Assembly: GCF_016481275.1 (NCBI RefSeq)
Contig: NZ_JAEMNW010000002.1
Location: 620,001-684,000 of the forward strand
From: Antrihabitans auranticaus
GTDB taxonomy: Bacteria; Actinomycetota; Actinomycetes; Mycobacteriales; Mycobacteriaceae
Direction: 5' to 3'
DNA: 64,000 nucleotides
The notes under the pieces are model-generated. The model worked only from the letters and a program-made list of their open reading frames with translations, searched no databases and was not told where the DNA came from. The position numbers and the translations under genes are program-made. This document shows, piece by piece, positions 1 to 64,000 of the stretch (positions within the stretch are counted from its first letter, which is position 1; every line of letters starts with the position of its first letter).

Positions 1-240
1 GTGGTTGCTGCCGGGCAACTCCGGGATCGGGCCTTCGCCACGGCTGTGGCACTCGCGGCAGGCCCGACGAAAGCGTTCGGCAAGATGCGCTCGCTGCTGC
101 GCCAGTCGTGGACGAACTCGTTGTCCGAACAGTTCGTCGAGGAGTCCGAAGCAATCGCGGTCACTGGTGCAACCGCCGATGCAGCGAGTGCGATTGCCAG
201 TTTCGTTGCGAAGCGACGACCCACCTTCGAAGGACGGTAA
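1..240 (+). CDS. Enoyl-CoA hydratase/isomerase family, C-terminal fragment
   Basis: The window opens inside this gene, so only the last 79 codons are seen. The visible part has the usual C-terminal helical region of crotonase-fold proteins: an alanine-rich helix followed by LAAGPTKAFG, then a helix ending in AIASFVAKRRPTFEGR, the typical xFxxKRxPxFxGR end of enoyl-CoA hydratases. The active-site segments lie upstream, outside the window, so hydratase and isomerase cannot be separated. The stop codon is 4 bp before the acyl-CoA dehydrogenase start, which indicates one operon for beta-oxidation-type chemistry. Confidence 0.8.
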   Translation: MVAAGQLRDRAFATAVALAAGPTKAFGKMRSLLRQSWTNSLSEQFVEESEAIAVTGATADAASAIASFVAKRRPTFEGR

Positions 241-244
241 GCAG

Positions 245-1405
245 ATGCCAGGACTGATCAGTGACAGCGACGACCACCGGCTCATCCGGGAAACGACTGC
301 GAAGATTGCAGAGAAGTACGGGGCCAGCTATTTCCTCGAACGCGGCCGCACCGGCGACGACATCGAGGAGTTGTGGGCTGACCTCGGCGCCTCGGGGCTC
401 TTGGGCGTACACCTGCCCGAGGAATACGGCGGTGGTGGCGGCGGAATGGCGGAAGCTGTCGTCGTCGTCGAAGAGCTTGCTGCACACGGGATGCCGCTGC
501 TGATCTGGGTGATCTCGCCCGCGATCTGCGGATCGATCCTCAATAGCCACGCGAGCGAGGAGATGAAGCGTGACTGGCTGCCTGCACTGTCGGACGGCAG
601 CAAGAAGATGGCATTCGGGCTGACCGAACCGGACGCCGGATCCAACAGCCACAATCTCAGCACGACCGCGCGCCGCGACGCCGACGGCTGGCTGCTTTCG
701 GGCGCCAAGTACTTCATCTCCGCGATCGACCAAGCGGACGCAGTACTGATCGCGGCACGCGACCACGAGCAATCGGCCGGCGGCCGGAACGTACTGTCGC
801 TCTTCGTCGTTCCGACGGATGCACCGGGGCTCAGCTTTCAAAAGATCGATACCTCGATCGTTTCGCCGGACAAGCAGTTCACAGTGTTTCTCGACGAGGT
901 GCGCGTCGGCCCGGACGCTCTCGTCGGCGAGGCGGGAAACGGCCTGCGCCAACTCTTTTCCGGGCTCAACCCCGAGCGGATACTTGTCGGCGCGCTGTGC
1001 GGTGGGATCGGCAGATATGCCCTGTCCAAGGCGCGGGACTACGCGACCGTCCGGCAGGTCTGGTCTGTGCCTATTGGTGCGCACCAAGGGATCTCGCATC
1101 CTTTGGCGGCAGCGCATATCGACGTCGAACTGAGTCGGCTCGCCACAGCGAACAGCGCCCAGCAGTTCGACGCCGGAAACGACGCGGGCGAGGCCGCGAA
1201 CATCGCGAAGTTTGCAGCGTCCGAAGCGGCTCTCAAAGCGCTCGACCAGTCGATCCAAACTCATGGCGGGAACGGATTGACCCACGAATACGGGCTTTCG
1301 GAACTTTGGTTTGTGACGCGGCTGATGCGCACGGCACCGGTCAGCCGTGAAATGGTCCTCAATTTCGTAGCCCAAACATCACTCAAATTGCCCCGCTCGT
1401 ACTGA
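245..1405 (+). CDS. Acyl-CoA dehydrogenase family protein
   Basis: 386-residue flavoprotein of the acyl-CoA dehydrogenase family, expected to form the alpha,beta double bond in an acyl-CoA thioester with FAD and pass electrons to ETF. The all-helical N-domain is followed by the FAD/substrate motif AFGLTEPDAGSN (about residues 123-134), a beta domain, and a C-terminal helical domain with QTHGGNGLTHEYGLSELW, a hallmark of the family. The chain length is normal. ATG at 245 follows the hydratase stop by 4 bp. The open frame runs further upstream, but that part reads as an antiframe of the preceding gene and was discarded. The substrate is unknown. Coupled with the enoyl-CoA hydratase upstream and a FAD oxidoreductase downstream. 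Confidence 0.9.
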   Translation: MPGLISDSDDHRLIRETTAKIAEKYGASYFLERGRTGDDIEELWADLGASGLLGVHLPEEYGGGGGGMAEAVVVVEELAAHGMPLLIWVISPAICGSILNSHASEEMKRDWLPALSDGSKKMAFGLTEPDAGSNSHNLSTTARRDADGWLLSGAKYFISAIDQADAVLIAARDHEQSAGGRNVLSLFVVPTDAPGLSFQKIDTSIVSPDKQFTVFLDEVRVGPDALVGEAGNGLRQLFSGLNPERILVGALCGGIGRYALSKARDYATVRQVWSVPIGAHQGISHPLAAAHIDVELSRLATANSAQQFDAGNDAGEAANIAKFAASEAALKALDQSIQTHGGNGLTHEYGLSELWFVTRLMRTAPVSREMVLNFVAQTSLKLPRSY

Positions 1406-1424
1406 GCGGGAGATAGGACGTTCA

Positions 1425-2735
1425 ATGCCGAATACCGACTATGACGCAATAGTGATCGGGGCAGGCGCGGGTGGCTTGTTCACCGCGGCACGATTGGCGC
1501 ACAAGGGCTATCGCACCCTCGTCGTGGAGCGACTCGACAAGGTCGGTGGCCGGGCGTCGACTGACGATATCGAGGGATTCAAGGTCAACAACGGTGCGAT
1601 CGTCATCGAGGTCGGTGGTATCACCGAGGAGACCTTCGCCGAGGTCGGTGCGAAATTCGAGATCCGGCAACCGAATCCGCCGATTCTGTACCGAATCGGT
1701 GGCAAAGAAATCGACGTCACGGGCGGCGGCTGGGGATTTCTGCTGAGCAAGCTCACCCGCCAAGGAGCGAAGCTCGTGAAGGGGATCGGAGCCGCGCGGC
1801 ACGACTCCGGGTTGCCCGAGGACGAGCTTTCGACCGCGGAGTGGGTTGCGAAGTACACGAAGAACGAGGGCGTGCACGGCATCTTCCGCAACATGTGTGC
1901 GTCGGTGTTCGCCGTCAGCTCCGACGAGTTGCCTGCCCGGGTGTTCCTGACCTACTTCACACGCAAGAGTGCGTTCAAGAAGTTCGGCTTCCATCCCGAG
2001 GGAACTATCGGCATCTGGCGGGCGCTGGCGGAATCGGTCGAATCGAACGGCGGCACGATCTGGCTGTCCAGCACCGTCGAGTCGGTCTCCGTGGTCGACG
2101 GCAAAGTGGCGGGCGTCGTCGTCGAACGTGGCGGTGAGCGGACAACCGTCTCAGCACCTGTCGTCGTCAGTGACGTCGGGCCAGCGGCAACCGTGAAACT
2201 TGTCGGTGCGGAAGCATTTACCGCGGAATACTTGGAGTTGGTGCGCCGGGGTGACCGCCCGTGCTCGATGATCGCAGTGAACTTCGCGAGTCGAGAACGG
2301 CTCATCGATGTACCTGGCATGTTGAGTTTCGCGAAGAGTCGACGGATGGCGTATATCGCCAACTTCACCGATGTGTGCCCCGAAATGGCACCGCAGGGCT
2401 GGAACCTCTACGTGGCCGCTGCAGTGCCCAAGCCGGCGGTCGGCGACTTCGATTCGGAATCGGAGGCCGCGTTGCTGTTCGAGGACCTGCGTGACGAGAT
2501 CCCGGGCTTCGACGAACGCGCGAAGGTGCTGTCGACCGTGGTGACCAGAGACGGCTGGCCGCCGCAGCGTGCGGTCGCCGGCTTCGACCTGCCGAACACG
2601 ACCTCGATCGCTGGACTGTGGAACGTCGGCGATGGCGTCAAGGAGTACGCAAACGGCGGCACCACGGCATGCGCCGAGACGGCGAAGATCGTTGCCGACG
2701 CCATCTTCGATCGGTTCCCGTTGGTCCAGAGCTAA
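1425..2735 (+). CDS. Phytoene desaturase-like NAD(P)/FAD-dependent oxidoreductase
   Basis: 436-residue flavoprotein with an N-terminal Rossmann dinucleotide-binding fold: GAGAGG at residues 12-17, a ribose-binding acidic residue near E35 (VVERLDKVGG) and the GGR motif at 41-43 typical of the phytoene desaturase/amine-oxidase superfamily. The C-terminal FAD motif is GLWNVGDGVKEYANGG. It is shorter than and diverged from the two other members of this superfamily in the window (30539-32161 and 38781-40484). An AGGA ribosome site sits 6 nt before the ATG. It probably ends the operon with the dehydrogenase and hydratase. Its stop overlaps by 4 bp the stop of the convergent TetR gene. The substrate is unknown; a lipid or isoprenoid is likely. 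Confidence 0.8.
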   Translation: MPNTDYDAIVIGAGAGGLFTAARLAHKGYRTLVVERLDKVGGRASTDDIEGFKVNNGAIVIEVGGITEETFAEVGAKFEIRQPNPPILYRIGGKEIDVTGGGWGFLLSKLTRQGAKLVKGIGAARHDSGLPEDELSTAEWVAKYTKNEGVHGIFRNMCASVFAVSSDELPARVFLTYFTRKSAFKKFGFHPEGTIGIWRALAESVESNGGTIWLSSTVESVSVVDGKVAGVVVERGGERTTVSAPVVVSDVGPAATVKLVGAEAFTAEYLELVRRGDRPCSMIAVNFASRERLIDVPGMLSFAKSRRMAYIANFTDVCPEMAPQGWNLYVAAAVPKPAVGDFDSESEAALLFEDLRDEIPGFDERAKVLSTVVTRDGWPPQRAVAGFDLPNTTSIAGLWNVGDGVKEYANGGTTACAETAKIVADAIFDRFPLVQS

Positions 2736-3433
2736 GCGGACAACTCCTCTTGCACTTTTGTTTTCGTGGTGCGCCGGGCGCGGACAGGCTTGGGGGACGC
2801 CTGCTTCGTGCTCGCTGCAGCGGTCCCGATACCGGATCGAATAATCGACTGGGCGTTGCGGACCACCAGGTCCAGCGAGCCGCGTCGCGGGTTCCACCAC
2901 TCCGCCGCCCAGTTGAGCGCGCCGAGTATCAGCATGCGGGCGACCCGCAGGTCGAGCTCTTCACGTATTTCGCCGTCCGCGGCCGCGTCCTTGATCAGCT
3001 TCTTCCAGATTTCGCCGTACTTGGCTTCTTCGGCCTGCTGGCGCGCGCGAATCTTCTCCGGCACCTGGCCGGAGTTCCTGATCGAGGCGGTGGTGTAGTC
3101 CGAGATCGTGAGCTCGTGCCGAAGGTGTACCTCAACGGCGATCATGATGCGGTCCATCGGCGTCGACTCTTCCGGCGCAGCGTCCAGCGCCTCGACCACA
3201 TGCTGCCGCATGTCAGCGATTCCGGCCCACATGACCTCTTCGATCAGGTCTTCGCGCGACGGGAAGTAGTAGTAGATGGCGGGCGCCTGGAGTTCGGCAA
3301 CTTCCGCGACGTCGGTCAGCCGAGTGCCCGAATAGCCCTTCCGGCTCAGAACCTGCGCAGCAGCGTCGAGGATGCGTTCGCGCGTACGAGCTGATTTGGA
3401 ATCGTCGCGCTGAACTTCGGGTTTTCTAGCCAT
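2732..3433 (-). CDS. TetR/AcrR family regulator, paralogue of the TetR at 25080
   Basis: 233 residues. The N-terminal TetR helix-turn-helix (about residues 15-65) contains RERILDAAAQVLSRKGYS and IYYYFPSREDLIEEVMW. The ligand-binding half carries the NWAAEWWNPRRG signature of KstR-like regulators, and there is a basic, Lys/Arg-rich tail of about 30 residues. The protein is closely similar over nearly its whole length to the TetR at 25080-25700; the extra tail is specific to this copy. The two copies bracket the lipid-import block. ATG at 3433. It is transcribed away from the mce locus and overlaps the convergent oxidoreductase by 4 bp. The ligand is probably a CoA thioester or hydrophobic acid, by analogy only. 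Confidence 0.88.
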   Translation of the reverse strand: MARKPEVQRDDSKSARTRERILDAAAQVLSRKGYSGTRLTDVAEVAELQAPAIYYYFPSREDLIEEVMWAGIADMRQHVVEALDAAPEESTPMDRIMIAVEVHLRHELTISDYTTASIRNSGQVPEKIRARQQAEEAKYGEIWKKLIKDAAADGEIREELDLRVARMLILGALNWAAEWWNPRRGSLDLVVRNAQSIIRSGIGTAAASTKQASPKPVRARRTTKTKVQEELSA

Positions 3434-3505
3434 TGTTCAATTGTATGGCAACACGGAGTTGATTCCGGCGTCGAAGGCTCCTCGGCCGCACCCCGGTTCG
3501 GGAGT

Positions 3506-3537
3506 CGCACCGATTTTAGGGCTAGATTCTCGGTGCG
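3506..3537. terminator. Inverted repeat between LLM operon end and TetR promoter
   Basis: CGCACCGA at 3506-3513 and TCGGTGCG at 3530-3537 form an 8-bp perfect inverted repeat around a 16-nt AT-richer loop. It lies 47 bp beyond the stop of the F420 oxidoreductase (minus strand) and upstream of the TetR at 3433. It may be a weak terminator for the operon or an operator for the TetR gene. No T-tract follows. Confidence 0.35.
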
Positions 3538-3583
3538 GATCCCGAAAAGTGGTGCGGCTGAGGCAAGTTTCGGCACGACTCGT

Positions 3584-4597
3584 CTACAGAGCGTGCAGCA
3601 GACCCACGAGCAGTTCGCGGTTCGGTTGGTACGGCGTATTGAACCCGAGTCGTCCGACGACGCCGTCGAAGCGCCCGTGCAATTCGGCTGCGGCCTCGGC
3701 CGGATCCGTGACGGTGACCGCTACCGCATCGAGGAATTCGTCGTCGATGAGCTCGGCCATTCGATCCCATTCGCCCTGCTTGGACATTTCGCGCAACCGC
3801 GGACCGAGCTCGCCGCGGTCGTGCAGTTCGAGGATGGGTAAGTACGCGGGCGTCGAACCATAGAATGCCATTTGCTTGCGAATCGCGGCGCGAGCTGCGC
3901 CGACGGCTTCTTCGGTGTCGCCGATCGCGAGCATCACGGAATGATGAACGACGATGTCGTTCACAGACTTTCCTGCCGACTGTGCCCCCGCAGCAAGGGC
4001 AGGAAGCGTCGCTTCACGCAAGAACCTGGAACTGCAGAACGGATGCGTCATCAGTCCGTCGCCGACCTCGCCGGCGACCTTCGTCATCAGCGGACCGACC
4101 GCGGAGAGATACACCGGCGGGGGACCGAACCCCTCGACTTCGGCAGGATTCGGCATGAACAGCGGTGGCATCAGGGTGTGCTGGTAGAACGGCCCCTGAT
4201 GGTCCAGTCGCCCGCCCGCACTCCAGGCTTCCCAGATCGCGCGAATGGCGAGAACCATGTCCCGCATGCGGTCGGCGGGCTTGCTCCACGGCATCGAATA
4301 GCGGCGGGTGATGTGCGCGCGAATCTGGGTGCCGAGACCGAGAACGAAGCGGCCACGCGAATAGGCCTGCAAGTCCCAGCCGATTGTCGCCAGCAGCAAC
4401 GGGTTACGCGCGAAAGCGACCGCGATCGATGTGCCGAGCTCGACGTGCTCGGTATGCTCGGCCGCCAGCAGGAGTGGCAGGAACGGATCGTGCGCACCTT
4501 CGAATGTCCAGATGCCCCCGTAGCCGGCTTGCTCGGCAGCGGCTGCGTCCCGAGCGATCGAGTCCAGTCCGCTTGTCAGCGTAATGTCGATCTTCAT
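3584..4597 (-). CDS. LLM-class F420-dependent oxidoreductase
   Basis: 337-residue bacterial-luciferase-like TIM-barrel oxidoreductase, of the subgroup expected to use coenzyme F420 rather than FMN. Features are the N-terminal strand MKIDITLTSG, the IWTFEGAHDPFLPLLLAAEHTE segment that contributes to the deazaflavin pocket, RGRFVLGLGTQIRAHITRRY typical of the family, and VGDGLMTHPFCS. GGAGG lies 5 nt before the ATG. The start overlaps the TetR stop (ATGA), so translation is probably coupled. The substrate is unknown; mycobacterial relatives act on hydroxylated or ketone-bearing lipids and xenobiotics. Confidence 0.85.
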   Translation of the reverse strand: MKIDITLTSGLDSIARDAAAAEQAGYGGIWTFEGAHDPFLPLLLAAEHTEHVELGTSIAVAFARNPLLLATIGWDLQAYSRGRFVLGLGTQIRAHITRRYSMPWSKPADRMRDMVLAIRAIWEAWSAGGRLDHQGPFYQHTLMPPLFMPNPAEVEGFGPPPVYLSAVGPLMTKVAGEVGDGLMTHPFCSSRFLREATLPALAAGAQSAGKSVNDIVVHHSVMLAIGDTEEAVGAARAAIRKQMAFYGSTPAYLPILELHDRGELGPRLREMSKQGEWDRMAELIDDEFLDAVAVTVTDPAEAAAELHGRFDGVVGRLGFNTPYQPNRELLVGLLHAL

Positions 4598-5187
4598 GTC
4601 GTCCTCCGGGTCAACGGGAGTCCATCCTCGACGAATTCGAGCGCGCGAAAGATCGACTGATTATCCAATGCGCCAGGATCGCGCAGGCTCAGGATCGCTC
4701 CGCTGACCGCACCAGCAGTTACGCGCAACTCGAAGTCGTCCGGTTGCCGACCGGTTCGCTCGGCGAGCAAGCCGGCGAGAAGGTCGATATTACGATCGAA
4801 TTCCAGGCCGACCGCCAGACGAAGTTCGGGGACCGCGAACAGGAAGGCCTGGCGGGTCTGTTCGAATTCTCTGTCTTCTTCGGACAATTCGCCGAAGACT
4901 TGCAAGGCAGCCAGGCGGAGAGCGGTGAGCGGTGGAACGTCCGCCGGTTGTTTGCGGACGGCTGCGATGATCAGTGGATCCAGGTCGTCGGCAAGGACGA
5001 GTTGCTCTTTGGTGGGGAAATAGCGGAAGAACGTGCTCGGCGAGACATCCGCTGCAGCCGCGATCTGCTCGGTGGTCGTCTCCGAATAACCCTGCTCGCG
5101 GAACAGTCGGAACGCCTCTGAGCGAATGGTGCGGCGCGTGCGCTCCTTCTTGCGCTCGCGCAGCCCGCGCGTTGGTTCATCCGACAT
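4594..5187 (-). CDS. TetR family regulator in MFS/F420 operon
   Basis: 197 residues from the ATG at 5187 (MSDEPTRGLRERKKERTRR). The HTH contains IRSEAFRLFREQGYSETTTEQIAAAADVSPSTFFRYFPTKEQLV. The frame is open further upstream to 5280, but that part overlaps the MFS coding end and lacks TetR features. The 5' end overlaps the MFS stop by 11 bp and the 3' end overlaps the LLM start by 4 bp, so MFS, TetR and LLM form one coupled operon. A TetR gene inside an exporter operon usually represses that operon; the inverted repeat at 6703-6730 is the obvious candidate site. Confidence 0.88.
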   Translation of the reverse strand: MSDEPTRGLRERKKERTRRTIRSEAFRLFREQGYSETTTEQIAAAADVSPSTFFRYFPTKEQLVLADDLDPLIIAAVRKQPADVPPLTALRLAALQVFGELSEEDREFEQTRQAFLFAVPELRLAVGLEFDRNIDLLAGLLAERTGRQPDDFELRVTAGAVSGAILSLRDPGALDNQSIFRALEFVEDGLPLTRRTT

Positions 5188-6685
5188 GAACAGATTCTGG
5201 CGCATGTTCGACGCTCGCGGTGCTGCGACGCGGCATAACCCGCAGCGCGATAGCGACACCGGCCAGGCAGAGCGCCGCACATACCCACAGCATGACGCTC
5301 ATTCCGCTGACGAACGCAGCTTGGACGTGGTCGAGCATCGCGTTGTCGCCCGCTGAGCGTGCAACGGCCACACCGGCATTGACGCCGTCGCGAATCGGAT
5401 CGACATCGAGGGCGCCGAGTTCGGCTCGGTACTGGGTTGCGAGGACCGTGCCGAGGAGCGCGACCCCGATAGTGCCGCCGGCTTGCCGCAACGCCTGCAG
5501 CAGTCCGGACCCCGACCCGGAGTTCTCGACATCGAGCGCGTCGATCGCAACTGCCATCGCGACCGGCATGGTCAGCCCCATTCCGGCGCCGACCAATGCA
5601 ATCCACGTCGCGGTCATCCCGTAGCCCGTCCCAACCGACGTGAACGCACCCAACGCCAGACCCGCTGTGAGAGCGGAGAATCCGAGTGCGACGACGATAC
5701 GCGGACTGGTGCGAGGCAGGATGCGCCCACCGATTCTGGTTCCGACCACAAGACCGCCGATCAAGGGAAGAAGTCGCAGGCCGCTGCCGAGGGCGTCGAC
5801 TCCCAGCACCGCCTGGTAGTACTGCGGAACCGTGAAGAACAGTCCCATCATGCCGAAGTTGACGAGTACGGAGAACACTGCGCCCCAGCGGAATCCGGGT
5901 TTCGCGAACAGAGTCAGGTCGACGAGCGGATGGCGAGAGCGACGTTGGAACACGACGAATGCGCCGATGAGAACGAGGCCGCCGCCTATCGTCGCCCACG
6001 CGACGCCGTCACTCCATCCGGCTTCGCCGGCGCGAATGAATCCGTACGTCACACCGAGCATTCCGGATGCGGACAACGCGATGCCCGTGAGATCTATCGG
6101 CGCCCGACTGCTACTGCGCGATTCCGGCACCAGTAAGGCGACGGCGATGCCGCCGATGACAACGAGCGGGACGTTGATCAGGAAGACAGATCCCCACCAG
6201 AAATGATCGAGCAACCAACCGCCGACGATCGGTCCGAGGGGCAGTCCGATCGCGGTAGACGTGACCCACACTGTGAGCGCACGCGCGCGTTCGGCTGCGT
6301 CGGGGAACAGCACGGGCAGCACCGACATCGACAACGGCATCATGACGGCGGCCGCGATCCCGAGAACAGTCCGGGCCGTGATGAGCTGGCCGGAGTCGGC
6401 TGCGAAGGCACAGGCAACCGACGCAACTCCGAACAAGGCAAGCGCACCTAGCAGCATCTTCTTGCGACCGAATCGGTCTCCGAGCGCCCCCGCCGGAAGC
6501 ATGACAGCGGCGAGCGCGAGCGTGTAGGCGGTGCTGAACCATTGCAGCGCACTGGTGTTCGCGCCGAGGTCGACCGCCAGGGTCGGCAGCGCAACGGTCA
6601 GCACGGTGACGTCGAGGCCGATTGTCAGCATAGCGACCGAAAGTGCGCCGAGTGCTAGCCAGCGGCTTGGAATCCGACTCGTCAT
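5177..6685 (-). CDS. MFS transporter, DHA2 (EmrB/QacA-like) family
   Basis: About 502 residues with some 14 predicted membrane helices, as in drug:proton antiporters of the DHA2 group. Motif A-like GALGDRFGRKKMLLG follows helix 2, and motif C-like features occur around GWLLDHFWWGSVFLINVPL, a strong DHA2 signature. Two starts are possible: ATG 6700 (GAGGT, 8-nt spacing) and ATG 6685 (GAGGTG, 5-nt spacing, giving MTSRIPSRWLALGALS); the second is chosen. First gene of the MFS-TetR-LLM operon. It probably exports a toxic hydrophobic compound. The leader carries a palindrome that overlaps the promoter. Confidence 0.88.
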   Translation of the reverse strand: MTSRIPSRWLALGALSVAMLTIGLDVTVLTVALPTLAVDLGANTSALQWFSTAYTLALAAVMLPAGALGDRFGRKKMLLGALALFGVASVACAFAADSGQLITARTVLGIAAAVMMPLSMSVLPVLFPDAAERARALTVWVTSTAIGLPLGPIVGGWLLDHFWWGSVFLINVPLVVIGGIAVALLVPESRSSSRAPIDLTGIALSASGMLGVTYGFIRAGEAGWSDGVAWATIGGGLVLIGAFVVFQRRSRHPLVDLTLFAKPGFRWGAVFSVLVNFGMMGLFFTVPQYYQAVLGVDALGSGLRLLPLIGGLVVGTRIGGRILPRTSPRIVVALGFSALTAGLALGAFTSVGTGYGMTATWIALVGAGMGLTMPVAMAVAIDALDVENSGSGSGLLQALRQAGGTIGVALLGTVLATQYRAELGALDVDPIRDGVNAGVAVARSAGDNAMLDHVQAAFVSGMSVMLWVCAALCLAGVAIALRVMPRRSTASVEHAPESVHVG

Positions 6686-6702
6686 GACGGCACCTCGCAT
6701 TG

Positions 6703-6750
6703 GTAGTTACCTCTATTAGATAGTAACTACTAAATGACGGTAACTGTCAA
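6703..6750 (-). promoter_or_regulatory. MFS promoter with TetR-type inverted-repeat operator
   Basis: GTAGTTAC (6703-6710) and GTAACTAC (6723-6730) form a perfect 8-bp inverted repeat with a 12-nt spacer. On the minus strand a TTGACA hexamer (6745-6750) lies upstream and a further GTTAC half-site lies between. The repeat sits immediately before the MFS start, in the right place to block transcription. Likely bound by the TetR encoded within the operon (4594-5187). Confidence 0.6.
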
Positions 6751-6758
6751 TAGCTGTG

Positions 6759-7310
6759 TCAAGTGTCGATTCTTCGCGCCGCGAGTGCTTCCATCAGCTG
6801 CTGAAGAGACCAGTCGAGTGAATGCAGGTCCTGCTCGCCCTGGAACTGCTCGAAGCCGATGAGGAGATAGACGCCCCACTTGGCGTACAGGAGGGCATCG
6901 GGAGTGTCGCCGAGCATTTGCGTAGCGGCATGGTGGACGACGCCGAGCCGCTCTTTGTCTGCGGCTTCTTGGGCGGCGCGAACATCGGGGTCGACGTTGG
7001 CCCATACTCGTATCGCGGCTTCGGCGCGGTGGGGGAGTGTGAGGGTGACCCTGCGAAGCAGATCGAGGCGGTCGTAGGGATCGGCCTCGGACTCGGCGAG
7101 TGCGACGAGTTGGAGCGTTCTTTCGGCGAGCCAGTTCTGCAGGAGCTGGTCTGTGAAGTCTTTCCAATTTGTGAAGTAGTTGTAGAACGAGCCGGTGGTC
7201 ACCTTCAGCGCGCGGCACACGGTCGCTTGCTTTAGGCCGGGGTAGCCCTCCTGCGAGAGCAATCCGATTGCAGCTTCGAAGTAGTTCTCTCTGGTGACGA
7301 CGGTGACCAT
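6759..7310 (-). CDS. TetR family regulator, candidate controller of the mce regulon
   Basis: 183 residues from ATG 7310, chosen because GGAGG lies 5 nt upstream; the frame is open up to 7352, but that would place coding sequence over the palindrome at 7327-7344. The HTH is in TRENYFEAAIGLLSQEGYPGLKQATVCRALKVTTGSFYNYFTNWKDF. The C-terminal half has no recognised ligand motif. The gene is preceded by one copy of an 18-bp inverted repeat that also occurs before the mce operon and before the SCP2/fadD operon, so it is the best candidate for an autoregulated repressor of both. The regulon assignment is inference. Confidence 0.85.
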   Translation of the reverse strand: MVTVVTRENYFEAAIGLLSQEGYPGLKQATVCRALKVTTGSFYNYFTNWKDFTDQLLQNWLAERTLQLVALAESEADPYDRLDLLRRVTLTLPHRAEAAIRVWANVDPDVRAAQEAADKERLGVVHHAATQMLGDTPDALLYAKWGVYLLIGFEQFQGEQDLHSLDWSLQQLMEALAARRIDT

Positions 7311-7326
7311 CACTGCCTCCATATTT

Positions 7327-7344
7327 GCATAAGTGTTCTTATGG
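7327..7344. promoter_or_regulatory. Operator copy 1 (GCATAAG-N4-CTTATGG)
   Basis: GCATAAG at 7327-7333 and CTTATGG at 7338-7344, one mismatch from a perfect 7-bp inverted repeat with a 4-nt spacer. It lies 16 bp upstream of the TetR start at 7310. The same element occurs at 7623-7640 and 18568-18585. Confidence 0.7.
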
Positions 7345-7836
7345 TAGCGCACTCGCCTCGGGTGTGACGCGCGCCATGTGGTGCCTCATCTCCCGTGGAA
7401 ATGCGATGTCGAGTCCGGTCGGAGGAGTGCGCGTAAATAGAAAGGATAATCTTCATTCAATTTGTTTCTGCCGACCCAACTCTGACCTCCGCGACGTGTG
7501 AATAGTGTTGTTGCATAGACGTATTGAATACTGTCGCGACTCTATGAATCGGACGCAGTTGAGCAGTCGTCCAATTTCTGACTGACACTCCAACGTGAAT
7601 CCACATTCGGTATAGGTGTTGCGCATAAGCCCACCTATGCTAAAGTCGACACACGCTGTGACCCGGGACACGCGATGGCGCAGGCCAGAGCCCGAGTCAC
7701 ACTGTGTAATCCCGCAGAGTCTCGATCCCATGCTGTTCGGCCCTATATCGGATAGCGCTAGGTTCATAATTTAATCGATCTTAGATTCGATAACCGTAGG
7801 CGCGGCTCGGCCACGTGAACGAGAGACGGAGTACCA
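7345..7836. promoter_or_regulatory. Long non-coding regulatory region before the mce operon
   Basis: About 490 bp with no convincing gene and markedly higher AT than its surroundings. It holds the operator at 7623-7640 and an AT-rich element with TTAGATTCGAT at 7781-7791, about 45 bp before the ATPase start. A 104-codon open frame on the minus strand (7453-7767) lacks a family match or ribosome site and was not accepted. The length suggests a long leader or several regulator sites. Confidence 0.55.
7623..7646 (+). promoter_or_regulatory. Operator copy 2 overlapping candidate mce promoter
   Basis: GCATAAG (7623-7629), spacer CCCA, CCTATGC (7634-7640): one mismatch from a perfect inverted repeat. 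It runs directly into TATGCTAAAGT, whose TATGCT could serve as a -10 hexamer. The same TATGCTAAAGT follows the copy at 18568, so both promoters share operator and -10 geometry. The mce ATPase start is about 190 bp downstream. Confidence 0.65.
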
Positions 7837-8850
7837 ATGCCAGGACTGGAAATCACGGTCGAGGGACTGACGAAGTCGTTTGGTTCGCAGACGATTTGGC
7901 GAGATGTGAGTCTGACGCTGCCACCCGGTGAGGTGAGTGCGCTGCTGGGGCCGTCGGGAACCGGTAAGTCGGTGTTCCTGAAGTCGCTGATCGGCCTGCT
8001 CAAGCCGGAAGAAGGCTCGATCTACATCGACGGCACCGACATCATGACCTGCTCGAACAAGGAACTCTACGAGATCCGCAAACTGTTCGGCGTGCTGTTC
8101 CAGGACGGTGCGCTGTTCGGGTCGATGAGTCTGTTCGACAACGTCGCGTTCCCGTTGCGGGAGCACACCAAGAAGTCCGAGTCCGACATCAAGCGGATCG
8201 TGATGGAGAAGATGGAGCTGGTCGGTCTGACCGGCGCCGAACAGAAGCTGCCGGGTGAGATTTCGGGCGGTATGCGCAAGCGTGCCGGCCTCGCGCGAGC
8301 GCTGGTGCTGGACCCGCAGATCATTCTCGTCGACGAGCCCGACTCCGGCTTGGATCCCGTTCGTACGACCTACATCAGCCAGTTGTTCCTCGACATCAAC
8401 GCGCAGATCGATGCGACATTCCTGATCGTGTCGCACAACATCAACCTGGCTCGTACGGTGCCAGACAACATCGGGATGCTGTTCCGTCGCAACCTGGTCA
8501 TGTTCGGACCGCGTGAAGTGTTGCTGACCAGCGAAGAGCCGGTCGTGCGGCAGTTCCTGAACGGCCGGATGATGGGCCCGATCGGCATGTCGGAGGAGAA
8601 GGACGAGGCGCAGATGGCGCAGGAGCAGGCCCTCGCCGATGCCGGGCACCATCTCGGGGGTGTCGAGGACGTCGAGGGCATCGTGCCGCAGATGGTCGCC
8701 ACACCCGGAATGCCGTTTCGCCAGGCGGTCACGCGCCGGCAGAACCGTGTTCGCGAGATCATGCATTCCCTGCCGCCTCAGGCGCAGAGCGCGATCGAGA
8801 CCAGCTTTGCAACCGAGGGCCAGCCGGAGTACGCGGCCTACCCATCCTGA
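7837..8850 (+). CDS. Mce-type ABC transporter ATPase (MceG/Mkl/MlaF-like)
   Basis: 337 residues. The ABC ATPase core has Walker A GPSGTGKS (38-45), Q-loop near FQDGALFG, signature SGGMR (143-147), Walker B IILVDEPD (162-169) and the switch His in IVSHN. The SGGMRKRAGLARALVLDP form is typical of MlaF/MceG ATPases that drive lipid transport with YrbE permeases and Mce/MlaD proteins. A C-terminal extension of about 90 residues beyond the core resembles that of actinobacterial MceG. The ATPase is the first gene of the operon, whereas in mycobacteria it is encoded apart from the mce loci. Cytosolic, membrane-associated. Confidence 0.93.
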   Translation: MPGLEITVEGLTKSFGSQTIWRDVSLTLPPGEVSALLGPSGTGKSVFLKSLIGLLKPEEGSIYIDGTDIMTCSNKELYEIRKLFGVLFQDGALFGSMSLFDNVAFPLREHTKKSESDIKRIVMEKMELVGLTGAEQKLPGEISGGMRKRAGLARALVLDPQIILVDEPDSGLDPVRTTYISQLFLDINAQIDATFLIVSHNINLARTVPDNIGMLFRRNLVMFGPREVLLTSEEPVVRQFLNGRMMGPIGMSEEKDEAQMAQEQALADAGHHLGGVEDVEGIVPQMVATPGMPFRQAVTRRQNRVREIMHSLPPQAQSAIETSFATEGQPEYAAYPS

Positions 8851-8889
8851 GCGTCGGCTCTCGGCAATGGTGCCGAAGCGGAGCTTCGT

Positions 8890-8930
8890 TCAGGAATCAA
8901 ATTGAACGTAAATTAAATGAAACGAGGAAG
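8890..8930 (+). promoter_or_regulatory. AT-rich spacer between ATPase and YrbEA
   Basis: The 153-bp gap between the ATPase stop and the permease start includes an AT-rich stretch around 8899-8922 (ATTGAACGT, AAATTAAAT) that stands out in this GC-rich DNA. It may be a second promoter that lets the permease and Mce genes be expressed independently of the ATPase. No clear -35/-10 pair was found. Confidence 0.3.
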
Positions 8931-9003
8931 CGATGGGCGAGCGCGCCGGGTGGTCTCCGAACAGACACCCAGAACCAGTCCTGTGCCGAAAGGGGAGATC
9001 TCG

Positions 9004-9903
9004 ATGACCCTTGTGGCTGATCCCGTTGCCCAGCCCGATCTACGGCTGGACAAGCTACCCGGCCCTGACGCTGGCAGCGAACGACGTCGTTCGATCGCGC
9101 GCGTGCTGCAGTCTTATGTGACGGACCGGCCCCGGCGCAGTGCCGCGACGTTGGGGCGTTCGATGCGTCTGTCTGCGGAAGTCTTTCGGTATTCGGCAGT
9201 CGACATCATGCGGTGGCGCCTGCCGATGCACGAGGTCTTCGATCAGATGTGGACCTTGTTGAAGGTGACCGCGCTGCCGGCGCTGCTGATGGCAGTTCCA
9301 ATCGGTGCCGAAGTGTCGGTCCAGGTCGGCGGAATCATGAATCAGGTCGGTGCCAACTCCCTTGCCGGTGCGGCAAGCGGACTCGGTGTGGTGGGGCAGG
9401 GTGCGCCGATGGCGGCGGGCCTGCTGATGAGTGGGGCTGCAGCGTCGGCTATCGCGTCCGACCTCGGGGCCCGTTCCATCCGTGAAGAAATCGACGCGAT
9501 GCGGGTGATGGGCGTCGACCCGATTCAACGCCTGGTGGTGCCTCGTTTTCTCGCGATGCTTCTCATTGCGCCGATGCTGTGCATCATCATCGTGTCGGCG
9601 GGCGTGTTCGCCGGCTTGATCATCTCAGCCGAGGTCAACAACGTTGTGCCCGGCAGCTTTTGGCAGTCGTTCGGCGCATTCGCGACACCTACCGACCTGG
9701 GCTTCTCGGTGCTGAAGACGGTGATCTTCGCCGGCATCGTGGTCCTGATAGCCAGTTTGCGCGGACTCGAAGCGAAGGGCGGACCCAAGGGCGTCGCCGA
9801 CGCGGTCAACGCGTCGGTGGTGTTGAGCGTGTTCTGCATCTTCATGTCGAATCTGCTCATCAGCCAACTGCAGATGATGTTCTTCCCAGCGAGATTGGCG
9901 TAA
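9004..9903 (+). CDS. yrbEA: YrbE-family lipid ABC permease, subunit A
   Basis: 299 residues from ATG 9004, chosen because GGGGAG precedes it by 6 nt; the frame extends upstream to 8917 without a ribosome site. It is an MlaE/YrbE permease with about five to six membrane helices, including ALPALLMAVPIGAEVSVQVG and the conserved ASAIASDLGARSIREEIDAMRVMGVDPIQRLVVPR loop (the EExDAMxxMGxDPxxxLVxPR family signature). It pairs with YrbEB to form the inner-membrane channel of an Mce importer powered by the ATPase upstream. Confidence 0.93.
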   Translation: MTLVADPVAQPDLRLDKLPGPDAGSERRRSIARVLQSYVTDRPRRSAATLGRSMRLSAEVFRYSAVDIMRWRLPMHEVFDQMWTLLKVTALPALLMAVPIGAEVSVQVGGIMNQVGANSLAGAASGLGVVGQGAPMAAGLLMSGAAASAIASDLGARSIREEIDAMRVMGVDPIQRLVVPRFLAMLLIAPMLCIIIVSAGVFAGLIISAEVNNVVPGSFWQSFGAFATPTDLGFSVLKTVIFAGIVVLIASLRGLEAKGGPKGVADAVNASVVLSVFCIFMSNLLISQLQMMFFPARLA

Positions 9904-9905
9904 CC

Positions 9906-10778
9906 ATGAGTTCTTCTTCCAAGGGCGCGGCCCTTCCGCGGTTCTCACTGGTTCGGGCCGGACGGTCCGTCGGTAGGTCAGTGGACCGAATGCTGGGCGA
10001 GATCGGGCAGATCACCGTTTTCGTCGGCAAGACGTTCTACTACCTGCCCAAGACGATCAAGATGTACCGTCGGCAAACCACGAAGACGATGAACGAAATG
10101 GCCTGGGGCAATGGTTCCCTCGTCGTCGATGGTGGCGTCATCAGCCTGATGTTCTTCCTCGGTGTCGCGGTCGGTGCGGTGGTCGCGATCGAGGCCTTTA
10201 TGGCACTGGACCTGCTCGGCTTCGGCCCGCTGACCGGAATCATCGGTTCGTTCGGCAACATTCGGGTCATCGCGCCGATCGTGACCGGTATCGGGTTCGC
10301 GGCGCAGGCAGGGTGCCGGATGACCGCGGAAATCGGTTCGATGCGCATCTCCGAGGAGATCGACGCCACGGAATCGATGGGCCTGCAGGCGATTCCGTTC
10401 GTGGTCGGGACCCGGCTGATCGGCGGCATGCTGGTCGTACTGCCCGGGTACCTGATGGCGTTGGTGGTCGCCTTCTTTACCGGTGGCATCGTCGTCAAAG
10501 TTTTCCACGCCCAACCGCCGGGAACCTACGACCACTACTTCGCCCAGTTCATCAACGTGCCCGATCTCGCGGCATCGGTGTTGAAGGCGCTCGTTTTCTG
10601 TGCGGTCGTAACAATCATTCACTGCTATTACGGGTTCTTCGCCAGTGGTGGACCGGCGGGCGTCGGTTCGGCGTCCGGGCGGGCGATTCGCGCCAGCCTC
10701 GTGGCCATTGTGGTGCTGAACTTCGTGATGACAGTGGCCATCTGGGGCCTCAGCCCGCTACTGATCTTCAAGGGGTGA
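9906..10778 (+). CDS. yrbEB: YrbE-family lipid ABC permease, subunit B
   Basis: 290 residues from ATG 9906, 2 bp after the YrbEA stop. The second MlaE-like permease: a membrane-helical protein with the signature MTAEIGSMRISEEIDATESMGLQAIPFVVGTRL, which matches the cytoplasmic loop in subunit A, and several hydrophobic segments such as IVVLNFVMTVAIWGLSPLLIF at the C-terminus. The basic N-terminal region (RRQTTKTMNEMAWGNGSLVV) is typical of YrbEB. Forms the heterodimeric permease with YrbEA. Confidence 0.93.
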   Translation: MSSSSKGAALPRFSLVRAGRSVGRSVDRMLGEIGQITVFVGKTFYYLPKTIKMYRRQTTKTMNEMAWGNGSLVVDGGVISLMFFLGVAVGAVVAIEAFMALDLLGFGPLTGIIGSFGNIRVIAPIVTGIGFAAQAGCRMTAEIGSMRISEEIDATESMGLQAIPFVVGTRLIGGMLVVLPGYLMALVVAFFTGGIVVKVFHAQPPGTYDHYFAQFINVPDLAASVLKALVFCAVVTIIHCYYGFFASGGPAGVGSASGRAIRASLVAIVVLNFVMTVAIWGLSPLLIFKG

Positions 10779-10782
10779 CGCA

Positions 10783-11880
10783 ATGAGCACATCGAGAAAT
10801 CAAGACTTCATTCGTGGCACCGACGGCCAACAGCAACGCATAGTGCGCAAGGCGGCGCTCGGCGTTCTCGTGGTCGCTGCCGTCGCCGCGGTAGGGGTCT
10901 TCGGGATCTATCCGCACTTCGCGACCGACGACGACCTGCACATCAGTCTGGACGTCCCCAATGTTGGGCCGGGCGTCGCCGCCGGCACGAAGGTGATTCT
11001 GCTCGGCAACGAGGTCGGTGAGGTGTCGGACCTCGAGAAATCCGCTGACGGGACGGTGCGCATGAGCTTGGCGTTGCGCCCGGATGAGATCGACGGGTTG
11101 ACCGATTCCTTCGACGTGGACTTCCGTCCACAGAACTACTTCGGTGTCACCGCGGTCAACATCGTCGGCAAGCCGGGGGGCGACCAGCTCGCCTCCGGAG
11201 CTGAGCTGAGCCGAACGCCGACAGGCGATTTCACGATGTCGACGATGCTCGAGAAGACCTCGCTGACGGTCGACGGCACGTTGACCGACGACATGATCGA
11301 CACGATGAACAAGGTCATTCGGTACACCGATGGACTGACGCCGTTGATCGAGACGGGCATCGTCGTTGCCGATCGGGTGGCGCAGACGCAGCAGGCCCTG
11401 CCGAGCGAACTGCTCGGCTACATGAACGACATGGTCCTGGAAATGCCCGGGTTCACCCACGAGGCGATGGCGATGGTCTTCAACCTGTTCACCACGAAGT
11501 TCAACCTGCCGCAGCCTGACGGAACCTACGTCGTCGACGACTACAGAATGGCTCAGGCAGACGGCGGGCTGTACCTGGCGGCGAACAACCTGTTCGGTTC
11601 AGCAGGCAAACTGCTCAAGAGCCATGACAGCGAACTTCTTCCGGTCACCGGAATCGTGCAGGCGTTGTCGGACGCAATGCCCGGCTTGCTCGCCGGAGGT
11701 GCGGTACCGGCCAAGGTGTCGACCCTGGTCGATCGCTACGACGGCATCTTCAGCGGTAGCACCACCAAGACGCTCAATCTGCGGCTCGTTCTCGACGACG
11801 TTCCGGGACGCCCGGCGATTCCAGGGCTGCCCGGGCTTCCGGGCCTTCCGCAACTACCTTCTCTGGAGGCGCCGCGATGA
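10783..11880 (+). CDS. mceA: Mce family protein A
   Basis: 365 residues. One N-terminal membrane anchor (about 25-45, LGVLVVAAVAAVGVFGIY) is followed by an MlaD/Mce domain (about 50-130: VGPGVAAGTKVILLGNEVGEV, NYFGVTAVNIVGKPGG) and a helical cholesterol-uptake-porter-like region. The C-terminal tail is a Gly/Pro/Leu repeat (PGLPGLPGLPQLP). AGGGG precedes the ATG. By family knowledge Mce proteins assemble into a periplasmic needle or tunnel that carries lipid to the YrbE permease. The 3' end overlaps mceB by 4 bp. Confidence 0.92.
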   Translation: MSTSRNQDFIRGTDGQQQRIVRKAALGVLVVAAVAAVGVFGIYPHFATDDDLHISLDVPNVGPGVAAGTKVILLGNEVGEVSDLEKSADGTVRMSLALRPDEIDGLTDSFDVDFRPQNYFGVTAVNIVGKPGGDQLASGAELSRTPTGDFTMSTMLEKTSLTVDGTLTDDMIDTMNKVIRYTDGLTPLIETGIVVADRVAQTQQALPSELLGYMNDMVLEMPGFTHEAMAMVFNLFTTKFNLPQPDGTYVVDDYRMAQADGGLYLAANNLFGSAGKLLKSHDSELLPVTGIVQALSDAMPGLLAGGAVPAKVSTLVDRYDGIFSGSTTKTLNLRLVLDDVPGRPAIPGLPGLPGLPQLPSLEAPR

Positions 11881-12890
11881 AACGCAGAGTCGAATTGTTC
11901 GCAACCATCGCCAAACTCGCTGTCGCTGTCGTTGTATCGGTGTTCCTCTTCTCGATCATCCTCAACGCGATCAGAAACCCACTCGAAGGTGCCGACGCGA
12001 ATTACGTCGCCGACTTCACCGATGTGTCGGGTTTGCACGTGAACGGCGACGTGCGCTCGAAAGGTGTTCAGATCGGCAAGGTGACCTCGATCGACCTCGT
12101 GCGGCGCGACGGGCAGACCATTGCCGAGGTCGGCTTCACGTTGGCCGGACCGTACGAGTTGACCGACAAAACGGTGCTCGCGGTGAAGTATCAAAACCTG
12201 ACCGGCATCCGCTATGTCGAACTGGAGGATCCGGAAACGCCGGGGGAGCCGATCACCCATCTGCCGGCCGACAAAACCAAGCCATCGTTCGACATCACCG
12301 AACTGTTCAACGGTTTGCAGCCCGTGTTGACGACGATGACGACCGACGAGATCAACACGTTCACGCAGAACGCGATCACGGTGTTGCAGGGCGACGGCGG
12401 CGGACTTGCGCCGATGCTCGACAGCGTTCAGAAACTGGCAGACCTTGCAAAAGATCGGGAGCAGGTCATTTCGGTTCTGGTCGGAAACCTTTCGCGCATC
12501 TCTGACTCGATGGGTGGGAAGTCGGACCAACTCCTGGACCTGATGCATTCGATGAGCATCCCGATCGGGAAGGCGATGACGGTGCTCAACGAGTTCGGCA
12601 AGACAGCGAGTTTCGGCCCCGAGTTCACGCGACCCGTGCAGAAGATCGTCGAACGACTCGGCATTGCGGACGAGAACGACATAGACAAGTTGCTGTCCGA
12701 CACCTTCACCTCGGTGCCGGCGGCAGCCGAAGCCCTGCGGCTACTGCCCGGCGCATTCGCGGGTCTGCAGCTTCCGCAATTGCAAGCACAGCCCGGCGCG
12801 ATGGCCTGCAGCAACGGTGTCGCTCAACTCCCCACTGCAGTCCACGTTCTCCTCAACGGTAGTGAGGTCCAGATATGCAACGCCAATTGA
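11877..12890 (+). CDS. mceB: Mce family protein B
   Basis: 337 residues. The N-terminal anchor (LAVAVVVSVFLFSIIL, about 14-29) is followed by an Mce domain with DVRSKGVQIGKVTSIDL and VKYQNLTGIRYVELED. A long helical region follows. Two C-terminal cysteines (ACSNG and QICNAN) match the usual MceB pattern. GGAGG is 7 nt before the ATG, and the start overlaps the mceA stop. The stop overlaps the mceC start by 16 bp, so translation is tightly coupled through the operon. Confidence 0.92.
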   Translation: MKRRVELFATIAKLAVAVVVSVFLFSIILNAIRNPLEGADANYVADFTDVSGLHVNGDVRSKGVQIGKVTSIDLVRRDGQTIAEVGFTLAGPYELTDKTVLAVKYQNLTGIRYVELEDPETPGEPITHLPADKTKPSFDITELFNGLQPVLTTMTTDEINTFTQNAITVLQGDGGGLAPMLDSVQKLADLAKDREQVISVLVGNLSRISDSMGGKSDQLLDLMHSMSIPIGKAMTVLNEFGKTASFGPEFTRPVQKIVERLGIADENDIDKLLSDTFTSVPAAAEALRLLPGAFAGLQLPQLQAQPGAMACSNGVAQLPTAVHVLLNGSEVQICNAN

Positions 12891-13900
12891 AACGACGCGC
12901 ACCCAAGGGCGGGGGCCCGGTGGCCATCCTGAAGCGGGTCAGGGAAAACGATGTGCTGCTTGGCACGTCGGCGGTCGTCCTCGCGGTCGTCATCCTGGCT
13001 GCGGCAGCCCTGTATTACCTGCATCCGCCGGGGCGCAAGACCCTATCGTTCGAGACGACCGACGCTGCGTCGCTCGCCGTGGGCCAGGACGTCCGGGTCG
13101 CGGGAATCTCGATCGGCAAGATTACGAAAATTTCGATCCAGCCCACCACCGTGCGTGCCGAAGCCGAGATCGAGGGCGATACTTTCATCGGCTCCGACTC
13201 GACTGTGGATGTTCGGATGTTGACTCCGGTCGGCGGTTACGCGGTCACGGTCATCCCGAATGGTGATCAACCACTCGGCGACCAGGTGATTGCCGTGGAT
13301 CACGTGAGTGTGCCGTATTCGATCTCCGAGGTGCTGCAGGCGGCTCCGCACGTGACCGACGAGGTCGAGGGCGGCACGATCAACGCCAACATCGAGCAGG
13401 TGGCCGATGCGCTCGAGCACAATTCCGGCTCGGTTGCGTCGTTCGTCAACGGCATGAACAGCATTGCGACCGTGATGGATCAGCAACGTGAGCAGGTGCG
13501 CACGATCATGAACCTTGCATCGGAGTACACGCAGACGTTCAACGGCAGCCGCGACTTCGTCTTCGAGCTGATTCGGCAGATCGAGATCGTGTTGTCGACC
13601 TACAACGGCGTATCGGCGGGCTTCAACGAGTCCTACCGCTTGCTCGGCGATGTCGTGGAGCGGATCCAATCGCTCGAGCGGTTCTATCTCAATCACAAGG
13701 ACGAGGTGCTCGCCGCCGTCAACGGCGTTCGCGGGGCAATCACCGAGTATCAAACGACACTGGCTCCGGCGATCGATCAGATGCAGGGGCTTCGGGCTCA
13801 GCTAGAAGCGTGGCTCGGCCCCGACGGGCTCCAGACCATCGCCGGCGGAACCGTAATGGCCTCCAACGTATGCATTCCCATTCCAGGGCGGACGTGCTGA
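12875..13900 (+). CDS. mceC: Mce family protein C
   Basis: 341 residues. A basic N-terminus (MQRQLKRRAPKGGG) precedes the anchor helix (LGTSAVVLAVVILAAAALYYL), the Mce domain (VGQDVRVAGISIGKITKI, TVDVRMLTPVGGYAVTVIP) and a long helical domain. The C-terminal Cys pair (CIPIPGRTC) may form a disulfide outside the cytoplasm. The start lies inside the 3' end of mceB; mceD follows 1 bp after the stop. Third subunit of the predicted hexameric Mce assembly. Confidence 0.92.
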   Translation: MQRQLKRRAPKGGGPVAILKRVRENDVLLGTSAVVLAVVILAAAALYYLHPPGRKTLSFETTDAASLAVGQDVRVAGISIGKITKISIQPTTVRAEAEIEGDTFIGSDSTVDVRMLTPVGGYAVTVIPNGDQPLGDQVIAVDHVSVPYSISEVLQAAPHVTDEVEGGTINANIEQVADALEHNSGSVASFVNGMNSIATVMDQQREQVRTIMNLASEYTQTFNGSRDFVFELIRQIEIVLSTYNGVSAGFNESYRLLGDVVERIQSLERFYLNHKDEVLAAVNGVRGAITEYQTTLAPAIDQMQGLRAQLEAWLGPDGLQTIAGGTVMASNVCIPIPGRTC

Positions 13901-13901
13901 G

Positions 13902-14888
13902 ATGACAACGAATAGAAAAGTCGTGATATCTGTGGCGGCCGTGACGGCCGTTGCTGTATTCGGTGCGGCCGGCTACACCTTCGCCGGCAGGCCTGCGGCG
14001 GACGCACAGTCCTTCTGCGCTGACATGCCCGACGCGATCGGCCTCTACGAGGGCAACGCGGTGACCCAGATGGGTTACAAGGTCGGCACCATCGACGGTA
14101 TCGACCCCGATGGCGATCGCGTCAAGGTGTCGTTCACACTCGAGGGCGACCGCGCGTACCCGAGTGACGTGAAAGCCATTACGCGCTCGAAGTCGCTTCT
14201 CGCAGATCGCAGTCTGGAGCTGGTCGGCAACTACGAGGCGGGTCCGATGCTCGTCTCCGGTGAGTGCATCCCGATGGATCGCACCTTCACGCCGAAGAGC
14301 ATCTCCGAAATTGCCGGCTCGGCAGCGGATTTCATCGACGCGATGGCGCCTTCGGACGGTTCCCTCGGCTTCGAGCGCGCGGTGACCGGCATGGACGAGG
14401 CGCTGCGCGGCACCGGTGAGCTGGCGAACGCCATGATGACGCACGCCGCGAACGCAGCGACAAGCCCGGACCAGGTGATCGCAGATATCGGCACGACGAT
14501 CCAGAACATGGCGCCGCTCACCGATGAAGCGCTGCAACGGTGGTCGACCCTGCGTTCGATTCTCGATCAGCTCCCAGCCGTGGCTGCCGCGGGTGTCGAC
14601 CTGTGGCCGGGACCGACGAAAGTCGCGATCGGAGTCGGGTGGCTGGTTGCGACGCTGTACGACATCCAGCGCAACTACGGCGATCTGATCTGGCCGCTGA
14701 TGGACGGGGGAGTCGCCGACGTCATCCATCTTGCCGCGTCCAAGTCGAAGGACATTGCGGCCCTGCTGGATTCGATTCCATCGGTGGCCGGACTCATGCG
14801 GCAACAGGCAGCGAGTGCGGACGGTTTGGCAATGACCTATCAACCGCCGAACGTCCTGGTCGACGTGCTCGGCGCGGAAGGGAACTAG
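13902..14888 (+). CDS. mceD: Mce family protein D
   Basis: 328 residues. The anchor VVISVAAVTAVAVFGAAGYTF lies at about residues 6-26. The Mce domain has NAVTQMGYKVGTIDGIDP and KSLLADRSLELVGNY. Two cysteines (SFCADMP near the start of the domain and GECIPMDR after it) match the pair often seen in actinobacterial MceC/D proteins. The helical C-terminal part is shorter than in many MceD proteins, which can exceed 400 residues. Fourth subunit of the set, with no gap to mceC. Confidence 0.9.
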   Translation: MTTNRKVVISVAAVTAVAVFGAAGYTFAGRPAADAQSFCADMPDAIGLYEGNAVTQMGYKVGTIDGIDPDGDRVKVSFTLEGDRAYPSDVKAITRSKSLLADRSLELVGNYEAGPMLVSGECIPMDRTFTPKSISEIAGSAADFIDAMAPSDGSLGFERAVTGMDEALRGTGELANAMMTHAANAATSPDQVIADIGTTIQNMAPLTDEALQRWSTLRSILDQLPAVAAAGVDLWPGPTKVAIGVGWLVATLYDIQRNYGDLIWPLMDGGVADVIHLAASKSKDIAALLDSIPSVAGLMRQQAASADGLAMTYQPPNVLVDVLGAEGN

Positions 14889-14890
14889 CC

Positions 14891-15889
14891 ATGATCACCA
14901 CGAGACTCAAATACGCCATTGCGGCAATGGCATTCGGCTGCGCGATCTTGTCGACGTCGTGCTCGATCGGACCCAACGACCTGCCGCTGTCGGGCGGATC
15001 CGGCACCGGGTACGAAGTCACTCTGCAGTTCGCGAGTGTTTTGAACCTGCCCACCGGTGCCTACGTAATGATGGACGGCCTTCGCGTTGGGGAGGTGAAG
15101 TCGGTGGAGGTGACCGGCGATGCGGTTGCGGTGTCGGTGAACCTGAAGCCCGGTACCGAGGTGCCTGCCGACGCTCACGCCGTCATCCGCCAGGATACGT
15201 TGCTCGGCGACACCTACATCGCGCTCGATCGCAGCCGAAGTGCCTCTGACGCAACCGATCTAGCCCCGGGCGGCAGCATTCCGGTCGACCACACGATCTC
15301 GCCCCCGCAGCTCGAGGACACCATCGCGGTACTCGCCAACTTCGTGAACGGCGGAACCATTCAGAAGATCGAGGACGTCATCGGCCGGCTCAACGGCGTC
15401 GTACCGGCGCAGCAGGATCTGCAGAAGCTGGCTTCGGTGGTCGCGGGAGATATGCACGATCTTGCCGACAACACGAGCGAAATCGATCGCATGCTGGTCG
15501 GCTTCGACTCCACCGCGGTCGCGGTCAACGAAGAGGGCGGTGTGATCAACACTGTCTTCGACGACTCTGCCATGTACTACTGGCACGAGGCCGCGGTACA
15601 CATCGTCTCGTACGTCAGCTTGGTGCTCCCGTCGATCGGAAGCATCTTCGAAGGCGGCATGTGGATGGTGCCGATGCTCGATTCCCTCGCGGACACGGTC
15701 AGTTCCGGCCGGGAGACCTGGGACGGCGCCGTACCTGCGACGGAGAAACTGGCCACTTTCCTGCGAACCACGGTTGTGCCGTTCGCACAGAACCCGTCGG
15801 TGAACATTCGCTCGGTCGAATCGGCGAACGGCGATGAGCTGGTCGGTGACATGACAAACGTTCTGCGCATGCTGGGAGCAGTGAGATGA
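14891..15889 (+). CDS. mceE: Mce family protein E, probable lipoprotein
   Basis: 332 residues from ATG 14891; the open frame upstream overlaps mceD and is not coding. The signal sequence ends in AILSTSC (Cys 24), a loose lipobox as expected of MceE proteins, which are lipoproteins in mycobacteria; the -3 residue is Ser rather than Leu, so lipidation is likely but not certain. The Mce domain has LPTGAYVMMDGLRVGEVKSVEV and RQDTLLGDTYIALDR. The stop overlaps the mceF start by 4 bp. Confidence 0.9.
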   Translation: MITTRLKYAIAAMAFGCAILSTSCSIGPNDLPLSGGSGTGYEVTLQFASVLNLPTGAYVMMDGLRVGEVKSVEVTGDAVAVSVNLKPGTEVPADAHAVIRQDTLLGDTYIALDRSRSASDATDLAPGGSIPVDHTISPPQLEDTIAVLANFVNGGTIQKIEDVIGRLNGVVPAQQDLQKLASVVAGDMHDLADNTSEIDRMLVGFDSTAVAVNEEGGVINTVFDDSAMYYWHEAAVHIVSYVSLVLPSIGSIFEGGMWMVPMLDSLADTVSSGRETWDGAVPATEKLATFLRTTVVPFAQNPSVNIRSVESANGDELVGDMTNVLRMLGAVR

Positions 15890-16845
15890 CTATCAAGACA
15901 ACGCTTTCCGTCTTGGGCATGGCGAGCATCGCCGCCGCGTCGTTCGTGTACATGGATCGGCTGGGTTTGGAGACAGGTGCGTTCGAGGACGTCCGGGTCG
16001 CCAACATGGTCGTTCCCGACACCAACGGACTCGTCGTCGGATCGCGTGTGCTCTACCGCGGCGTCGCCGTAGGCGAGGTAACCGAAGTCTCGTCATCGGT
16101 CGATCGCATCAACGTCGCCTGGAAGTACGACAGCAGCTACGACATTCCGGTCGACAGCCGCTTCCGCGTGGACAACCTCTCAGCGCTCGGCGAGACCTAT
16201 CTGGCCGTCTTGCCGGAAACCGCCGCCGGACCCTATCTCGGTGACAACGCGATAATCGAGGACGAGCGGGTAACCGTACCGACGACATTCAAGGAGCTGT
16301 CGGAGAAGCTGACCCGGATGCTGGAACAGGTGGACCTGAACCAGATCCAGAACATCTTCGACGAAATGGATCTCGCGCTCCCCGAAGACGCCCGAGTACT
16401 CGGAAACCTGAACAGTGCCGGCGAGCTCCTCGCCAGCACGATAACCGAACAGTCCGATGCGCTGACGAAACTTCTCGCCACGGTGCAGCCGATACTTCTG
16501 GATTCGTCAACTGTGCCTGCGGATCTGCGAGACGCAGCGCCCTACCTCGCAGACTTCGGCGGTGGACTCACCAACGTGATCGACGGCATGCATTTCGCGG
16601 TCGACTTCGGACCGCTCAAAGACGGAATCGAGTTCGGCGCAGGGCCGTTCATCGACAACCTGCAGGTGTTTCTCGACATCACTGCGGCGGATCTGAACAT
16701 TCTCGGTGTCGATCTGCTTCCCGGCGTTCGCTCTGCGAGTGCACAGCTGCAGACGATCGACATGGCCCGACTGCTCGACAATGCGATCGCCGCAACCGAA
16801 TCCGGCGACGCGCTCACCGTCCACGTCACGACGCCAGGGAGGTAG
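15886..16845 (+). CDS. mceF: Mce family protein F
   Basis: 319 residues. A short N-terminal anchor (TLSVLGMASIAAASFVYM) is followed by the Mce domain (NGLVVGSRVLYRGVAVGEVTEV, VDNLSALGETYLAVLPE) and a helical region with KEL-SEKLTRMLEQVDLNQIQ-type heptads. It is shorter than many MceF proteins, which often carry Pro-rich C-terminal tails; none is seen here. It completes the A-F set and is followed after 52 bp by the Mce-associated protein. Confidence 0.9.
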   Translation: MTIKTTLSVLGMASIAAASFVYMDRLGLETGAFEDVRVANMVVPDTNGLVVGSRVLYRGVAVGEVTEVSSSVDRINVAWKYDSSYDIPVDSRFRVDNLSALGETYLAVLPETAAGPYLGDNAIIEDERVTVPTTFKELSEKLTRMLEQVDLNQIQNIFDEMDLALPEDARVLGNLNSAGELLASTITEQSDALTKLLATVQPILLDSSTVPADLRDAAPYLADFGGGLTNVIDGMHFAVDFGPLKDGIEFGAGPFIDNLQVFLDITAADLNILGVDLLPGVRSASAQLQTIDMARLLDNAIAATESGDALTVHVTTPGR

Positions 16846-16897
16846 CGATCGACAGCAAGAGTCCGAACGCACAGCCACCCGAACGAAAGGACCTGAA

Positions 16898-17527
16898 ATG
16901 AACAACACCACAGCAGTATTGGACAAAGCAGTGAACGACCACGCCGATAGCGAATCGACAAGCACCGCCACCGAGGCTAAGGGCCGCGGCAGTCGCGTCG
17001 CCAATTCGGCCGTAAGTCTCAAGTCCCTCTTGATCGGAGGACTGATCGCGGTCTTGATCGCTGGAGTATGTGCACTCGGCTTCATGTTGCACGCGAAATC
17101 GAACGATCTGGACAATCTGAACGCCGCCTCGGCTGATCGCGCTCACGCCGAGCAGATTGCGCTCGACTATGCGACCGGTGCCGCCGAGATGGACTTCAAG
17201 GATCTCGGCCCCTGGCGCACTCGGCTGACCGCCGGCACCAGTCCGGAGTTGGCCAACCGCCTGACACAAGCGGCCACATCGATGGAGCAGATCATCTCGC
17301 CGCTGCAATGGGTCGCGCAATCGACGCCGATCGTCGCGAAGGTCCGGTCCGAGGACAACGGGATCTATACCGTCGATTGCTTCGTGAGCGTGCAGACCAC
17401 CAACAGCCAAGCGCCCGAAGGTATTCAGTCGACCGCGACGTACCAGTTGACCATCGACCGCAGCAACGATTGGCTCATCACAGAGATCGGTGGCATCGAC
17501 TCAGCGCTGCCCGGCGCACCGAGGTAG
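16898..17527 (+). CDS. Mce-associated membrane protein
   Basis: 209 residues from ATG 16898 (AAAGGA 6 nt upstream). Layout: a charged cytoplasmic N-terminus of about 45 residues, one membrane helix (SLLIGGLIAVLIAGVCALGFML), then a soluble extracytoplasmic domain with the conical-barrel-like fold of Mam proteins (RAHAEQIALDYATGAAEMDF, WLITEIGGID at the end). Such proteins follow mce genes in mycobacteria, where some stabilise the transporter. Only one Mam-type gene is present here, where mycobacterial loci often have two or more. Confidence 0.82.
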   Translation: MNNTTAVLDKAVNDHADSESTSTATEAKGRGSRVANSAVSLKSLLIGGLIAVLIAGVCALGFMLHAKSNDLDNLNAASADRAHAEQIALDYATGAAEMDFKDLGPWRTRLTAGTSPELANRLTQAATSMEQIISPLQWVAQSTPIVAKVRSEDNGIYTVDCFVSVQTTNSQAPEGIQSTATYQLTIDRSNDWLITEIGGIDSALPGAPR

Positions 17528-17544
17528 CGGCGGGTGGATGCCTG

Positions 17545-18549
17545 ATGGCACAGACTGCCGACCGTGCACGCATCGTCCCGCTCGGCACCGAAAATCGGTC
17601 CGGGATCGTTCCCGACCGCACCGGCGTAGTCGCGATCTGGGCGATCGCCGGCGCGCTCGCCGTGACCCTCGCGGTCCAAACCTGGGCGCGCTGGATACTT
17701 TCCGATACCGAGTTCAGTGCTGCGCCGATCTTGGGTCCCGACAGCTTCCCGACGTGGCGGCTCGTGATCCTGCGGGTCACCGAGGTGTTGAGTGTCGTCG
17801 AAATGTCGGCCCTGATCTGGTTCGTGTATCTCGTCCCGAAGATCCGCACGGGCCGCTTCGGCCTCGACGCGAAGATAACGACAGGTCTGCTCATCGGCAG
17901 CGTCACCGACGGCATCCTGAATATGCACGAGTATCTGTTCGCCTGGAACGCGCACTCGATCAACTTGGGGTCGTGGGCGGCTTTCCTGCCACTCGCGTCA
18001 CCCGACCATCAGAGTCGATATGCGGAAGCTTTGATCTGGGGCATTCCGCAATACACCTATTACTGCATCACCGTCGCGATGGTCGCGTGTGCCGTCATCA
18101 AGCGTCGTCGCCTGGTCGATCCAGGGCTCAGCAATGCGAAGGCGTACACCGGAGTCTTCGTGGCGGCGTTGGTGTTCGACTTCGTGCTGGAGAACTTCTT
18201 CATTCGGGTCGATCATGCATATGCGTTCGCGAAAACCCCCTCGGTGCTGACGATCTTCGACGGATCGCAGTATCAATTCCCGCTCTATGAGTCCCTGTTC
18301 GTTGCGTTCCTGGGAGTGGCGTTCACTGCGCTGCGGCTCAGTGCAATCGATGATCCGGACGGACTGTCGTTCGTCGAACGCGGGTGCCACCGTCTTCCCG
18401 TCGCCCTCCAAGGCCCGGCTCGGTGGTTTGCCGTGATCGGCTTCTGCGTGACAATGCTTTTCGTCCTGTACCACCTGCCACTCAACTGGTTGGGCCTCAA
18501 CGGCGACTCTTTCGCGGATCTTCCGTCCTACATGCTCCCGGGCGATTGA
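17545..18549 (+). CDS. Polytopic membrane protein, AveC (spirocyclase)-like
   Basis: 334 residues with about seven membrane helices and no signal peptide. The arrangement of an N-terminal helix followed by QTWARWILSDTEFS, then a SVTDGILNMHEYLFAWN segment, recalls the AveC-like family, named after the avermectin spirocyclase/dehydratase. That assignment comes from memory of the family and is tentative. Conserved polar residues inside membrane helices (D, N, H, E in DGILNMHEY) suggest an enzyme acting on a lipid. It is the last gene of the mce operon, 17 bp after the Mce-associated gene, so it may act on imported substrate at the membrane. The operator at 18568 follows. Confidence 0.5.
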   Translation: MAQTADRARIVPLGTENRSGIVPDRTGVVAIWAIAGALAVTLAVQTWARWILSDTEFSAAPILGPDSFPTWRLVILRVTEVLSVVEMSALIWFVYLVPKIRTGRFGLDAKITTGLLIGSVTDGILNMHEYLFAWNAHSINLGSWAAFLPLASPDHQSRYAEALIWGIPQYTYYCITVAMVACAVIKRRRLVDPGLSNAKAYTGVFVAALVFDFVLENFFIRVDHAYAFAKTPSVLTIFDGSQYQFPLYESLFVAFLGVAFTALRLSAIDDPDGLSFVERGCHRLPVALQGPARWFAVIGFCVTMLFVLYHLPLNWLGLNGDSFADLPSYMLPGD

Positions 18550-18567
18550 AGTCGAACGAACCCTTGC

Positions 18568-18591
18568 GCATAAGTGAGCTTATGCTAAAGT
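18568..18591 (+). promoter_or_regulatory. Operator copy 3 (perfect GCATAAG-N4-CTTATGC)
   Basis: GCATAAG (18568-18574), spacer TGAG, CTTATGC (18579-18585): a perfect 7-bp inverted repeat. It overlaps TATGCTAAAGT, as at the mce promoter. It stands about 150 bp before the SCP2-like gene and is the best of the three copies. Further down, an AATCTAA element at 18672-18678 and TCAAA/TTTGA at 18680-18695 add AT-rich structure. Confidence 0.7.
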
Positions 18592-18730
18592 TGTAGACCT
18601 AGCTGTGATACGCAGCACGTGAGCCTGGTTGTCGGACACACCCGAAACGCCGAGCCGTAGTCTTTCGGAAAAATCTAATCAAACATATATTTGAATCAGG
18701 CTCGTCGAGCCGAGGAACTCAGGAGGAGAC

Positions 18731-19135
18731 ATGACGTTTCAAGACGCAGCCGAGGTCACCAAGTACATCGGTGGAATCTTCGAGAGCGCCTTTGCCGACC
18801 CCGAAATCGGTCCGAAGCTCGAGGCGACGGGACTTGTGCTGCAGTTCTCGTTCCGTGAGCCGGACTGCATCCTGACGATCGACATGGGCGGTAAGGCTGT
18901 ATCCGCCGGAGCAGTCGACGGGCTTCCGCCGTCGGCGACGATGGCGATGACGGCGGATATCGGCAATGCCTACTGGCAGGGCAAGGTGAATCTGCCGTTG
19001 GCCATGGCGAAGAGCAAGATCAAGGTCGAAGGAAACGTTGCCAGTCTCCTGAAGCTGGCCCCGATGGGTAAGAAGCTCTATCCGGTATACATCGGCAACC
19101 TCGAGAGCGACGGTCGCCAGGACCTGCTGGTCTGA
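18731..19135 (+). CDS. SCP2 sterol-carrier-like protein
   Basis: 134-residue soluble protein consisting of one SCP2-type lipid-binding domain. The pattern is an N-terminal helix, a five-strand sheet with FREPDCILTIDMGG, then MTADIGNAYWQGKVNLPLAMAKSKIKVEGNVASLLKLAPMGKKLYPVYI, where the GKVNLPLAMxxGKIKxxG motif is diagnostic. A strong GGAGG ribosome site precedes the ATG. By family knowledge it binds sterols, fatty acyl chains or acyl-CoA in the cytosol. It begins the run that continues with an acyl-CoA synthetase and P450 and is placed under the shared operator, so it may shuttle imported lipid to those enzymes. Confidence 0.88.
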   Translation: MTFQDAAEVTKYIGGIFESAFADPEIGPKLEATGLVLQFSFREPDCILTIDMGGKAVSAGAVDGLPPSATMAMTADIGNAYWQGKVNLPLAMAKSKIKVEGNVASLLKLAPMGKKLYPVYIGNLESDGRQDLLV

Positions 19136-19182
19136 CCAGGGCAATTTCAGACCATTCGACTTCCTTCCGCGAGAGGCTATCC

Positions 19183-20724
19183 ATGTTCCCAGGTGTTCAC
19201 GCTCAGACCACGCCGGACAAGCCGGCGGTGATTGCTGCCGAGTCCGGCCGCCAGATCACCTACCGTCAGCTCGACGACCGGTCGGCGGGACTTGCCCGCG
19301 TCCTACACGACCTCGGGCTCCGCCGGGGAGATGTTTTCGCTCTCCTCTCCGACAACGCCCTCGAATGCTTCGAGATCTATTGGGCGGCTCTGCGTTCGGG
19401 GCTCTATGTCACCGCGATCAATCGGCACCTGTCGCCGTCGGAGACGGCGTACATCGTCGAAGACAGTGACGCGAAGGTCTTGATCGCGTCGAGCGGAGTC
19501 GCCGATCTGGCTGCCGCAATCGTTGAGCTGACACCGGCGATCGCACATCGCCTCGCGTTCGGCGGTGCAGTCGAGGGCTACGACTCCTACGAGGACGCCC
19601 TGGCGAAGGCGGGTCCGCGCCTGCCGGAACAGCCACGCGGGTCGGACATGTTGTACTCCTCGGGCACAACTGGCCGGCCGAAGGGCATCAAGCCGCCGCT
19701 GTTGCCGATCGACGTTGATGAGCCGGGTGATCCGTTGACGGGTCTGGTCGGGAAAATCTTCGGCGTCACCGCCGCTGATGTGTATCTCTCGCCGGCTCCG
19801 ATCTATCACGCGGCACCGTTGCGGTGGTGTGGTGCGGTGCACGCGTTCGGTGGCACGGTCGTGATGATGGAGAAGTTCGATGCCGAGCGCGCGCTCGCGG
19901 CGATCGAGAAATTCAAAGTGACTGTTACGCAGATGGTCCCGACGATGTTCGTGCGGATCCTGCAGTTGGCCGACGACGTTCGTACCCGATATGACGTATC
20001 GAGCTTGCGGCTGGTCGTCCACGCGGCGGCGCCGTGCCCTCCAGAGGTCAAGCAATCGATGATCGACTGGCTGGGTCCGATTCTGACCGAGTACTACGCG
20101 TCGACCGAGGGGAACGGAATTGCGTTGATCTCGAGTCCGGAATGGTTGCGCAAGCGCGGATCGGTCGGGCGCAGCGCGCTCGGTCCTGTGCACATCTGCG
20201 ACGACGACGGGCACGAACTGCCGACCGGTGAAGTCGGCACCGTGTACTTCGAACGCGAGACCCTGCCTTTCGAGTATCACAAGGACCCGGACAAGACGGC
20301 TGCCGCGCAGCATCCTGCGCATCCGAACTGGACCGCCGTCGGCGACCTCGGCTATGTCGACGAGGACGGCTATGTGTTCCTGACCGACCGCAAAGCCTTC
20401 ATGATCATCTCCGGCGGGGTCAACATCTACCCGCAGGAAGTCGAAGACGTGCTGACAGTGCATCCCGCTGTGTACGACGTCGCAGTGATCGGCGTGCCGG
20501 ACCCTGAGATGGGCGAACAAGTCAAAGCCGTCGTTCAGTTGCGCGCCGGAATTCCCGAAAGCCCCGAGCTTGCAGCCGAACTCATCGACTACGTCCGGAC
20601 GCGCGTCGCGCACTACAAGGCGCCGAAGTCCGTCGATTTCACGACCGAGCTGCCCCGGACACCGACCGGCAAGCTCGTCAAACGTCGCCTCACCGAGATC
20701 TACGCTGCGCCTGTGCGCGGTTAG
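19183..20724 (+). CDS. Acyl-CoA synthetase (AMP-binding, FadD-like)
   Basis: 513 residues of the ANL superfamily, converting a carboxylic acid to its CoA thioester through an acyl-adenylate. Motifs: P-loop YSSGTTGRPKG (158-168), A5-type YYASTEGNG, A7/A8 GDLGYVDEDGYVFLTDRKAFMIISGG, and the C-terminal catalytic lysine in PRTPTGKLVKRRL. Length is normal. Starts at ATG 19183 after GAGAGG. Placed between the SCP2-like gene and a P450, so the substrate is probably the lipid imported by the Mce system. Its stop codon lies in a strong hairpin. Confidence 0.92.
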   Translation: MFPGVHAQTTPDKPAVIAAESGRQITYRQLDDRSAGLARVLHDLGLRRGDVFALLSDNALECFEIYWAALRSGLYVTAINRHLSPSETAYIVEDSDAKVLIASSGVADLAAAIVELTPAIAHRLAFGGAVEGYDSYEDALAKAGPRLPEQPRGSDMLYSSGTTGRPKGIKPPLLPIDVDEPGDPLTGLVGKIFGVTAADVYLSPAPIYHAAPLRWCGAVHAFGGTVVMMEKFDAERALAAIEKFKVTVTQMVPTMFVRILQLADDVRTRYDVSSLRLVVHAAAPCPPEVKQSMIDWLGPILTEYYASTEGNGIALISSPEWLRKRGSVGRSALGPVHICDDDGHELPTGEVGTVYFERETLPFEYHKDPDKTAAAQHPAHPNWTAVGDLGYVDEDGYVFLTDRKAFMIISGGVNIYPQEVEDVLTVHPAVYDVAVIGVPDPEMGEQVKAVVQLRAGIPESPELAAELIDYVRTRVAHYKAPKSVDFTTELPRTPTGKLVKRRLTEIYAAPVRG

Positions 20725-20752
20725 CGAGTCCAAAGACTCGCCAACCGCGCAC
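20713..20752 (+). terminator. Strong hairpin overlapping the fadD stop codon
   Basis: The arm GTGCGCGGTTAGCGAGTC (20713-20730) pairs with 20735-20752 through a CAAA loop with a single A-C mismatch, an 18-bp stem. The TAG stop (20722-20724) is inside the left arm. No T-tract follows, and the P450 gene starts 50 bp on in the same direction. It could be a terminator, a partial attenuator or an mRNA-stabilising structure. Confidence 0.55.
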
Positions 20753-20801
20753 GGGCTGCCCGCTCGAACCTCACTCAACCTCTTCAGCCCGGGAGCTTTC
20801 C

Positions 20802-22061
20802 ATGACTTCGACACTCGATTCTTCGACCCGACCCTATGACTCGCTGAGCGTGTCGGCCCTGTCGTTCTGGGAGCAGAACGCCGACCAACGCGATGAGACG
20901 TTCAAGCAGCTGCGGGCTTCGCGCCCGGTGAGTTGGCATCCGCCGGTCGAGGGGGCGTTGATGCCGCCGGAGAACGACGGAATCTGGGCGGTGACCTCGC
21001 ATCAGCACGTTGTCGAGGTGAGCAAGCGGCCGGATCTGTTCTGCTCGGGTGAGGGTATTCAACTCGAAGAGGTGCCACAGGACATTCTCGAGGCGGCGTC
21101 GTCGTTCCTGGGCATGGATGCACCGCGCCATGGACTGCTCCGCAAGCTGGTCAGCTCGGCGTTCACCCCAAAACAGGTCGCAAAGATTCACGAGCAGATC
21201 AGGAACCAGTCGCGGGTTATCGTCGACGACCTGCTCGCCGCAGGTGATTGCGACTTCGTCGAGCAAGTGTCCAAGCGGCTACCGATGTGGACGATCTACG
21301 AGATGGTGGGCCTGTCGCCCGAGCTCCGTGAACAAGCCGCGCATCACGCCGACGGCATGGTGTCGTGGGCAGACGAAGAGGTTGCCGCTGGTCGCGAGGC
21401 AGGCGAGGTTCTCAACGATTCGCTGGTCGGTTTGCTCATGCTCGGAATGGAACTGGCCGAAGAACGCCGGCAGAACCCGCAGGCGGACCTGATGACGAAC
21501 CTCGTTCAGGCGGAGGTCGACGGGGAGCGATTGACCGATGAGGAGATCGGTTCGTTCTTCGTTCTGTTGTCGGTGGCCGGAAACGACACCACCCGCAACA
21601 CGATCAGTCTCGCGGCGAAAGCGTTGTCCGATCATCCTGAGCAAAAGGCTCTCTTGCTCGAGGATTTCGAGGGCAACATCGGCCCGGCCATCGAAGAGTT
21701 CGTTCGGTGGGTGACGCCGGTGATGACGTTCCGGCGTGTCGCGACGCAGGACACCGAGTTGGGCGGTCAGCAGATCCGTAAGGGGGAGTGGGTGGTGATG
21801 TTCTACTCCTCGGCAAACCGGGACGAGCAGGTATTCATCGATCCGGAGAAGTTCGATATCACCCGGAAACCGAACCCGCACGTAGCCTTTGGCGGCGGTG
21901 GACCGCACTACTGCATGGGTAACTTCCTCGCCAAAATCCAGCTCCGCGAGATCTTCCACGAATTGCTGTTCCGAGTCCCGGATCTGAAGATCGGCGAGCC
22001 GTCCTACCTGGTCGGCAACTTCGTCCGCGCGGTCAAATCCATGCCCTGCACCATCGGCTGA
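20802..22061 (+). CDS. Cytochrome P450 (CYP124/125/142-like group)
   Basis: 419 residues. I-helix oxygen-activation motif VAGNDTTRNT, K-helix ExxR in EEFVRW, and heme-binding loop FGGGGPHYCMG (363-373) with Cys371 as the iron ligand. The FGGGGPHYC form and the QVSKRLPMWTIYEMVGLSPE region are typical of the actinobacterial P450 group that oxidises methyl-branched lipid and steroid side chains (CYP124/125/142), though the subfamily cannot be fixed here. Followed by an aldehyde dehydrogenase, ferredoxin and ferredoxin reductase, which would complete alcohol-to-acid oxidation and supply electrons. Confidence 0.9.
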   Translation: MTSTLDSSTRPYDSLSVSALSFWEQNADQRDETFKQLRASRPVSWHPPVEGALMPPENDGIWAVTSHQHVVEVSKRPDLFCSGEGIQLEEVPQDILEAASSFLGMDAPRHGLLRKLVSSAFTPKQVAKIHEQIRNQSRVIVDDLLAAGDCDFVEQVSKRLPMWTIYEMVGLSPELREQAAHHADGMVSWADEEVAAGREAGEVLNDSLVGLLMLGMELAEERRQNPQADLMTNLVQAEVDGERLTDEEIGSFFVLLSVAGNDTTRNTISLAAKALSDHPEQKALLLEDFEGNIGPAIEEFVRWVTPVMTFRRVATQDTELGGQQIRKGEWVVMFYSSANRDEQVFIDPEKFDITRKPNPHVAFGGGGPHYCMGNFLAKIQLREIFHELLFRVPDLKIGEPSYLVGNFVRAVKSMPCTIG

Positions 22062-22086
22062 CGGCGATACTTACCAATAGGAAGTC

Positions 22087-23487
22087 ATGACGAGAACGAA
22101 CAAGGCCCCCGTCGCTGCACTGGGGCAGGATATGTCGGAAACTGTTGCAAGGCTGCGTCGTACGCATGCAACGGGCCGAACCCGCGACGTCGATTGGCGG
22201 ATCGCGCAGCTGCGCGGAATCGAGCGACTGGTCGACGAACGCGAAGCCGAGATTGCCGACGCGTTGGCCGCCGATCTCGGCCGCAGTCCGCAGGAAGCCT
22301 GGCTCGGTGATATCGCTTCTACCAAGGGCGAAGCGGTGTTTGCGCGCAAGAACCTTCGCAAATGGATGCGTAAGCAGAGCCAGCGGCTGCCGCTCAATCA
22401 GTATCCGGGCTCGGGGTGGGTGCAGTTCGAACCGCTTGGCACGGTGCTGATCATCGGGCCATGGAACTATCCGGTGTACCTGAGCCTGGGTCCGTTGGTG
22501 GCCGCGGTCGCGGCCGGCAACTGTGCGGTCGTCAAACCGTCGGAGCTGGCGCCCGCAACGTCTGCGCTGCTCGCACGACTGATCCCGGAGTATCTCGACA
22601 GCGAAGCCGTTGCCGTCGTCGAGGGTGACGGCTCGGTTACCCAGCAACTGCTGGCGCAAGGTTTCGATCACGCACTGTTCACGGGCGGGACCGAGATCGG
22701 GAAGAAGATCATGGCGGGTGCGGCTGAGCAATTGACTCCGGTCACGCTCGAGCTGGGTGGCAAGAGCCCCGTCATCGTGACCGCGGATGCCGATCTCGAT
22801 GTGACCGCGCGCCGAATTGCGTGGGTGAAGCTGATGAACTCGGGTCAGACGTGCATTGCACCGGACTACCTGATCGCCGAACGTTCGATCCGGGATGCGT
22901 TGGTGGACAAAATCGCCGCGTGCATCGACAAGTTTCGTTCGGATCAGGTCGGAGGTTTGCGGATCGTCAACGAGCGCCAGTTCGATCGCCTCGCAGGCTA
23001 TCTGAAAGAGACCTCCGGAAGGATCGCGACCGGCGGCGCTACGGATCGTTCGCGGCTGACGATCGCCCCGACGGTTGTCGTCGATCCTGATCCTGCTGAA
23101 TCCCTTATGCAAGAAGAGGTTTTCGGGCCGATTCTTCCGGTACTGGCGTTCGACACTCTCGACGAGGTGATCGGGTTCGTCAATGGCCGGCCGAAACCGT
23201 TGGCGACCTACATCTTCACGCGATCGCGTGCAGCTCGAACGCGCCTGATCGACGAAATCCCCTCCGGGGGAGCGGTGGTCAACCATGTTGCGATGCATTG
23301 CCTGGTTCCGCAGCTGCCGTTCGGTGGGGTCGGGGCGAGTGGAATGGGCGCCTATCACGGCAGATGGGGGTTCGAGGCGTTGAGTCATCGCAAGGCGGTG
23401 CTGGCGAAGACGTTCAAGCCCGACTTGGCGCTGGTCTATCCACCGTACTCCGGGCTCGCGCTGAAGATCATGCGAAAAGTCTTCTGA
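22087..23487 (+). CDS. Aldehyde dehydrogenase
   Basis: 466-residue NAD(P)-dependent aldehyde dehydrogenase of the shorter class-3 type. Catalytic residues: Glu222 in LELGGKSP and nucleophile Cys256 in NSGQTCIAPD; the cofactor motif PWNYP is at 125-129 and FTGGTEIGKKI at 198-208. The C-terminus is hydrophobic-aromatic (YPPYSGLALKIMRKVF), as in membrane-associated fatty aldehyde dehydrogenases. Located 25 bp after the P450 stop, so it probably oxidises the aldehyde product of P450 hydroxylation. Start ATG 22087 follows AGGAAG. Confidence 0.92.
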   Translation: MTRTNKAPVAALGQDMSETVARLRRTHATGRTRDVDWRIAQLRGIERLVDEREAEIADALAADLGRSPQEAWLGDIASTKGEAVFARKNLRKWMRKQSQRLPLNQYPGSGWVQFEPLGTVLIIGPWNYPVYLSLGPLVAAVAAGNCAVVKPSELAPATSALLARLIPEYLDSEAVAVVEGDGSVTQQLLAQGFDHALFTGGTEIGKKIMAGAAEQLTPVTLELGGKSPVIVTADADLDVTARRIAWVKLMNSGQTCIAPDYLIAERSIRDALVDKIAACIDKFRSDQVGGLRIVNERQFDRLAGYLKETSGRIATGGATDRSRLTIAPTVVVDPDPAESLMQEEVFGPILPVLAFDTLDEVIGFVNGRPKPLATYIFTRSRAARTRLIDEIPSGGAVVNHVAMHCLVPQLPFGGVGASGMGAYHGRWGFEALSHRKAVLAKTFKPDLALVYPPYSGLALKIMRKVF

Positions 23488-23528
23488 TCAAGCCTCATAC
23501 CGAAGACGCAGCTCTTGACGACTTTGCA

Positions 23529-23553
23529 ATTCGAATCTATATTAAATTAAACC
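23529..23553 (+). promoter_or_regulatory. AT-rich element before ferredoxin genes
   Basis: ATTCGAATCTAT (23529-23540; reverse complement ATAGATTCGAAT) runs into an AT-only stretch ATTAAATTAAA. It matches the TAGATT-type element seen at 7781, 32187, 37816, 37866, 37878 and 47090. It probably serves as promoter/operator for the ferredoxin/reductase pair, separately from the P450 and aldehyde dehydrogenase. Confidence 0.45.
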
Positions 23554-23578
23554 TCGAACACCGAAAGGGATGAAGACC

Positions 23579-23770
23579 ATGAAGATCATCGTGGACCGCG
23601 CCAAGTGCACCGGCCTGGGTATTTGCGAGGCGCTCGCGCCCGACGTCTTCGAGGTCGACGACAGTGGCGACCTGATCCTGCTTTCCGACCAGGTGCCCGA
23701 TGGGGGACTGGACGAAGTGGAAGCCGCAATCTCGGGCTGCCCGACCGAAGCGCTGCGGATCGAACGATGA
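23579..23770 (+). CDS. 3Fe-4S ferredoxin (P450 partner)
   Basis: 63 residues from ATG 23579, which sits 9 nt after GAAAGGG; an in-frame ATG at 23570 directly abuts that ribosome site and is less likely. Cluster ligands are Cys10 and Cys16 in CTGLGIC and Cys54 in GCP; the middle Cys of a 4Fe-4S set is replaced by Gly, as in actinobacterial P450 ferredoxins. Acidic surface as expected. It passes electrons from the reductase, with which it overlaps by 4 bp, to a P450, probably that at 20802. Confidence 0.92.
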   Translation: MKIIVDRAKCTGLGICEALAPDVFEVDDSGDLILLSDQVPDGGLDEVEAAISGCPTEALRIER

Positions 23771-25026
23771 CGGTCGAACACCTCGTCGTCGTCGGCGCAT
23801 CCTTGGCGGGGCTGCGTGCTGTGGAAGCGGCGCGAAAGGCCGGCCACGCCGGCCGAATCACCCTCATCGGGGCAGAGCCGCACTTGCCCTACGACCGGCC
23901 ACCGCTGTCCAAGGCATTCCTCGACGTGCTCCCTGCCGGCGAGTTGCCGGATCGCAACGTCTTTCGTGAAGAGCAAGTGTTCAGCAACGAACTCGATGTC
24001 GACCTGGTGCTCGGCGCTCCCGCGACGGCGCTCGATACCGAGAGGAAGCTCGTGTTCGTCGGCGAGCGTGCCATCGGCTATGACGCGCTGGTCATCGCTA
24101 CCGGTGCAGATGCGCGTCGCTTGCCGGCAACGGACCACTTGGCGGGCGTGCACACACTACGGACGCTGGATGACGCCGTCGCTGTGCGAACGGCTCTCGA
24201 TGAGAAGGCTCGAGTCGTCGTGATCGGTGCAGGCTTCATCGGGTCGGAAGTGGCGGCCAGTGCCCGCAAACGGGGTCTCGATCCCGTCATACTCGAAGCG
24301 TTGCCGACACCGCTCGTCCGCGCAGTAGGGCAGCAGATGGGCGCGGCACTCGCGTCGCTGCATGCGCGAAACGGCACCGAACTGCGTTGTGGGGTCGGCG
24401 TCGCGTCGATCGACGGGACTACCAGGGTGGAGCGAGTAGTGCTCGAGGACGGCACGGAGATTCCGGCCGATCTTGTCGTGGTCGGGGTAGGCGCCGCGCC
24501 GGCGGTCGGCTGGCTGGCGGGTTCGGGGCTCACACTCGACAACGGTGTGGTCTGCGACGAGACGCTCTTCACCGGAGTGGACGGGGTCTACGCGGCAGGT
24601 GATATCGCGCGCTGGATCAATCCGTTGTTCGATCGGCATATGCGACTGGAACATTGGACGAGCGCTGCAGAGCAGGGCGCTGCCGCAGCACGCAATGCCC
24701 TTGATCCGGCCAACGCGAAGCCGTATTCCACGGTTCCCTACTTCTGGTCGGACTGGTACGACTCGCGAATTCAGTTCGTGGGGTCACCGATCGGCGACGA
24801 GGTACTCGTCGTGGACGGCGACCTGGCCGAAGACGGCCGAGTTGTCGCGCTGTACCGACAGGGTGATCGCTTGGTCGGCGTGCTGACCGTGAACGGTCAG
24901 ACGGAAATCATGAAGTACCGCGGTCTCATTGCGAAGTCCGCGTCTTGGTCCGACGCACTCGAGTTCGTCGAAAAGCGAAAGGCGATTCGCGCCGAAAAGA
25001 CTGCAAAGGCCGCTCAGCCTGTGTAA
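23767..25026 (+). CDS. Ferredoxin reductase (FAD/NADH)
   Basis: 419 residues from ATG 23767, overlapping the ferredoxin stop (ATGA); the longer open frame upstream overlaps the ferredoxin gene. FAD motif VVVGASLAGLRAVEAARKAG, the LPYDRPPLSK segment typical of oxygenase-coupled reductases, NAD(P) motif VVIGAGFIGSEVAASARKRG, and the C-terminal FAD motif GVYAAGDIARW. A reductase C-domain follows (PYFWSDWYDSRIQFVG). It reduces the adjacent ferredoxin. A second, diverged reductase is at 26978. Confidence 0.92.
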   Translation: MTVEHLVVVGASLAGLRAVEAARKAGHAGRITLIGAEPHLPYDRPPLSKAFLDVLPAGELPDRNVFREEQVFSNELDVDLVLGAPATALDTERKLVFVGERAIGYDALVIATGADARRLPATDHLAGVHTLRTLDDAVAVRTALDEKARVVVIGAGFIGSEVAASARKRGLDPVILEALPTPLVRAVGQQMGAALASLHARNGTELRCGVGVASIDGTTRVERVVLEDGTEIPADLVVVGVGAAPAVGWLAGSGLTLDNGVVCDETLFTGVDGVYAAGDIARWINPLFDRHMRLEHWTSAAEQGAAAARNALDPANAKPYSTVPYFWSDWYDSRIQFVGSPIGDEVLVVDGDLAEDGRVVALYRQGDRLVGVLTVNGQTEIMKYRGLIAKSASWSDALEFVEKRKAIRAEKTAKAAQPV

Positions 25027-25079
25027 CTCGCGCGCCGCGTCGGTCGGTCTCCGCCCGATGCGGCGCTTACTATCTAGCA

Positions 25080-25700
25080 GTGGCTAGAAAATTGCCGAGC
25101 AGGACGACATCCGACGATACGAAGTCGGCGCGCACACGCGAACGGATCTTGGACTCGACGGCGGCAGTTCTCAGCCGTAAGGGTTATTCGGAGACCCGGC
25201 TGACCGATGTCGCCGAGGAAGCCGAATTGCAGTCGCCGGCAATCTATTACTACTTCAAATCGCGTGAAGAGCTCATCGAAGAGGTCATGTGGGCCGGTAT
25301 TGCCCACATGCGCGAGCACGTCGAAGGTGTGCTCGCCGCATTGCCGCCGGAGACGTCCGCAATGGACCGAATCCTTGCCGCGGCGGAGGCACACCTGCGC
25401 TTCTCGCTCTCCGTATCCAGTTATACGACCGCGGCAATCCGCAACAGCGGTCAAATGCCCGAGCGCATCCGGGAACGCCACGAAGCGGAGCGCGCGAAGT
25501 ACGGCCGAGTCTGGCGCAAGCTGTTCAAAGACGCAGCCGACGACGGCGAACTCCGCGACGGAGTAGACCTTTTGACGGTCCGAATGCTGGTGATCGGTTC
25601 GTTGAACTGGGCGGCGGAGTGGTGGACCCCGCGGACCTCGAAGATCGACAATGTTGTCGAGCAAGCCAGGCAGCTGATCAGCAACGGGATAGCGAAATAG
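25080..25700 (+). CDS. TetR/KstR-like regulator, paralogue of the TetR at 2732
   Basis: 206 residues from GTG 25080, chosen by alignment with the ATG of the paralogue (VARK versus MARK). HTH region RERILDSTAAVLSRKGYSETR; effector half includes SYTTAAIRNSGQMPERIRER and LNWAAEWWTPRTSK. It is very similar to the protein at 2732-3433 but lacks the basic tail. CTAGC-N4-GCTAG (25075-25088) overlaps the start codon and may be its own operator. 53 bp after the reductase, same strand, so it may be co-transcribed with it. Confidence 0.88.
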   Translation: MARKLPSRTTSDDTKSARTRERILDSTAAVLSRKGYSETRLTDVAEEAELQSPAIYYYFKSREELIEEVMWAGIAHMREHVEGVLAALPPETSAMDRILAAAEAHLRFSLSVSSYTTAAIRNSGQMPERIRERHEAERAKYGRVWRKLFKDAADDGELRDGVDLLTVRMLVIGSLNWAAEWWTPRTSKIDNVVEQARQLISNGIAK

Positions 25701-25726
25701 TCGATCATCCTAGGTGAGAACAGTTT

Positions 25727-26929
25727 TCAGCCGCACTCCACCATGAGGTGACGTGGCCCGCGCAACACAGGATTGGGTCGATACGGCGGTGGATCCTCGA
25801 CCAGACGCGGGTTCGGCAATCGCTGGATGAGTTCGGCCAAAGCCTTCTGCCCCTCCAATCTGGCCATCGGCGCACCGAAACAACTGTGAACGCCGGTGCC
25901 GAAGCTCAAATGCTGGACGTCGCGCCGGTCCGGGATATACCGGTCCGGATTGTCGAACCGTTGCGGATCGCGATCGCCCGCAGCGAGTGCCAGGATCAGC
26001 TGCGATCCCTTGCGGATGCTCACACCCGCGAGCTCGATGTCCACAATCGGCGTTCGGCTCGGCATCATCTGCACCGGCGGCTCGAAGCGCAGCATTTCCT
26101 CGATCGCCTGCGGCATCAGCTCGGGTTCGCGTCGAAGCCGCTCGAGGGCATCGGGATTGCGCAACAAGGTCAACATGCCGTTCGCAATCAGATTCACCGT
26201 GGTTTCGTGACCGGCGATGAAGAGCATGATCGCGTTGACCGCCAATTCCGCTGTGCTCAGGCGGCCCTCGGGACTGTCCTCGACTGCTAAGCCGGTGAGC
26301 ATGTCGTTCTGCGGATTCTTCCGTCGTTCTGCGATGAGGTCGGTCATGTACACCTCGATCTCGGCCTGGGCGTCCGCTGCCTTCGTCTGACCAGTGGGGT
26401 CGATCGCGGCGACCAGCTGGTCTGCCCAGACGTGGAAACGTGTTTCGTCCTCCTTCGGCACTCCCAGCAGGCGGCAGATCACTGTGACTGGAAACGGGTA
26501 AGCAAAGTCGTCGACGATGTCTATTCGGCGCTTGTCCACGATGCCGTTCACGAGTTCGGTGATGATCGCACCGAGTTCAGGACGCATCGAATCGATTTTG
26601 CCCGGACAATGTGGCGGCCCGAATTGCGTTGTGACGATGCGGCGTAGGCGATCGTGCTCGGGCGGGTCCAAGCCGATGAACGGCAGCAGCTTTCCTTCTG
26701 CGGAGTAGTCGTCGACGGCAGGCGCTCGGCCCCCGGAGCTTCGGTAGCGTTTGTCAGAGCTGATCCGCGGGTCGTGCAACAACGAGACGATGTCGAAGTA
26801 CCGGCCCACCATGAAGGCGCCGTTCTGTTGCTCCGCGACGCGGATTTCCCGGAGCTCGGCCCAGAGCGGATACGGATTCGGTCGACTGGCCGGATCCATG
26901 ATCCGCTGCAGGAGGGTGTCTGTCGTCAT
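25727..26929 (-). CDS. Cytochrome P450 (CYP107-like)
   Basis: 400 residues. I-helix FIAGHETTVN, ExxR in EEMLRF, and heme loop FGTGVHSCFG with Cys350. The architecture and HETT motif resemble the CYP107 and related groups that act on macrolides, terpenoids and other secondary-metabolite scaffolds; subfamily uncertain. ATG 26929 follows GGGAG. Last gene of the long minus-strand run, 48 bp after a ferredoxin reductase and ferredoxin that probably serve it. Convergent with the TetR at 25080. Confidence 0.9.
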   Translation of the reverse strand: MTTDTLLQRIMDPASRPNPYPLWAELREIRVAEQQNGAFMVGRYFDIVSLLHDPRISSDKRYRSSGGRAPAVDDYSAEGKLLPFIGLDPPEHDRLRRIVTTQFGPPHCPGKIDSMRPELGAIITELVNGIVDKRRIDIVDDFAYPFPVTVICRLLGVPKEDETRFHVWADQLVAAIDPTGQTKAADAQAEIEVYMTDLIAERRKNPQNDMLTGLAVEDSPEGRLSTAELAVNAIMLFIAGHETTVNLIANGMLTLLRNPDALERLRREPELMPQAIEEMLRFEPPVQMMPSRTPIVDIELAGVSIRKGSQLILALAAGDRDPQRFDNPDRYIPDRRDVQHLSFGTGVHSCFGAPMARLEGQKALAELIQRLPNPRLVEDPPPYRPNPVLRGPRHLMVECG

Positions 26930-26977
26930 GAGGCTCTCCCTGGTGCGTATTACCTCGCGCGCTCGATAGATGTCCGG

Positions 26978-28378
26978 TCAGTTTCGCGGCGCCACGAACG
27001 ACATGCGGCGTTCGGTGGGCAGATAGCCCGTGAGGGCGACGGTGGGGCCGTGGCTGAGCATCGCCGGATCAGGTAGATCAGCGGGATGGACAGCGTCGGA
27101 TTCCGGCGGGTCGATGCTGTCGAACTCGGGTGGGAACGGGGCCGCCGACTCGATCAATTCGCGGTAGAAGTCCATCCATTTCCCCTGGTTGAACGCGACC
27201 GCCGCCGTTACGCGCCCGCGGTAACCGTACGTGGCGACGAATCGGCGTTTTTCCAGGGAGCCCTGGGTGATCGTGATGTGGTCGGCGTAGGTGGGGATGC
27301 CGACGGATTTTATGTTCACGCCGAACTGACTGGACCAGAATGCCGGCACTGTGAGATGGGGCCGCCGGCGTGGGCCGGCGTTGACCATGTTGTGCGCGGC
27401 CACCTCAGCTTGAGCGACTGCGTTGCCCCAATGCTCGAGCGCAATCATCTGATACTCGTAGAGGGGATGCGGCGCCCGGGCGATGTCGCCCGCGACGAAT
27501 ACGTTGTCGGTGACGATGCCGTTGAGATCGAAAGCGCGGCATCCGGTGTCGCATGCAACACCCTTGGGACCAGCCGCAAGGCCGGAACCAGCCAACCACT
27601 CCGTATTACGGATCGCGCCCATCGCGACCACGGCGACATCGACGTCGAGCGTGGTGTCGTCGGAGAGATGAGCGCGAACCAGGCGGCCATTGCCGTCACC
27701 CTCGAGGCTGGTGACCGTGACTCCGGTTCGCAAATCGACGCCGTGCTCGCGCTGGAGATCGGCGGCGACCGCACCCATCATCCCTCCGAGCGCCCCGATG
27801 AGCGGAGCGGGGCCGCGTTCGGTGAGCGTCACTTCGAGCCCGAGTTCTCGGCACACCGACGCGATCTCCGAACCCGTGAAACCGCCACCGATCACGAGAA
27901 TTTTGTTGGGGCGAGCAGAGATTCGGTCGTTGAGCCGCCTGGCGTCGTCGCGGGTACGCACAACGAACACGCCGTCGAGTCCGGCTTCGGCAGCGTTCGG
28001 CCAGGTCCGCGCACGCACGCCCGTCGCGATCAGAACTTGATCGAAGTCCACGGCGTCGCCGCCCTCGATCACTACCCGATTGTTCGTCAGGTCGAGGGCG
28101 CTGGCGCGGGCACCCAGTCGCCATTCCGCGTCAATGTTTCGGTCGCCCGGAAGTTCAGCATTTTCCGGCGGCATCACCCCCAGTAGCACCGCCTTCGACA
28201 ACGGTGGTCGGTCGTACGGCGCGTACGGTTCGTCCCCGATCATGGTCAACGGGCCCGAAAAGCCAGCTTCACGAAGGCATTTGGCAGCAGTCAATCCCGC
28301 GAGCGAGGCCCCGACGATCGCAATTCTGCCGGCTCGGCGAGCGGCGGCAATTGTCGCGTAGACCGGCGGTTCGTTCAC
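26978..28378 (-). CDS. Ferredoxin reductase (FAD/NADH), second copy
   Basis: 466 residues from GTG 28378, which overlaps the ferredoxin stop (GTGA); the frame open beyond this to 28576 lies over the ferredoxin gene. FAD motif IAIVGASLAGLTAAKCLREAG, APYDRPPLSKAVLL, NAD motif ILVIGGGFTGSEIASVCRELG, and VFVAGDIARAPHP. Compared with the reductase at 23767 it has an extended N-terminus of about 17 residues and a C-terminal extension of about 40. It presumably passes electrons to the adjacent ferredoxin and P450. Confidence 0.9.
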   Translation of the reverse strand: MNEPPVYATIAAARRAGRIAIVGASLAGLTAAKCLREAGFSGPLTMIGDEPYAPYDRPPLSKAVLLGVMPPENAELPGDRNIDAEWRLGARASALDLTNNRVVIEGGDAVDFDQVLIATGVRARTWPNAAEAGLDGVFVVRTRDDARRLNDRISARPNKILVIGGGFTGSEIASVCRELGLEVTLTERGPAPLIGALGGMMGAVAADLQREHGVDLRTGVTVTSLEGDGNGRLVRAHLSDDTTLDVDVAVVAMGAIRNTEWLAGSGLAAGPKGVACDTGCRAFDLNGIVTDNVFVAGDIARAPHPLYEYQMIALEHWGNAVAQAEVAAHNMVNAGPRRRPHLTVPAFWSSQFGVNIKSVGIPTYADHITITQGSLEKRRFVATYGYRGRVTAAVAFNQGKWMDFYRELIESAAPFPPEFDSIDPPESDAVHPADLPDPAMLSHGPTVALTGYLPTERRMSFVAPRN

Positions 28379-28602
28379 TGGACTTCTGGATTCGCGAAGG
28401 ACGACTCGTACGGGCCGTCGTCGGTCGTGATCGCCTGGACTGGGCACGCCGCCGTTGCCTGCCAGACGCGTTCGTGATCGGTTTCGGCGGGCGCGGCGTC
28501 GTACAGCAACGCTTCCTCGCCGTGAAGTTCGAAGACATTCGGCGCAAGAAACGCGCATTGGGCGTAACCCTGACACCGATTCAGATCAACGACGAGTCTC
28601 AC
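28375..28602 (-). CDS. 3Fe-4S ferredoxin, second copy
   Basis: 75 residues from GTG 28602 (MRLVVDLNRC). Ligands Cys10 and Cys16 in CQGYAQC and Cys53 in ACP give a 3Fe-4S cluster; Tyr occupies the position next to the missing ligand, where the ferredoxin at 23579 has Leu. Upstream in-frame starts exist (GTG 28611, ATG 28659) but give N-termini not seen in the family, so the start is uncertain. A C-terminal extension of about 17 residues follows the fold. Overlaps the reductase start by 4 bp. Confidence 0.82.
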   Translation of the reverse strand: MRLVVDLNRCQGYAQCAFLAPNVFELHGEEALLYDAAPAETDHERVWQATAACPVQAITTDDGPYESSFANPEVQ

Positions 28603-28837
28603 CGGGATCACTCGATTCTGACTGGCATACCTTCGGACGAACGACGGGCACCAATACACGCTCGGACACGGCGGGCTGGACCGCAGCCGAGCATCATCTC
28701 TCCACTTTGCACATTATCGAACTCGCGCACGAAAATCGAGGTTCGATCTGTGCTCGACCATGTGTGCCGGCACTCCGGGCGGACCAAAGCTGCTCTGTAT
28801 CAACAAGAGCCGAGGGCAACGATTTCTGCGCGTGCTG

Positions 28838-29098
28838 TCAGGCGAAATAGAATGCGACCACCGCGATGGCCGAGGAACCGAGCAGAGCGGACATTGCGCG
28901 TCGGAGTGCCGCGGGAGCATGCCGGAGGTCCATGAAGTGGGACGCGACAAAGCCTGCTTTGACGAAAGCGAGAGTGATGACGGCGATTGCGGCGGTCTGA
29001 CGTTGCAGTCCGTGGTCGGCGCCCAGCGACCACGAACAAATCGAGATCGCGACGAGCAGGGTCCACACTACGAGGACAGGTTTGCGGGTTTCGGTCAT
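28838..29098 (-). CDS. Cytochrome c oxidase subunit IV-like small membrane protein
   Basis: 86 residues with three membrane helices: VLVVWTLLVAISICSW, TAAIAVITLAFVKAGFVASHFMDLR, and ALLGSSAIAVVAFYFA. The middle segment AFVKxxxVxxHFMDLRHAP is the signature of prokaryotic oxidase subunit IV/NorF-like proteins. It starts 1 bp after the subunit III-like gene. No subunit I or II gene is near. A homologue with the same neighbours is at 44668-44928. Confidence 0.78.
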   Translation of the reverse strand: MTETRKPVLVVWTLLVAISICSWSLGADHGLQRQTAAIAVITLAFVKAGFVASHFMDLRHAPAALRRAMSALLGSSAIAVVAFYFA

Positions 29099-29099
29099 G

Positions 29100-29690
29100 T
29101 CAATGCACCAGGTAGATGAGAGGAAAGAGCAGCAGCCAGATCAGATCGACCATGTGCCAGAAAATCCCGGCACCTTCCAGGTAGCCGAAATCATGCTGTC
29201 CCGCAACAGCTTTCCCGGTCAGGTTGCGAACCAGCGAGAGGAAGAACAGGCCGACGAAGACGTGCCCGAGGTGCAAGCCCGTGAGCACGAAATACAGCAT
29301 GAAGAAAGTGTTGGTGTGCGGCGTGAAGCCCGCGTCGACCTTCGACCACCATTCCAGCGTCTTGGCGACGACGAACACGGCGCCCAAAGCCATTGCGATC
29401 GTGATGGCTTGCCGGCTTGCTCGTGCGTTCCCGGTGCGGGCGGATGCGACGGCGCGCACCACTGCCAGCGAGCTGGTCAGGAGCACGAGGGTCTCGACCA
29501 GACCGACTCCGGGGGAGAGCATCTGCTGCGCAGCATCGAATCCCGGCGGATCCTGGCTGCGATACCAGAGGAACATGCAGAACAGGCCGACAAAGATGAA
29601 AATGTCGCCGAAGATGATCACCCACATTCCGGGCTCGCCCGGGGTGTGATCTGTGCGCGTGTAGCGCGCGATCGATTCGTCGACAGTCAC
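29100..29690 (-). CDS. Heme-copper oxidase subunit III-like protein (NorE/CoxC family)
   Basis: 196 residues with five membrane helices, as in the short subunit III/NorE form. Landmarks: GEPGMWVIIFGDIFIFVGLFCMFL (helix 1), FFMLYFVLTGLHLGHVFVGL (helix 4) and GIFWHMVDLIWLLLFPLIYLVH (helix 5, the usual C-terminus). GTG start overlaps the stop of the six-TM protein by 4 bp. No catalytic oxidase or NO-reductase subunit is encoded in the window, so the role is unclear. It may support another membrane enzyme. Homologue at 44930. Confidence 0.82.
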   Translation of the reverse strand: MTVDESIARYTRTDHTPGEPGMWVIIFGDIFIFVGLFCMFLWYRSQDPPGFDAAQQMLSPGVGLVETLVLLTSSLAVVRAVASARTGNARASRQAITIAMALGAVFVVAKTLEWWSKVDAGFTPHTNTFFMLYFVLTGLHLGHVFVGLFFLSLVRNLTGKAVAGQHDFGYLEGAGIFWHMVDLIWLLLFPLIYLVH

Positions 29691-30511
29691 TGAAACACTT
29701 CTCCATTCAGAACGAGGGCCCGGTCCGCGCGCGCCTCGTCGGCGACGGCCCGCAACAGGACGACCGTCATGACGATGTACCAGCTACCGAAAACGGCTGC
29801 GGGAATCCAGAATCCGAGCAACCCGTTCCACGCGAACGGTCCGGCCTTGAAGAAGATGATGAGGCTGGCGGGCGTGAGCAGAACGACAACCCAGATGTTG
29901 TAGAAAGCGACCCAGCGCGGAAAGACAGGCGTCGGCCGTCTGTCGGCCAATATCGAAACGATCAGTGCCCCTTGCTGTCCGAGGATGGGAGGCCACGGCA
30001 AGATCAGCATCACGTAGGAGACGTCGTTGAGCATCTGGGTCAGTTCGGCCGATCGCTCCGGTCTGAACGCGCCGCCGACAAAGAGGAGCATCGGGATCAT
30101 CAGTACGACGGTGACGATGATTCCCGACGCGAACTGCAAGATCGCCAGACTGGGCACCCGCACCGCCGACCGGCGCATCTGCATACTGATCGCGTAGAAG
30201 TACGGGATGGTGCACGCGACGCCGATCATCCCGAGGACCAGTCCGACCCGATGCAGATCGGCGTTGGTGGAGTAGATCGCCGCGACCTGATCGGCGGTGT
30301 TCGACGGGGGGATCATGGGGATGAAACCCCCCATGACACCCCAGCCGCCGAACAGCAACACCACGAATGCCGGTCCGCACCAGGCGCAGAAGACTTGGAT
30401 TCGACGAGACAACTCGATGTCGGCGAGAAGGTCGTCCGGTTCTGGACTCGACCTATCCCGCAACCTTGTCGCGGCGGGTAGGTCCGATGCTTCGATCACA
30501 GTTCGTACCAA
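29687..30511 (-). CDS. Six-TM membrane protein of unknown function, coupled to subunit III-like gene
   Basis: 274 residues from TTG 30511 (GTG 30499 is an alternative). A cytoplasmic N-terminus of about 35 residues is followed by about six membrane helices. Conserved with the protein at 45547-46275 through the motifs FRPER (loop), FPRWVxxxN and the strongly conserved FFKxGPFAWNGLLxFW near the last helices. I do not recognise a named family. Always next to the subunit III/IV-like pair in this window, so it is probably part of the same membrane complex. 27 bp after the phytoene-desaturase-like gene. Confidence 0.75.
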   Translation of the reverse strand: MVRTVIEASDLPAATRLRDRSSPEPDDLLADIELSRRIQVFCAWCGPAFVVLLFGGWGVMGGFIPMIPPSNTADQVAAIYSTNADLHRVGLVLGMIGVACTIPYFYAISMQMRRSAVRVPSLAILQFASGIIVTVVLMIPMLLFVGGAFRPERSAELTQMLNDVSYVMLILPWPPILGQQGALIVSILADRRPTPVFPRWVAFYNIWVVVLLTPASLIIFFKAGPFAWNGLLGFWIPAAVFGSWYIVMTVVLLRAVADEARADRALVLNGEVFQ

Positions 30512-30538
30512 TCTCTTTCGTGCGAATCCGATGCCGAC

Positions 30539-32161
30539 TCAGCGCTGCTTCTTGCCTTCGATACGCATGGCCGTTTCCGCCGCGAGTTTGCCGGGCAGCG
30601 AGCACACGCCGCCGACCGGATGAGTCCCGGCACCACTGAGGTACAGGCCGTCGACGGGTGTCTTGTACGCCCCGAGGCCCGCGGCCGGCTTTAGGGGTCC
30701 GAAGCGGGTGATCAGCGGGTCGACGTGGTACACGTTGCCGGCGGGGGCGTTGAACCGCTCCTCGATGTCCGGTCCGCCGAGGACCGCACGGTCGATCTCC
30801 AGATCGTCGATTCCCACGTAGTAGTTCGCGCAGTCGCGCAGCACGGAATCGCCGATCTTGTCGCGTACGTCCTCCCAGGGTTCCCGCGGCGTCACGGGGA
30901 TGACGCCGGACCACAGGTAGAAGGTGCTCTGTCCGGGCGGTGCCTGTGTCGGGTCGACCGCGGACGGAATCATCGCGCAACTGACCGGTACCGGATCGGG
31001 CCACTCCCCGCGGACGAGGGCATCCCAGCCGGCGCTCTGTTCGTCGAGGGTGTGCCACGCGGTGAGGTACTTGCGCAGATCGAGGCCGTCACCGCGCCAG
31101 TTCTCGTGCCGTTTCATCGACACCTCGCCCTTCAAGGCGACGTTGATCTTGAGCGACGTGGCGTGCGTCTTGCGGATGGGGATATCTTTGGCACGAGCGG
31201 TGAGCTTGCGGTCGAGTGCCCCGTCGGGAAGCAATTCGTTCAAAGTGATGACGGGGTTGCAGGTGCTGATGACGCCCTTGCGCGCACGGACGATCCGATC
31301 CGAATCGAGCTTCACCGCAGTGGCCCGGCCGTGCGAGAGAACGATCTCTGCCACACGGGAATCGGTGTGCACGGTGCCACCGTGCGCATACAGAAAGCGC
31401 GCCAGCGCGGCGGGAATTTCGCCGGTCCCGCCGACCGGCATCGCATTGGGAACTTTCTGGACGATGCCGAGATAAATCATCGCCCATGCGGTCATGTCGA
31501 GCTTCATCTGCGAGAACGCCGCCATCGCCGCGAGCGCCCCCTTGGGTAGTTCCGACTCGAACGTTTCCTCCAGAAACTCCGTGTGAGACGCAGTGGCGAG
31601 ATTTCGCAACGAATACAAGCGCTTCGGGTGCCGGACCGCCCGGCCGATTGCCTTGGCTACGTCTTTCGTCCATGGCCGCAGCGGGTGCGCTTTCATGTAC
31701 GCGATGGCCAAATCCATCGCGGGATCCAAGGCGTTCGACAGGTCCAGCCACGCTTGGGCGTCCTTCTTCGAAAAGCGGCGCAGCTCGTCGGCTGTCTTTC
31801 GGGGGTCCTTCCAGATTCCGAGCGAACTTCCGTCGGGTGCGAGCTGGATGTGGGCGGGGTCCACGGAGATCATCCGCAACCCGTACTTGTGCAGCTCGAG
31901 ATCCTGCACGATTCCGGAGGTTCCGAAGATCCCGGTCGCTTGGATCGCGCCCTCGTTGAAGAGATGCCCGGGTGCGCTCGGCAGGATCGCGTTGGTGCAC
32001 GTCATCCCGCCGATCGTCGGCGAGGCGTCGAGAACCGTGACCTGATGACCGGCGCGAGACAGGTAGCAACCCGCAGTCAGTCCGTTGTGTCCGGCGCCGA
32101 TGATCACGTAGTCCGTTTCGCTCGGCAGCGGGGTCGGGAGTGGGGTGTTGTCAGCGTTCAT
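30539..32161 (-). CDS. Phytoene desaturase-like FAD oxidoreductase
   Basis: 540 residues. N-terminal Rossmann motif IIGAGHNGLTAGCYLSRAG followed by the acidic residue in VLDASP and GGM; C-terminal FAD motif GLYLSGAGTHPVGGVCSLPG. Related to carotenoid desaturases/isomerases and to retinol saturase-type enzymes (COG1233). Strikingly similar to 38781-40484 (for example DPAHxQLAxDGSSLGxWxDPRKTAxEL in both). Expected to oxidise, reduce or isomerise a lipophilic polyene or isoprenoid using FAD. A TTAGATTAAAT element lies 26 bp before the ATG. Confidence 0.88.
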   Translation of the reverse strand: MNADNTPLPTPLPSETDYVIIGAGHNGLTAGCYLSRAGHQVTVLDASPTIGGMTCTNAILPSAPGHLFNEGAIQATGIFGTSGIVQDLELHKYGLRMISVDPAHIQLAPDGSSLGIWKDPRKTADELRRFSKKDAQAWLDLSNALDPAMDLAIAYMKAHPLRPWTKDVAKAIGRAVRHPKRLYSLRNLATASHTEFLEETFESELPKGALAAMAAFSQMKLDMTAWAMIYLGIVQKVPNAMPVGGTGEIPAALARFLYAHGGTVHTDSRVAEIVLSHGRATAVKLDSDRIVRARKGVISTCNPVITLNELLPDGALDRKLTARAKDIPIRKTHATSLKINVALKGEVSMKRHENWRGDGLDLRKYLTAWHTLDEQSAGWDALVRGEWPDPVPVSCAMIPSAVDPTQAPPGQSTFYLWSGVIPVTPREPWEDVRDKIGDSVLRDCANYYVGIDDLEIDRAVLGGPDIEERFNAPAGNVYHVDPLITRFGPLKPAAGLGAYKTPVDGLYLSGAGTHPVGGVCSLPGKLAAETAMRIEGKKQR

Positions 32162-32186
32162 AGGAATGTCTGTTCCTTAAATGACG

Positions 32187-32197
32187 TTAGATTAAAT
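32187..32197. promoter_or_regulatory. AT-rich TAGATT element before phytoene-desaturase-like gene
   Basis: TTAGATTAAAT at 32187-32197 in the 43-bp gap between the DUF7064-like gene and the phytoene-desaturase-like gene. It matches the element repeated at 37816, 37866 and 37878. It could drive or control internal transcription of the downstream half of the ten-gene run. Confidence 0.4.
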
Positions 32198-32204
32198 ACT
32201 GCGG

Positions 32205-33266
32205 TCAACGGATCGAAGCCGAGGCGCGTCGGCGCCCTGCCATCGCGTGTTGGTAGCGGTCGTACCAGAGTTCCTGGTAGGTGGAGTGCGCGACTCGTCC
32301 GGACGCGTCTTCCCAACGGAAGACGGTGTCGCGGAATGACGCATTCGGCCATGCCGGAATGTTCGCTGCGGCGATCGCTTCGCCGGTGAATCGATACATG
32401 GTGCCGTCGGCTGCTTCGGCCTCGACCGTCTGGCGCGTCACCACATCGAGAATCGGGTGATATTCCTGGGCCTCGCGGCGGACGCGGACGATCTCCTTCG
32501 TTTCTCCGTTGTCGACCACCCAGGCAAAGTGATGTGTCGGTGCACCTTTGGCGAACTCGAACAGTCCTTGCCATGCCGGGGCGCTGTCGGGGTGTTCGAA
32601 GCTGATCTGGTTGAAGATCAGGTCCTCGCCGAAGTACATGGGAGTCCAGCCGACCGGAGGCATCGGGCGCGGTCCACCTCGGCGCTCTTCCCGAACCTGT
32701 CCCCAAGAGCGGTCCCGCGGGTAGTAGCTGTCGACGGCGTGCTGCTCGCCCTTGATCGTCAGACTCCCGGTGACGTGCATGAACTGCTCGGTGCCGCCGG
32801 TGGCGGCAATCTTGCCGGCGCTGTGGTGCTGCTCCTCGCCGGGGACGATGTGGCCGCGAGCCAGCAACGGCGTCACGGCCTCGTGGATTGTGTCGAATGC
32901 CGCTTCGCCGTCGCCGCTGTCGTAGCTGACGCGGATCCGCGTACCAGGCTCCAAGAACTCGACTCGCAGGCCGTTTGCAGTGGTGTAGGTGTTGTCCGTG
33001 ACCTCGGGCCACGGCATGGTCATTTGGTAGTCCTGGTGCAGGTTGTCGGTCGTGTGCACGTTGTCCAGGCCTTGGAAAATGACCGGACCGCCCTGGATCA
33101 GGGAGAACGCGGGCATCCAGCGGACGTACACGAACGCGCCGATGTTTGCCTCCGGCACCGAGAATCCAAAATAGTGGGTATGGATTGTGTGCGGGTCCCA
33201 CTCGACTCCGGCTGGTTGCCGGGCGATCCACAGATCGCTTTCGGGTGGCTGTGTGGTTAGTCCCAT
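32205..33266 (-). CDS. CrtC/DUF7064-like lipid-modifying protein
   Basis: 353 residues from ATG 33266, chosen because AGGAG lies 6 nt upstream. Beta-rich sequence with many Trp and Tyr residues. Landmarks: HTHYFGFSVPEANIGAFVYVRW at the N-terminus, DSYYPRDRSWGQVREER in the middle and APTHHFAWVV. The layout of two lipocalin-like halves with a conserved RDRSWG motif recalls hydroxyneurosporene synthase/carotenoid 1,2-hydratase (CrtC) relatives now called DUF7064. Assignment is from memory. A hydratase or lipid-binding role on an isoprenoid substrate would fit the phytoene-desaturase-like neighbour. No signal peptide is seen. Confidence 0.6.
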   Translation of the reverse strand: MGLTTQPPESDLWIARQPAGVEWDPHTIHTHYFGFSVPEANIGAFVYVRWMPAFSLIQGGPVIFQGLDNVHTTDNLHQDYQMTMPWPEVTDNTYTTANGLRVEFLEPGTRIRVSYDSGDGEAAFDTIHEAVTPLLARGHIVPGEEQHHSAGKIAATGGTEQFMHVTGSLTIKGEQHAVDSYYPRDRSWGQVREERRGGPRPMPPVGWTPMYFGEDLIFNQISFEHPDSAPAWQGLFEFAKGAPTHHFAWVVDNGETKEIVRVRREAQEYHPILDVVTRQTVEAEAADGTMYRFTGEAIAAANIPAWPNASFRDTVFRWEDASGRVAHSTYQELWYDRYQHAMAGRRRASASIR

Positions 33267-33306
33267 GCTGTACTCCTGAGTAAATGGTGTTGCTGGCAAG
33301 GTGAAT

Positions 33307-34422
33307 TCAGCTGCGGTTGCCGATGAAGGTCTGGGCGTCACCGCTCGGCGCGTCCTGGCCGATGAGTTTCGCGAGCAACTGGCTCGCGGGGTTGTTGAGC
33401 CTCATGGGCGCGTCGGGAGGCAGGAAGCCGAGCTCGATCATCAGGTTCCCCGCGCGGTGCATGATGGCTGCCAACCGGACCGCGGCGAATACCTCGTAGT
33501 AGTCGAGGTCGACGACCACGTGTCCCGAAACGCGCTCGTAGGATGCGACGATCTCGGCTCGGCTCGGAATGCCCTCGGGGACAGGCACTCCGATGCCTTC
33601 GGTGTGGTGGCGGAGGATGAAGATCCACCACGCCAGGTCCATTTCGCGCGTGCCGAGGTCCACCATCTCCCAATCGAGGGTTGCTGCGACGGTGAGGTCA
33701 TCGGCGATGATCTGGTTGCCCAGTCGGGCATCGCCCCAGTTGAGCACCGTCGGTCCTTCGGTCTTGGGCCGGTTGGCTTCGAGCCAGCGGAAGCCGGCCT
33801 CGATCGTCGGATTGGCTTCTCCGGCGCGCGCCCAGTCGAAATATGCTCGCCAGGTGTGGATTTGCTGATCGATACGACTTGTGGCTGCATCGGGTTCGAG
33901 GAACTCGAGCCCTATGGTGCGCCAGTCGGCGGCGTGGATCGCGGCCATGCCGGTGAGTGAGTTCTCGATCAGTCGGCGGCGATCGGCGGCGGACAGATCA
34001 GCGACCCAACCGGCGGCTGTGAACGGCGGATCGTCGGCGGCGATTCGTCCGTCGACGCGCGAGAGGACGAGGAACGGTCCGCCGAAGATCGACGTGTCAC
34101 TCTCGGACCACCACGCCTGGGGCATCGGCACGGCGGTTCGCCGAAACAGGGCGTCGATCACCGCGAACTCTTTTTCGAGCTGATAGCTCGGGAAGATTCC
34201 CGGGGTCGACGGCGCTACCCGTGCGACGAAGTTGTGTGTGAACCGGTCGCCTCCGGTCGTCCACGCGGCGTCGAACAAGAGCGTTTCCGCCGACATTCCC
34301 GCCGCTTCGGGGGTGGTGACGTCGGTGACTGCGATATCAGATGCATCCGGAAGCTTTGTCGCCAGCCAACTCTCGAGGGCGCGCGCAGCTGCTATGGGAT
34401 CGGTGGTGTTCTTCAGCGCCAT
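33307..34422 (-). CDS. Aminoglycoside phosphotransferase-fold protein
   Basis: 371 residues from ATG 34422 (AAGGAG about 8-10 nt upstream). The frame stays open upstream to 35190, but that overlaps the membrane protein gene. APH/choline-kinase fold: N-lobe with HNFVARVAPSTPG, catalytic loop NWGDARLGNQII and metal-binding DWEM in place of the usual DFE. This is the ACAD10/11-type subgroup often found with acyl-CoA dehydrogenases. It probably phosphorylates a small hydroxylated lipid or intermediate rather than a drug; the substrate is unknown. Confidence 0.8.
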   Translation of the reverse strand: MALKNTTDPIAAARALESWLATKLPDASDIAVTDVTTPEAAGMSAETLLFDAAWTTGGDRFTHNFVARVAPSTPGIFPSYQLEKEFAVIDALFRRTAVPMPQAWWSESDTSIFGGPFLVLSRVDGRIAADDPPFTAAGWVADLSAADRRRLIENSLTGMAAIHAADWRTIGLEFLEPDAATSRIDQQIHTWRAYFDWARAGEANPTIEAGFRWLEANRPKTEGPTVLNWGDARLGNQIIADDLTVAATLDWEMVDLGTREMDLAWWIFILRHHTEGIGVPVPEGIPSRAEIVASYERVSGHVVVDLDYYEVFAAVRLAAIMHRAGNLMIELGFLPPDAPMRLNNPASQLLAKLIGQDAPSGDAQTFIGNRS

Positions 34423-34448
34423 GGCTGACTCTCCTTGCTTGTGATGGG

Positions 34449-35363
34449 TTAGGGCGTCGCGTGGACGGGTTCGGGGACCCGATTCGGTGCGGCGGGCACG
34501 ATGATCGGCGGGGGAGGAACGTTGCCCTCGGGAACACCGAAGATGGCGGCCTTGACGATTCCGAGCTTGGACGTGACGGCTACCTCGGCGTCGGGCCGAG
34601 CCACCACGAACGAGAGAATCCAGACGCACGTCAGGGCAAGCCCGAGACTCACCAGCCACGCCAGATGGGTAACCACCAGCGGCGCATCGAGATTCAGTGC
34701 CGTCCACACCGGCCATGCCGTCGCACCGTTGGCGAGGCCGTCGGCCATCGGGATGAGAAGGACGACCAGTCCGATGCGCCATCCGGGTAGGAACGGTTTG
34801 AGCCGGTAGATCAGCGCGCCGGCTACGAGCGGCATGACCGGGTTGACGCACACCCACCACAGAGGCAGGCCCCAGAAGTTGAGTGGTTGCGGGCCGTAGT
34901 ACTCGTAGGCACCCATGAGCACGCCTGGGCTCTCCAGAACGATGTTGATGCACACGTCCATCACATAGAGCCCGAACAAACCTTTCACAGTGATGCCGTT
35001 GGTGAAGATCCGATAGGCCAGGTACGCGAGTCCACCGACGTACCAGATGTAGACAAAGTTGATGAAGAGCGGGAAGTCGCGTCCCATCGACGAAAACGTC
35101 GTCAGCAGTGCGCCTTCGCGGATGTAGACCAGGCCGAGTACGTCGACGATGGGCTCGAACAAGCAGGCAAGTCCGCCGCCCACGAGGCATACCGCCAGGA
35201 GTGGTCCCTTGCCGGTGAGCAGGTGTTTGACCGCGAAGAACACGCCGACCACCACGGGTAACCCGAGAAAGATCGTGAAGATGATCTCTGCCGCGTACGG
35301 CATTTCGGTCGTGGGATGGGCCGGAATTGCCGGTGCAGCAAGGAATTTGTCCGAGAAGGTCAA
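34449..35363 (-). CDS. Polytopic membrane protein, relative of the protein at 47173
   Basis: 304 residues from TTG 35363, supported by AAGGAG 5 nt upstream. About seven membrane helices. The central segment SPGVLMGAYEYYGPQPLNFWGLPLWW is nearly repeated in the protein at 47173-48162 (HPGVIMGAYEYYGTQPFEFY), and both carry an early FEPIVDVLG/GEPMLDLVG motif. The D/E/N-rich membrane motif recalls the AveC-like protein at 17545 at lower similarity. Function unknown; a membrane enzyme on a lipid is plausible. First gene of the ten-gene minus-strand run. Confidence 0.65.
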   Translation of the reverse strand: MTFSDKFLAAPAIPAHPTTEMPYAAEIIFTIFLGLPVVVGVFFAVKHLLTGKGPLLAVCLVGGGLACLFEPIVDVLGLVYIREGALLTTFSSMGRDFPLFINFVYIWYVGGLAYLAYRIFTNGITVKGLFGLYVMDVCINIVLESPGVLMGAYEYYGPQPLNFWGLPLWWVCVNPVMPLVAGALIYRLKPFLPGWRIGLVVLLIPMADGLANGATAWPVWTALNLDAPLVVTHLAWLVSLGLALTCVWILSFVVARPDAEVAVTSKLGIVKAAIFGVPEGNVPPPPIIVPAAPNRVPEPVHATP

Positions 35364-35593
35364 TGTGACTCCTTCGGTCCGCAGGAAAGTCCGCCGGATG
35401 GCGGAGGGGAGACGGACGAGACGCCGCTGGGTCCGTCGCTGGCCTGTGACCGAGGCTACATGGTGGGTGAGCGGTATTTCAAGAGTGAAAATTGGTTCAT
35501 TTTAAATTTACTGGCTCTGCGCGGCATGGTTGAATGAAAGAACGATCAGCCCTGACAAGACTTTCAGTCTGCGATGATGGTGGGGTGGTGGAT

Positions 35594-36223
35594 ATGTCCC
35601 AGAACGTTGCTCCCACGCGCGGTGAGCGGCGGCGTGAAATCACGCGCCGAAAGCTGCTCGATGCAGGCCGTGCACTCATCGGCGAGCGTGGCGTCGCAGG
35701 TCTGCGCATCCAGGAAATAACGGAACTCGCAGACGTCGCGCTCGGTTCCTTCTACAACTATTTTCCAGCCAAAGAAGATCTGGTGGAAGCAGTTGTAGCG
35801 GAGAGTCTTTCGAGTCTGGCGGCTGCGACACTACCGGCTGAATGGGACGACGCCGATCCGGCAGAAGTTGTTGCTGCGGCGAATATGCGATTCGTACAGC
35901 TCGCTGGTGAAGACCCCGAATTTGCTCGGCTCGTGGTGAACCTCGTGCATGCGGACGACCTGTTTCTCGCAGCGACGTACCCATACGCGCGGACCGCGTT
36001 GGAGCGGGGGATCGACGCGGGCAGGTTCGTCGTTGCCGATATCGAGGTCGCTCTGACGGCGATCATCGGCGCGGCTCTCGCGCTTATTCGGGAGTTGCTC
36101 GCGGGTCGGCACAAGCCGGGGGCTGAGCTCGCGTTTGCGGGTCTGGTTCTGGCGTCGCTCGGACTGAACCCCCGCGAAGCCGCGGAGGTAGCCGCCAAAG
36201 CGGCGGATCGGTTGCAGGGATAA
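35594..36223 (+). CDS. TetR family regulator
   Basis: 209 residues from ATG 35594 (earlier in-frame starts at 35534-35588 are possible). HTH: RREITRRKLLDAGRALIGERG and VALGSFYNYFPAKEDLVEAV. The C-terminal half is Ala-rich (YARTALERGIDAGRF, AFAGLVLASLGLNPREAAEVAA). Divergent from the ten-gene run that starts at 35363, with a 230-bp AT-containing region between them, so it is the natural local regulator of that run. Ligand unknown. Confidence 0.87.
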   Translation: MSQNVAPTRGERRREITRRKLLDAGRALIGERGVAGLRIQEITELADVALGSFYNYFPAKEDLVEAVVAESLSSLAAATLPAEWDDADPAEVVAAANMRFVQLAGEDPEFARLVVNLVHADDLFLAATYPYARTALERGIDAGRFVVADIEVALTAIIGAALALIRELLAGRHKPGAELAFAGLVLASLGLNPREAAEVAAKAADRLQG

Positions 36224-36315
36224 GTCCGGTTCGCGTCGAAACATCTTGTCGAGCAGGCGGTTGCGCGAGCGGCGTGCGAGTCGCGTAAACGGCAAGCGCC
36301 TGGTCGACGGGATTC

Positions 36316-37719
36316 CTACACCTCGGAGAGAACCTGGTCGAGGGCGAGCACCGCCTCGAGTTCGTCGAGCGCTTCTCCGGTGTAGACGGCAAGTTTCTGC
36401 ATGCTCGGCATCGAGAAGCGGCAGCCGGTGAAGCCGATGTCGACCTGGCCTGCGTAGCTGGACATCGTGATGTTGAGTGCCTGGCCGTGAAACAGCACCG
36501 ACGGACCGTAGATCTGTTCGACGCGAGCGCCGTTGAAGTACAAGCGTTCCCGGGGGCCGGGAACGTTGGAGATGACGAGGTTGGCTGCGGGTTTGACCCG
36601 TCCGCCAAGGCCCAGTATCGCCTGCGTGATGTATGGCCCGACCAGCATCATGGTGAACGGAGCGACCGCGGCGGCCGGAAGAGACTCGTGAACAGCCTTG
36701 CCGGCGGCACTCGACTCGCGAACAGCGTGTAGGCGCGCGAGCGGGTTGTCGAGGTCCGTGCGCAGGCGGGCATAGATGAATGCGAGAGCGTTTCCGACTC
36801 CAGCGTCACCGTTGACCCTGACGCTCACCGGCACTTGGCCAACGATAGACGTCTGCGGCAATGCATCGAGCTCGGCCAAGTAGCGGCGCATGGCTCCACC
36901 GGTTATCGCGAGGAATACGTCGTTGACGGTTACGTCTGTGGCCTTTGCGATCTTCTTGAACCTGACGAGGTCGTAGTGCTGGGTCGCGAACCGACGTTGC
37001 TTCCGTATGCGTCCGTTGAAGATCGTCGTCGGCGACTGAAACGGTCCGGTAAGGCCGGGAACCCCACCTGTCCGGATCGCGCGAATCATCTTGATGAGCG
37101 CCCAGGTAGCTATGCATGTTGAACCGACTACCTGTCGAGCCGTCGCGATTCGGCTCAGAGTGTTCGGTGGTGCAGGCGTTGTGGCGACGGGTCGGTTGCC
37201 TCGAATTCCGGTTGCCCATGGCGGCAGGAGGCCCGTTGCGTCAGCGTCGGTGGTGAAGACGCGTTCGATCAATTGCGCTGCTGCGACGCCGTCCAATTGA
37301 CCGTGGTGGAACTTCATGTAGATCGCGAACCGTCCGTCTGCCAGGCCTTCGATGACGTGGACTTCCCACAGCGGCCGACGTTGGTCGAGGCGGTGCGACT
37401 GTAGCCGCGAAACAAGGATCCCCAGCTCTCGTTCGCCGCCGGGTGCAGGTAGTGCGAGGTGGCGCAGATGGTAGTCGAGGTCGATCTCGTCGTCGGGAAC
37501 CACGTTCCACGCGGGGACGGGGTACTTGCGGAGGCGATAGTTGAACGGCGCTGCGAACTTCTTGTTCTGTCGCCACTGTTCGACGAAGTCGCCGACGTAC
37601 GACGGCGCTGCGCCGGGAGGTGGTGAGAGTATCAGCAGCGGCCCGAAATGTGCTGGCGCGTCGCGCTTCTCGACGTGAAACCACGCGGCGTCCATTGGTT
37701 TGATGGCGATCTTTGCCAT
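36316..37719 (-). CDS. Wax ester synthase/diacylglycerol O-acyltransferase (WS/DGAT)
   Basis: 467 residues. The condensing motif HHxxxDG is present as HHGQLDG (138-144). Further family blocks are MDAAWFHVEKRDAPAHFG at the N-terminus, PLWEVHVIEGL and VISNVPGPRERLYFNGARV. These cytosolic, membrane-associated enzymes esterify acyl-CoA to long-chain alcohols or diacylglycerol to make storage lipid. It is a full-length member. Its presence next to an mce import and oxidation block suggests storage of imported carbon or trapping of a hydroxylated product. Divergent from the hydratase at 37891 over AT-rich elements. Confidence 0.92.
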   Translation of the reverse strand: MAKIAIKPMDAAWFHVEKRDAPAHFGPLLILSPPPGAAPSYVGDFVEQWRQNKKFAAPFNYRLRKYPVPAWNVVPDDEIDLDYHLRHLALPAPGGERELGILVSRLQSHRLDQRRPLWEVHVIEGLADGRFAIYMKFHHGQLDGVAAAQLIERVFTTDADATGLLPPWATGIRGNRPVATTPAPPNTLSRIATARQVVGSTCIATWALIKMIRAIRTGGVPGLTGPFQSPTTIFNGRIRKQRRFATQHYDLVRFKKIAKATDVTVNDVFLAITGGAMRRYLAELDALPQTSIVGQVPVSVRVNGDAGVGNALAFIYARLRTDLDNPLARLHAVRESSAAGKAVHESLPAAAVAPFTMMLVGPYITQAILGLGGRVKPAANLVISNVPGPRERLYFNGARVEQIYGPSVLFHGQALNITMSSYAGQVDIGFTGCRFSMPSMQKLAVYTGEALDELEAVLALDQVLSEV

Positions 37720-37815
37720 GAGAACATCTCCTCTTCGAAGCTGGGTGAAGCAGGATGCTCACACGAGACATACGCGTCGTTGGATAGTCGTGTGCGGTAC
37801 GAAGTGTAGTCTAAT

Positions 37816-37888
37816 ATAGATTAAATAATAGTACGAGCTCTGTGTCGATTGCCACGGATAATCGAATAGATTCGATGATAGATTAAAT
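37816..37888. promoter_or_regulatory. Divergent promoter with three TAGATT elements and a palindrome
   Basis: ATAGATTAAAT at 37816-37826, ATAGATTCGAT at 37866-37876 and ATAGATTAAAT at 37878-37888 lie between WS/DGAT and the enoyl-CoA hydratase. The middle one forms a perfect palindrome ATCGAAT-AG-ATTCGAT (37861-37876). The last ends 2 bp before the hydratase ATG, leaving no normal ribosome site, so the hydratase may be translated from a nearly leaderless message or its start may lie elsewhere. Confidence 0.5.
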
Positions 37889-37890
37889 TC

Positions 37891-38670
37891 ATGGTACAAC
37901 CTTCCACGTCCATCGACGCGGGCCTGGGCATCCGGACCGACGTCTCTAACCGAGTCCTGCGAGTGACGATCGACCGACCGGATCGTCGTAACGCATTGTC
38001 ACGCAGCGATTTCGAATCGATCGCGGAGGTTCTCCAGTCGACGCGAGAGATGGCTGACGTGGCGGTACTGACCGGGGGAGGCGAATTCTTCTGCGCCGGA
38101 GCTGACCTGTCTACCGTCTCCGACCTGTCGGACGACGACGTGGCCGCTCTCATGGACGCGGCGGAGGCAGCGGTCAGGGCAATCCGCGACTTCCCCGGTC
38201 CTGTGATCGCCGCGATCAACGGACCCGCGGTCGGCATCGGAGTTTCCTTGGCCGTTGCATGCGACCTCACGGTCGCCGCGCGTTCCGCCTACTTCCTGCT
38301 CGCGTTCACCCGAATCGGACTGATGCCGGACGGTGGGGCCACCGCGACGATCCCCGCTGCGGTCGGTCGCGCGCAAGCGATGCGGATGGCGTTGCTCGGT
38401 GATCGGGTCGGCGCCGCGGAGGCGGTTCGCATCGGCCTGATCAACCGAATGTGTGACGACGACGTTCTCGACGTCCGGGTCGACGAACTCCTCGCACACC
38501 TTGCCACCGGTTCCGTCGCCGCGTTTCGCTATACCAAGCATGCGATCAACGCTGCCACGCTCGGTGAGTTGGAGGCCGCTTTCGCGCGTGAGCGGACTGG
38601 GCAACTGTCGCTGGCTGCATCCCCTGAATTTCAGGCGGGTGTCGCAGCTTTCCGCACTCGCGGAAATTGA
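37891..38670 (+). CDS. Enoyl-CoA hydratase/isomerase family protein
   Basis: 259-residue crotonase-fold protein. Oxyanion-hole segments: VLTGGGEFFCAGADLSTV and INGPAVGIGVSLAVACDLTVAA. The second active-site region reads FTRIGLMPDGG and lacks the obvious hydratase glutamate, resembling PaaG-like isomerases instead. C-terminus is FQAGVAAFRTRGN. No Shine-Dalgarno sequence precedes ATG 37891; the upstream bases are an AT-rich element. A perfect palindrome follows the gene before the phytoene-desaturase-like gene. Confidence 0.87.
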   Translation: MVQPSTSIDAGLGIRTDVSNRVLRVTIDRPDRRNALSRSDFESIAEVLQSTREMADVAVLTGGGEFFCAGADLSTVSDLSDDDVAALMDAAEAAVRAIRDFPGPVIAAINGPAVGIGVSLAVACDLTVAARSAYFLLAFTRIGLMPDGGATATIPAAVGRAQAMRMALLGDRVGAAEAVRIGLINRMCDDDVLDVRVDELLAHLATGSVAAFRYTKHAINAATLGELEAAFARERTGQLSLAASPEFQAGVAAFRTRGN

Positions 38671-38674
38671 GGAG

Positions 38675-38692
38675 TACGTACGGAAGTACGTA
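38675..38692. promoter_or_regulatory. Perfect palindrome TACGTAC-GGAA-GTACGTA
   Basis: Seven-base arms at 38675-38681 and 38686-38692 around GGAA, located 5 bp after the hydratase stop and about 90 bp before the next ATG. The size and symmetry fit a dimeric-regulator operator better than a terminator. No second copy was noticed in the window. Confidence 0.45.
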
Positions 38693-38780
38693 TCCCATCG
38701 GAGTCGGTGCGCAAGTCTGCGCGTGAGGATTGGTTGGACGCTGTTTGTCCATTCCGCTCCGAGATCGAAGGACTCGCTAC

Positions 38781-40484
38781 ATGTCGAAACCTCCCCAAAC
38801 TCCACGCGAGGCTGACGTCGTTGTCGTCGGCTCAGGCCACAACGGACTTGTCGCTGCTGCGTATCTGGCCCAGTCCGGCCTCGACGTGCTCGTGGTCGAG
38901 GCTTCGCCGACCGCCGGCGGAATGACGTCGACCAATCCGTTCACTCCGGAAGCGCCGGAGTACATGATCAACGAGGCATCGATCCAGGCGTCGTTGTTCC
39001 GCACGACAACGATCGACAAGGACCTCGGTTTGTCGAAGAAGCACGGTCTACGTCAGACCGTCATCGATCCGGCGCACTTCCAATTGGCCGCTGATGGAAG
39101 CTCTTTGGGCCTCTGGCGCGATCCGCGCAAGACCGCTGCGGAACTCGAGTACTTCTCGAAGAAGGATGCGCGGGCGCTGCTGGAGCTGTACGAGGTCATC
39201 GACGCCGCCGTCGACATCGGCCTGCCGATGATGCAGACCAATGTCACGCGTCCGGAACTGCTGAAGATCATGAAAGCGGTCAAGGGCGTCGCGAAGAACC
39301 GGAAGCAACTCATCAACGTCGGCCGCTGGATGTCCAGTTCGCAGGCCGAGGCGATCGAGGAAAGCTTCGAGCACGACATGATTCGGGCGCCGTTGCTGAC
39401 GTCGCTGCCGTTCATGCCGTTCGACGCCGACATGAGCGGCTGGTCGCTGATCTATCTCGGCGTCCTGAGCAAGTACGGCGTTGCGATGTTCCACGGTGGC
39501 ACGGGTTCGCTGCCCAAGGCATTGATCAAGGTGATCGAGTCGCATGGGGGCCAGGTCATCACGAGTTCGCCGGTCGAGCAGCTGATCATGAACGGCAACC
39601 GCTGCACTGGTGTGCGCGTCGCGGGTGGTCAGGAAATCCTCGCGCGGCGCGGTGTTCTGACCGCGTGCAGCCCCAAGACGACACTGACCCGGTTGTTGCC
39701 TGCGGGTGTGCTGGAGCCGAAGAAGCAGAACGCTGCCGACCACATTCCGACCAAGAAGCGTGGGATCGCCGACTACAAGTTGAACGTCGCACTGTCCGGC
39801 AAGATCGACATGAGCAAGCACGAGAAGTGGCGCGGTGACGGTATCGACCTGCGGCTGGCGTGCAACTGCTATCACACCTACGAGCAGGCGCTCGCCGCCG
39901 CGCGCTCGTGCGTGCGCGGTGAGGTTCCGGACGCGATTCCGGGTCTCGCGCAGGTGACGAATGCGTTCGACCCGTCGATGTCGCCGAAGGGCAAGGACCT
40001 GTGGTGGTTCTGGACGGGTCTGACCCCGTCGATTCCGCGTGATGGCTGGGATGTGGCACGCAAGGAAATCACCGAGAGTGTGATCCGCGACGCGGAGCAG
40101 TACTACAAGGGCGTCGAGAGCCTGGAGATCGCGCGCCGTCCGCTTGCCCTGCCTGACATCGAGGAGCGGTTCTGGGCGATCGACGGCAGCGTCTATCACG
40201 TCGACCCGACGATTACGCGCTTCGGTCCGAACAAGCCGGTCGCGGGCTTCGCGGGCTACAAGACCCCCGTCGACGGCCTGTTCCTAACCGGATCGGGTAC
40301 ACACCCGGTCGCGGGAATCAGTGGAATGCCAGGTCAGAACGCCGCGCGCACAATGCTGAAGCAGTTCGCCCGTGAAGATCGGGGTGGTCGGTTGGGCATC
40401 CTGACCGACAAACTGCGCCGGGAAAAGTCGACGAGTGTGTACGACAGTGGCCCGAACGATGCGTTCCCTGCTGTGCGGTCCTGA
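38781..40484 (+). CDS. Phytoene desaturase-like FAD oxidoreductase, second long copy
   Basis: 567 residues from ATG 38781. FAD-binding N-terminus VVVVGSGHNGLVAAAYLAQSG, VVEASPTAGGM, C-terminal FAD motif LFLTGSGTHPVAGISGMPGQNAA. Clearly homologous along its length to 30539-32161, with the same DPAHFQLAADGSSLGLWRDPRKTAAEL block, but 27 residues longer, mainly at the C-terminus. Probably acts on a related substrate or a consecutive step. Transcribed after the hydratase; the LuxR-type regulator follows on the same strand. Confidence 0.88.
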   Translation: MSKPPQTPREADVVVVGSGHNGLVAAAYLAQSGLDVLVVEASPTAGGMTSTNPFTPEAPEYMINEASIQASLFRTTTIDKDLGLSKKHGLRQTVIDPAHFQLAADGSSLGLWRDPRKTAAELEYFSKKDARALLELYEVIDAAVDIGLPMMQTNVTRPELLKIMKAVKGVAKNRKQLINVGRWMSSSQAEAIEESFEHDMIRAPLLTSLPFMPFDADMSGWSLIYLGVLSKYGVAMFHGGTGSLPKALIKVIESHGGQVITSSPVEQLIMNGNRCTGVRVAGGQEILARRGVLTACSPKTTLTRLLPAGVLEPKKQNAADHIPTKKRGIADYKLNVALSGKIDMSKHEKWRGDGIDLRLACNCYHTYEQALAAARSCVRGEVPDAIPGLAQVTNAFDPSMSPKGKDLWWFWTGLTPSIPRDGWDVARKEITESVIRDAEQYYKGVESLEIARRPLALPDIEERFWAIDGSVYHVDPTITRFGPNKPVAGFAGYKTPVDGLFLTGSGTHPVAGISGMPGQNAARTMLKQFAREDRGGRLGILTDKLRREKSTSVYDSGPNDAFPAVRS

Positions 40485-40577
40485 CAACCGAAGATCAGAG
40501 AGCGGGTGTCGGCAACGGCGCCCGCTCCGCCCCGTGCGCTGAGGAAGTTTGCAAATCTACGCTGAAGTAGAGAATCT

Positions 40578-42920
40578 ATGGTGATGGTCGCAGCCGTAGC
40601 AGGACCGAAAGCCTCGCCTGGACTCCCGCACGAAACGACGAGTTTCGTCGGCAGAAGACGCGAACGCGGCGAGATCCGGCAACTCCTCAGCGACGCGCGG
40701 CTGGTGACGCTCACGGGGTTCGGTGGTGTCGGCAAGACCCGACTGGCGTTGCGTACGGTCGCCGACCTGCGCCGCGCGTTCGCCGACGGCGTCTACTTCG
40801 TCTCGCTCGCGTCGATCAGCGATCCTGCGCTGCTGACACAATCCGTGGCATCCGCCCTCGGTCTGCAAGCACGTGTCCAGCGGGCCGGACCCGACTGGCT
40901 CGCCGAGTACCTCCTGGAGAAGGAGGTACTTCTCGTCCTCGACAACTGTGAGCACTTGGTCGACGCTGCCGCCGAGTTGGCTGACACGCTCCTGCGTCGC
41001 TGCGCCCGGGTCCGCATTCTTGCCACGAGCCGGGAACCGCTGCGCATCGACGGAGAGACAGTCCACGCCGTTTCGCCCCTGAGCCTTCCGCCGGTGAACG
41101 TCGGGGGCTCGTCGTCGGCATTGCACGCTTTCGAGGCGGTCAGCCTGTTCATCGACAGGGCCAAGGCAGTCGCGCCTGATTTCGAGCTGTCCGATGCCAA
41201 CGGCGCGGCGATCGCCGAGGTCTGCGCAAAACTCGAGGGCATTCCGCTTGCGATCGAGCTCGCTGCCGTGCGCCTGCGCACGATGTCGCCCGCCGAGCTT
41301 GCGGGAAACTTGACCGGTCGCTGGGCCTTGCTCACGAGGGGAAGCCGAACTGCCCCGGACCGGCAGCGCACCATGGCGGCCTGCATCGAATGGAGTTACG
41401 AGCTGTGCACCGACGCGGAGCGCGACGTGTGGGCCGCGGTCTCGGTGTTCTTCGACGGTTTCACACTCGACGCGGCGGAGTCGGTGTGCGCCGGTGTGGC
41501 CGACGAGCCGCTGGGCGACACCATCGCGTCGCTTGTCGAGAAGTCGGTGCTCACGGCTCAAAAGTATGACGCGCGAACCAGATTCCGTCTGCTTCCCCCG
41601 CTTCGTCATCGCGGTCTGAAGCGGCTCGAGGAATCGGGTGAGCTGACGGAATTCCGTCGGCGCCATCGTGATTGGTACGTCGCGCTGGCTCAGCTCGCAC
41701 ATCGAGACTGGATCAGCCAGCGGCAGGCGGAATGGATCCGCACGATGCGCCGGGAAACGGGCAACTTGCAGGCTGCGCTCGGATTCTGTTTTGGCGAACC
41801 CAACGAGGCCGAGCCCGGTCTGCAAATGGGTGCCGATCTGCACGAGTTCGGCCTTGCCGAGGGCCTGTTTCATCCCGGTTTGATGTGGTTCAAACGGTTG
41901 CTGCCTTTGTCGCCGCAGCCGACATTGACGCGCGCGTTGGCATTGCGGACGGCCTGTTGGTGGTCGGCGGCAAGTGGCGACATCGCCAGCTCGCTGCGCC
42001 TCTTGGTGGAGGGGCAGAGGGTTGCCGACGAGGTCGGCGGTCCGGTCGAGAATCTGTTCACGCAGACGGCAGGTTTCGTGGCATTGTTCAGCGGCGACAT
42101 CGAGCGTTCGATCGAGCTTTTCGACGAAGCGCTCGACGTGTTCCGGGAGGCTGGCGACACCTCCGAGATCACGCAGACGCTGTATCTGTTGCAGCTCGCA
42201 CACGTGTTCTCGGGCAATTTCGAACGTGCGATGGAGTGCTACGAAGAGTGCCGTGCGATCACCGAACCGGTCGACGAGAGTTGGGCCCGGGGCTATTCGA
42301 CGTGGATTGCCGGCTTCACCAGATGGAGCAGCGGTGCAGTCACCGAAGCCGAGAAGCTGTACAAGAGCGCGCTCGTGATTGCGCGTCGGATCGACGATCC
42401 GGTGGGAATCGGCCTCTGTCTGGAGGGACTCGGCTGGATTGCGGTGACGTCGGAGCCGGAGCGAGCGGCCATCGTGCTCGGTGCTGCCGACAGTGTGTGG
42501 GACCGGATCGAAACGTCGACTTCGGCGTTGCGTGGACTGTTCGTCCATCATCAAGGCGCACTCGCGACGGTCGCCGCGTCGCTCTCGGAGGCCGACCGCG
42601 ATGCGGCCTGGGCCCAGGGGCGTTCCTTGTCGATGGCGGAAGCGACGAAGTTCGCACTCGGTGAGACCGTGGCTCGCAAGCCGGCCGCAGCGGGGCCCGC
42701 GCGTTCGCCGTCGGGAGTACTGACCAAGCGCGAGAACGAAATTGCCACGTTGGTTGCCCAGGGCGTGAGCAACAAGGACATCGCCGAAAGGCTCGTCATC
42801 TCCAAGCGCACCGCCGAAACTCATGTCGAGAACATCCTCACGAAGCTCGGCTTCACCTCACGAAACCAGATCACCGTGTGGATGGGGGAGCAAGCCATCC
42901 CCGCGGGTGGGCGGGGCTGA
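40578..42920 (+). CDS. LuxR-family regulator with NB-ARC/AAA ATPase domain
   Basis: 780 residues. N-terminal STAND-type ATPase: Walker A GFGGVGKT (47-54), Walker B LLVLDNCEHL (118-127), then a winged-helix and TPR-like helical region. C-terminal LuxR HTH about 712-771 (LTKRENEIATLVAQGVSNKDIAERLVISKRTAETHVENILTKLGF). This is the architecture of the large ATP-binding LuxR activators of actinobacteria. TCTAC-N6-GTAGA (40556-40571) just before the ATG may be an autoregulatory site. Probably an activator of nearby lipid genes, but the ligand and targets are unknown. Confidence 0.9.
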   Translation: MVMVAAVAGPKASPGLPHETTSFVGRRRERGEIRQLLSDARLVTLTGFGGVGKTRLALRTVADLRRAFADGVYFVSLASISDPALLTQSVASALGLQARVQRAGPDWLAEYLLEKEVLLVLDNCEHLVDAAAELADTLLRRCARVRILATSREPLRIDGETVHAVSPLSLPPVNVGGSSSALHAFEAVSLFIDRAKAVAPDFELSDANGAAIAEVCAKLEGIPLAIELAAVRLRTMSPAELAGNLTGRWALLTRGSRTAPDRQRTMAACIEWSYELCTDAERDVWAAVSVFFDGFTLDAAESVCAGVADEPLGDTIASLVEKSVLTAQKYDARTRFRLLPPLRHRGLKRLEESGELTEFRRRHRDWYVALAQLAHRDWISQRQAEWIRTMRRETGNLQAALGFCFGEPNEAEPGLQMGADLHEFGLAEGLFHPGLMWFKRLLPLSPQPTLTRALALRTACWWSAASGDIASSLRLLVEGQRVADEVGGPVENLFTQTAGFVALFSGDIERSIELFDEALDVFREAGDTSEITQTLYLLQLAHVFSGNFERAMECYEECRAITEPVDESWARGYSTWIAGFTRWSSGAVTEAEKLYKSALVIARRIDDPVGIGLCLEGLGWIAVTSEPERAAIVLGAADSVWDRIETSTSALRGLFVHHQGALATVAASLSEADRDAAWAQGRSLSMAEATKFALGETVARKPAAAGPARSPSGVLTKRENEIATLVAQGVSNKDIAERLVISKRTAETHVENILTKLGFTSRNQITVWMGEQAIPAGGRG

Positions 42921-42974
42921 TCAAGCGGGGCGTCGATCAGGCTGTTGTGGAGGTGGGGGGTCGCGGTTCGGTCA

Positions 42975-42993
42975 GGTAAATGCCTGGTCGGCG
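42975..42993. repeat. Outlying fragment of the 83-bp repeat
   Basis: GGTAAATGCCTGGTCGGCG differs at one base from the GGTAAGTGCCTGGTCGGCG core of the array at 43955-44602. It ends just before the DUF559 stop, so sequence related to the array stands on both sides of that gene. The preceding 50 bases (about 42925-42974) also loosely resemble the repeat (GGTGGGGGGTCGCGGTT). Confidence 0.5.
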
Positions 42994-42994
42994 C

Positions 42995-43861
42995 TCATAC
43001 TGGGGCTCCGGCGTCGCGGAGCTTGGCATGGACGCGGCGATGCAGCGAGGCCGGCCTGTTCAGCAACCTGGTGCCCACACGAACTATGCGCCAACCCAGT
43101 TCCTCGAGCTGCGGATATCGCTCGAGGTCGCGTTCCTTCTGTTCCGAAATGCTCCAATGGCCGTCGCCGTCGTACTCGACACCGACCTTCCAACGCCGCC
43201 AACCCAGGTCGACTTGGGCTACGAACAGCCCATATTCGTCGGTAACGATTATCTGAGTGTCGGGACGAGGCAGTCCGGATTCGATGATGGCCAGACGAGT
43301 TCGTGTTTCGGGCGGTGACTCGGCGCCGCCGTCGACGAGGTCGAGCATCGAGCGCAACGCCACGATTCCGCGAGCTCCGGGATGCCTCTCGGCCAGGGCG
43401 CTGACCTCCAGGGGCTTCAGACCTGTTGCGTTGCAAAGCGCATCGACGATCTCGATCGACTTCGGAGCGTGCAGTGTTCGCCCCAGATCGAATGCCGTGC
43501 GGGCTGGTGTTGTCACCCGAATACCGTCGACCGCCATGATCTCGTCGGGTTCAACCTTGTACTGCCGAACGGCCAAACCTCGCGGAGCATGAAAGTGGTC
43601 GTGCCGAATCACTTCCGCGGGTTCGTGACCGTCGATCCACTTCGTCCCGTGAATCGCCGCGGCCGAACGGCCAGAGAGGATGGCGTCTTTCCCGGAGTAC
43701 GCGGCCGCTGCTAGCGCCCGAACATGTGCAGTAACTTCGACGCGTTTTCGCACGTACACGTCACGGTAAATGCGCGTGAAGTCGTGGCGCAGTTGGTGCT
43801 CTGTCAGCTCGCCGAGTTGGATTGCCTGCGACCCCCGAAATGGTCGATCGAATTCCCCCAT
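42995..43861 (-). CDS. DUF559 (Vsr-like endonuclease fold) protein with AbiEi-like N-terminus
   Basis: 288 residues from ATG 43861; the frame stays open into the repeat array to 44305, but that part is translated repeat. The N-terminal half (LGELTEHQLRHDFTRIYRDVYVRK) resembles the DNA-binding half of AbiEi-type antitoxins. The C-terminal DUF559/Vsr-like nuclease half has VGVEYDGDGHWSISEQKERDLERYPQLEELGWRIVRV, with the acidic and Lys residues of the PD-(D/E)XK fold. Such genes are frequent and often mobile in mycolata. The ribosome site GAGTGG is poor. Flanked by related repeats. Confidence 0.75.
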   Translation of the reverse strand: MGEFDRPFRGSQAIQLGELTEHQLRHDFTRIYRDVYVRKRVEVTAHVRALAAAAYSGKDAILSGRSAAAIHGTKWIDGHEPAEVIRHDHFHAPRGLAVRQYKVEPDEIMAVDGIRVTTPARTAFDLGRTLHAPKSIEIVDALCNATGLKPLEVSALAERHPGARGIVALRSMLDLVDGGAESPPETRTRLAIIESGLPRPDTQIIVTDEYGLFVAQVDLGWRRWKVGVEYDGDGHWSISEQKERDLERYPQLEELGWRIVRVGTRLLNRPASLHRRVHAKLRDAGAPV

Positions 43862-43954
43862 CCACTCAGCATGGCAAATTCGCTGGCGTCGCACTTCGCC
43901 GATTTTCTGCGCTGTGGATAACCCCGAGCCTATCCACAGGTGAGCCCAGATTGG

Positions 43955-44602
43955 GGTTGTCGAGGGGGCGGTTGGCTGAGCAAGGTGCGGGACGCCCGCC
44001 CGGTAAGTGCCCGGTCGGCGGGTGGGTTGCGGGGTCGTGGTTGTCGAGGGGGCGGTTGGCTGAGCAAAGTGCGGGAAGCCCGCCCGGTAAGTGGGTGGGC
44101 GGAGAGTCACGAACGCCGACGAGGCGGTTGGCTGAGCAAAGTGGGGGAGGCCCGCCCGGTAAGTGCCTGGTCGGCGGGTGGGCGGAGAGTCACCCACGCC
44201 GACCAGGCGTTTGGCTGAGCAAAGTGCGGGAAGCCCGCCCAGTAGGGGCCTGGTCGGGGGTGGGTTGCGGGGTCGTGGTTGTCGAGGGGGCGGTTGGCTG
44301 AGCAAAGTGCGGGAAGCCCGCCCGGTAAGTGCCTGGTCGGCGGGGTGGGTTGCGGGGTCGTGGTTGTCGAGGGGGCGGTTGCCTGAGCAAACTGCGGGAA
44401 GCCCGCCCGGTAAGTGCCTGGTCGGCGGGTGGGCGGTGAGTCACCCACGCCGACCAGGAGGTTGGCTGAGCAAAGTGCGGGAAGCCCGCCCGGTAACTGC
44501 CTGATCGGCGGGTGGGCGGAGAGTCACCCACGCCGACCAGGCGGTTGGCTGAGCAAAGTGCGGGAAGCCCGCCCGGTAAGTGCCTGGGCGGGCTGATCAG
44601 GC
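43955..44602. repeat. Tandem array of eight imperfect ~83-bp repeats
   Basis: Unit starts (GGTTGGCTGAGCAAAG core) at 43970, 44054, 44126, 44209, 44292, 44377, 44460 and 44543; periods are 84, 72, 83, 83, 85, 83 and 83 bp. Each unit has a short hairpin GCGGG-AAG-CCCGC. The rest of the unit comes in two types: one with GGGTTGCGGGGTCGTGGTTG and one with GAGAGTCACCCACGCC followed by GACCAGG. The second type forms an 11-bp stem with CCTGGTCGGCG of the same unit. The 806 bp from 43862 to 44667 hold no supported gene. Confidence 0.85.
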
Positions 44603-44667
44603 CGGGTTGAATCGCTGAGCACCAGCCGGTAGTCGGTGAGCGGCACGTCGGGTCCAGCTGCGCGCAG

Positions 44668-44928
44668 CTACATGAACAAAAACAACCCGAGGAGGACTGC
44701 GAGAGTGCCGAATACGTACGTTTCGAAGACCGCCCGCAAGGGTGTGGGTGCGTTTCCGATCTCCATGAAGTGATTGCCGACGAGACGTAGTTTGACGAAG
44801 GCAATCGTGATCACGACGGCGCCGACGAGGGTTTCGTGTGAGTCCGCTTCCTCGGTGCCGATGAACCAGCTCGCGATCGTTGCGAAAGCGAGGATCAGGT
44901 AGACGGTTGTTGTTCGTCGCAGGGTCAT
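44668..44928 (-). CDS. Cytochrome c oxidase subunit IV-like small membrane protein, second copy
   Basis: 86 residues, three membrane helices (YLILAFATIASWFIG, VGAVVITIAFVKLRLVGNHFMEIG, FGTLAVLLGLFLFM). Same length as the copy at 28838 and same signature (AFVKLRLVGNHFMEIGNAPTPLR). 1 bp after the subunit III-like gene, exactly as in the first module. The stop is 66 bp from the end of the repeat array. Confidence 0.78.
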   Translation of the reverse strand: MTLRRTTTVYLILAFATIASWFIGTEEADSHETLVGAVVITIAFVKLRLVGNHFMEIGNAPTPLRAVFETYVFGTLAVLLGLFLFM

Positions 44929-44929
44929 G

Positions 44930-45550
44930 TCAGTGCACCACGTAGAAGAGGGGGAAGAGGACCAACCAGAGCAGGTCGATCATGTGCCAGATGACCGCGC
45001 TGATTTCGGCGAGCTTGAGGCGCCCACGCGTTAGTTGCCGAGTCTTGGGAGTGAACGCAATCACCAGCAGTGCCACCAGCATGCAGAACCCGATCAGCAA
45101 GTGCAGCAGATGGATTCCGGTGAATACGAAGTAGTACATGAAGAAGTCGTTCGTTGTCAGGGTGTGCCCGCCCTGGACGAGATCGACGTACTCGGTGACC
45201 TTGATCGTGGCGAATGTGATCGCGCACCCCATGGTAGCGACGACGAGGCCGCGTGGCCTGCCACCATTGCGCAGGCTGTGCAATGCGCGTGCCACGAAGT
45301 ACGAACCCGTCAGGAGCACAAGGGTATTGACGACCGCCAGGTCCGGGTGCAGGAGATTCTGCGCGGCGTCGAACATCTCCTTCTGCTGTCCGCGGCAAAC
45401 CAGGATCATCCCGAAGAACAGGCTGAAGAAGGTCATGTCGCCGATGACCATCACCCACAGCCCGACCTCGCCGGGCAGGTACTTACCGGACCTCTTCGCG
45501 GCCGGATCGGTATCCGTAGGGAACCGATCCGATAGGTCGACGGCTGTCAT
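44930..45550 (-). CDS. Heme-copper oxidase subunit III-like protein, second copy
   Basis: 206 residues, five membrane helices. GEVGLWVMVIGDMTFFSLFFGMIL, NDFFMYYFVFTGIHLLHLLIGF and VIWHMIDLLWLVLFPLFYVVH match the corresponding parts of the protein at 29100. Starts with ATG 45550, overlapping the six-TM gene by 4 bp. No subunit I or II gene is nearby. The gene order, overlaps and spacing repeat those of the first module, so the module is inherited as a unit. Confidence 0.82.
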   Translation of the reverse strand: MTAVDLSDRFPTDTDPAAKRSGKYLPGEVGLWVMVIGDMTFFSLFFGMILVCRGQQKEMFDAAQNLLHPDLAVVNTLVLLTGSYFVARALHSLRNGGRPRGLVVATMGCAITFATIKVTEYVDLVQGGHTLTTNDFFMYYFVFTGIHLLHLLIGFCMLVALLVIAFTPKTRQLTRGRLKLAEISAVIWHMIDLLWLVLFPLFYVVH

Positions 45551-46275
45551 GCTCGCTCGAAGTCCTTCGAACCGACGACGACCTCAGCCGAAACCTCGGG
45601 CTCGCGTCGCGCTGCGATAATCGTCATGGTCGCCATCACGAGGAACCAGGTGCCGAATGTCGTTGCGGCGAGCCAGAACGATAGCAGCCCGTTCCACGCG
45701 AAGGGGCCTGTCTTGAAGAACAGCAGCAGGCATGCGGGCAGGAAGGTGAAGGCGATCCACAGGTTGAGGTAGCCCACCCAGCGCGGGTAGATCGGCGCGT
45801 GGCCCTTGTCGGTGAGGATTGCGATGCCGATCGAGATGCACTGGAAGATCGCGGGTGGGCCGTTGATGATGAACGGAATCCAGGCCATGTCGTTGGCGAG
45901 CATCAGGACGTCGGGATCACGCTCGGGACGGTAGCTCGCGGCCATCATGATCATGATGGGCATGAAGATCGCGACCACGCCGGCGGTTCCGCAGATGAGC
46001 TGCACACTTGCCAGCGTCTCGGTGTGCCGACCGATTCGTTTGAGCTGGAACGAGATTGCGGCTACGAGCGGTGCTGTAAGGGCCGCACCGAACATCATGA
46101 TGACAAGGCCGAGACGGATGGCGTTCGGATTGTCCTGCCACAGGGCGGAGACCGCTTCCTTCGGCAGATCGGGGGAAGGCAGAGGGAAGAATCCGGTAGT
46201 AAGCAAGCCGCCGAACAGCGCTACTACGAATACGAAACCACTGCTTGCGCAGAGGATTTGAATTCTCGTTGTCAT
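45547..46275 (-). CDS. Six-TM membrane protein of the subunit III/IV-like module, second copy
   Basis: 242 residues from ATG 46275; the open frame upstream is antiframe of the winged-helix gene. About six membrane helices. Shares YRPERDPD, YPRWVGYLNLW and FFKTGPFAWNGLLSFW with the protein at 29687 but lacks its cytoplasmic N-terminal extension of about 30 residues. AGGAG lies 10 nt upstream. The start overlaps the stop of the winged-helix gene (ATGA), so a regulator and this membrane module are translationally coupled. Confidence 0.75.
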   Translation of the reverse strand: MTTRIQILCASSGFVFVVALFGGLLTTGFFPLPSPDLPKEAVSALWQDNPNAIRLGLVIMMFGAALTAPLVAAISFQLKRIGRHTETLASVQLICGTAGVVAIFMPIMIMMAASYRPERDPDVLMLANDMAWIPFIINGPPAIFQCISIGIAILTDKGHAPIYPRWVGYLNLWIAFTFLPACLLLFFKTGPFAWNGLLSFWLAATTFGTWFLVMATMTIIAARREPEVSAEVVVGSKDFERA

Positions 46276-46949
46276 GTCGAACTCTCTCCTGGTTGGGATG
46301 TGGCGCTGAGGAATGTGACTGTGCCGGTATTGCCGTCGAGACGAATCCGCTGGCCGTCGGCGTCCGCGAGGCCGATGAGGTCTTCGTGCAGCTCGAACCA
46401 CACTGTGTGATAACTGTCGATCAGTGGCAATGACAGCCACTTATGTTCGCCTGCAGAGACATTCGCGAGTGCGTTGGCGAACCGATCCGGATACGGCGCG
46501 AGCCGGGGCGCTACCGTGACGAGCTGATCCAAGAGGGGTGCGAACCAGTGATGGACCTCGCTGAGCCGTGCCATGATCGCGGCGTCATAGGCGGCGTCGG
46601 TGTGATCGTTGGGGCGACTTCCGTCGATCAGCTGCCAGTCTGTGACGAGCCGATCGAAGACCGCGTTTATCTCGTCGAAGTCGTCGCACAGCTGCGTGAG
46701 GACTTCCTGGTCGACGAAGGTGCGTTCGGCAGCAAGAAGAGCGTCCAGCTGCGCGCGGCCGTGGGCGGTGAGTTTCAGCCGAGTGCCGGCGCGCGCAAGT
46801 GACCCAGCCTCGATGAGTGACTCCACCACGGCGCGGGCATCGGATTCGCTGATGCCTGCAGCGGCAATGAGGCCGGACTCGGTCGGACGTCCCTTGAGTC
46901 GTGCGGCCTGAAGGATTCGAAGATCGTGGGTGGTCTCGGTCTGCGGCAT
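46272..46949 (-). CDS. Winged-helix regulator-like protein coupled to membrane module
   Basis: 225 residues from ATG 46949 (AGGGGA 5 nt upstream). The N-terminal ~65 residues (RILQAARLKGRPTESGLIAAAGISESDARAVVESLIEAGSL, RLKLTAHGRAQLDALL) look like a MarR/winged-helix domain. The rest is a helical domain with HHWFAPLLDQL and HKWLSLPLIDSYHTVWFELHEDLI. I recall similar modules at the C-terminus of actinobacterial PEP-utilising enzymes, but a free-standing form is what is seen here. DNA binding is probable; a ligand-sensing or adaptor role is possible. Confidence 0.6.
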   Translation of the reverse strand: MPQTETTHDLRILQAARLKGRPTESGLIAAAGISESDARAVVESLIEAGSLARAGTRLKLTAHGRAQLDALLAAERTFVDQEVLTQLCDDFDEINAVFDRLVTDWQLIDGSRPNDHTDAAYDAAIMARLSEVHHWFAPLLDQLVTVAPRLAPYPDRFANALANVSAGEHKWLSLPLIDSYHTVWFELHEDLIGLADADGQRIRLDGNTGTVTFLSATSQPGESST

Positions 46950-47172
46950 CCGCTTCCCCTCGTCGAGCTGGCTTACTCCGCTCATTCTGAGCGTGGAGAG
47001 ATCGGTGCGGATCGGGCCGAATACGCAGATGGATACGTAGATCCGGATTGCGAAAAGATACGTGTTTCTAATGTCTGTTTTTACGTGACATTCGAATCTA
47101 ACACTCTGTATGGTCACAACACGTTGCCAGCCGCGTCTCGACGCGGACCCGATCGCCAGGAGGTCCACGCAT
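46950..47172. promoter_or_regulatory. Divergent promoter region with TTAGATT-type element
   Basis: ATTCGAATCTAA at 47090-47101 (reverse complement TTAGATTCGAAT) sits in an AT-rich patch between the winged-helix gene and the divergent membrane protein gene. The element is shared with 7781, 23529 and 37866. No other structure stands out in the 223 bp. Confidence 0.45.
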
Positions 47173-48162
47173 ATGATGAGTTCAGATCCGGGCTATACCC
47201 CCTCGCCGGGGTACGGCGAGCTTTTGCCACATCCGTCGCCCATCGTGGCGAGCAACTTCACTGCCTGGTTCTTCCTGTTCTGGGCCGGACTGCTCGTCGT
47301 CGTCATCGCGCTACCCTGGGCGATCAAGCGCTACATCAAGTTCCGTGACACGTTGCCGCTGCTCATGCTCGGTGCCGGCTTCCTCACCTCGTTGGGCGAG
47401 CCGATGCTCGACCTCGTCGGTCACCTGCGTTGGTCGGAAAACCTCCACGGGCCGGCATTCGTGAACTTCGGTATCCCTGTGCCGCTTCTCATTCCGCCGT
47501 GCTATGCGCTGTTCATGGGCCTCGAGGCCTACTGGATCTACAAGATCATCCAGCGCGGCATCGACGTCCGTGGCTTCTTCCTCATGTTCGCCGCGTGCGG
47601 GATCAGCGACGCGATCATGGAACACCCCGGTGTGATCATGGGCGCCTACGAGTACTACGGCACGCAACCGTTCGAGTTCTACAAGTTCCCCTTCTACTGG
47701 TCCTTCACCAATGGCGTCGCGATCTGCACCATCGCCGTGTTGCTGCACTTCGTCTGGCCCATGGTGAAAGACAGCGGCTGGAAGCGACTCCTGGTGCTCC
47801 CGCTCGGCATCATCGGCACGACGATGGGCGAATTCGGTGTCGGATTCCCGGTCTTCCTGGCGATCAACGCCGGACTTCCGACGTGGCTCGACTGGACGAT
47901 CGGCTCGCTGACCCTGGTCCTGTCCGTGGTGTGGATCAAGGTGCTCGCCGACATCGTCAAGAGCGAGAAGGCGGTCCCGTGGACGTTCTGGGGTCTGTTC
48001 AAGTCACGGTTCATGACGCCGACTCAGCGCGAGCGCTACATCCGCAGCATCGGCTGGGATCACGAGGCTGACCAGCCCGAGCCGTTCTGGCCGCCGATCT
48101 CGAAGCCGAGTGCGACGGCTTCGGAACTCCACGCGCCGGCGGAGAAGGTCACGTCGCGTTGA
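47173..48162 (+). CDS. Polytopic membrane protein, relative of the protein at 34449
   Basis: 329 residues from ATG 47173 (AGGAGG 9 nt upstream; ATG 47176 is the alternative). About seven membrane helices. Motifs LGEPMLDLVGHLRW, EHPGVIMGAYEYYGTQPFEFY and FTNGVAICTIAVLLHF. It shares the ExPGVxMGAYEYYGxQP block with 34449-35363. The C-terminal ~55 residues are cytoplasmic and charged. Divergent from the second subunit III/IV-like module; the relative at 34449 heads the run containing the first module. Function unknown. Confidence 0.65.
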   Translation: MMSSDPGYTPSPGYGELLPHPSPIVASNFTAWFFLFWAGLLVVVIALPWAIKRYIKFRDTLPLLMLGAGFLTSLGEPMLDLVGHLRWSENLHGPAFVNFGIPVPLLIPPCYALFMGLEAYWIYKIIQRGIDVRGFFLMFAACGISDAIMEHPGVIMGAYEYYGTQPFEFYKFPFYWSFTNGVAICTIAVLLHFVWPMVKDSGWKRLLVLPLGIIGTTMGEFGVGFPVFLAINAGLPTWLDWTIGSLTLVLSVVWIKVLADIVKSEKAVPWTFWGLFKSRFMTPTQRERYIRSIGWDHEADQPEPFWPPISKPSATASELHAPAEKVTSR

Positions 48163-48174
48163 TTCGGGGCTGAC

Positions 48175-48208
48175 AGCGAAGGGGCTTCCAAAAGGAAGCC
48201 CCTTCGCT
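48175..48208. terminator. Bidirectional intrinsic terminator
   Basis: Perfect 15-bp inverted repeat: AGCGAAGGGGCTTCC (48175-48189), AAAA loop, GGAAGCCCCTTCGCT (48194-48208), 12 bp after the membrane protein stop and reaching into the stop codon of the convergent TetR gene. It serves both directions. T-tracts are weak, as usual in actinobacteria. Confidence 0.85.
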
Positions 48209-48839
48209 ATGTCTGCGGCCGGTGGCCCGTGTAGAGGGTCCGCCATACGATGTCGGTCAGTGCGTCGCGAAGTGTGCCGACCTCGTCGGCGGGCGCCTCG
48301 GAAACCAGTTGCTGGAGTCCACGTTCGAGCATCCAGACGAGCCAGGACGCGGTTCGTCCGGCATCGAGTTCGGGCGCCGCGGCACCGGCTGCTTGTGCAT
48401 CCTCGATGTGGCCCTGCAGTGCTGTGGCCGCGCGGTTCACCAGGGCCTGGTGAACCGTCCTGATACGAGCGTCGTAGGCAGCCGCTTCGGAAATCGCGCG
48501 CAACACCGTGCGGTGGCGGCCGTAGGTCTCGAACAGTGGCCGAAGTGCCTCGCGCAGATCACTTTTCGGCGCTGTCGTGGGAAGTTGGAACCACGCGGCG
48601 CCGGCCTCGGCGAGGTCGAGTGTGACGTCCTCGCCGACTGCCTGCAGGAGATCGCCCTTGTCGGCGTAATAGGCATAGAAGGTGTATCGCGAGATTCCCA
48701 CCTCGTTGATGAGTGACTCCACACTCAAGTCGGAGTAGGAATCACCATGTGCGAGGAGCGTCTCGAGGGCGTCTGCGAGCCTTCGCGTCAGGCGGAGGCG
48801 GCGCGCCTCTTTGCGCTGCGTCGGCTCGGGGCTGGTCAC
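48207..48839 (-). CDS. TetR family regulator
   Basis: 210 residues from GTG 48839. HTH: RLADALETLLAHGDSYSDLSVESLINEVGISRYTFYAYYADKGDLLQAV. The rest is helical: ETYGRHRTVLRAISEAAAYD and ASWLVWMLERGLQQLV, of the type with an EthR-like hydrophobic pocket. No strong ribosome site. Divergent from the kinase at 48916 across only 76 bp, so its target may be that gene or its own promoter. Confidence 0.85.
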   Translation of the reverse strand: MTSPEPTQRKEARRLRLTRRLADALETLLAHGDSYSDLSVESLINEVGISRYTFYAYYADKGDLLQAVGEDVTLDLAEAGAAWFQLPTTAPKSDLREALRPLFETYGRHRTVLRAISEAAAYDARIRTVHQALVNRAATALQGHIEDAQAAGAAAPELDAGRTASWLVWMLERGLQQLVSEAPADEVGTLRDALTDIVWRTLYTGHRPQT

Positions 48840-48915
48840 GGTCGCGAGATTACGCGGCTGCTAGTTTCGTCGTAGGCAGAGTGCACAGTCGATCGAGGAT
48901 CGGTGAGTCACCATT

Positions 48916-50097
48916 TTGACCACGGGGTCCGTTGTAGCTGGTCGGTACACGCTCGCTGAGCGAATCGGTCGCGGTGGTATGGCGGACGTGTTCCGCGCCG
49001 ACGACCAGTTGTTGCATCGTCAGGTCGCTGTGAAGGTATTCCGATTCGATACCGAAGCAGGTTCGGACCAGCGCCGCATCGACGCCGAGGCGCGAACCCT
49101 CGCGTCCCTTCGACACCCCGGACTCGTTACCTTGTTCGACGCCGGGACGGTTGCCGACGAGCACGGCAGCGCGACCCCCTACCTGGTGATGGAGCTGATC
49201 ACCGGACCGACCCTTGCCGGTCGTCTTGCGTCCGGTTCCATCGATCCGAGGACGACTGCGGCGCTGGGAGCCGAACTTGCCGCCACGCTCGCATATGTAC
49301 ACGACTGTGGTGTGGTCCACCGTGACATCAAGCCTGCAAATATTCTGCTCGATACTCCGACCGGCAGCGCGACCGAGTTCGCCGCCAAGTTGACCGATTT
49401 CGGAATCGCCCGCCTGGTGGACAGCACCCGGCTCACGACGCGGGGAATGGCGATCGGCACCGCCAACTACCTGAGTCCCGAACAGGCTCTGGCGCATAGC
49501 GTCGGTCCGCCGAGCGATGTCTACTCGCTTGCTCTGGTTCTGATCGAATGCCTGACCGCGCGGATCGCTTACCCCGGCGTCGGTGTGGAAGCTGCTGTCG
49601 CGAGGTTGCATCGTCCACCGCCGATTCCCGCCGACATCGACAGTGGCTTGTCCACTCTTCTAGCTGCTATGACGGCACCGGCGCCACAAGATCGGCCGAG
49701 CGCTGGGGAGGTCGCGAGTCGGCTGGAGCAGATTTCTGCCAAAGTGCCCGGGCCCCTGTCGACTGCACTCTTGCCGACAGTTGATCGGCTGCCTGTCGAC
49801 GTCCGGACCGCACGGCCCGTCTCGCCGCGGTCGCCGCGGTCGGTGCGGCTCTGGGCGGGTGCAATCGCGGTAGCAGCGGTCGCCATCGCCGTGGTTGTGT
49901 GGTCTCTCGCAACAAGATCCACGGACGAACCACCCGCTCAGACGGTCCCGGTAACGAGTCCGGCGACGTCGTCCGAACCGACTGTCCAACAACCGGCGCC
50001 GAGCGTGCCGGAGCCTGCGCAGCCCGGCAACAACAGCGGCGGCAACAAAGACAAAGACAAGGACAAAGACAGGGACAAGCCTGGAAACGGTAAGTGA
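48916..50097 (+). CDS. PknB-like Ser/Thr protein kinase with one TM helix
   Basis: 393 residues from TTG 48916. Kinase domain: glycine loop GRGGMADV (18-25), Lys40, HRDIKPAN (135-142), DFG (161-163), activation segment with TTRGMAIGTANYLSPEQ. Membrane helix at 312-332. The extracytoplasmic part is only about 60 residues, Pro/Thr/Ser-rich and ending in a lysine-aspartate repeat (KDKDKDKDRDK) without PASTA domains. The ligand-sensing part is therefore disordered or absent. Followed at 10 bp by a TrpF-like gene. Confidence 0.92.
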   Translation: MTTGSVVAGRYTLAERIGRGGMADVFRADDQLLHRQVAVKVFRFDTEAGSDQRRIDAEARTLASLRHPGLVTLFDAGTVADEHGSATPYLVMELITGPTLAGRLASGSIDPRTTAALGAELAATLAYVHDCGVVHRDIKPANILLDTPTGSATEFAAKLTDFGIARLVDSTRLTTRGMAIGTANYLSPEQALAHSVGPPSDVYSLALVLIECLTARIAYPGVGVEAAVARLHRPPPIPADIDSGLSTLLAAMTAPAPQDRPSAGEVASRLEQISAKVPGPLSTALLPTVDRLPVDVRTARPVSPRSPRSVRLWAGAIAVAAVAIAVVVWSLATRSTDEPPAQTVPVTSPATSSEPTVQQPAPSVPEPAQPGNNSGGNKDKDKDKDRDKPGNGK

Positions 50098-50107
50098 CAC
50101 AACAGGG

Positions 50108-50779
50108 ATGAAGGACCGGACGACGGAGATGTTTCGACGCAAGATCTGCGGAATCAGATCCGCAACCGACCTGGCGACCGCGATCGATGCTGGCGTCGAT
50201 GCGATCGGCGTTATCTGCGGAGTAACGCACACCAGTGAGGACGCGCTGTCTCCGGCGTCGGCGCGTGACCTCGTCCGGCTGGTTCCGCGCTCCGTACGCT
50301 CCGTGCTGGTCACGCATCTGACGGACGCGGACAGTGTTCTGGCATTGGCCGATTCGGTCGGTGTGGACGTCATACAGCTCCACGGCGAGATATCGCTGGA
50401 TACCGTCGGAGCTGTCCGGGCCGCAACGTCGCGGCAGATTCTGAAGGCCGTCCATGTCGTCGGTCCCGAAGTTGTCGCGAATATCGAAGCGCTGCTCCAC
50501 TTTTGTGACGGGCTCCTGCTGGATTCCCGCACCGGCGACAGACTCGGCGGTACCGGCCGCACGCACGACTGGACGATCAGCAGGGAGATCGTCGACGTCG
50601 TCGCCGGACGCAGACCGGTCATCCTCGCGGGTGGCCTGACGCCCGCCAACGTCGGGGTGGCTATTCGAACCGTCGGACCGGATGGCGTCGACGTGAACAG
50701 CGGTGTCGAGGACAGTCGTGGCGACAAGGATCAAGCGCTCTGTTCTGCGTTCGTGTCGGCCGCCGACTTCGGAGGGTGA
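50108..50779 (+). CDS. Phosphoribosylanthranilate isomerase (TrpF)-like protein
   Basis: 223 residues (ATG 50108; ATG 50129, giving MFRRKICGI, is an alternative). A (beta/alpha)8 TrpF barrel with the catalytic Cys in KICGI, QLHGE, the catalytic Asp in LLDSRTGDRLGGTGRTHDW, and phosphate loops AGGLTPANV and VDVNSGVE. All key residues of TrpF are present. It lies far from any trp or his gene, after a kinase gene. Many related actinobacteria lack TrpF and use bifunctional PriA, so the gene may supply a redundant isomerase or act on another phosphosugar. Confidence 0.82.
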   Translation: MKDRTTEMFRRKICGIRSATDLATAIDAGVDAIGVICGVTHTSEDALSPASARDLVRLVPRSVRSVLVTHLTDADSVLALADSVGVDVIQLHGEISLDTVGAVRAATSRQILKAVHVVGPEVVANIEALLHFCDGLLLDSRTGDRLGGTGRTHDWTISREIVDVVAGRRPVILAGGLTPANVGVAIRTVGPDGVDVNSGVEDSRGDKDQALCSAFVSAADFGG

Positions 50780-50864
50780 CCGAGGAAGGCGTCACGCCGC
50801 GAACTGTCGGCATTGTGTGGCACAGTCGGTTCACTACTGGACTTCGGGAAAGGGTTGCGAGCGA

Positions 50865-51878
50865 ATGGCGGATCCACAGGCGGTTGCAGAAAAGCTCCTC
50901 GACGCGCTCGTCGAGTTCGTCCTGGCGGAGGTCACGGATCGCTTCGACGAGGTGGTCGTTCGTGAGATCGACCTGGTGCTCGAGGGAGCGGACACCATTG
51001 TGATCGGTGATGTCGTCGATCCGGCGGACGTAAAGCTCACCGCGCGAATGGGTGTGGATCACGTCGGCGGAAGCGAGCTGATCGGGGAACTCGTCATCCC
51101 GTTCGTGGAGACTTTCTACAATCTCGACGCCGCTGAGGACTACGACCTCGGCGAAGTGATCGAACGCGAACACTTCCAGGCACTCGTCGCGGCACTGCTG
51201 CGAATGAACACTGCGCAGGACCGGATCTTCGAGCGATTGACCCTGAGTCCACTGGTGGCCCAACTCGCGTCGAGCTTCGTCGGCAAGATCGTCGGCGATT
51301 TCGTCGCGGAGAACAGAAAGAAGGCGGAACGGGTCCCTGGCATGTCGTCCTTGTTCTCGGTCGGCGATCGGGTCGCATCGACGGCGGCGAAGGTCGGTAA
51401 GGGCCAGCTCGACGCTCTGTCGGGAAAGGGTGCGCAGTATGCGCTGAAGCAGACCGAGAATGCGGTTCGCGATTTGATCAAGGAAGCGCCTGTCGAAGAG
51501 GCAGCGCTCGAGGTGTGGGACCTGCACGCAGGGGAGCGTGTGAGCGAACTTCGCAAGTACGTGTCCGAGGACGAAGCCCGTGAGCTCGCCGATCTCGGGC
51601 ATGGACTGGCGATGTCGGTCCGGCAGAAGGAGTACACGCTGTCTCTCGTGGATGCGTGGATCGACACCTTCTTCGCGACCAGCGGCAAGCTCACCGTTCG
51701 GCAGCTGCTCGAGAAAATCGGGCTCACTCGAGACGACCTGGTGACCGAAGGATCGCGTCTCGCGCCGCCCATCATCGAGGCACTCATTGCCAACGGAGTC
51801 CTCGCAGCGCAAATTCGCCAGCGCCTCGAACCGTTCTTCCTGTCGGAATCGACCCTCGCAATTATCGCCGACGAATAG
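50865..51878 (+). CDS. Hypothetical helical protein
   Basis: 337 residues from ATG 50865 (AAAGGG about 12 nt upstream). Mostly helical, acidic N-terminus (QAVAEKLLDALVEFVLAEVTDRFDEVV), with a central amphipathic region (VASTAAKVGKGQLDALSGKGAQYALKQ) and a C-terminal helical bundle. No membrane helices, signal peptide or metal motif. I do not recognise the family. Same strand as the TrpF-like gene and the sigma factor, 85 bp and 285 bp away. Confidence 0.75.
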   Translation: MADPQAVAEKLLDALVEFVLAEVTDRFDEVVVREIDLVLEGADTIVIGDVVDPADVKLTARMGVDHVGGSELIGELVIPFVETFYNLDAAEDYDLGEVIEREHFQALVAALLRMNTAQDRIFERLTLSPLVAQLASSFVGKIVGDFVAENRKKAERVPGMSSLFSVGDRVASTAAKVGKGQLDALSGKGAQYALKQTENAVRDLIKEAPVEEAALEVWDLHAGERVSELRKYVSEDEARELADLGHGLAMSVRQKEYTLSLVDAWIDTFFATSGKLTVRQLLEKIGLTRDDLVTEGSRLAPPIIEALIANGVLAAQIRQRLEPFFLSESTLAIIADE

Positions 51879-52163
51879 AAACCCGCAGGAACTGTAACGA
51901 GTTCCAACCGGGAAGAGACGTAACTTCCGAGAGAAATCAGTTGGCAGCACCGGCCAGATGCGACGGTCGGGGGAGACAGAACGAAATCGTTCGTTCGATG
52001 CCCTCGATCGTCGTGTCGGACGATCGACCGATACCGGTCCCGGTGCAACGGCGATACCGTTGATCTGCGACGATGCATCGGAGGTTCGGGTGACTGCGGG
52101 GAAATCACCACAACGACGATCCACGGTATGCAAAACCTGGCGCCGGAGAACAAGGGCAGCTTG

Positions 52164-52763
52164 ATGCAGGCTTCCGGTCGCCCTCGAGACGCTCTAGGTC
52201 CGGCCTCTGCGGCCGAGCTCGAACCGCTGCTCACTGCGGTCGCGGCCGGTGATGTGCACGCGTTCACCGAACTCTACGAGCGGACAAGTTCTCGCGTCTT
52301 CGGCGTCGTCTGGCGAGTTCTTCGCGATCGCGACTACGCCGAGGAAGCTACCCAGGAGATCTATCTGCACGTGTGGCGCTCGGCCGCGAAGTTCGAACCG
52401 GGGCGAGGCACCGTGCTCGGCTGGCTGATCACCTTGGCTCATCATCGCGCGGTCGATCGGGTCCGGCAGGAGCAGGCCGCCACCGACCGAGATCAGGTCT
52501 TCGCTCGCCAGAATTGGATCCGGGAGTACGACGAGGTTTCGGACGCGGTGCTTGCGGATGAAGAGACGGACGCGATCCGTAACGGGTTGTCCGGTCTTAC
52601 CGCAGCGCAGCGTGAGGCATTGGTCCTCGCCTATTACGGCGGGTACACCTACCGCGAAGTCGCGCTTGCGCTCGACGTCGGTCTGCCGACGATCAAGTCG
52701 CGTATTCGAACGGGACTGTTCCAACTCCGGGCCGGGCTTGCGACTGTGGACGCCGCCGTCTAG
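52164..52763 (+). CDS. ECF sigma factor, SigK-like, without adjacent anti-sigma gene
   Basis: 199 residues from ATG 52164 (AAGGG 7 nt upstream; ATG 52128 has none). Sigma-2: AFTELYERTSSRVFGVVWRVLRDRDYAEEATQEIYLHVWR; sigma-4: LTAAQREALVLAYYGGYTYREVALALDVGLPTIKSRIRTGLFQLR. The GRGTVLGWLITLAHHRAVDRVR linker is typical of the SigK group. SigK genes are normally followed by an rskA-type anti-sigma gene; here a convergent MFS gene follows after 6 bp. Regulation must therefore be elsewhere. Confidence 0.88.
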   Translation: MQASGRPRDALGPASAAELEPLLTAVAAGDVHAFTELYERTSSRVFGVVWRVLRDRDYAEEATQEIYLHVWRSAAKFEPGRGTVLGWLITLAHHRAVDRVRQEQAATDRDQVFARQNWIREYDEVSDAVLADEETDAIRNGLSGLTAAQREALVLAYYGGYTYREVALALDVGLPTIKSRIRTGLFQLRAGLATVDAAV

Positions 52764-52769
52764 CGCCGG

Positions 52770-53981
52770 TCACTCGCGCGTTCGTGCGTTGACGTCGGCC
52801 CGCCAGAAGACGAGCCAGCACGCCAGCGCAACAACGCTTGTGCCGAAGCCGATCAAGCAGACCCGCGGCCAACCGCCCGACTCGTAGGCGATTCCGCCAG
52901 TGACCGAGCCGGTGACGCCGCCGGCGAAGAAGGCGACCATGTAGGCCGTCGTCAGGCGGCTGCGCGAAGCAGGATCGAGCGCGTAGACCGCCGTCTGGTT
53001 GGCCAGGTGGGCGCCCTGGATGCCGAAGTCGAACACCAGCAGTGCCACGATCAGCGCGATCACGTTGTAGCCGCCCCAGGCAACCAGCACCCAACTCGCA
53101 AGGACGATCGCCCAGGTCCCCGTCGTCACACCGACGAGATGCCCGCGATCGGCAAGCCGCCCCACCCGCGGTGCACCCGCTGCGCCCGCGACGCCGGCAA
53201 GTCCGAACAGCCCGATGACGAAGTCGGAGTACCGGTATCCGCTCGAGCCGTCTCCGGCGAGCAGAAATGACATCGCGGTCCAGACGCCGGAGAAGCAGGC
53301 CATGCTGAGGAAGCCGAGCAACATGCGCTGACGGAGCACCGAGTGACGCCCGATCAGGGCGAATATCGACAACAGGACGTCGGGGTATCGCTCGCCGCTC
53401 GTCGCCGGACCGGTGTTCGGCGCGAGGAGGTAGACGGCCACCGACATGAGGAGCTGAACACCGGCCGCGCAGAACAGAATTGCCCGCCAGCCGCCGACCT
53501 CGGCCACCGCGCCGGACAAGACACGTGACAACAGGATCCCCAAGAGCAAGCCGCTCATGACTATGCCGACCACGTGACCACGCTCTTCGGGGCCTGCGAG
53601 CGCCGAAGACCACGGCACCACGACCTGGGCCGCGGAGGCCGTCACACCGGTCACGAAAACGCCGACGAGCAACGTGGCGAAATTGGGCGCGAGTGCCGAA
53701 AATAGCAGGGCCGCCATGGAACCCACGAGCAGTGCGGGGACCATGCGGCGTCGTTCGAGGAAATCACCAAGCGGGACGACGAGCGTCAAGCCGCACAGAT
53801 AGCCGATTTGCGTTGCGCTGATCAGGAGGGCGGCCGACGGTGTAGAGACCCCGAGGTCCGCCGCCACACCGTCCAAGAGCGGCTGTAGGTAGTAGAGGCA
53901 ACCCGCCGACGTGCCGGCCGTGACGGCAAAGATGATCGTGATCGAACGTTTCATCACGTGTTCGTGTGCATTCGCGGTCAC
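52770..53981 (-). CDS. MFS transporter
   Basis: 403 residues with about 12 membrane helices. Motif A-like LGDFLERRRMVPALLVG between helices 2 and 3. N-terminus SAGCLYYLQPLLDGVAADLG is characteristic of the group of actinobacterial MFS exporters related to sugar or drug efflux. Start is GTG 53981 or ATG 53954; neither has a good ribosome site. Divergent from the TetR gene at 54225, which probably represses it. Convergent with the sigma-factor gene. Confidence 0.85.
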   Translation of the reverse strand: MTANAHEHVMKRSITIIFAVTAGTSAGCLYYLQPLLDGVAADLGVSTPSAALLISATQIGYLCGLTLVVPLGDFLERRRMVPALLVGSMAALLFSALAPNFATLLVGVFVTGVTASAAQVVVPWSSALAGPEERGHVVGIVMSGLLLGILLSRVLSGAVAEVGGWRAILFCAAGVQLLMSVAVYLLAPNTGPATSGERYPDVLLSIFALIGRHSVLRQRMLLGFLSMACFSGVWTAMSFLLAGDGSSGYRYSDFVIGLFGLAGVAGAAGAPRVGRLADRGHLVGVTTGTWAIVLASWVLVAWGGYNVIALIVALLVFDFGIQGAHLANQTAVYALDPASRSRLTTAYMVAFFAGGVTGSVTGGIAYESGGWPRVCLIGFGTSVVALACWLVFWRADVNARTRE

Positions 53982-54224
53982 CGAACAGACTTTGCCACGA
54001 GTGGGCCGAACTCGGCAGAGGCACGGAGCTGGGCTAAGCCGTGGAGTGCCGCACTCATCGAGTGCATAGTTCTACCGGCCGTCATGCCGACCCGCAACCT
54101 GTGAAACTGCACTCTCGACGCTCCACAACACAATTCGCCACAACTGCCCGCCGGTCGGAGGGGCCTGCGCCTGTAGTGTCCACATTGCCTTCGGCACTGC
54201 TGGCTCCAACGACTTCGGAGGGCA

Positions 54225-54911
54225 ATGGGCGTCACCGATAATGCGCGGCCGCGCCGGCGTGGTCGGCCTCCCGGCGGTGGAAATTCGCCTGAGCAGGCCC
54301 GCAGGATGCTGCTCGAGACTGCTGAACGCTGCTTCGGCGAGCGAGGTCTGCGGGTCACGATGGCGGAGATCGCCAACGAAGCAGGGGTCACGAGAGCGGT
54401 CGTCTATCGGCATTTTGCCGGTCGCGACGAGATCGTCGTCGGTGTCATCGAAAGGGCGCTCGACCGGTTGGTCGAGACGACCGTCGGACATCTGTTGCAT
54501 TGCAAGGATGCAGCCGAACTGATCACCGAGGCATTGACTTACGCAAACGGTGCACTCGAGCGCGACCCCATTTTCCGCGTGCTACTGGCCTCGGAGGATT
54601 CGGGCACAGTCGCGCGCATCCTCAGCAACTCCGCAGTTTTGAACGACCACGTCTATCGACTTCTCGGCACTGTCTTCCGGGAGTTCGCCACGGAATTCCG
54701 GCCCGACGTCGAGTTGTCCGATATCAGCAGATTCATCCTCAGCGTCGGCTTGGGCATCTTCACGGGCGCTGTTCCCGAGGCCGGCGATCCCGACGTTCTC
54801 CGGCGATATATCCGAACGTTCGTCCTCCCCGGGATCCTCGAGTACGCGCCGGGGCCCGAGGTCGTATTCACTGCACGGCCCCCAAAAGTAGACACAGATT
54901 CCGATTTGTAG
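54225..54911 (+). CDS. TetR family regulator
   Basis: 228 residues, ATG 54225 with GGAGG 3 nt upstream. HTH: ARRMLLETAERCFGERGLRVTMAEIANEAGVTRAVVYRHFAGRDEIV. The C-terminal half has PDVLRRYIRTFVLPGILEYAPGPE. The N-terminal arm is basic (ARPRRRGRPPGGG). Divergent from the MFS gene (243-bp spacer), the classic arrangement for exporter control. The next genes on the same strand begin 9 bp later. Confidence 0.87.
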   Translation: MGVTDNARPRRRGRPPGGGNSPEQARRMLLETAERCFGERGLRVTMAEIANEAGVTRAVVYRHFAGRDEIVVGVIERALDRLVETTVGHLLHCKDAAELITEALTYANGALERDPIFRVLLASEDSGTVARILSNSAVLNDHVYRLLGTVFREFATEFRPDVELSDISRFILSVGLGIFTGAVPEAGDPDVLRRYIRTFVLPGILEYAPGPEVVFTARPPKVDTDSDL

Positions 54912-54920
54912 GCTACGTCC

Positions 54921-55136
54921 ATGAGCGGATCCGAAAGCGAACTCGTGGCCGAACTCGGCGAGCCACGAGAAGTTCTCGAGCAGCTGACCCCCGAGGAAGC
55001 GGCGAAGCTGCTTCGCCTGTTCAAAGCGGCGAAAGTCGAGCAGAAGAAGAGCCTCGACGCGGCGATCGACGGCATTCTGGACGCCCTGCCGCGCCTCATT
55101 CGCATTCCCGCTCGCAAGATCTTGTTCGGAAGGTAG
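54921..55136 (+). CDS. Small hypothetical helical protein
   Basis: 71 residues. Acidic N-terminal helix region (SESELVAELGEPREVLEQLTPEEAAKLLRLFKAAKVEQ) and a basic C-terminus (ALPRLIRIPARKILFGR), so it is strongly polarised in charge. No recognised domain. Only 2 bp separate it from the next gene, so the two are probably translated together and their products may interact. Confidence 0.65.
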   Translation: MSGSESELVAELGEPREVLEQLTPEEAAKLLRLFKAAKVEQKKSLDAAIDGILDALPRLIRIPARKILFGR

Positions 55137-55138
55137 CC

Positions 55139-56119
55139 ATGACCCAACTCGTAGTCCGCGCGCAAGTTGCCCAGCTCGCGAAACAACTCGGCGTCGACGC
55201 GTCCGAACTCGAAAGCCTCGAAAGGCTCGGCGCTCCCGCAATCAGGGGAATCCTCGAGCGTGTGTCGAATCTGCTTTTCGACGAGCACGTTCCGACGTTT
55301 GCGCGCGTGAGCAGGCTGGTGCCGATCATGCCGACATCGCTTGCTGCCAAGATCGCGCTGAAAGTGATGCCTGCGGAGGTGGCGGGTCGGGCAGGCGGCA
55401 CGGTCGGACTTGACCACCCGGACAAGATGGCTGGGCTGCTCAGTGGCCTGACGACGACATACATGGCCGACGCTGCGCCGTTCCTCGACCCGCGAGTGAT
55501 ACCCGTGCTGGTGGCGCGGCTTCCGATCGAGTTCGTCGTTCCGGTCGCGAACGAGATCATGAGCAGACGTGACTATGCGACGACGGCATTGTTCATCGAG
55601 CATTCCAACGAGGAGTTGATCCGGAGCTTCGAACGCGGGATCGACGACGACGAAGGGCTGCTGCACACTGCCGCGCGCACGTTCTCGTCGGACAGGCTGA
55701 ACGAGATCCTTCGCGTTCTGCCCGAGCAGCGGCGCGCGCGGATCATCACCTCCTCGATCGGGAGTGACGACGAGGCCGTGCTTGCAAGCCTGTCGGTGCT
55801 CTCCCGACTCGAACGTGATCTGGCTGACGTTCTCGTGGGCGAGTTCTTCGGGGCGCTCGACGACGCTGCTCTGAATCGATTTCTGACCGTTGCGATTACG
55901 TCTAGCGCAGTTACCGAGTTGCTCGACTTGTCGGAATTTCTCGGCACCGAGACCTTGCAGCGCATCGGCGGTAGCGAAGTACTTGCGCAGCAGTCCAGCG
56001 TCGACGCGATTGCCGGCGCCGCAACCAACCCGCGCCTGCGCCGTGCCGCGCTCGCAATCGCCGAGTACCTGCCAGCGGAGCAGAAGACTGCGCTGACCCC
56101 GCTCGTCGACGCCACGTAG
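55139..56119 (+). CDS. Hypothetical HEAT-like helical repeat protein
   Basis: 326 residues from ATG 55139. Almost wholly helical with repeating pairs of helices and a recurring pattern such as AAPFLDPRVIPVLVARLP, resembling HEAT/MgtE-N-type repeats; there is no membrane part. N-terminus AQVAQLAKQLGVDASELESLERLG. No enzyme motif is evident, so a scaffold or binding role is likely. Coupled to the small gene before it. I do not recognise a named family. Confidence 0.7.
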   Translation: MTQLVVRAQVAQLAKQLGVDASELESLERLGAPAIRGILERVSNLLFDEHVPTFARVSRLVPIMPTSLAAKIALKVMPAEVAGRAGGTVGLDHPDKMAGLLSGLTTTYMADAAPFLDPRVIPVLVARLPIEFVVPVANEIMSRRDYATTALFIEHSNEELIRSFERGIDDDEGLLHTAARTFSSDRLNEILRVLPEQRRARIITSSIGSDDEAVLASLSVLSRLERDLADVLVGEFFGALDDAALNRFLTVAITSSAVTELLDLSEFLGTETLQRIGGSEVLAQQSSVDAIAGAATNPRLRRAALAIAEYLPAEQKTALTPLVDAT

Positions 56120-56345
56120 AACCGAGTCGGACCAGCCCCGGTGGGCCGCTGTTGAAGTTTTCCGCGCGGTCGCGTAGAAGTATGCGTGGGCACCCGGAGC
56201 CGGACCGGCCGAGATCCACAGCAAGCAGGACAGCGCGGTCCGTGAGTGCAATTCTTCACGCGATGTGACGTCGAATACCCCTTGGCGCCATTGTCGTGCA
56301 GACAATCAATTGTTCAGTGTTGGTTTGGATCTCGAAGAATGGCAC

Positions 56346-57026
56346 ATGGCGCGGATATTGGTTGATGGCAGCAGCACCGCCTACGGATTGTGGGGCGGCG
56401 AATCCGGTGGCTGGGCCGACCGGCTGAAGATTTCGTTTCTGTCGGTACCGGACCGGCGGCGATACGCATCGATTGTGAATCTCGCGGCGCCGCTTCGCAC
56501 CGTCACCGAAATTGCCGCCGACTTCGCTTGCAACGCAACGGCTTACAGCGGTAGCAGCCGCACGAAGATCGCGCTCTTCATGCTCGGAATGTGCGAATCG
56601 CGGCGACTGGAGTCCGAGCTTGCCGTGGCGCCTGCGGAATTCCGCAGGGCCGTAACGGAACTTGGGTCCATGTGCGTTGCCCAGGGTTTCACCCCGATCT
56701 TCCTTGGGATGCCGCCGATCGACGAATCGCGTACGCAGGATTTCGGTCGGGAGCGTGCAAGCTACACGAACGCGGACCGCGACAGCTATGACGGCTTCGT
56801 TCGCGAATATTGCTTCGCCAACGAATTTGCCTATGTCGATATTGCCGCGGAGTTGGCTCGGCTATTTCCCGATCCCGCCCCGATCATGGACGAGGACGGA
56901 CTGCACATGAACGGCCTCGGCCACGCGGCGATTCACGACATTGTGCACCCACTGATTCTGCTGCGGATGCAGGCCGACGTGCTGGCGCGCAGTAGTGAAC
57001 GTGACCGGAGCTCCGTTCCGGCGTGA
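56346..57026 (+). CDS. SGNH/GDSL-type hydrolase
   Basis: 226 residues from ATG 56346; upstream frame to 56265 is weakly supported. Block I is ILVDGSSTAYGLWGGESGGWADRL with Ser in DGSS (GDSx variant). Catalytic Asp/His in block V are in DEDGLHMNGLGHAAIHD. Block II glycine is in LAAPLRTV-type region and Asn block III is weak (FMLGMCESRR). Likely an esterase or acyl hydrolase; no signal peptide, so cytosolic. Ribosome site is weak. Confidence 0.75.
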   Translation: MARILVDGSSTAYGLWGGESGGWADRLKISFLSVPDRRRYASIVNLAAPLRTVTEIAADFACNATAYSGSSRTKIALFMLGMCESRRLESELAVAPAEFRRAVTELGSMCVAQGFTPIFLGMPPIDESRTQDFGRERASYTNADRDSYDGFVREYCFANEFAYVDIAAELARLFPDPAPIMDEDGLHMNGLGHAAIHDIVHPLILLRMQADVLARSSERDRSSVPA

Positions 57027-57032
57027 GCAGCG

Positions 57033-57287
57033 TCAGCTGCGGACCTCGATCGCGCTGATACCGGGGAATCCGAAGAACACGCGGTCCGGTGCTCGGACGA
57101 TGGTGGCGAGTACGGCTTCGCAGCCGCTGCAGCGCACCACCGTTCCCGCGGCGTCCGTGTACACCCGCGCTGTCGCGACCACCGCGATGGCGCCGCAGCC
57201 GCTGCAGCGTGCCGAGGCAGTGGTGATATCGAACGCGAACAGTTCGGCCATCGGACCGGCCAGAGCATTGCCGTCGAGGTGGGACAT
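57033..57287 (-). CDS. DUF6510-type small zinc-ribbon-like protein
   Basis: 84 residues from ATG 57287 (GGAGG 6 nt upstream; ATG 57290 is 3 nt nearer). Begins MSHLDGNALAGPMAELFAFD, the DUF6510 start. Two Cys pairs, CSGCGAI and CSGCEAV, spaced about 30 residues, are expected to bind zinc or iron. It overlaps the stop of the flavin reductase (ATGA), so the three genes 58599-57033 form one translational unit. Convergent with the SGNH hydrolase. Confidence 0.8.
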   Translation of the reverse strand: MSHLDGNALAGPMAELFAFDITTASARCSGCGAIAVVATARVYTDAAGTVVRCSGCEAVLATIVRAPDRVFFGFPGISAIEVRS

Positions 57288-58009
57288 CATGTGCCTCCGA
57301 ATCTTTCGGTACGAATCGATGTGGGCGAATGCCCGATGTCGACGAGCCAACCTGCGACCGCCTCGACGAATGCAGTAGGTCCGCAGACGAATACCTGCGG
57401 CGCAGCGCTGACCGGAAAGGCCACGGCCGCCAGGGTATCCCGGGTCAATCGTCCCGTGACGCGCGAGTAGATGTAGTCGACCTGTAGCGGTGCTGTGGCG
57501 GACGCAGCTGCATCGGCGAGCTCTTTCTCGAAGTACACGTCGTCGGGCGTTCGTACCGAGTAGACCAACCGAAATGGGGTCGGATCTCCTGCGGCGGCAT
57601 GCGCGCGCGCCATCGCCACCAGAGGGACGACGCCGGACCCGCCAGCAATCAACAGCACAGGCGCAGAGGAGGTTTCATCCGGTCGCCACACGAAGAACGC
57701 GCCGAGCGGACCGTGTACCTCGAGTTCGTCGCCCACCGCCAGTTCGTGCACGAGAAAGGGGGAGACCTCACCGTCGGGAAGCTCGTCGACAGCCAACTCG
57801 AGCAGTGTGTCCGGCCCGGACGTCGCAATCGAATACGACCGCGTCGCTTGGTAGCCATCGGGAGCGGTCAGCCGGACGTCCAGATGCTGCCCGGCGGCGT
57901 TGCCGGGCCACGTCGGCACGTCGAGAACGATGCGCCGAGCCGACGGCGTTTCCGGCCTGGCCCCGCGCACTGTGCCGACATGCCATGCGGCTCGACCCCG
58001 CCGGATCAC
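57287..58009 (-). CDS. FAD-binding ferredoxin-NADP reductase-like oxidoreductase
   Basis: 240 residues from GTG 58009, overlapping the sulfite-oxidase-like gene (GTGA). The longer open frame up to 58621 lies across that gene in another frame. FAD-binding barrel RSYSIATSG, NAD(P) domain GGSGVVPLVAMARAH, and FVCGPTAFVEAVAGWL at the end; no 2Fe-2S domain. It is the FNR type that can reduce a partner metalloenzyme, here probably the molybdopterin protein encoded just upstream. Confidence 0.88.
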   Translation of the reverse strand: MIRRGRAAWHVGTVRGARPETPSARRIVLDVPTWPGNAAGQHLDVRLTAPDGYQATRSYSIATSGPDTLLELAVDELPDGEVSPFLVHELAVGDELEVHGPLGAFFVWRPDETSSAPVLLIAGGSGVVPLVAMARAHAAAGDPTPFRLVYSVRTPDDVYFEKELADAAASATAPLQVDYIYSRVTGRLTRDTLAAVAFPVSAAPQVFVCGPTAFVEAVAGWLVDIGHSPTSIRTERFGGT

Positions 58010-58599
58010 CAATACCGTTCTTCCTTCCAGGGATCGCCGTGCAGGTGATAGCCGGCCTGCTCCCAGAAGCCGGGGTCGTCGTCGGGCATCAGCTCGAGGC
58101 CGCGAATCCACTTGGCGCTCTTCCAGAAGTACAACTTCGGGACGAGCAGTCGCGCGGGTCCGCCGTGCTCGATGCCAAGCGGTTCGCCGTCTGCCTCGAA
58201 CGCAATCCAGGACTGGCCGTCCAGCAATTCGTCGAGCGGAATGTTGGTCGTGTAGCCGCCGTAGCTGTGTGCCATGACGTAGTCGTAGCTCGTCTCGACG
58301 TCCTCGAAAAGCAGATCGAGGGAGACACCCCGCCATGCCATGTCGAGTTTGGACCAATGGGTCACGCAGTGAATGTCGGTAGTTATGTCTTCGACGCCGA
58401 GCTCGTGAATTTCGTCCCATGTCCACCGGTGCGGCGGACCTGACTCCGAACGGATCGTGAACTCCCAGGTCTCGGTGTCGACGCGAGGCGACGGACCCGC
58501 CGACAGCACGGGCCAATCGTCGACCTTGGTCTGACCGGGTGGAAGGCGGGAATCCTGCTCGCGACGGCGACCTGTGAAACCACGCGTGAAAACGGCCAT
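58006..58599 (-). CDS. Sulfite-oxidase-like molybdopterin oxidoreductase
   Basis: 197 residues from ATG 58599 (AAAGGTG upstream). Oxidoreductase molybdopterin-binding domain: VEDITTDIHCVTHWSKLDMAWRGVSL with the molybdenum-ligating Cys in HCVT, and YTTNIPLDELLDGQSWIAFEADGEPL, VPKLYFWKSAKWIRGLELM. It is a short cytoplasmic form without a dimerisation domain or Tat signal. Coupled to a flavin reductase and DUF6510 protein, suggesting NAD(P)H-driven reduction of an oxidised or oxygen-containing substrate rather than sulfite oxidation. Confidence 0.87.
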   Translation of the reverse strand: MAVFTRGFTGRRREQDSRLPPGQTKVDDWPVLSAGPSPRVDTETWEFTIRSESGPPHRWTWDEIHELGVEDITTDIHCVTHWSKLDMAWRGVSLDLLFEDVETSYDYVMAHSYGGYTTNIPLDELLDGQSWIAFEADGEPLGIEHGGPARLLVPKLYFWKSAKWIRGLELMPDDDPGFWEQAGYHLHGDPWKEERYW

Positions 58600-58784
58600 G
58601 ATCACCTTTCCGTCGACCCAACGGTACGACTTTCGCGAGGCGGTGTCAGCGCGACGAGGGACCGACTCGAGAACTCGGTCGAATATCTGAGCTTTGACTC
58701 CCGCGACCAAGTAATTCGACTTTCAACGGTCACAACGCCGAAACATCGCCGCCACGCCGGCCGCTTAGTGTCGCGTGATCCACT

Positions 58785-58806
58785 TCGGCACGCCCATCTG
58801 TGCCGA
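58785..58806. promoter_or_regulatory. Inverted repeat before glutamine synthetase III gene
   Basis: TCGGCAC (58785-58791) and GTGCCGA (58800-58806), 8-nt spacer, 26 bp before the ATG at 58833. Well placed to act as an operator or as a 5'-leader hairpin. It does not resemble the known GlnR box, so nitrogen control is not shown. Confidence 0.4.
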
Positions 58807-58832
58807 GGGTAACGCCTGGGCAAGGGGTAGAG

Positions 58833-61010
58833 ATGAGTGGAAACAAGGTCCGGCTGCAGGCAATCAAGGACGTAGAGGCGTACGTGCCGCCGGCCGTCAG
58901 CTTCATCGATTCCGAGGCGCCGGGCGAGGTGTTCGGAGCTAACGTCTTCAGCAAAGTGGTAATGCAGAAGCGCCTGCCGAAATCGGTCTACAAGTCAGTT
59001 CTGGCCACCATCGATCAGGGCATGCCGCTCAATCCGATGGTCGCCGACGCTGTCGCGTCCGCAATGAAGGACTGGGCGATCGAGAAGGGCGCGACGCACT
59101 ACGCGCACGTCTTCTACCCTTTGACCGGCCTCACCGCAGAAAAGCACGACAGCTTCTTCGACCCGGTCGGCGACGGGTCGGCACTGGCCGAATTCGCAGG
59201 CAAGGCCCTCATCCAAGGTGAGCCCGACGCGTCGAGCTTCCCCAACGGCGGGCTCCGGAACACCTTCGAGGCCCGCGGCTACACCGGCTGGGATGTAACC
59301 AGCCCGGCCTACGTCTTGGAGAACCCCAACGGAAACACCCTCTGCATCCCGACGGTCTTCGTATCGATGACCGGCGAAGCGCTCGACCACAAGACGCCGC
59401 TGCTGCGTTCGCAACAGGCGATGGGCCAGCATGCCGAGCGGATCCTCAAGCTGTTCGGCCACGAGGATCCCGAACGTGTCGTGTCGTTCTGTGGTCCCGA
59501 GCAGGAGTACTTTCTCGTCGACCGCCACTTCTTCCTTGCACGCCCAGACCTGTTGAACGCCGGTCGCACGCTGTTCGGCGCCAAGCCGCCCAAGGGTCAG
59601 GAATTCGACGACCACTACTTCGGCGCGATTCCCGAGCGTGTGCTCGGCTTCATGATGGACACCGAACGTGAACTGTTCAAACTCGGTATTCCGGCGAAGA
59701 CTCGGCACAACGAGGTCGCCCCGGGCCAGTTCGAGATCGCGCCGATGTTCGAGCGCGGAAACATCGCTGCGGACCACCAGCAGTTGTTGATGACGACCTT
59801 CAAGACCATCGCCAAGAAACACGGCATGGAATGTCTGTTCCACGAGAAGCCGTTCGAGGGCGTCAACGGCTCGGGTAAGCACGTCAACTTCTCCCTCGGC
59901 AACTCCGAGCTCGGCAGTTTGCTTGTCCCGGGCGATAACCCGCATGACAATGCGCAGTTCCTGGTGTTCTGCGCCGCGGTGATCAGGGCAGTCCACAAGT
60001 ACGGCGGCCTACTGCGCGCATCGGTCGCGTCGGCAACCAACGATCATCGCCTCGGCGCCAACGAGGCTCCGCCGGCAATCATCTCGATCTTCCTCGGCGA
60101 TCAACTCGCAGACGTCTTCGATCAAATCGCGAAGGGCGCCGCAACGTCGTCGAAGGGTAAGGGCACGATGATGATCGGCGCAGACACGCTTCCCGTGTTG
60201 CCGACCGATCCGGGCGATCGCAACCGCACGAGCCCATTCGCGTTCACGGGCAACAGATTCGAGTTCCGGGCACCCGGTTCGATGCAGACTGTCAACGGCC
60301 CGATGGTCACGATCAACACGATCATGGCCGAGGCGCTGGACCACATGGCCACCGAACTCGAGACCGCAATCGCGGATGGTACCGATTTCGACACGGCCGT
60401 GCAGAATTTGCTGACGGAGATCATCACCGATCACGGTGCAGTCGTCTTCAACGGCGACGGCTACTCCGACAACTGGCAGGTCGAAGCCGCCGCCCGTGGA
60501 TTGCCCAATTTGCGAACAACTTTGGATGCGCTGCCCGAACTGATCACCGACGCTGCGATGGAGCTGTTCGGCAAGTACAAGGTGTTCAACGAGCGAGAGA
60601 TGCACAGCCGCTACGAGGTCGGGCTCGAGCAGTACGCGCTGACCATCGGCGTCGAGGCGCGGTTGACTCTCGAGATCGGCTCGACGCAGGTCCTGCCGGC
60701 CGCCGTGCGTTATCAGACCGAGCTCGCAACCAACGTGGGAGCACTCAAAGCCGTTGGTGTCGAAGCAGATATGGCGCCACTGCAGGCCGTGTCGGCGTCG
60801 GTCACCGACCTGCGCGGCGCACTGGAAACGCTGAGTGCGGCGCTGACGGCAGACGGTGGTCATTCGGCGTACGACGAGGCCGCCCATGCCCGCGACAGCT
60901 TGTTGCCTGCCATGGCCGCGGTTCGTTCGACCGCGGACCTACTGGAGGGCATCGTCGCCGACGATCTGTGGCCGCTGCCGACCTACCAGGAGATGCTGTT
61001 CATCCTGTAA
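58833..61010 (+). CDS. glnN: Type III glutamine synthetase
   Basis: 725 residues from ATG 58833 (AAGGGG 5 nt upstream). The length and layout match GSIII enzymes, which are about 250 residues longer than GSI. Catalytic-domain blocks: [58 protein letters not shown] and [21 protein letters not shown]. The enzyme would make glutamine from glutamate, ammonia and ATP. No other nitrogen gene is nearby. A strong terminator follows. Confidence 0.93.
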
Positions 61011-61031
61011 AGCTGCCCACTCGTGAACGTA

Positions 61032-61064
61032 GAAGCGCCCTCGCGAAATTCGCGAGGGCGCTTC
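61032..61064. terminator. Bidirectional intrinsic terminator
   Basis: GAAGCGCCCTCGCGAA (61032-61047) and its exact complement (61049-61064) are separated by a single A, a near-perfect 16-bp palindrome 21 bp after the glutamine synthetase stop and 20 bp before the convergent HbhA-like stop. Confidence 0.88.
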
Positions 61065-61084
61065 GGGTTCAGCAAAGGAAACGC

Positions 61085-61639
61085 TTAGACCTCGATCTTG
61101 TCCGCAACGGTGTCCGCGGTCTCTTCGACGCGACCGGCAAAACGCTCGACGATCTTGGCGGCCTGCTCACCCACGGTGCGAGTGCGCTCGGAAACCTTGC
61201 CGAGTGCCTCTTCGGTGCGTGCAACGGTGGTCGTGTACGCCGGGCGAGTACGGAGACGCTCGACGGTGCCTTCGCCACGCTGCGCGTACTCGGCGTAGCG
61301 GTCGACGGCGACCGTGCGGTACTCGTCGGCGAGCTTCTTGATCTCGTCGGCGGTCAGCTTCGAGCGCAGTTCCGCAACATCGTCGGGAAGCGACGACTGG
61401 AGTTCGCTGAGCCGCTCGCGCAGGCTCTCGAACTGCTCCTGTACGTCAGCGGTCAGGGTGGACAGGCGGGTGCGAGCTTCTTCGACCCGACCGGAAACCT
61501 CGCCGTTGGCGCGCTCGGCCCGCTCGCGGACCTTGACCGCGATGTCGGAGACGGCCTGAACGGCGGCGTCGCTCACGCCGACCGTTGCGTAGATGGGCTT
61601 GCGAACGTTCTCGATGACTTTGGTGGTGGACTCGCTCAT
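61085..61639 (-). CDS. HbhA-like helical protein without lysine-rich tail
   Basis: 184 residues from ATG 61639 (AGGAG 7 nt upstream). Long coiled-coil helix similar in order of segments to mycobacterial heparin-binding hemagglutinin: GVSDAAVQAVSDIAVKVRERAERA, SRVEEARTRL-like STLTADVQEQFESLRERLSELQ, LTADEIKKLADEYRTVAVDRYAEYAQRGEGTVERLR. It ends in DTVADKIEV; the Lys/Ala/Pro-rich C-terminal heparin-binding repeat of mycobacterial HbhA is absent. It may organise lipid bodies or the cell surface. Confidence 0.8.
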   Translation of the reverse strand: MSESTTKVIENVRKPIYATVGVSDAAVQAVSDIAVKVRERAERANGEVSGRVEEARTRLSTLTADVQEQFESLRERLSELQSSLPDDVAELRSKLTADEIKKLADEYRTVAVDRYAEYAQRGEGTVERLRTRPAYTTTVARTEEALGKVSERTRTVGEQAAKIVERFAGRVEETADTVADKIEV

Positions 61640-62236
61640 TGTTGCTCTCCTGTTCAAGGGGCCTATAGTTCGGCAAGGTCGGTCACCCTCGTTCGGAGGG
61701 TCGCGACCGCACGTACCTTTTCGTTGTCACACAACGTTGTTCGGGGAGTTGGCCTTGGCGTGCCGGCTCGTCATTGAGTGCTCCTCAGTCAACTGTAGGC
61801 AAGAGTGCTAGCGCTTGCAAGCGGGGAGCTAGCACCCTTGCTAGCGGGGCTGTCGATGCCCGATTTGTGTAACTACGCGGCACAGGATCGCTGCATGTTC
61901 GCAGCGCGGCGGAACTGCCGCATTGTTCGAAGTGGCCGCGCGGTTTCCCGCCCGCGGCTCGACGCGGCTGATCTACGGCAGCTAAACCGTTCTCCATCAG
62001 GAACTTTCATCGACGAGGTCGAGCGTGTTCGAACGGCATCGGTGCGGTCGAAACGGTCCGCCGGTTCGGGTGCCTGTCGAGTTGGCGACCGATTAGCCGA
62101 ACTGCCCGTGTGGCGGACGGTCTATCTTCCGTCAGGTTGTTGCTTGGGCTGCCCACGCCCGTTCGGCGTGGGTAGAGCCACAGTGACCGAACATTGTGTT
62201 GTGCGTCACACTTCGCTGACCCCATACAATCCCGGC
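61640..62236. promoter_or_regulatory. Long intergenic region with CTAGC-repeat operator
   Basis: About 600 bp without a supported gene. At 61805-61850 it holds GTGCTAGC (61805-61812), GCTTGCAAGC (61813-61822, a perfect palindrome), GCTAGCAC (61828-61835) and TTGCTAGCGGGG (61839-61850). GTGCTAGC and GCTAGCAC are mutual inverted repeats with 15 nt between. This is the strongest regulatory structure in the segment and probably controls the HbhA-like gene or a divergent transcript. Nothing else stands out. Confidence 0.5.
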
Positions 62237-62530
62237 ATGGATAAGCAGGCTGCCGGCCAGTTGGCCGATGTGCACCTCGATGAGTGGCGACGAAACGCTA
62301 CCTACGCCGATCTCGCGTACGCAGACGACAACCAGTCGTCCACCAAACAAGAGATCTCTGCCGGGGGAGTGACCTACACCGTCGAGTCGACTGTGTGGCG
62401 CGAGCAGGGTGAGCAGGTGTACACGATGGCGGTGCGAGTCTCCGAGGCCGGCAAGCGGTCCTTCTTCGGAAAATCTGTCAGTCGCTACGGTCGCATGCAC
62501 CCCGACGGAAGATTTGTCCTGGGACTCTAG
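62237..62530 (+). CDS. Small hypothetical protein
   Basis: 97 residues from ATG 62237. The reading frame is open far upstream (to 61805), but that part is Arg/Cys-rich translated noise, and the sequence MDKQAAGQLADVHLDEWRRNATYADLAY has normal composition from the ATG on. Ends with SRYGRMHPDGRFVLGL. No domain recognised; predicted alpha/beta. The ribosome site is poor. The universal stress gene starts 86 bp downstream on the same strand. Confidence 0.55.
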   Translation: MDKQAAGQLADVHLDEWRRNATYADLAYADDNQSSTKQEISAGGVTYTVESTVWREQGEQVYTMAVRVSEAGKRSFFGKSVSRYGRMHPDGRFVLGL

Positions 62531-62615
62531 CGCGCAGCGACAAATCGGCCGTGTGCTGTTGCATACTGTGGGCGTTCCCGCGCTCTGTCTGCCGATTGTC
62601 GGAAGGACCGCTCTG

Positions 62616-63482
62616 GTGAGCGTCATCGTTGGGTATCAACCGGACCAGAGTGGTGCGGACGCGCTGGAACTCGGCGCAGGTGTTGCGCTCGCGCTGCACG
62701 TCGACCTCGTTCTGGCAATTGCAACGCCCAAACCGTGGACGACGCCGTCCAGTGCCCGGATCGATGCCGAGTTCGCCGAGTATGCGCAGCGATACGGCGA
62801 TCATGCAGAATCCGCGGCACGGTCGCAGTTGGAGCGGCGCGCGCCGGGACTGGGCGTGACCGTGCACAGAACAGCGGGCAAGACTGCGGCGAAGGCGCTG
62901 CTCGAGGTCGTATCCGGCACTGCGGGTGACATTCTCGTCGTAGGCGGCAACAGCGACAGCGGACGAATGAAGCTCGGGGCAACGACCGGTCGGTTGTTGC
63001 ACTCGTCATCGATCCCGCTCGCGCTCGCGCCGCCCGGGTACGTGTGTAGCGCGATCACCCGCGTCACGTGCGCGTATTCAGGCGACCAGAACAGCGAGCA
63101 GGTCGTCGCCGCCGCGCGTGACCTGGCCGAGCGTATGGCGGTTCCGCTGCGTGTCGCGACCTTCGGTGTCAGGCCGGCCGAAATGTTTCCGCCCGAGGTG
63201 GGAATGGATATCGAGCGAAACGTCCTCGCGGCGTGGCAGGAACAGATGGCGGCCGGTATGGCAAAGCTGAAGGGGGACGGCGTGATCGGGGCCGATACTC
63301 CGACAGCCCTGAGCATCGGCGGCGATTGGGACGACGCGCTGGCGCGCGTCGAGTGGGCAGCGGGCGACATCATCGCGATCGGCACGACACCGCGAGAACC
63401 GGTCAAGCGCGTCTTTCTCGGCTCTCGTGCAGCGAAAATTATTGCAGCGGCGCAGGTTCCAGCTCTCATATTCCCAGGGTGA
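62616..63482 (+). CDS. Two-domain universal stress protein
   Basis: 288 residues from GTG 62616 (AAGGA 8 nt upstream). Two UspA folds in tandem: the first ends in the ATP-binding pattern GGNSDSGRMKLGATTGRLLHSSSIPLAL, the second in GTTPREPVKRVFLGSRAAKIIAAAQVPALIF, both of the G-x2-G-x9-G(S/T) type, though the second is diverged. The gene is 10 bp before an amino-acid permease and may be co-transcribed. It may control that transporter or signal stress. Confidence 0.88.
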   Translation: MSVIVGYQPDQSGADALELGAGVALALHVDLVLAIATPKPWTTPSSARIDAEFAEYAQRYGDHAESAARSQLERRAPGLGVTVHRTAGKTAAKALLEVVSGTAGDILVVGGNSDSGRMKLGATTGRLLHSSSIPLALAPPGYVCSAITRVTCAYSGDQNSEQVVAAARDLAERMAVPLRVATFGVRPAEMFPPEVGMDIERNVLAAWQEQMAAGMAKLKGDGVIGADTPTALSIGGDWDDALARVEWAAGDIIAIGTTPREPVKRVFLGSRAAKIIAAAQVPALIFPG

Positions 63483-63492
63483 GGATTGTCGA

Positions 63493-64000
63493 ATGGTGCA
63501 GAACAGCCAGCCGGGTGGGTCGCTCTCCCGTGCGACGCTCTTTCGTCGCAAGCCGATTCCGCGCGGCGATCTCGTCGAGGCCGACACCGGTCTGAAGCGT
63601 TCGATCACGACTGTCCAACTGGCCAGCTTCGGGATCGGTTCGACGATCGGCACCGGCATTTTCTTCGTCATGAGCGAAGCGGTGCCCGAGGCGGGGCCTG
63701 CGGTCGTGGTCTCCTTCATCATCGCGGGCGTCGCTGCGGGACTGGCCGTGATCTGCTACGCGGAAATGGCCTCGGCGGTGCCGGTTTCGGGCTCCACGTA
63801 TTCCTACGCCTATTCGACGCTCGGTGAGGTCGTCGCGATGGCAGTCGCGGCCTGTCTGCTCCTCGAGTACGGCGTGGCAACGGCTGCGGCGTCGGTCGGC
63901 TGGAGCCAGTATGTGAACGCGCTACTGGACTACATTCATCTCCCGACGATTCCGCACATACTTACCGCGACGCCTTGGGACGACGACCCGGGCATCGTCA
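63493..64000 (+). CDS. APC-family (cationic) amino-acid permease, N-terminal part
   Basis: 169 codons before the window ends, from ATG 63493. Typical CAT/APC start: FRRKPIPRGDLVEADTGLKRSITTVQLASFGIGSTIGTGIFFV, the GIGSTIGTGIFF helix 1 motif that binds the amino acid, then helices 2-4 (VVVSFIIAGVAAGLAVICYAEMASAVPVSGSTYSYAYSTLGEVVAM). It is truncated by the window edge and not by mutation. The open frame continues at the boundary. Confidence 0.88.
   Translation, partial: MVQNSQPGGSLSRATLFRRKPIPRGDLVEADTGLKRSITTVQLASFGIGSTIGTGIFFVMSEAVPEAGPAVVVSFIIAGVAAGLAVICYAEMASAVPVSGSTYSYAYSTLGEVVAMAVAACLLLEYGVATAAASVGWSQYVNALLDYIHLPTIPHILTATPWDDDPGIV

Follow-up and report, generated by a model that had tools for sequence, protein, structure and literature searches.

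A NorE/NorF-like pair with a six-helix membrane protein, encoded twice in Antrihabitans auranticaus, suggests reuse of a respiratory fold

NorE and NorF are helpers of nitric oxide (NO) reductase, and the COX3 fold to which NorE-type proteins belong is known for its lipid cleft. A second described system is the monoterpene island of Castellaniella defragrans: GeoA is followed there by three hypothetical proteins (PMC4109377, Table 1), which the tabulated part of that paper places at 74, 69 and 66% identity to three successive Thauera terpenica accessions beside GeoA, and of which LC-MS marks the first "++" (enriched on monoterpene) and the other two as undetected. No prior description of the gene triplet considered here was found in the open-licence literature; cytochrome c oxidase goes unmentioned in the excerpts of two sterol papers (PMC7411048, PMC11061730), as does oxidase in those of PMC4847356 and PMC6394551.

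The window (the whole stretch analyzed: 64,000 nucleotides of A. auranticaus, contig NZ_JAEMNW010000002.1, positions 620,001 to 684,000) carries this triplet twice, both times on the minus strand. Each copy encodes a six-helix protein (TM6), a COX3-fold protein (III) and a COX4_pro-like protein (IV): at 29687..30511, 29100..29690 (GTG start) and 28838..29098 in copy 1, and at 45547..46275, 44930..45550 and 44668..44928 in copy 2. (The listed ORF of TM6 copy 1 starts with TTG; the family alignment starts near 30420, inside it.) The original prediction of two triplets, at 28838-30511 and 44668-46275, with the same order and overlap pattern, is borne out: the TM6 and III genes overlap by 4 bases and a single base separates III from IV in both copies, and all reading frames are intact, with coding base composition. 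Hydropathy gives six, five and three membrane segments for TM6, III and IV, and both TM6 contain the motif FFKxGPFAWNGLLxFW, again as predicted. Between copies the identity (local BLAST) is 36% for TM6, 40% for III and 35% for IV. The 6.5-Mb genome has only two COX4_pro matches and only two TM6 matches, all of them within the window. Local duplication of one module is unsupported as an origin of the two copies: III of copy 2 groups with Nocardioides (99/94) and that of copy 1 elsewhere, on a long branch of uncertain placement.

III is a member of the COX3 superfamily: both copies exceed the curated Pfam cut-off for PF00510 (E 1.8e-17 and 1.1e-11), copy 1 matches COX3 chains in the PDB, and the AlphaFold model of copy 2 (pLDDT 89.7) has the COX3 fold by Foldseek, with a TM-score of 0.79/0.85 to a C. 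glutamicum oxidase chain. IV, judged by profile, likewise exceeds the cut-off for PF03626, COX4_pro (E 5.2e-12 and 5.1e-9). What kind of COX3-type protein is III? Its best NCBIfam model is aa3_CtaE_Actin, at 91 and 75 bits, far below the cut-off of 190. In a tree that left out locus L073, which repeats a stretch of the window, the module III groups with NorE from nor operons, and a split at 100/100 separates it from CtaE; the clade is coarse, drawn with only four NorE of nor operons, three CtaE rows and no CyoC or QoxC. Because III groups with NorE and away from CtaE, with a COX4_pro protein directly after it, the pair is, by its sequence, NorE/NorF-like and not the III/IV pair of an oxidase; of the predicted "oxidase III/IV-like" pair, the fold of III and the profiles of both proteins stand, and the oxidase attribution does not.

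Where, then, is the catalytic partner? The window encodes no subunit I or II, as originally noted. A check of the genome for norB and ctaD found one COX1 match, CtaD-like (C1:527560), and no NorB; the single COX2 match (C1:263138) and a third COX3 (C1:256345) lie on that same other contig. III is thus placed outside the aa3 oxidase by the tree split, the sub-threshold CtaE model and the lack of a nearby aa3 oxidase, and the module outside cNOR. With the oxidase genes on another contig and NorB lacking, the triplets are not remnants of an oxidase operon. The idea that they are relics or misassembled pieces of one, which the lack of a catalytic subunit nearby might invite, is hardly credible in the face of intact coding frames, the same genes in three phyla and correlated divergence.

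A subtler respiratory role would be the adjustment of a respiratory enzyme that the cell already has (aa3 oxidase or NO reductase) during growth on membrane-active substrates, much as NorE/NorF act on NO reductase. III groups toward NorE in the tree and retains residues typical of COX3 (H, E, W and D), and a COX1 gene is present in all 36 module-bearing genomes tested (28 of the family and 8 from named loci). However, the one COX1 match of the own genome is CtaD-like, and among the 28 family genomes 23 have only CtaD-type COX1 matches (one of them, G045, has two that are part-length pieces at contig ends). The other five also have a match of a second class (E 5e-51 to 2e-55, reading frames of around 800 aa) that appears NorB-like on our own reading. 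With no NorB in the own genome and no NorB-like match in those 23, a role as NO reductase accessory was set aside. Furthermore, some COX3-type III occurs in 199 of 201 genomes and the module type in only 28, and 106 of 110 loci have no CtaD-, NorB- or NorC-like ORF, the other four, with NorB and NorC, being nor operons; none was seen near the module in the loci searched. We consider tuning unlikely.

The partner that III does keep is TM6, and the predicted constancy of the third protein holds. At least 28 of the 201 family genomes carry module-type III, and 28 of those 28 carry TM6. Each of at least 42 module-type III genes has a TM6 gene no more than 5.2 kb away: the neighborhood search called for originally finds 38 directly adjacent and the other four at 2.2-5.2 kb. 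(These counts are lower bounds, since scoring stopped at 15 or 14 candidates in each genome.) Conversely, 69 of 70 strong TM6 genes (70 of 76 rows, at E<=3e-35) lie within 8 kb of a module-type III, also as lower-bound counts; the six weak rows (E 2e-16 to 6e-11) have none near. TM6 and III distances correlate at r 0.85 over 59 adjacent pairs (null maximum 0.13 in 500 permutations) and at 0.54 when restricted to distant pairs. Part of the correlation comes from kinship; the nearest neighbor agrees between the two proteins in only 28 of the 59 pairs. All 57 pairs at most 150 bases apart have TM6 on the upstream side, an analysis that left out wider-spaced pairs, including the order III-IV-TM6 (L029, L041, L056, L060, L061, L131). 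The same three genes recur in Actinomycetota, Binatota and Pseudomonadota. From this association we infer a physical TM6-III-IV complex; together with the missing catalytic subunit, its strictness is consistent with the original proposal that such a complex probably has a function of its own. In 47 of 83 blocks (some cut by locus ends) TM6 is found without III/IV, which are therefore not always needed.

TM6 belongs to an unnamed family. Neither copy has a match at E<=1 in Pfam or NCBIfam; copy 2 alone and a profile of 88 members match no PDB sequence; and the AlphaFold model of copy 2 (pLDDT 95.7, pTM 0.90) matches no PDB fold at E<=0.001. No phage copy appeared at E<=1e-3, and no viral fold at E<=0.001. 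In an alignment of 88 of 97 sequences (95 from loci and the two of the window), R116, D129 and R165 are conserved in 92-98% of rows and K188 in 74%, along with several W, P and G. A cofactor ligand is unlikely among them: the most frequent His position reaches 23 of 88 rows and the most frequent Cys 41 of 88. Kinship of TM6 with AveC (PF17198), III or IV was rejected (hhalign 1.7, 0.4 and 0.2%).

Could TM6 itself be the enzyme--an isomerase, hydratase/dehydratase or cyclase acting on terpenoid-like substrates through Asp/Arg and an aromatic pocket, which the NorE/NorF-like proteins only stabilize? The conserved D129, R116, R165, K188 and several Trp would suit such a role, AveC-like membrane proteins occur in the clusters, TM6 paralogues are numerous per cluster, and the profile of the sterol-isomerase superfamily EBP/EXPERA (PF05241) recognizes two of 88 members (best E 2e-6), by position two copies in L021, one of them over the curated cut-off (29.5 vs 25.7 bits). 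On the other hand, the same profile strays, below cut-off, into a COX1 protein. The own genome has no EBP match, hhalign gives 0.1% for TM6 against EBP and 1.7% against AveC, and EBP is absent among the 50 listed of 501 PDB structure matches to the TM6 model. An EBP-like isomerase was accordingly rejected; an enzymatic TM6 in the wider sense is less easily dismissed, if on the unlikely side.

The surroundings of the two copies look catabolic. Upstream of TM6 copy 1 by 27 bases, and likely on one transcript with it, is a gene for an FAD oxidoreductase of the phytoene-desaturase/CrtO class (30539..32161, minus strand; Pfam Amino_oxidase and NAD_binding_8; PDB 4dgk, phytoene dehydrogenase; best NCBIfam model CrtO, 234 bits, below cut-off), preceded by one for a DUF7064/DUF7065 (Rv3169-type) protein (32205..33341, minus), a weak relative of which adjoins the Thauera terpenica module. 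Downstream by 178 bases follow, also on the minus strand, a single-cluster ferredoxin (28375..28659; PF13370), a ferredoxin-reductase-type flavoprotein (26978..28360, start picked within a longer ORF; PF07992, PF14759) and a cytochrome P450 (25727..26929; PF00067, E 2e-31). Directly upstream of copy 2 is an ORF (46272..47168, minus) without Pfam match, whose relatives occur in module-bearing loci L020 and L057 and which, judged by eye, may be a regulator. Divergent from copy 2 is a distant AveC-like membrane protein (47110..48162, plus), alone without Pfam match; a 9-row alignment including it gives 95% (E 3e-8) by hhalign against a PF17198 cluster. A further AveC-like protein (17308..18549, plus; PF17198) belongs to the cluster context outside the module, and Mce-type genes are also in the window.

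One might think of the complex as a membrane dock, anchoring the adjacent FAD enzyme or ferredoxin for electron transfer and quinone reduction. FAD enzyme, ferredoxin, ferredoxin reductase and P450 do flank copy 1 on one strand, one T. terpenica TM6 has genes for a P450, a ferredoxin reductase and a ferredoxin in its vicinity, and 10 of 83 blocks have a CrtO-like gene no more than about 1 kb away. The other 73 have none at that distance, however, and TM6 lacks conserved His or Cys able to bind heme or metal; we regard docking as quite improbable.

Elsewhere, too, the module often sits in catabolic-looking clusters, with Mce, P450/ferredoxin, phytoene-desaturase-class flavoproteins and AveC-like proteins. 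Mce-type genes are near it on pRB98 and pRZP2 and in L014, and a TonB receptor accompanies it on pLA3 and pSA2. Of the 83 blocks, 34 have an AveC-like gene within 8 kb, 30 a CrtO-like one and 25 an LLM gene (raw counts, some loci overlapping). AveC is found in 19 of 29 TM6 genomes vs 9 of 172 others, 11 of the 19 co-occurrences coming from one genus. Linalool isomerase was dropped as a relative of AveC: the excerpt of PMC4791888 describes a two-domain Ldi-like protein and does not mention AveC. A general mycofactocin link, prompted by a solo TM6 beside mycofactocin genes on a Streptomyces plasmid and by an mftR gene on pLA3, was also rejected: MftC is over cut-off in only 19 of 37 TM6 genomes (reached through 38 of 59 loci), all Actinomycetota, and the remaining 18 are 17 non-Actinomycetota and Paraconexibacter. 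One module lies within a polyketide cluster, and TetR-type regulators are next to the module in some loci. With that polyketide-cluster module and the solo TM6 by mycofactocin genes, the substrate class may be wider than suggested below.

In T. terpenica the order is geraniol-dehydrogenase-like ADH (GeoA-like)-TM6-III-IV-DUF7064, near DUF1329 and an MMPL-type protein; a second TM6-III lies 3 kb from DUF1302/DUF1329. By gene order and the identities tabulated in PMC4109377, the C. defragrans island appears to hold the same triplet, which makes a candidate link of the module to GeoA/LDI-type monoterpene catabolism, by co-location and one proteome mark. The MMPL-type and DUF1329 neighbors, the adjoining TetR-type regulators and the polyketide cluster would also suit a complex that shields the inner membrane from toxic hydrophobic compounds or expels them. 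Against this stand co-located importers (Mce, TonB), catabolic-looking enzymes and the failure to find an energy-coupling domain, and tolerance or efflux seems very unlikely.

The reading we favor, tentatively and at somewhat less than even confidence, is that each copy encodes an inner-membrane complex of TM6 with NorE-like and NorF-like subunits, neither oxidase nor nitric oxide reductase, that handles water-insoluble substrates for neighboring enzymes. The module would serve clusters that take up and oxidize such compounds, which we infer to be isoprenoid- or steroid-like. Most likely TM6 would be the substrate-specific part, binding the apolar compound in the bilayer; the NorE/NorF-like subunits would stabilize it and offer the lipid cleft of the COX3 fold; and the compound might--this is conjecture--be passed to adjacent oxidizing enzymes (FAD enzyme, ferredoxin/P450, alcohol dehydrogenase). 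As the unit stands beside genes seemingly for the breakdown of oily plant or steroid-like compounds, reuse of a respiratory fold for another job is suggested. One can go further, more doubtfully, and think of the NorE/NorF (COX3/COX4_pro) pair as an all-purpose membrane platform that serves apolar ligands and is not confined to gas-reducing enzymes: for NO with NorB, and for cofactor-free capture of terpenoid or steroid-like substrates with TM6. If the favored reading is true, a COX3-fold protein is at work outside the heme-copper enzymes, and the module may mark an unrecognized step at the membrane in the breakdown of terpenoids and steroid-like compounds. A NorEF-like pair with another membrane protein in a NorB-free genome separates its function from NO and offers a clean test object.

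How does the module compare with its known counterparts? DUF4386 (PF14329) is weakly matched by six of 88 TM6 members (best E 4.8e-8), and the window copies do not match it. CtaE of the aa3 oxidase shares with III its fold, Pfam COX3 and the best, if far sub-threshold, NCBIfam model, but is a separate clade, and the genome's third COX3 is encoded elsewhere. NorE/NorF of the cNOR operons (norCBQDEF) show the same succession of a COX3-type and a COX4_pro-type protein, on the same side of the tree; the module differs in having TM6 in place of any norB or norC nearby and in its catabolic-looking setting. The monoterpene island of T. terpenica has a GeoA-like ADH directly before TM6-III-IV, and that of C. 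defragrans has three unnamed proteins in a matching order after GeoA. These are listed there as hypothetical, and the neighbors of the module in the window are instead a P450, a CrtO-like flavoprotein and AveC-like proteins.

Two minus-strand triplets lie about 14 kb apart, and each is transcribed in the order TM6 (a six-helix protein of an unnamed family), III (a COX3-fold, NorE-like protein) and IV (COX4_pro, NorF-like): 29687-30511, 29100-29690 and 28838-29098 in copy 1; 45547-46275, 44930-45550 and 44668-44928 in copy 2. This is the duplication in fixed order that the original prediction had described. III matches the COX3 profile and IV the COX4_pro profile, both above curated cut-offs; TM6 matches no family profile (Pfam, NCBIfam) at E≤1 and no PDB sequence, whether the query is copy 2 or a profile of 88 members. 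Across the 6.5-Mb genome, TM6 and COX4_pro matches are confined to these triplets, in a window (C12:620001-684000) with a G+C content of 62.6%. The catalytic oxidase genes do stand outside the window, as the original prediction had noted: the single COX1 match and the single COX2 match are on another contig, C1, and so is a third COX3 match. Because that sole COX1 match is CtaD-like (E 3e-161), norB is taken, from sequence, to be absent; the COX1 profile is able to detect NorB-like proteins, which it found as second-class matches in other genomes.

How constant is TM6 as the partner of III and IV? Scanning genome contigs for TM6 gives 59 loci, whose titles include Mycobacterium, Nocardia, Frankia, Amycolatopsis and Nocardioides, and also Binatia, Rhodospirillales, Thauera, Colwellia and Zhongshania. 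They contain 95 TM6, 36 III and 36 IV genes. Of the 83 blocks that these form, 34 have the complete set, 47 have TM6 alone and 2 pair III with IV. This set, selected by TM6, is biased toward it; the 201 genomes sampled from the bacterial family to which the window belongs, scanned for III and TM6 separately, are less so. At least 28 of the 201 carry module-type III, in at least 42 genes (the E-value jumps from 4e-54 to 7e-35 between these and the weaker III matches), and TM6 is present in all 28 (scored candidates; this and the following family counts are lower bounds). Directly adjoining TM6 on the same strand are 38 of the 42, 28 of them with two or more TM6 genes inside 1 kb by the rule of our script; for the remaining four TM6 lies 2.2 to 5.2 kb off on the opposite strand. 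Of 70 strong TM6 genes, in turn, 69 have a module III no more than 8 kb away. TM6 also occurs in 18 plasmid records, and 12 of the 13 that were read have III and IV in the same stretch. Distances among TM6 and among III proteins correlate (r 0.85 over 59 pairs, and 0.54 when only distant pairs are used; the null reached at most 0.13), and the nearest neighbour is the same for both in 28 of the 59.

(Two further observations: the loci L098-L111 have tandem TM6-TM6 pairs 5' of III-IV, an arrangement present in all 13 sampled module-bearing genomes of one genus and possibly signifying a heterodimer. The module III of L024, from a record titled Klebsiella pneumoniae MAG, is close to the III of two Gammaproteobacteria MAGs; the record is perhaps a mislabelled bin.)

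The AlphaFold model of TM6 (88 aligned sequences, copy 2 first; pLDDT 95.7, pTM 0.90) has no Foldseek match at E≤0.001 in the PDB (best 0.14) or among viral models (best 0.20). P164, W166 and G196 are invariant in all 88 rows; R116, D129, R165, G190, P191, A193 and W210 are kept in 91-99%. The richest His column reaches 23 of 88 and the richest Cys column 41 of 88, and TM6 appears from its alignment to have no visible cofactor site. That TM6 is nevertheless itself catalytic is the main rival to the interpretation offered below.

III is modelled (36 sequences; pLDDT 89.7) with the COX3 fold, and its 37 PDB matches (Foldseek, E≤0.001) are all chains of cytochrome oxidase or respiratory supercomplex entries. 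In a tree of 88 III sequences the three CtaE rows (subunit III of aa3 oxidase) split at 100/100 from 78 module rows, four NorE of nor operons and three NorE-like proteins without TM6; the module label requires two changes. With no CyoC or QoxC rows and with 26 of its 85 inner branches open, the tree is read coarsely: it places the module III outside CtaE and among NorE sequences, and tells hardly more than that. As a counterpoint, the top NCBIfam model of both III copies is actinobacterial CtaE, followed by CyoC, all far under cut-offs. Gene names on plasmids of Paracoccus alcaliphilus, Roseibium and Ruegeria read as norCBQDEF (cytochrome c, subunit I, CbbQ/NirQ/NorQ, VWA or NorD, subunit 3, subunit IV, the last named hypothetical in Roseibium); by the same reading a Sulfuricurvum plasmid has Q and D swapped. 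Azospirillum, Skermanella and Thiothrix have III-IV pairs with neither norB nor TM6 in the stretch read, the last (pTfr153, L140 4941-8736) with hemerythrin, NorQ-type and VWA genes and likewise no norC.

Might the module tune respiration, as its kinship with NorE could suggest? A NorB-like match is missing in 23 of the 28 module-bearing family genomes, which makes this less likely. Of 110 loci searched, 106 showed no ORF resembling CtaD, NorB or NorC; the other four are the nor operons of the plasmid records named above. NorQ/CbbQ-type AAA and VWA-type genes do stand beside AveC-like genes in the TM6 clusters of L057 (1.0-9.8 kb), L040, L044 and L045 (the VWA match is weak; Pfam check on L040 members), again with no NorB-like ORF, and these NorQ/NorD-type chaperones may serve another enzyme.

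Copy 1 belongs to a same-strand run that begins with a DUF7064/7065 protein and a phytoene-desaturase-class FAD enzyme, goes on with TM6, III and IV and, 178 bases further on, continues with ferredoxin, ferredoxin reductase and P450. In a simple scan promoter-like sites were absent, while seven terminator-like sites came up where chance would give 4.7. One of these is at the end of IV (28872-28855), and the run may therefore form more than one transcript. The window also holds an Mce-type cluster (15886-16842 is a member with an MlaD match), an AveC-like gene, and genes for a wax ester synthase-type enzyme, an enoyl-CoA hydratase and another FAD enzyme; a distant AveC-like gene faces copy 2. 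Directly downstream of copy 2 a G+C-rich repeat, about 83 bases long, forms a tandem array of six to eight copies (43955-44599). Between the modules, 40578-42920 encodes a LuxR-type regulator with AAA/NB-ARC and TPR matches, which has a strong relative (775 bits) near a module in L035.

Elsewhere, the neighbours within 8 kb of the 83 blocks include AveC-like (34), CrtO-like (30), acyl-CoA dehydrogenase (30) and LLM flavin enzyme (25) genes; these are raw counts, without random loci for comparison. Of the 29 genomes with TM6, 19 have AveC, as against 9 of the 172 genomes that lack TM6 (Fisher p 4e-13, kinship ignored; 11 of the 19 are one genus). Plasmid modules adjoin Mce genes (two records), TonB receptors (two records) or genes with catabolic names, and one is inside a polyketide cluster that includes a P450. 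In L102, L103, L104, L110 and L111, TM6 is found with a divergent gene, and these genes all belong to one TetR-type cluster (Pfam check on the L104 member). A Streptomyces NBC_00080 plasmid (L124 2062-9726) has a mycofactocin gene set, then hydroxylase, flavin reductase and a solo TM6.

In the phylum of Thauera terpenica at least 2 of 398 genomes have TM6 (E≤1e-15), T. terpenica and one other. In strain 58Eu a zinc alcohol dehydrogenase (benzyl alcohol dehydrogenase kind) is followed by TM6, III, IV and a DUF7064 protein, with DUF1329 and MMPL-type proteins encoded nearby. The strain has another TM6-III pair at a distance of about 3 kb from genes for DUF1302 and DUF1329, and also a third TM6, truncated where its contig ends, which comes after genes for P450, ferredoxin reductase, ferredoxin, acyl-CoA dehydrogenase and ALDH.

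NorE and NorF are already known; our literature searches found no earlier description of TM6 or the triplet. The module would handle hydrophobic substrates within the bilayer, which fits better than respiration because TM6 and III/IV occur together across the family sample, TM6 shows no visible cofactor site, and the genes around the module include importers and oxidising enzymes apparently for hydrophobic compounds, T. terpenica included. If so, the COX3 fold would have been put to a new use here.

A comparable known setting is monoterpene catabolism, as described in PMC4109377. T. terpenica mineralises cyclic monoterpenes anaerobically. In the Castellaniella defragrans island GeoA (CDM25267, 84% to EPZ14350) is followed by CDM25268, CDM25269 and CDM25270 (74, 69 and 66% to EPZ14349, EPZ14348 and EPZ14347), all hypothetical; CDM25268 was detected by LC-MS (marked '++') and the other two were not. 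From these table entries, rather than from sequences, we take the three to be TM6, III and IV. The limonene dehydrogenase CtmAB is phytoene-dehydrogenase-like and comes with ferredoxin and ferredoxin reductase (PMC4109377), a set comparable to the FAD enzyme, ferredoxin and ferredoxin reductase around copy 1.
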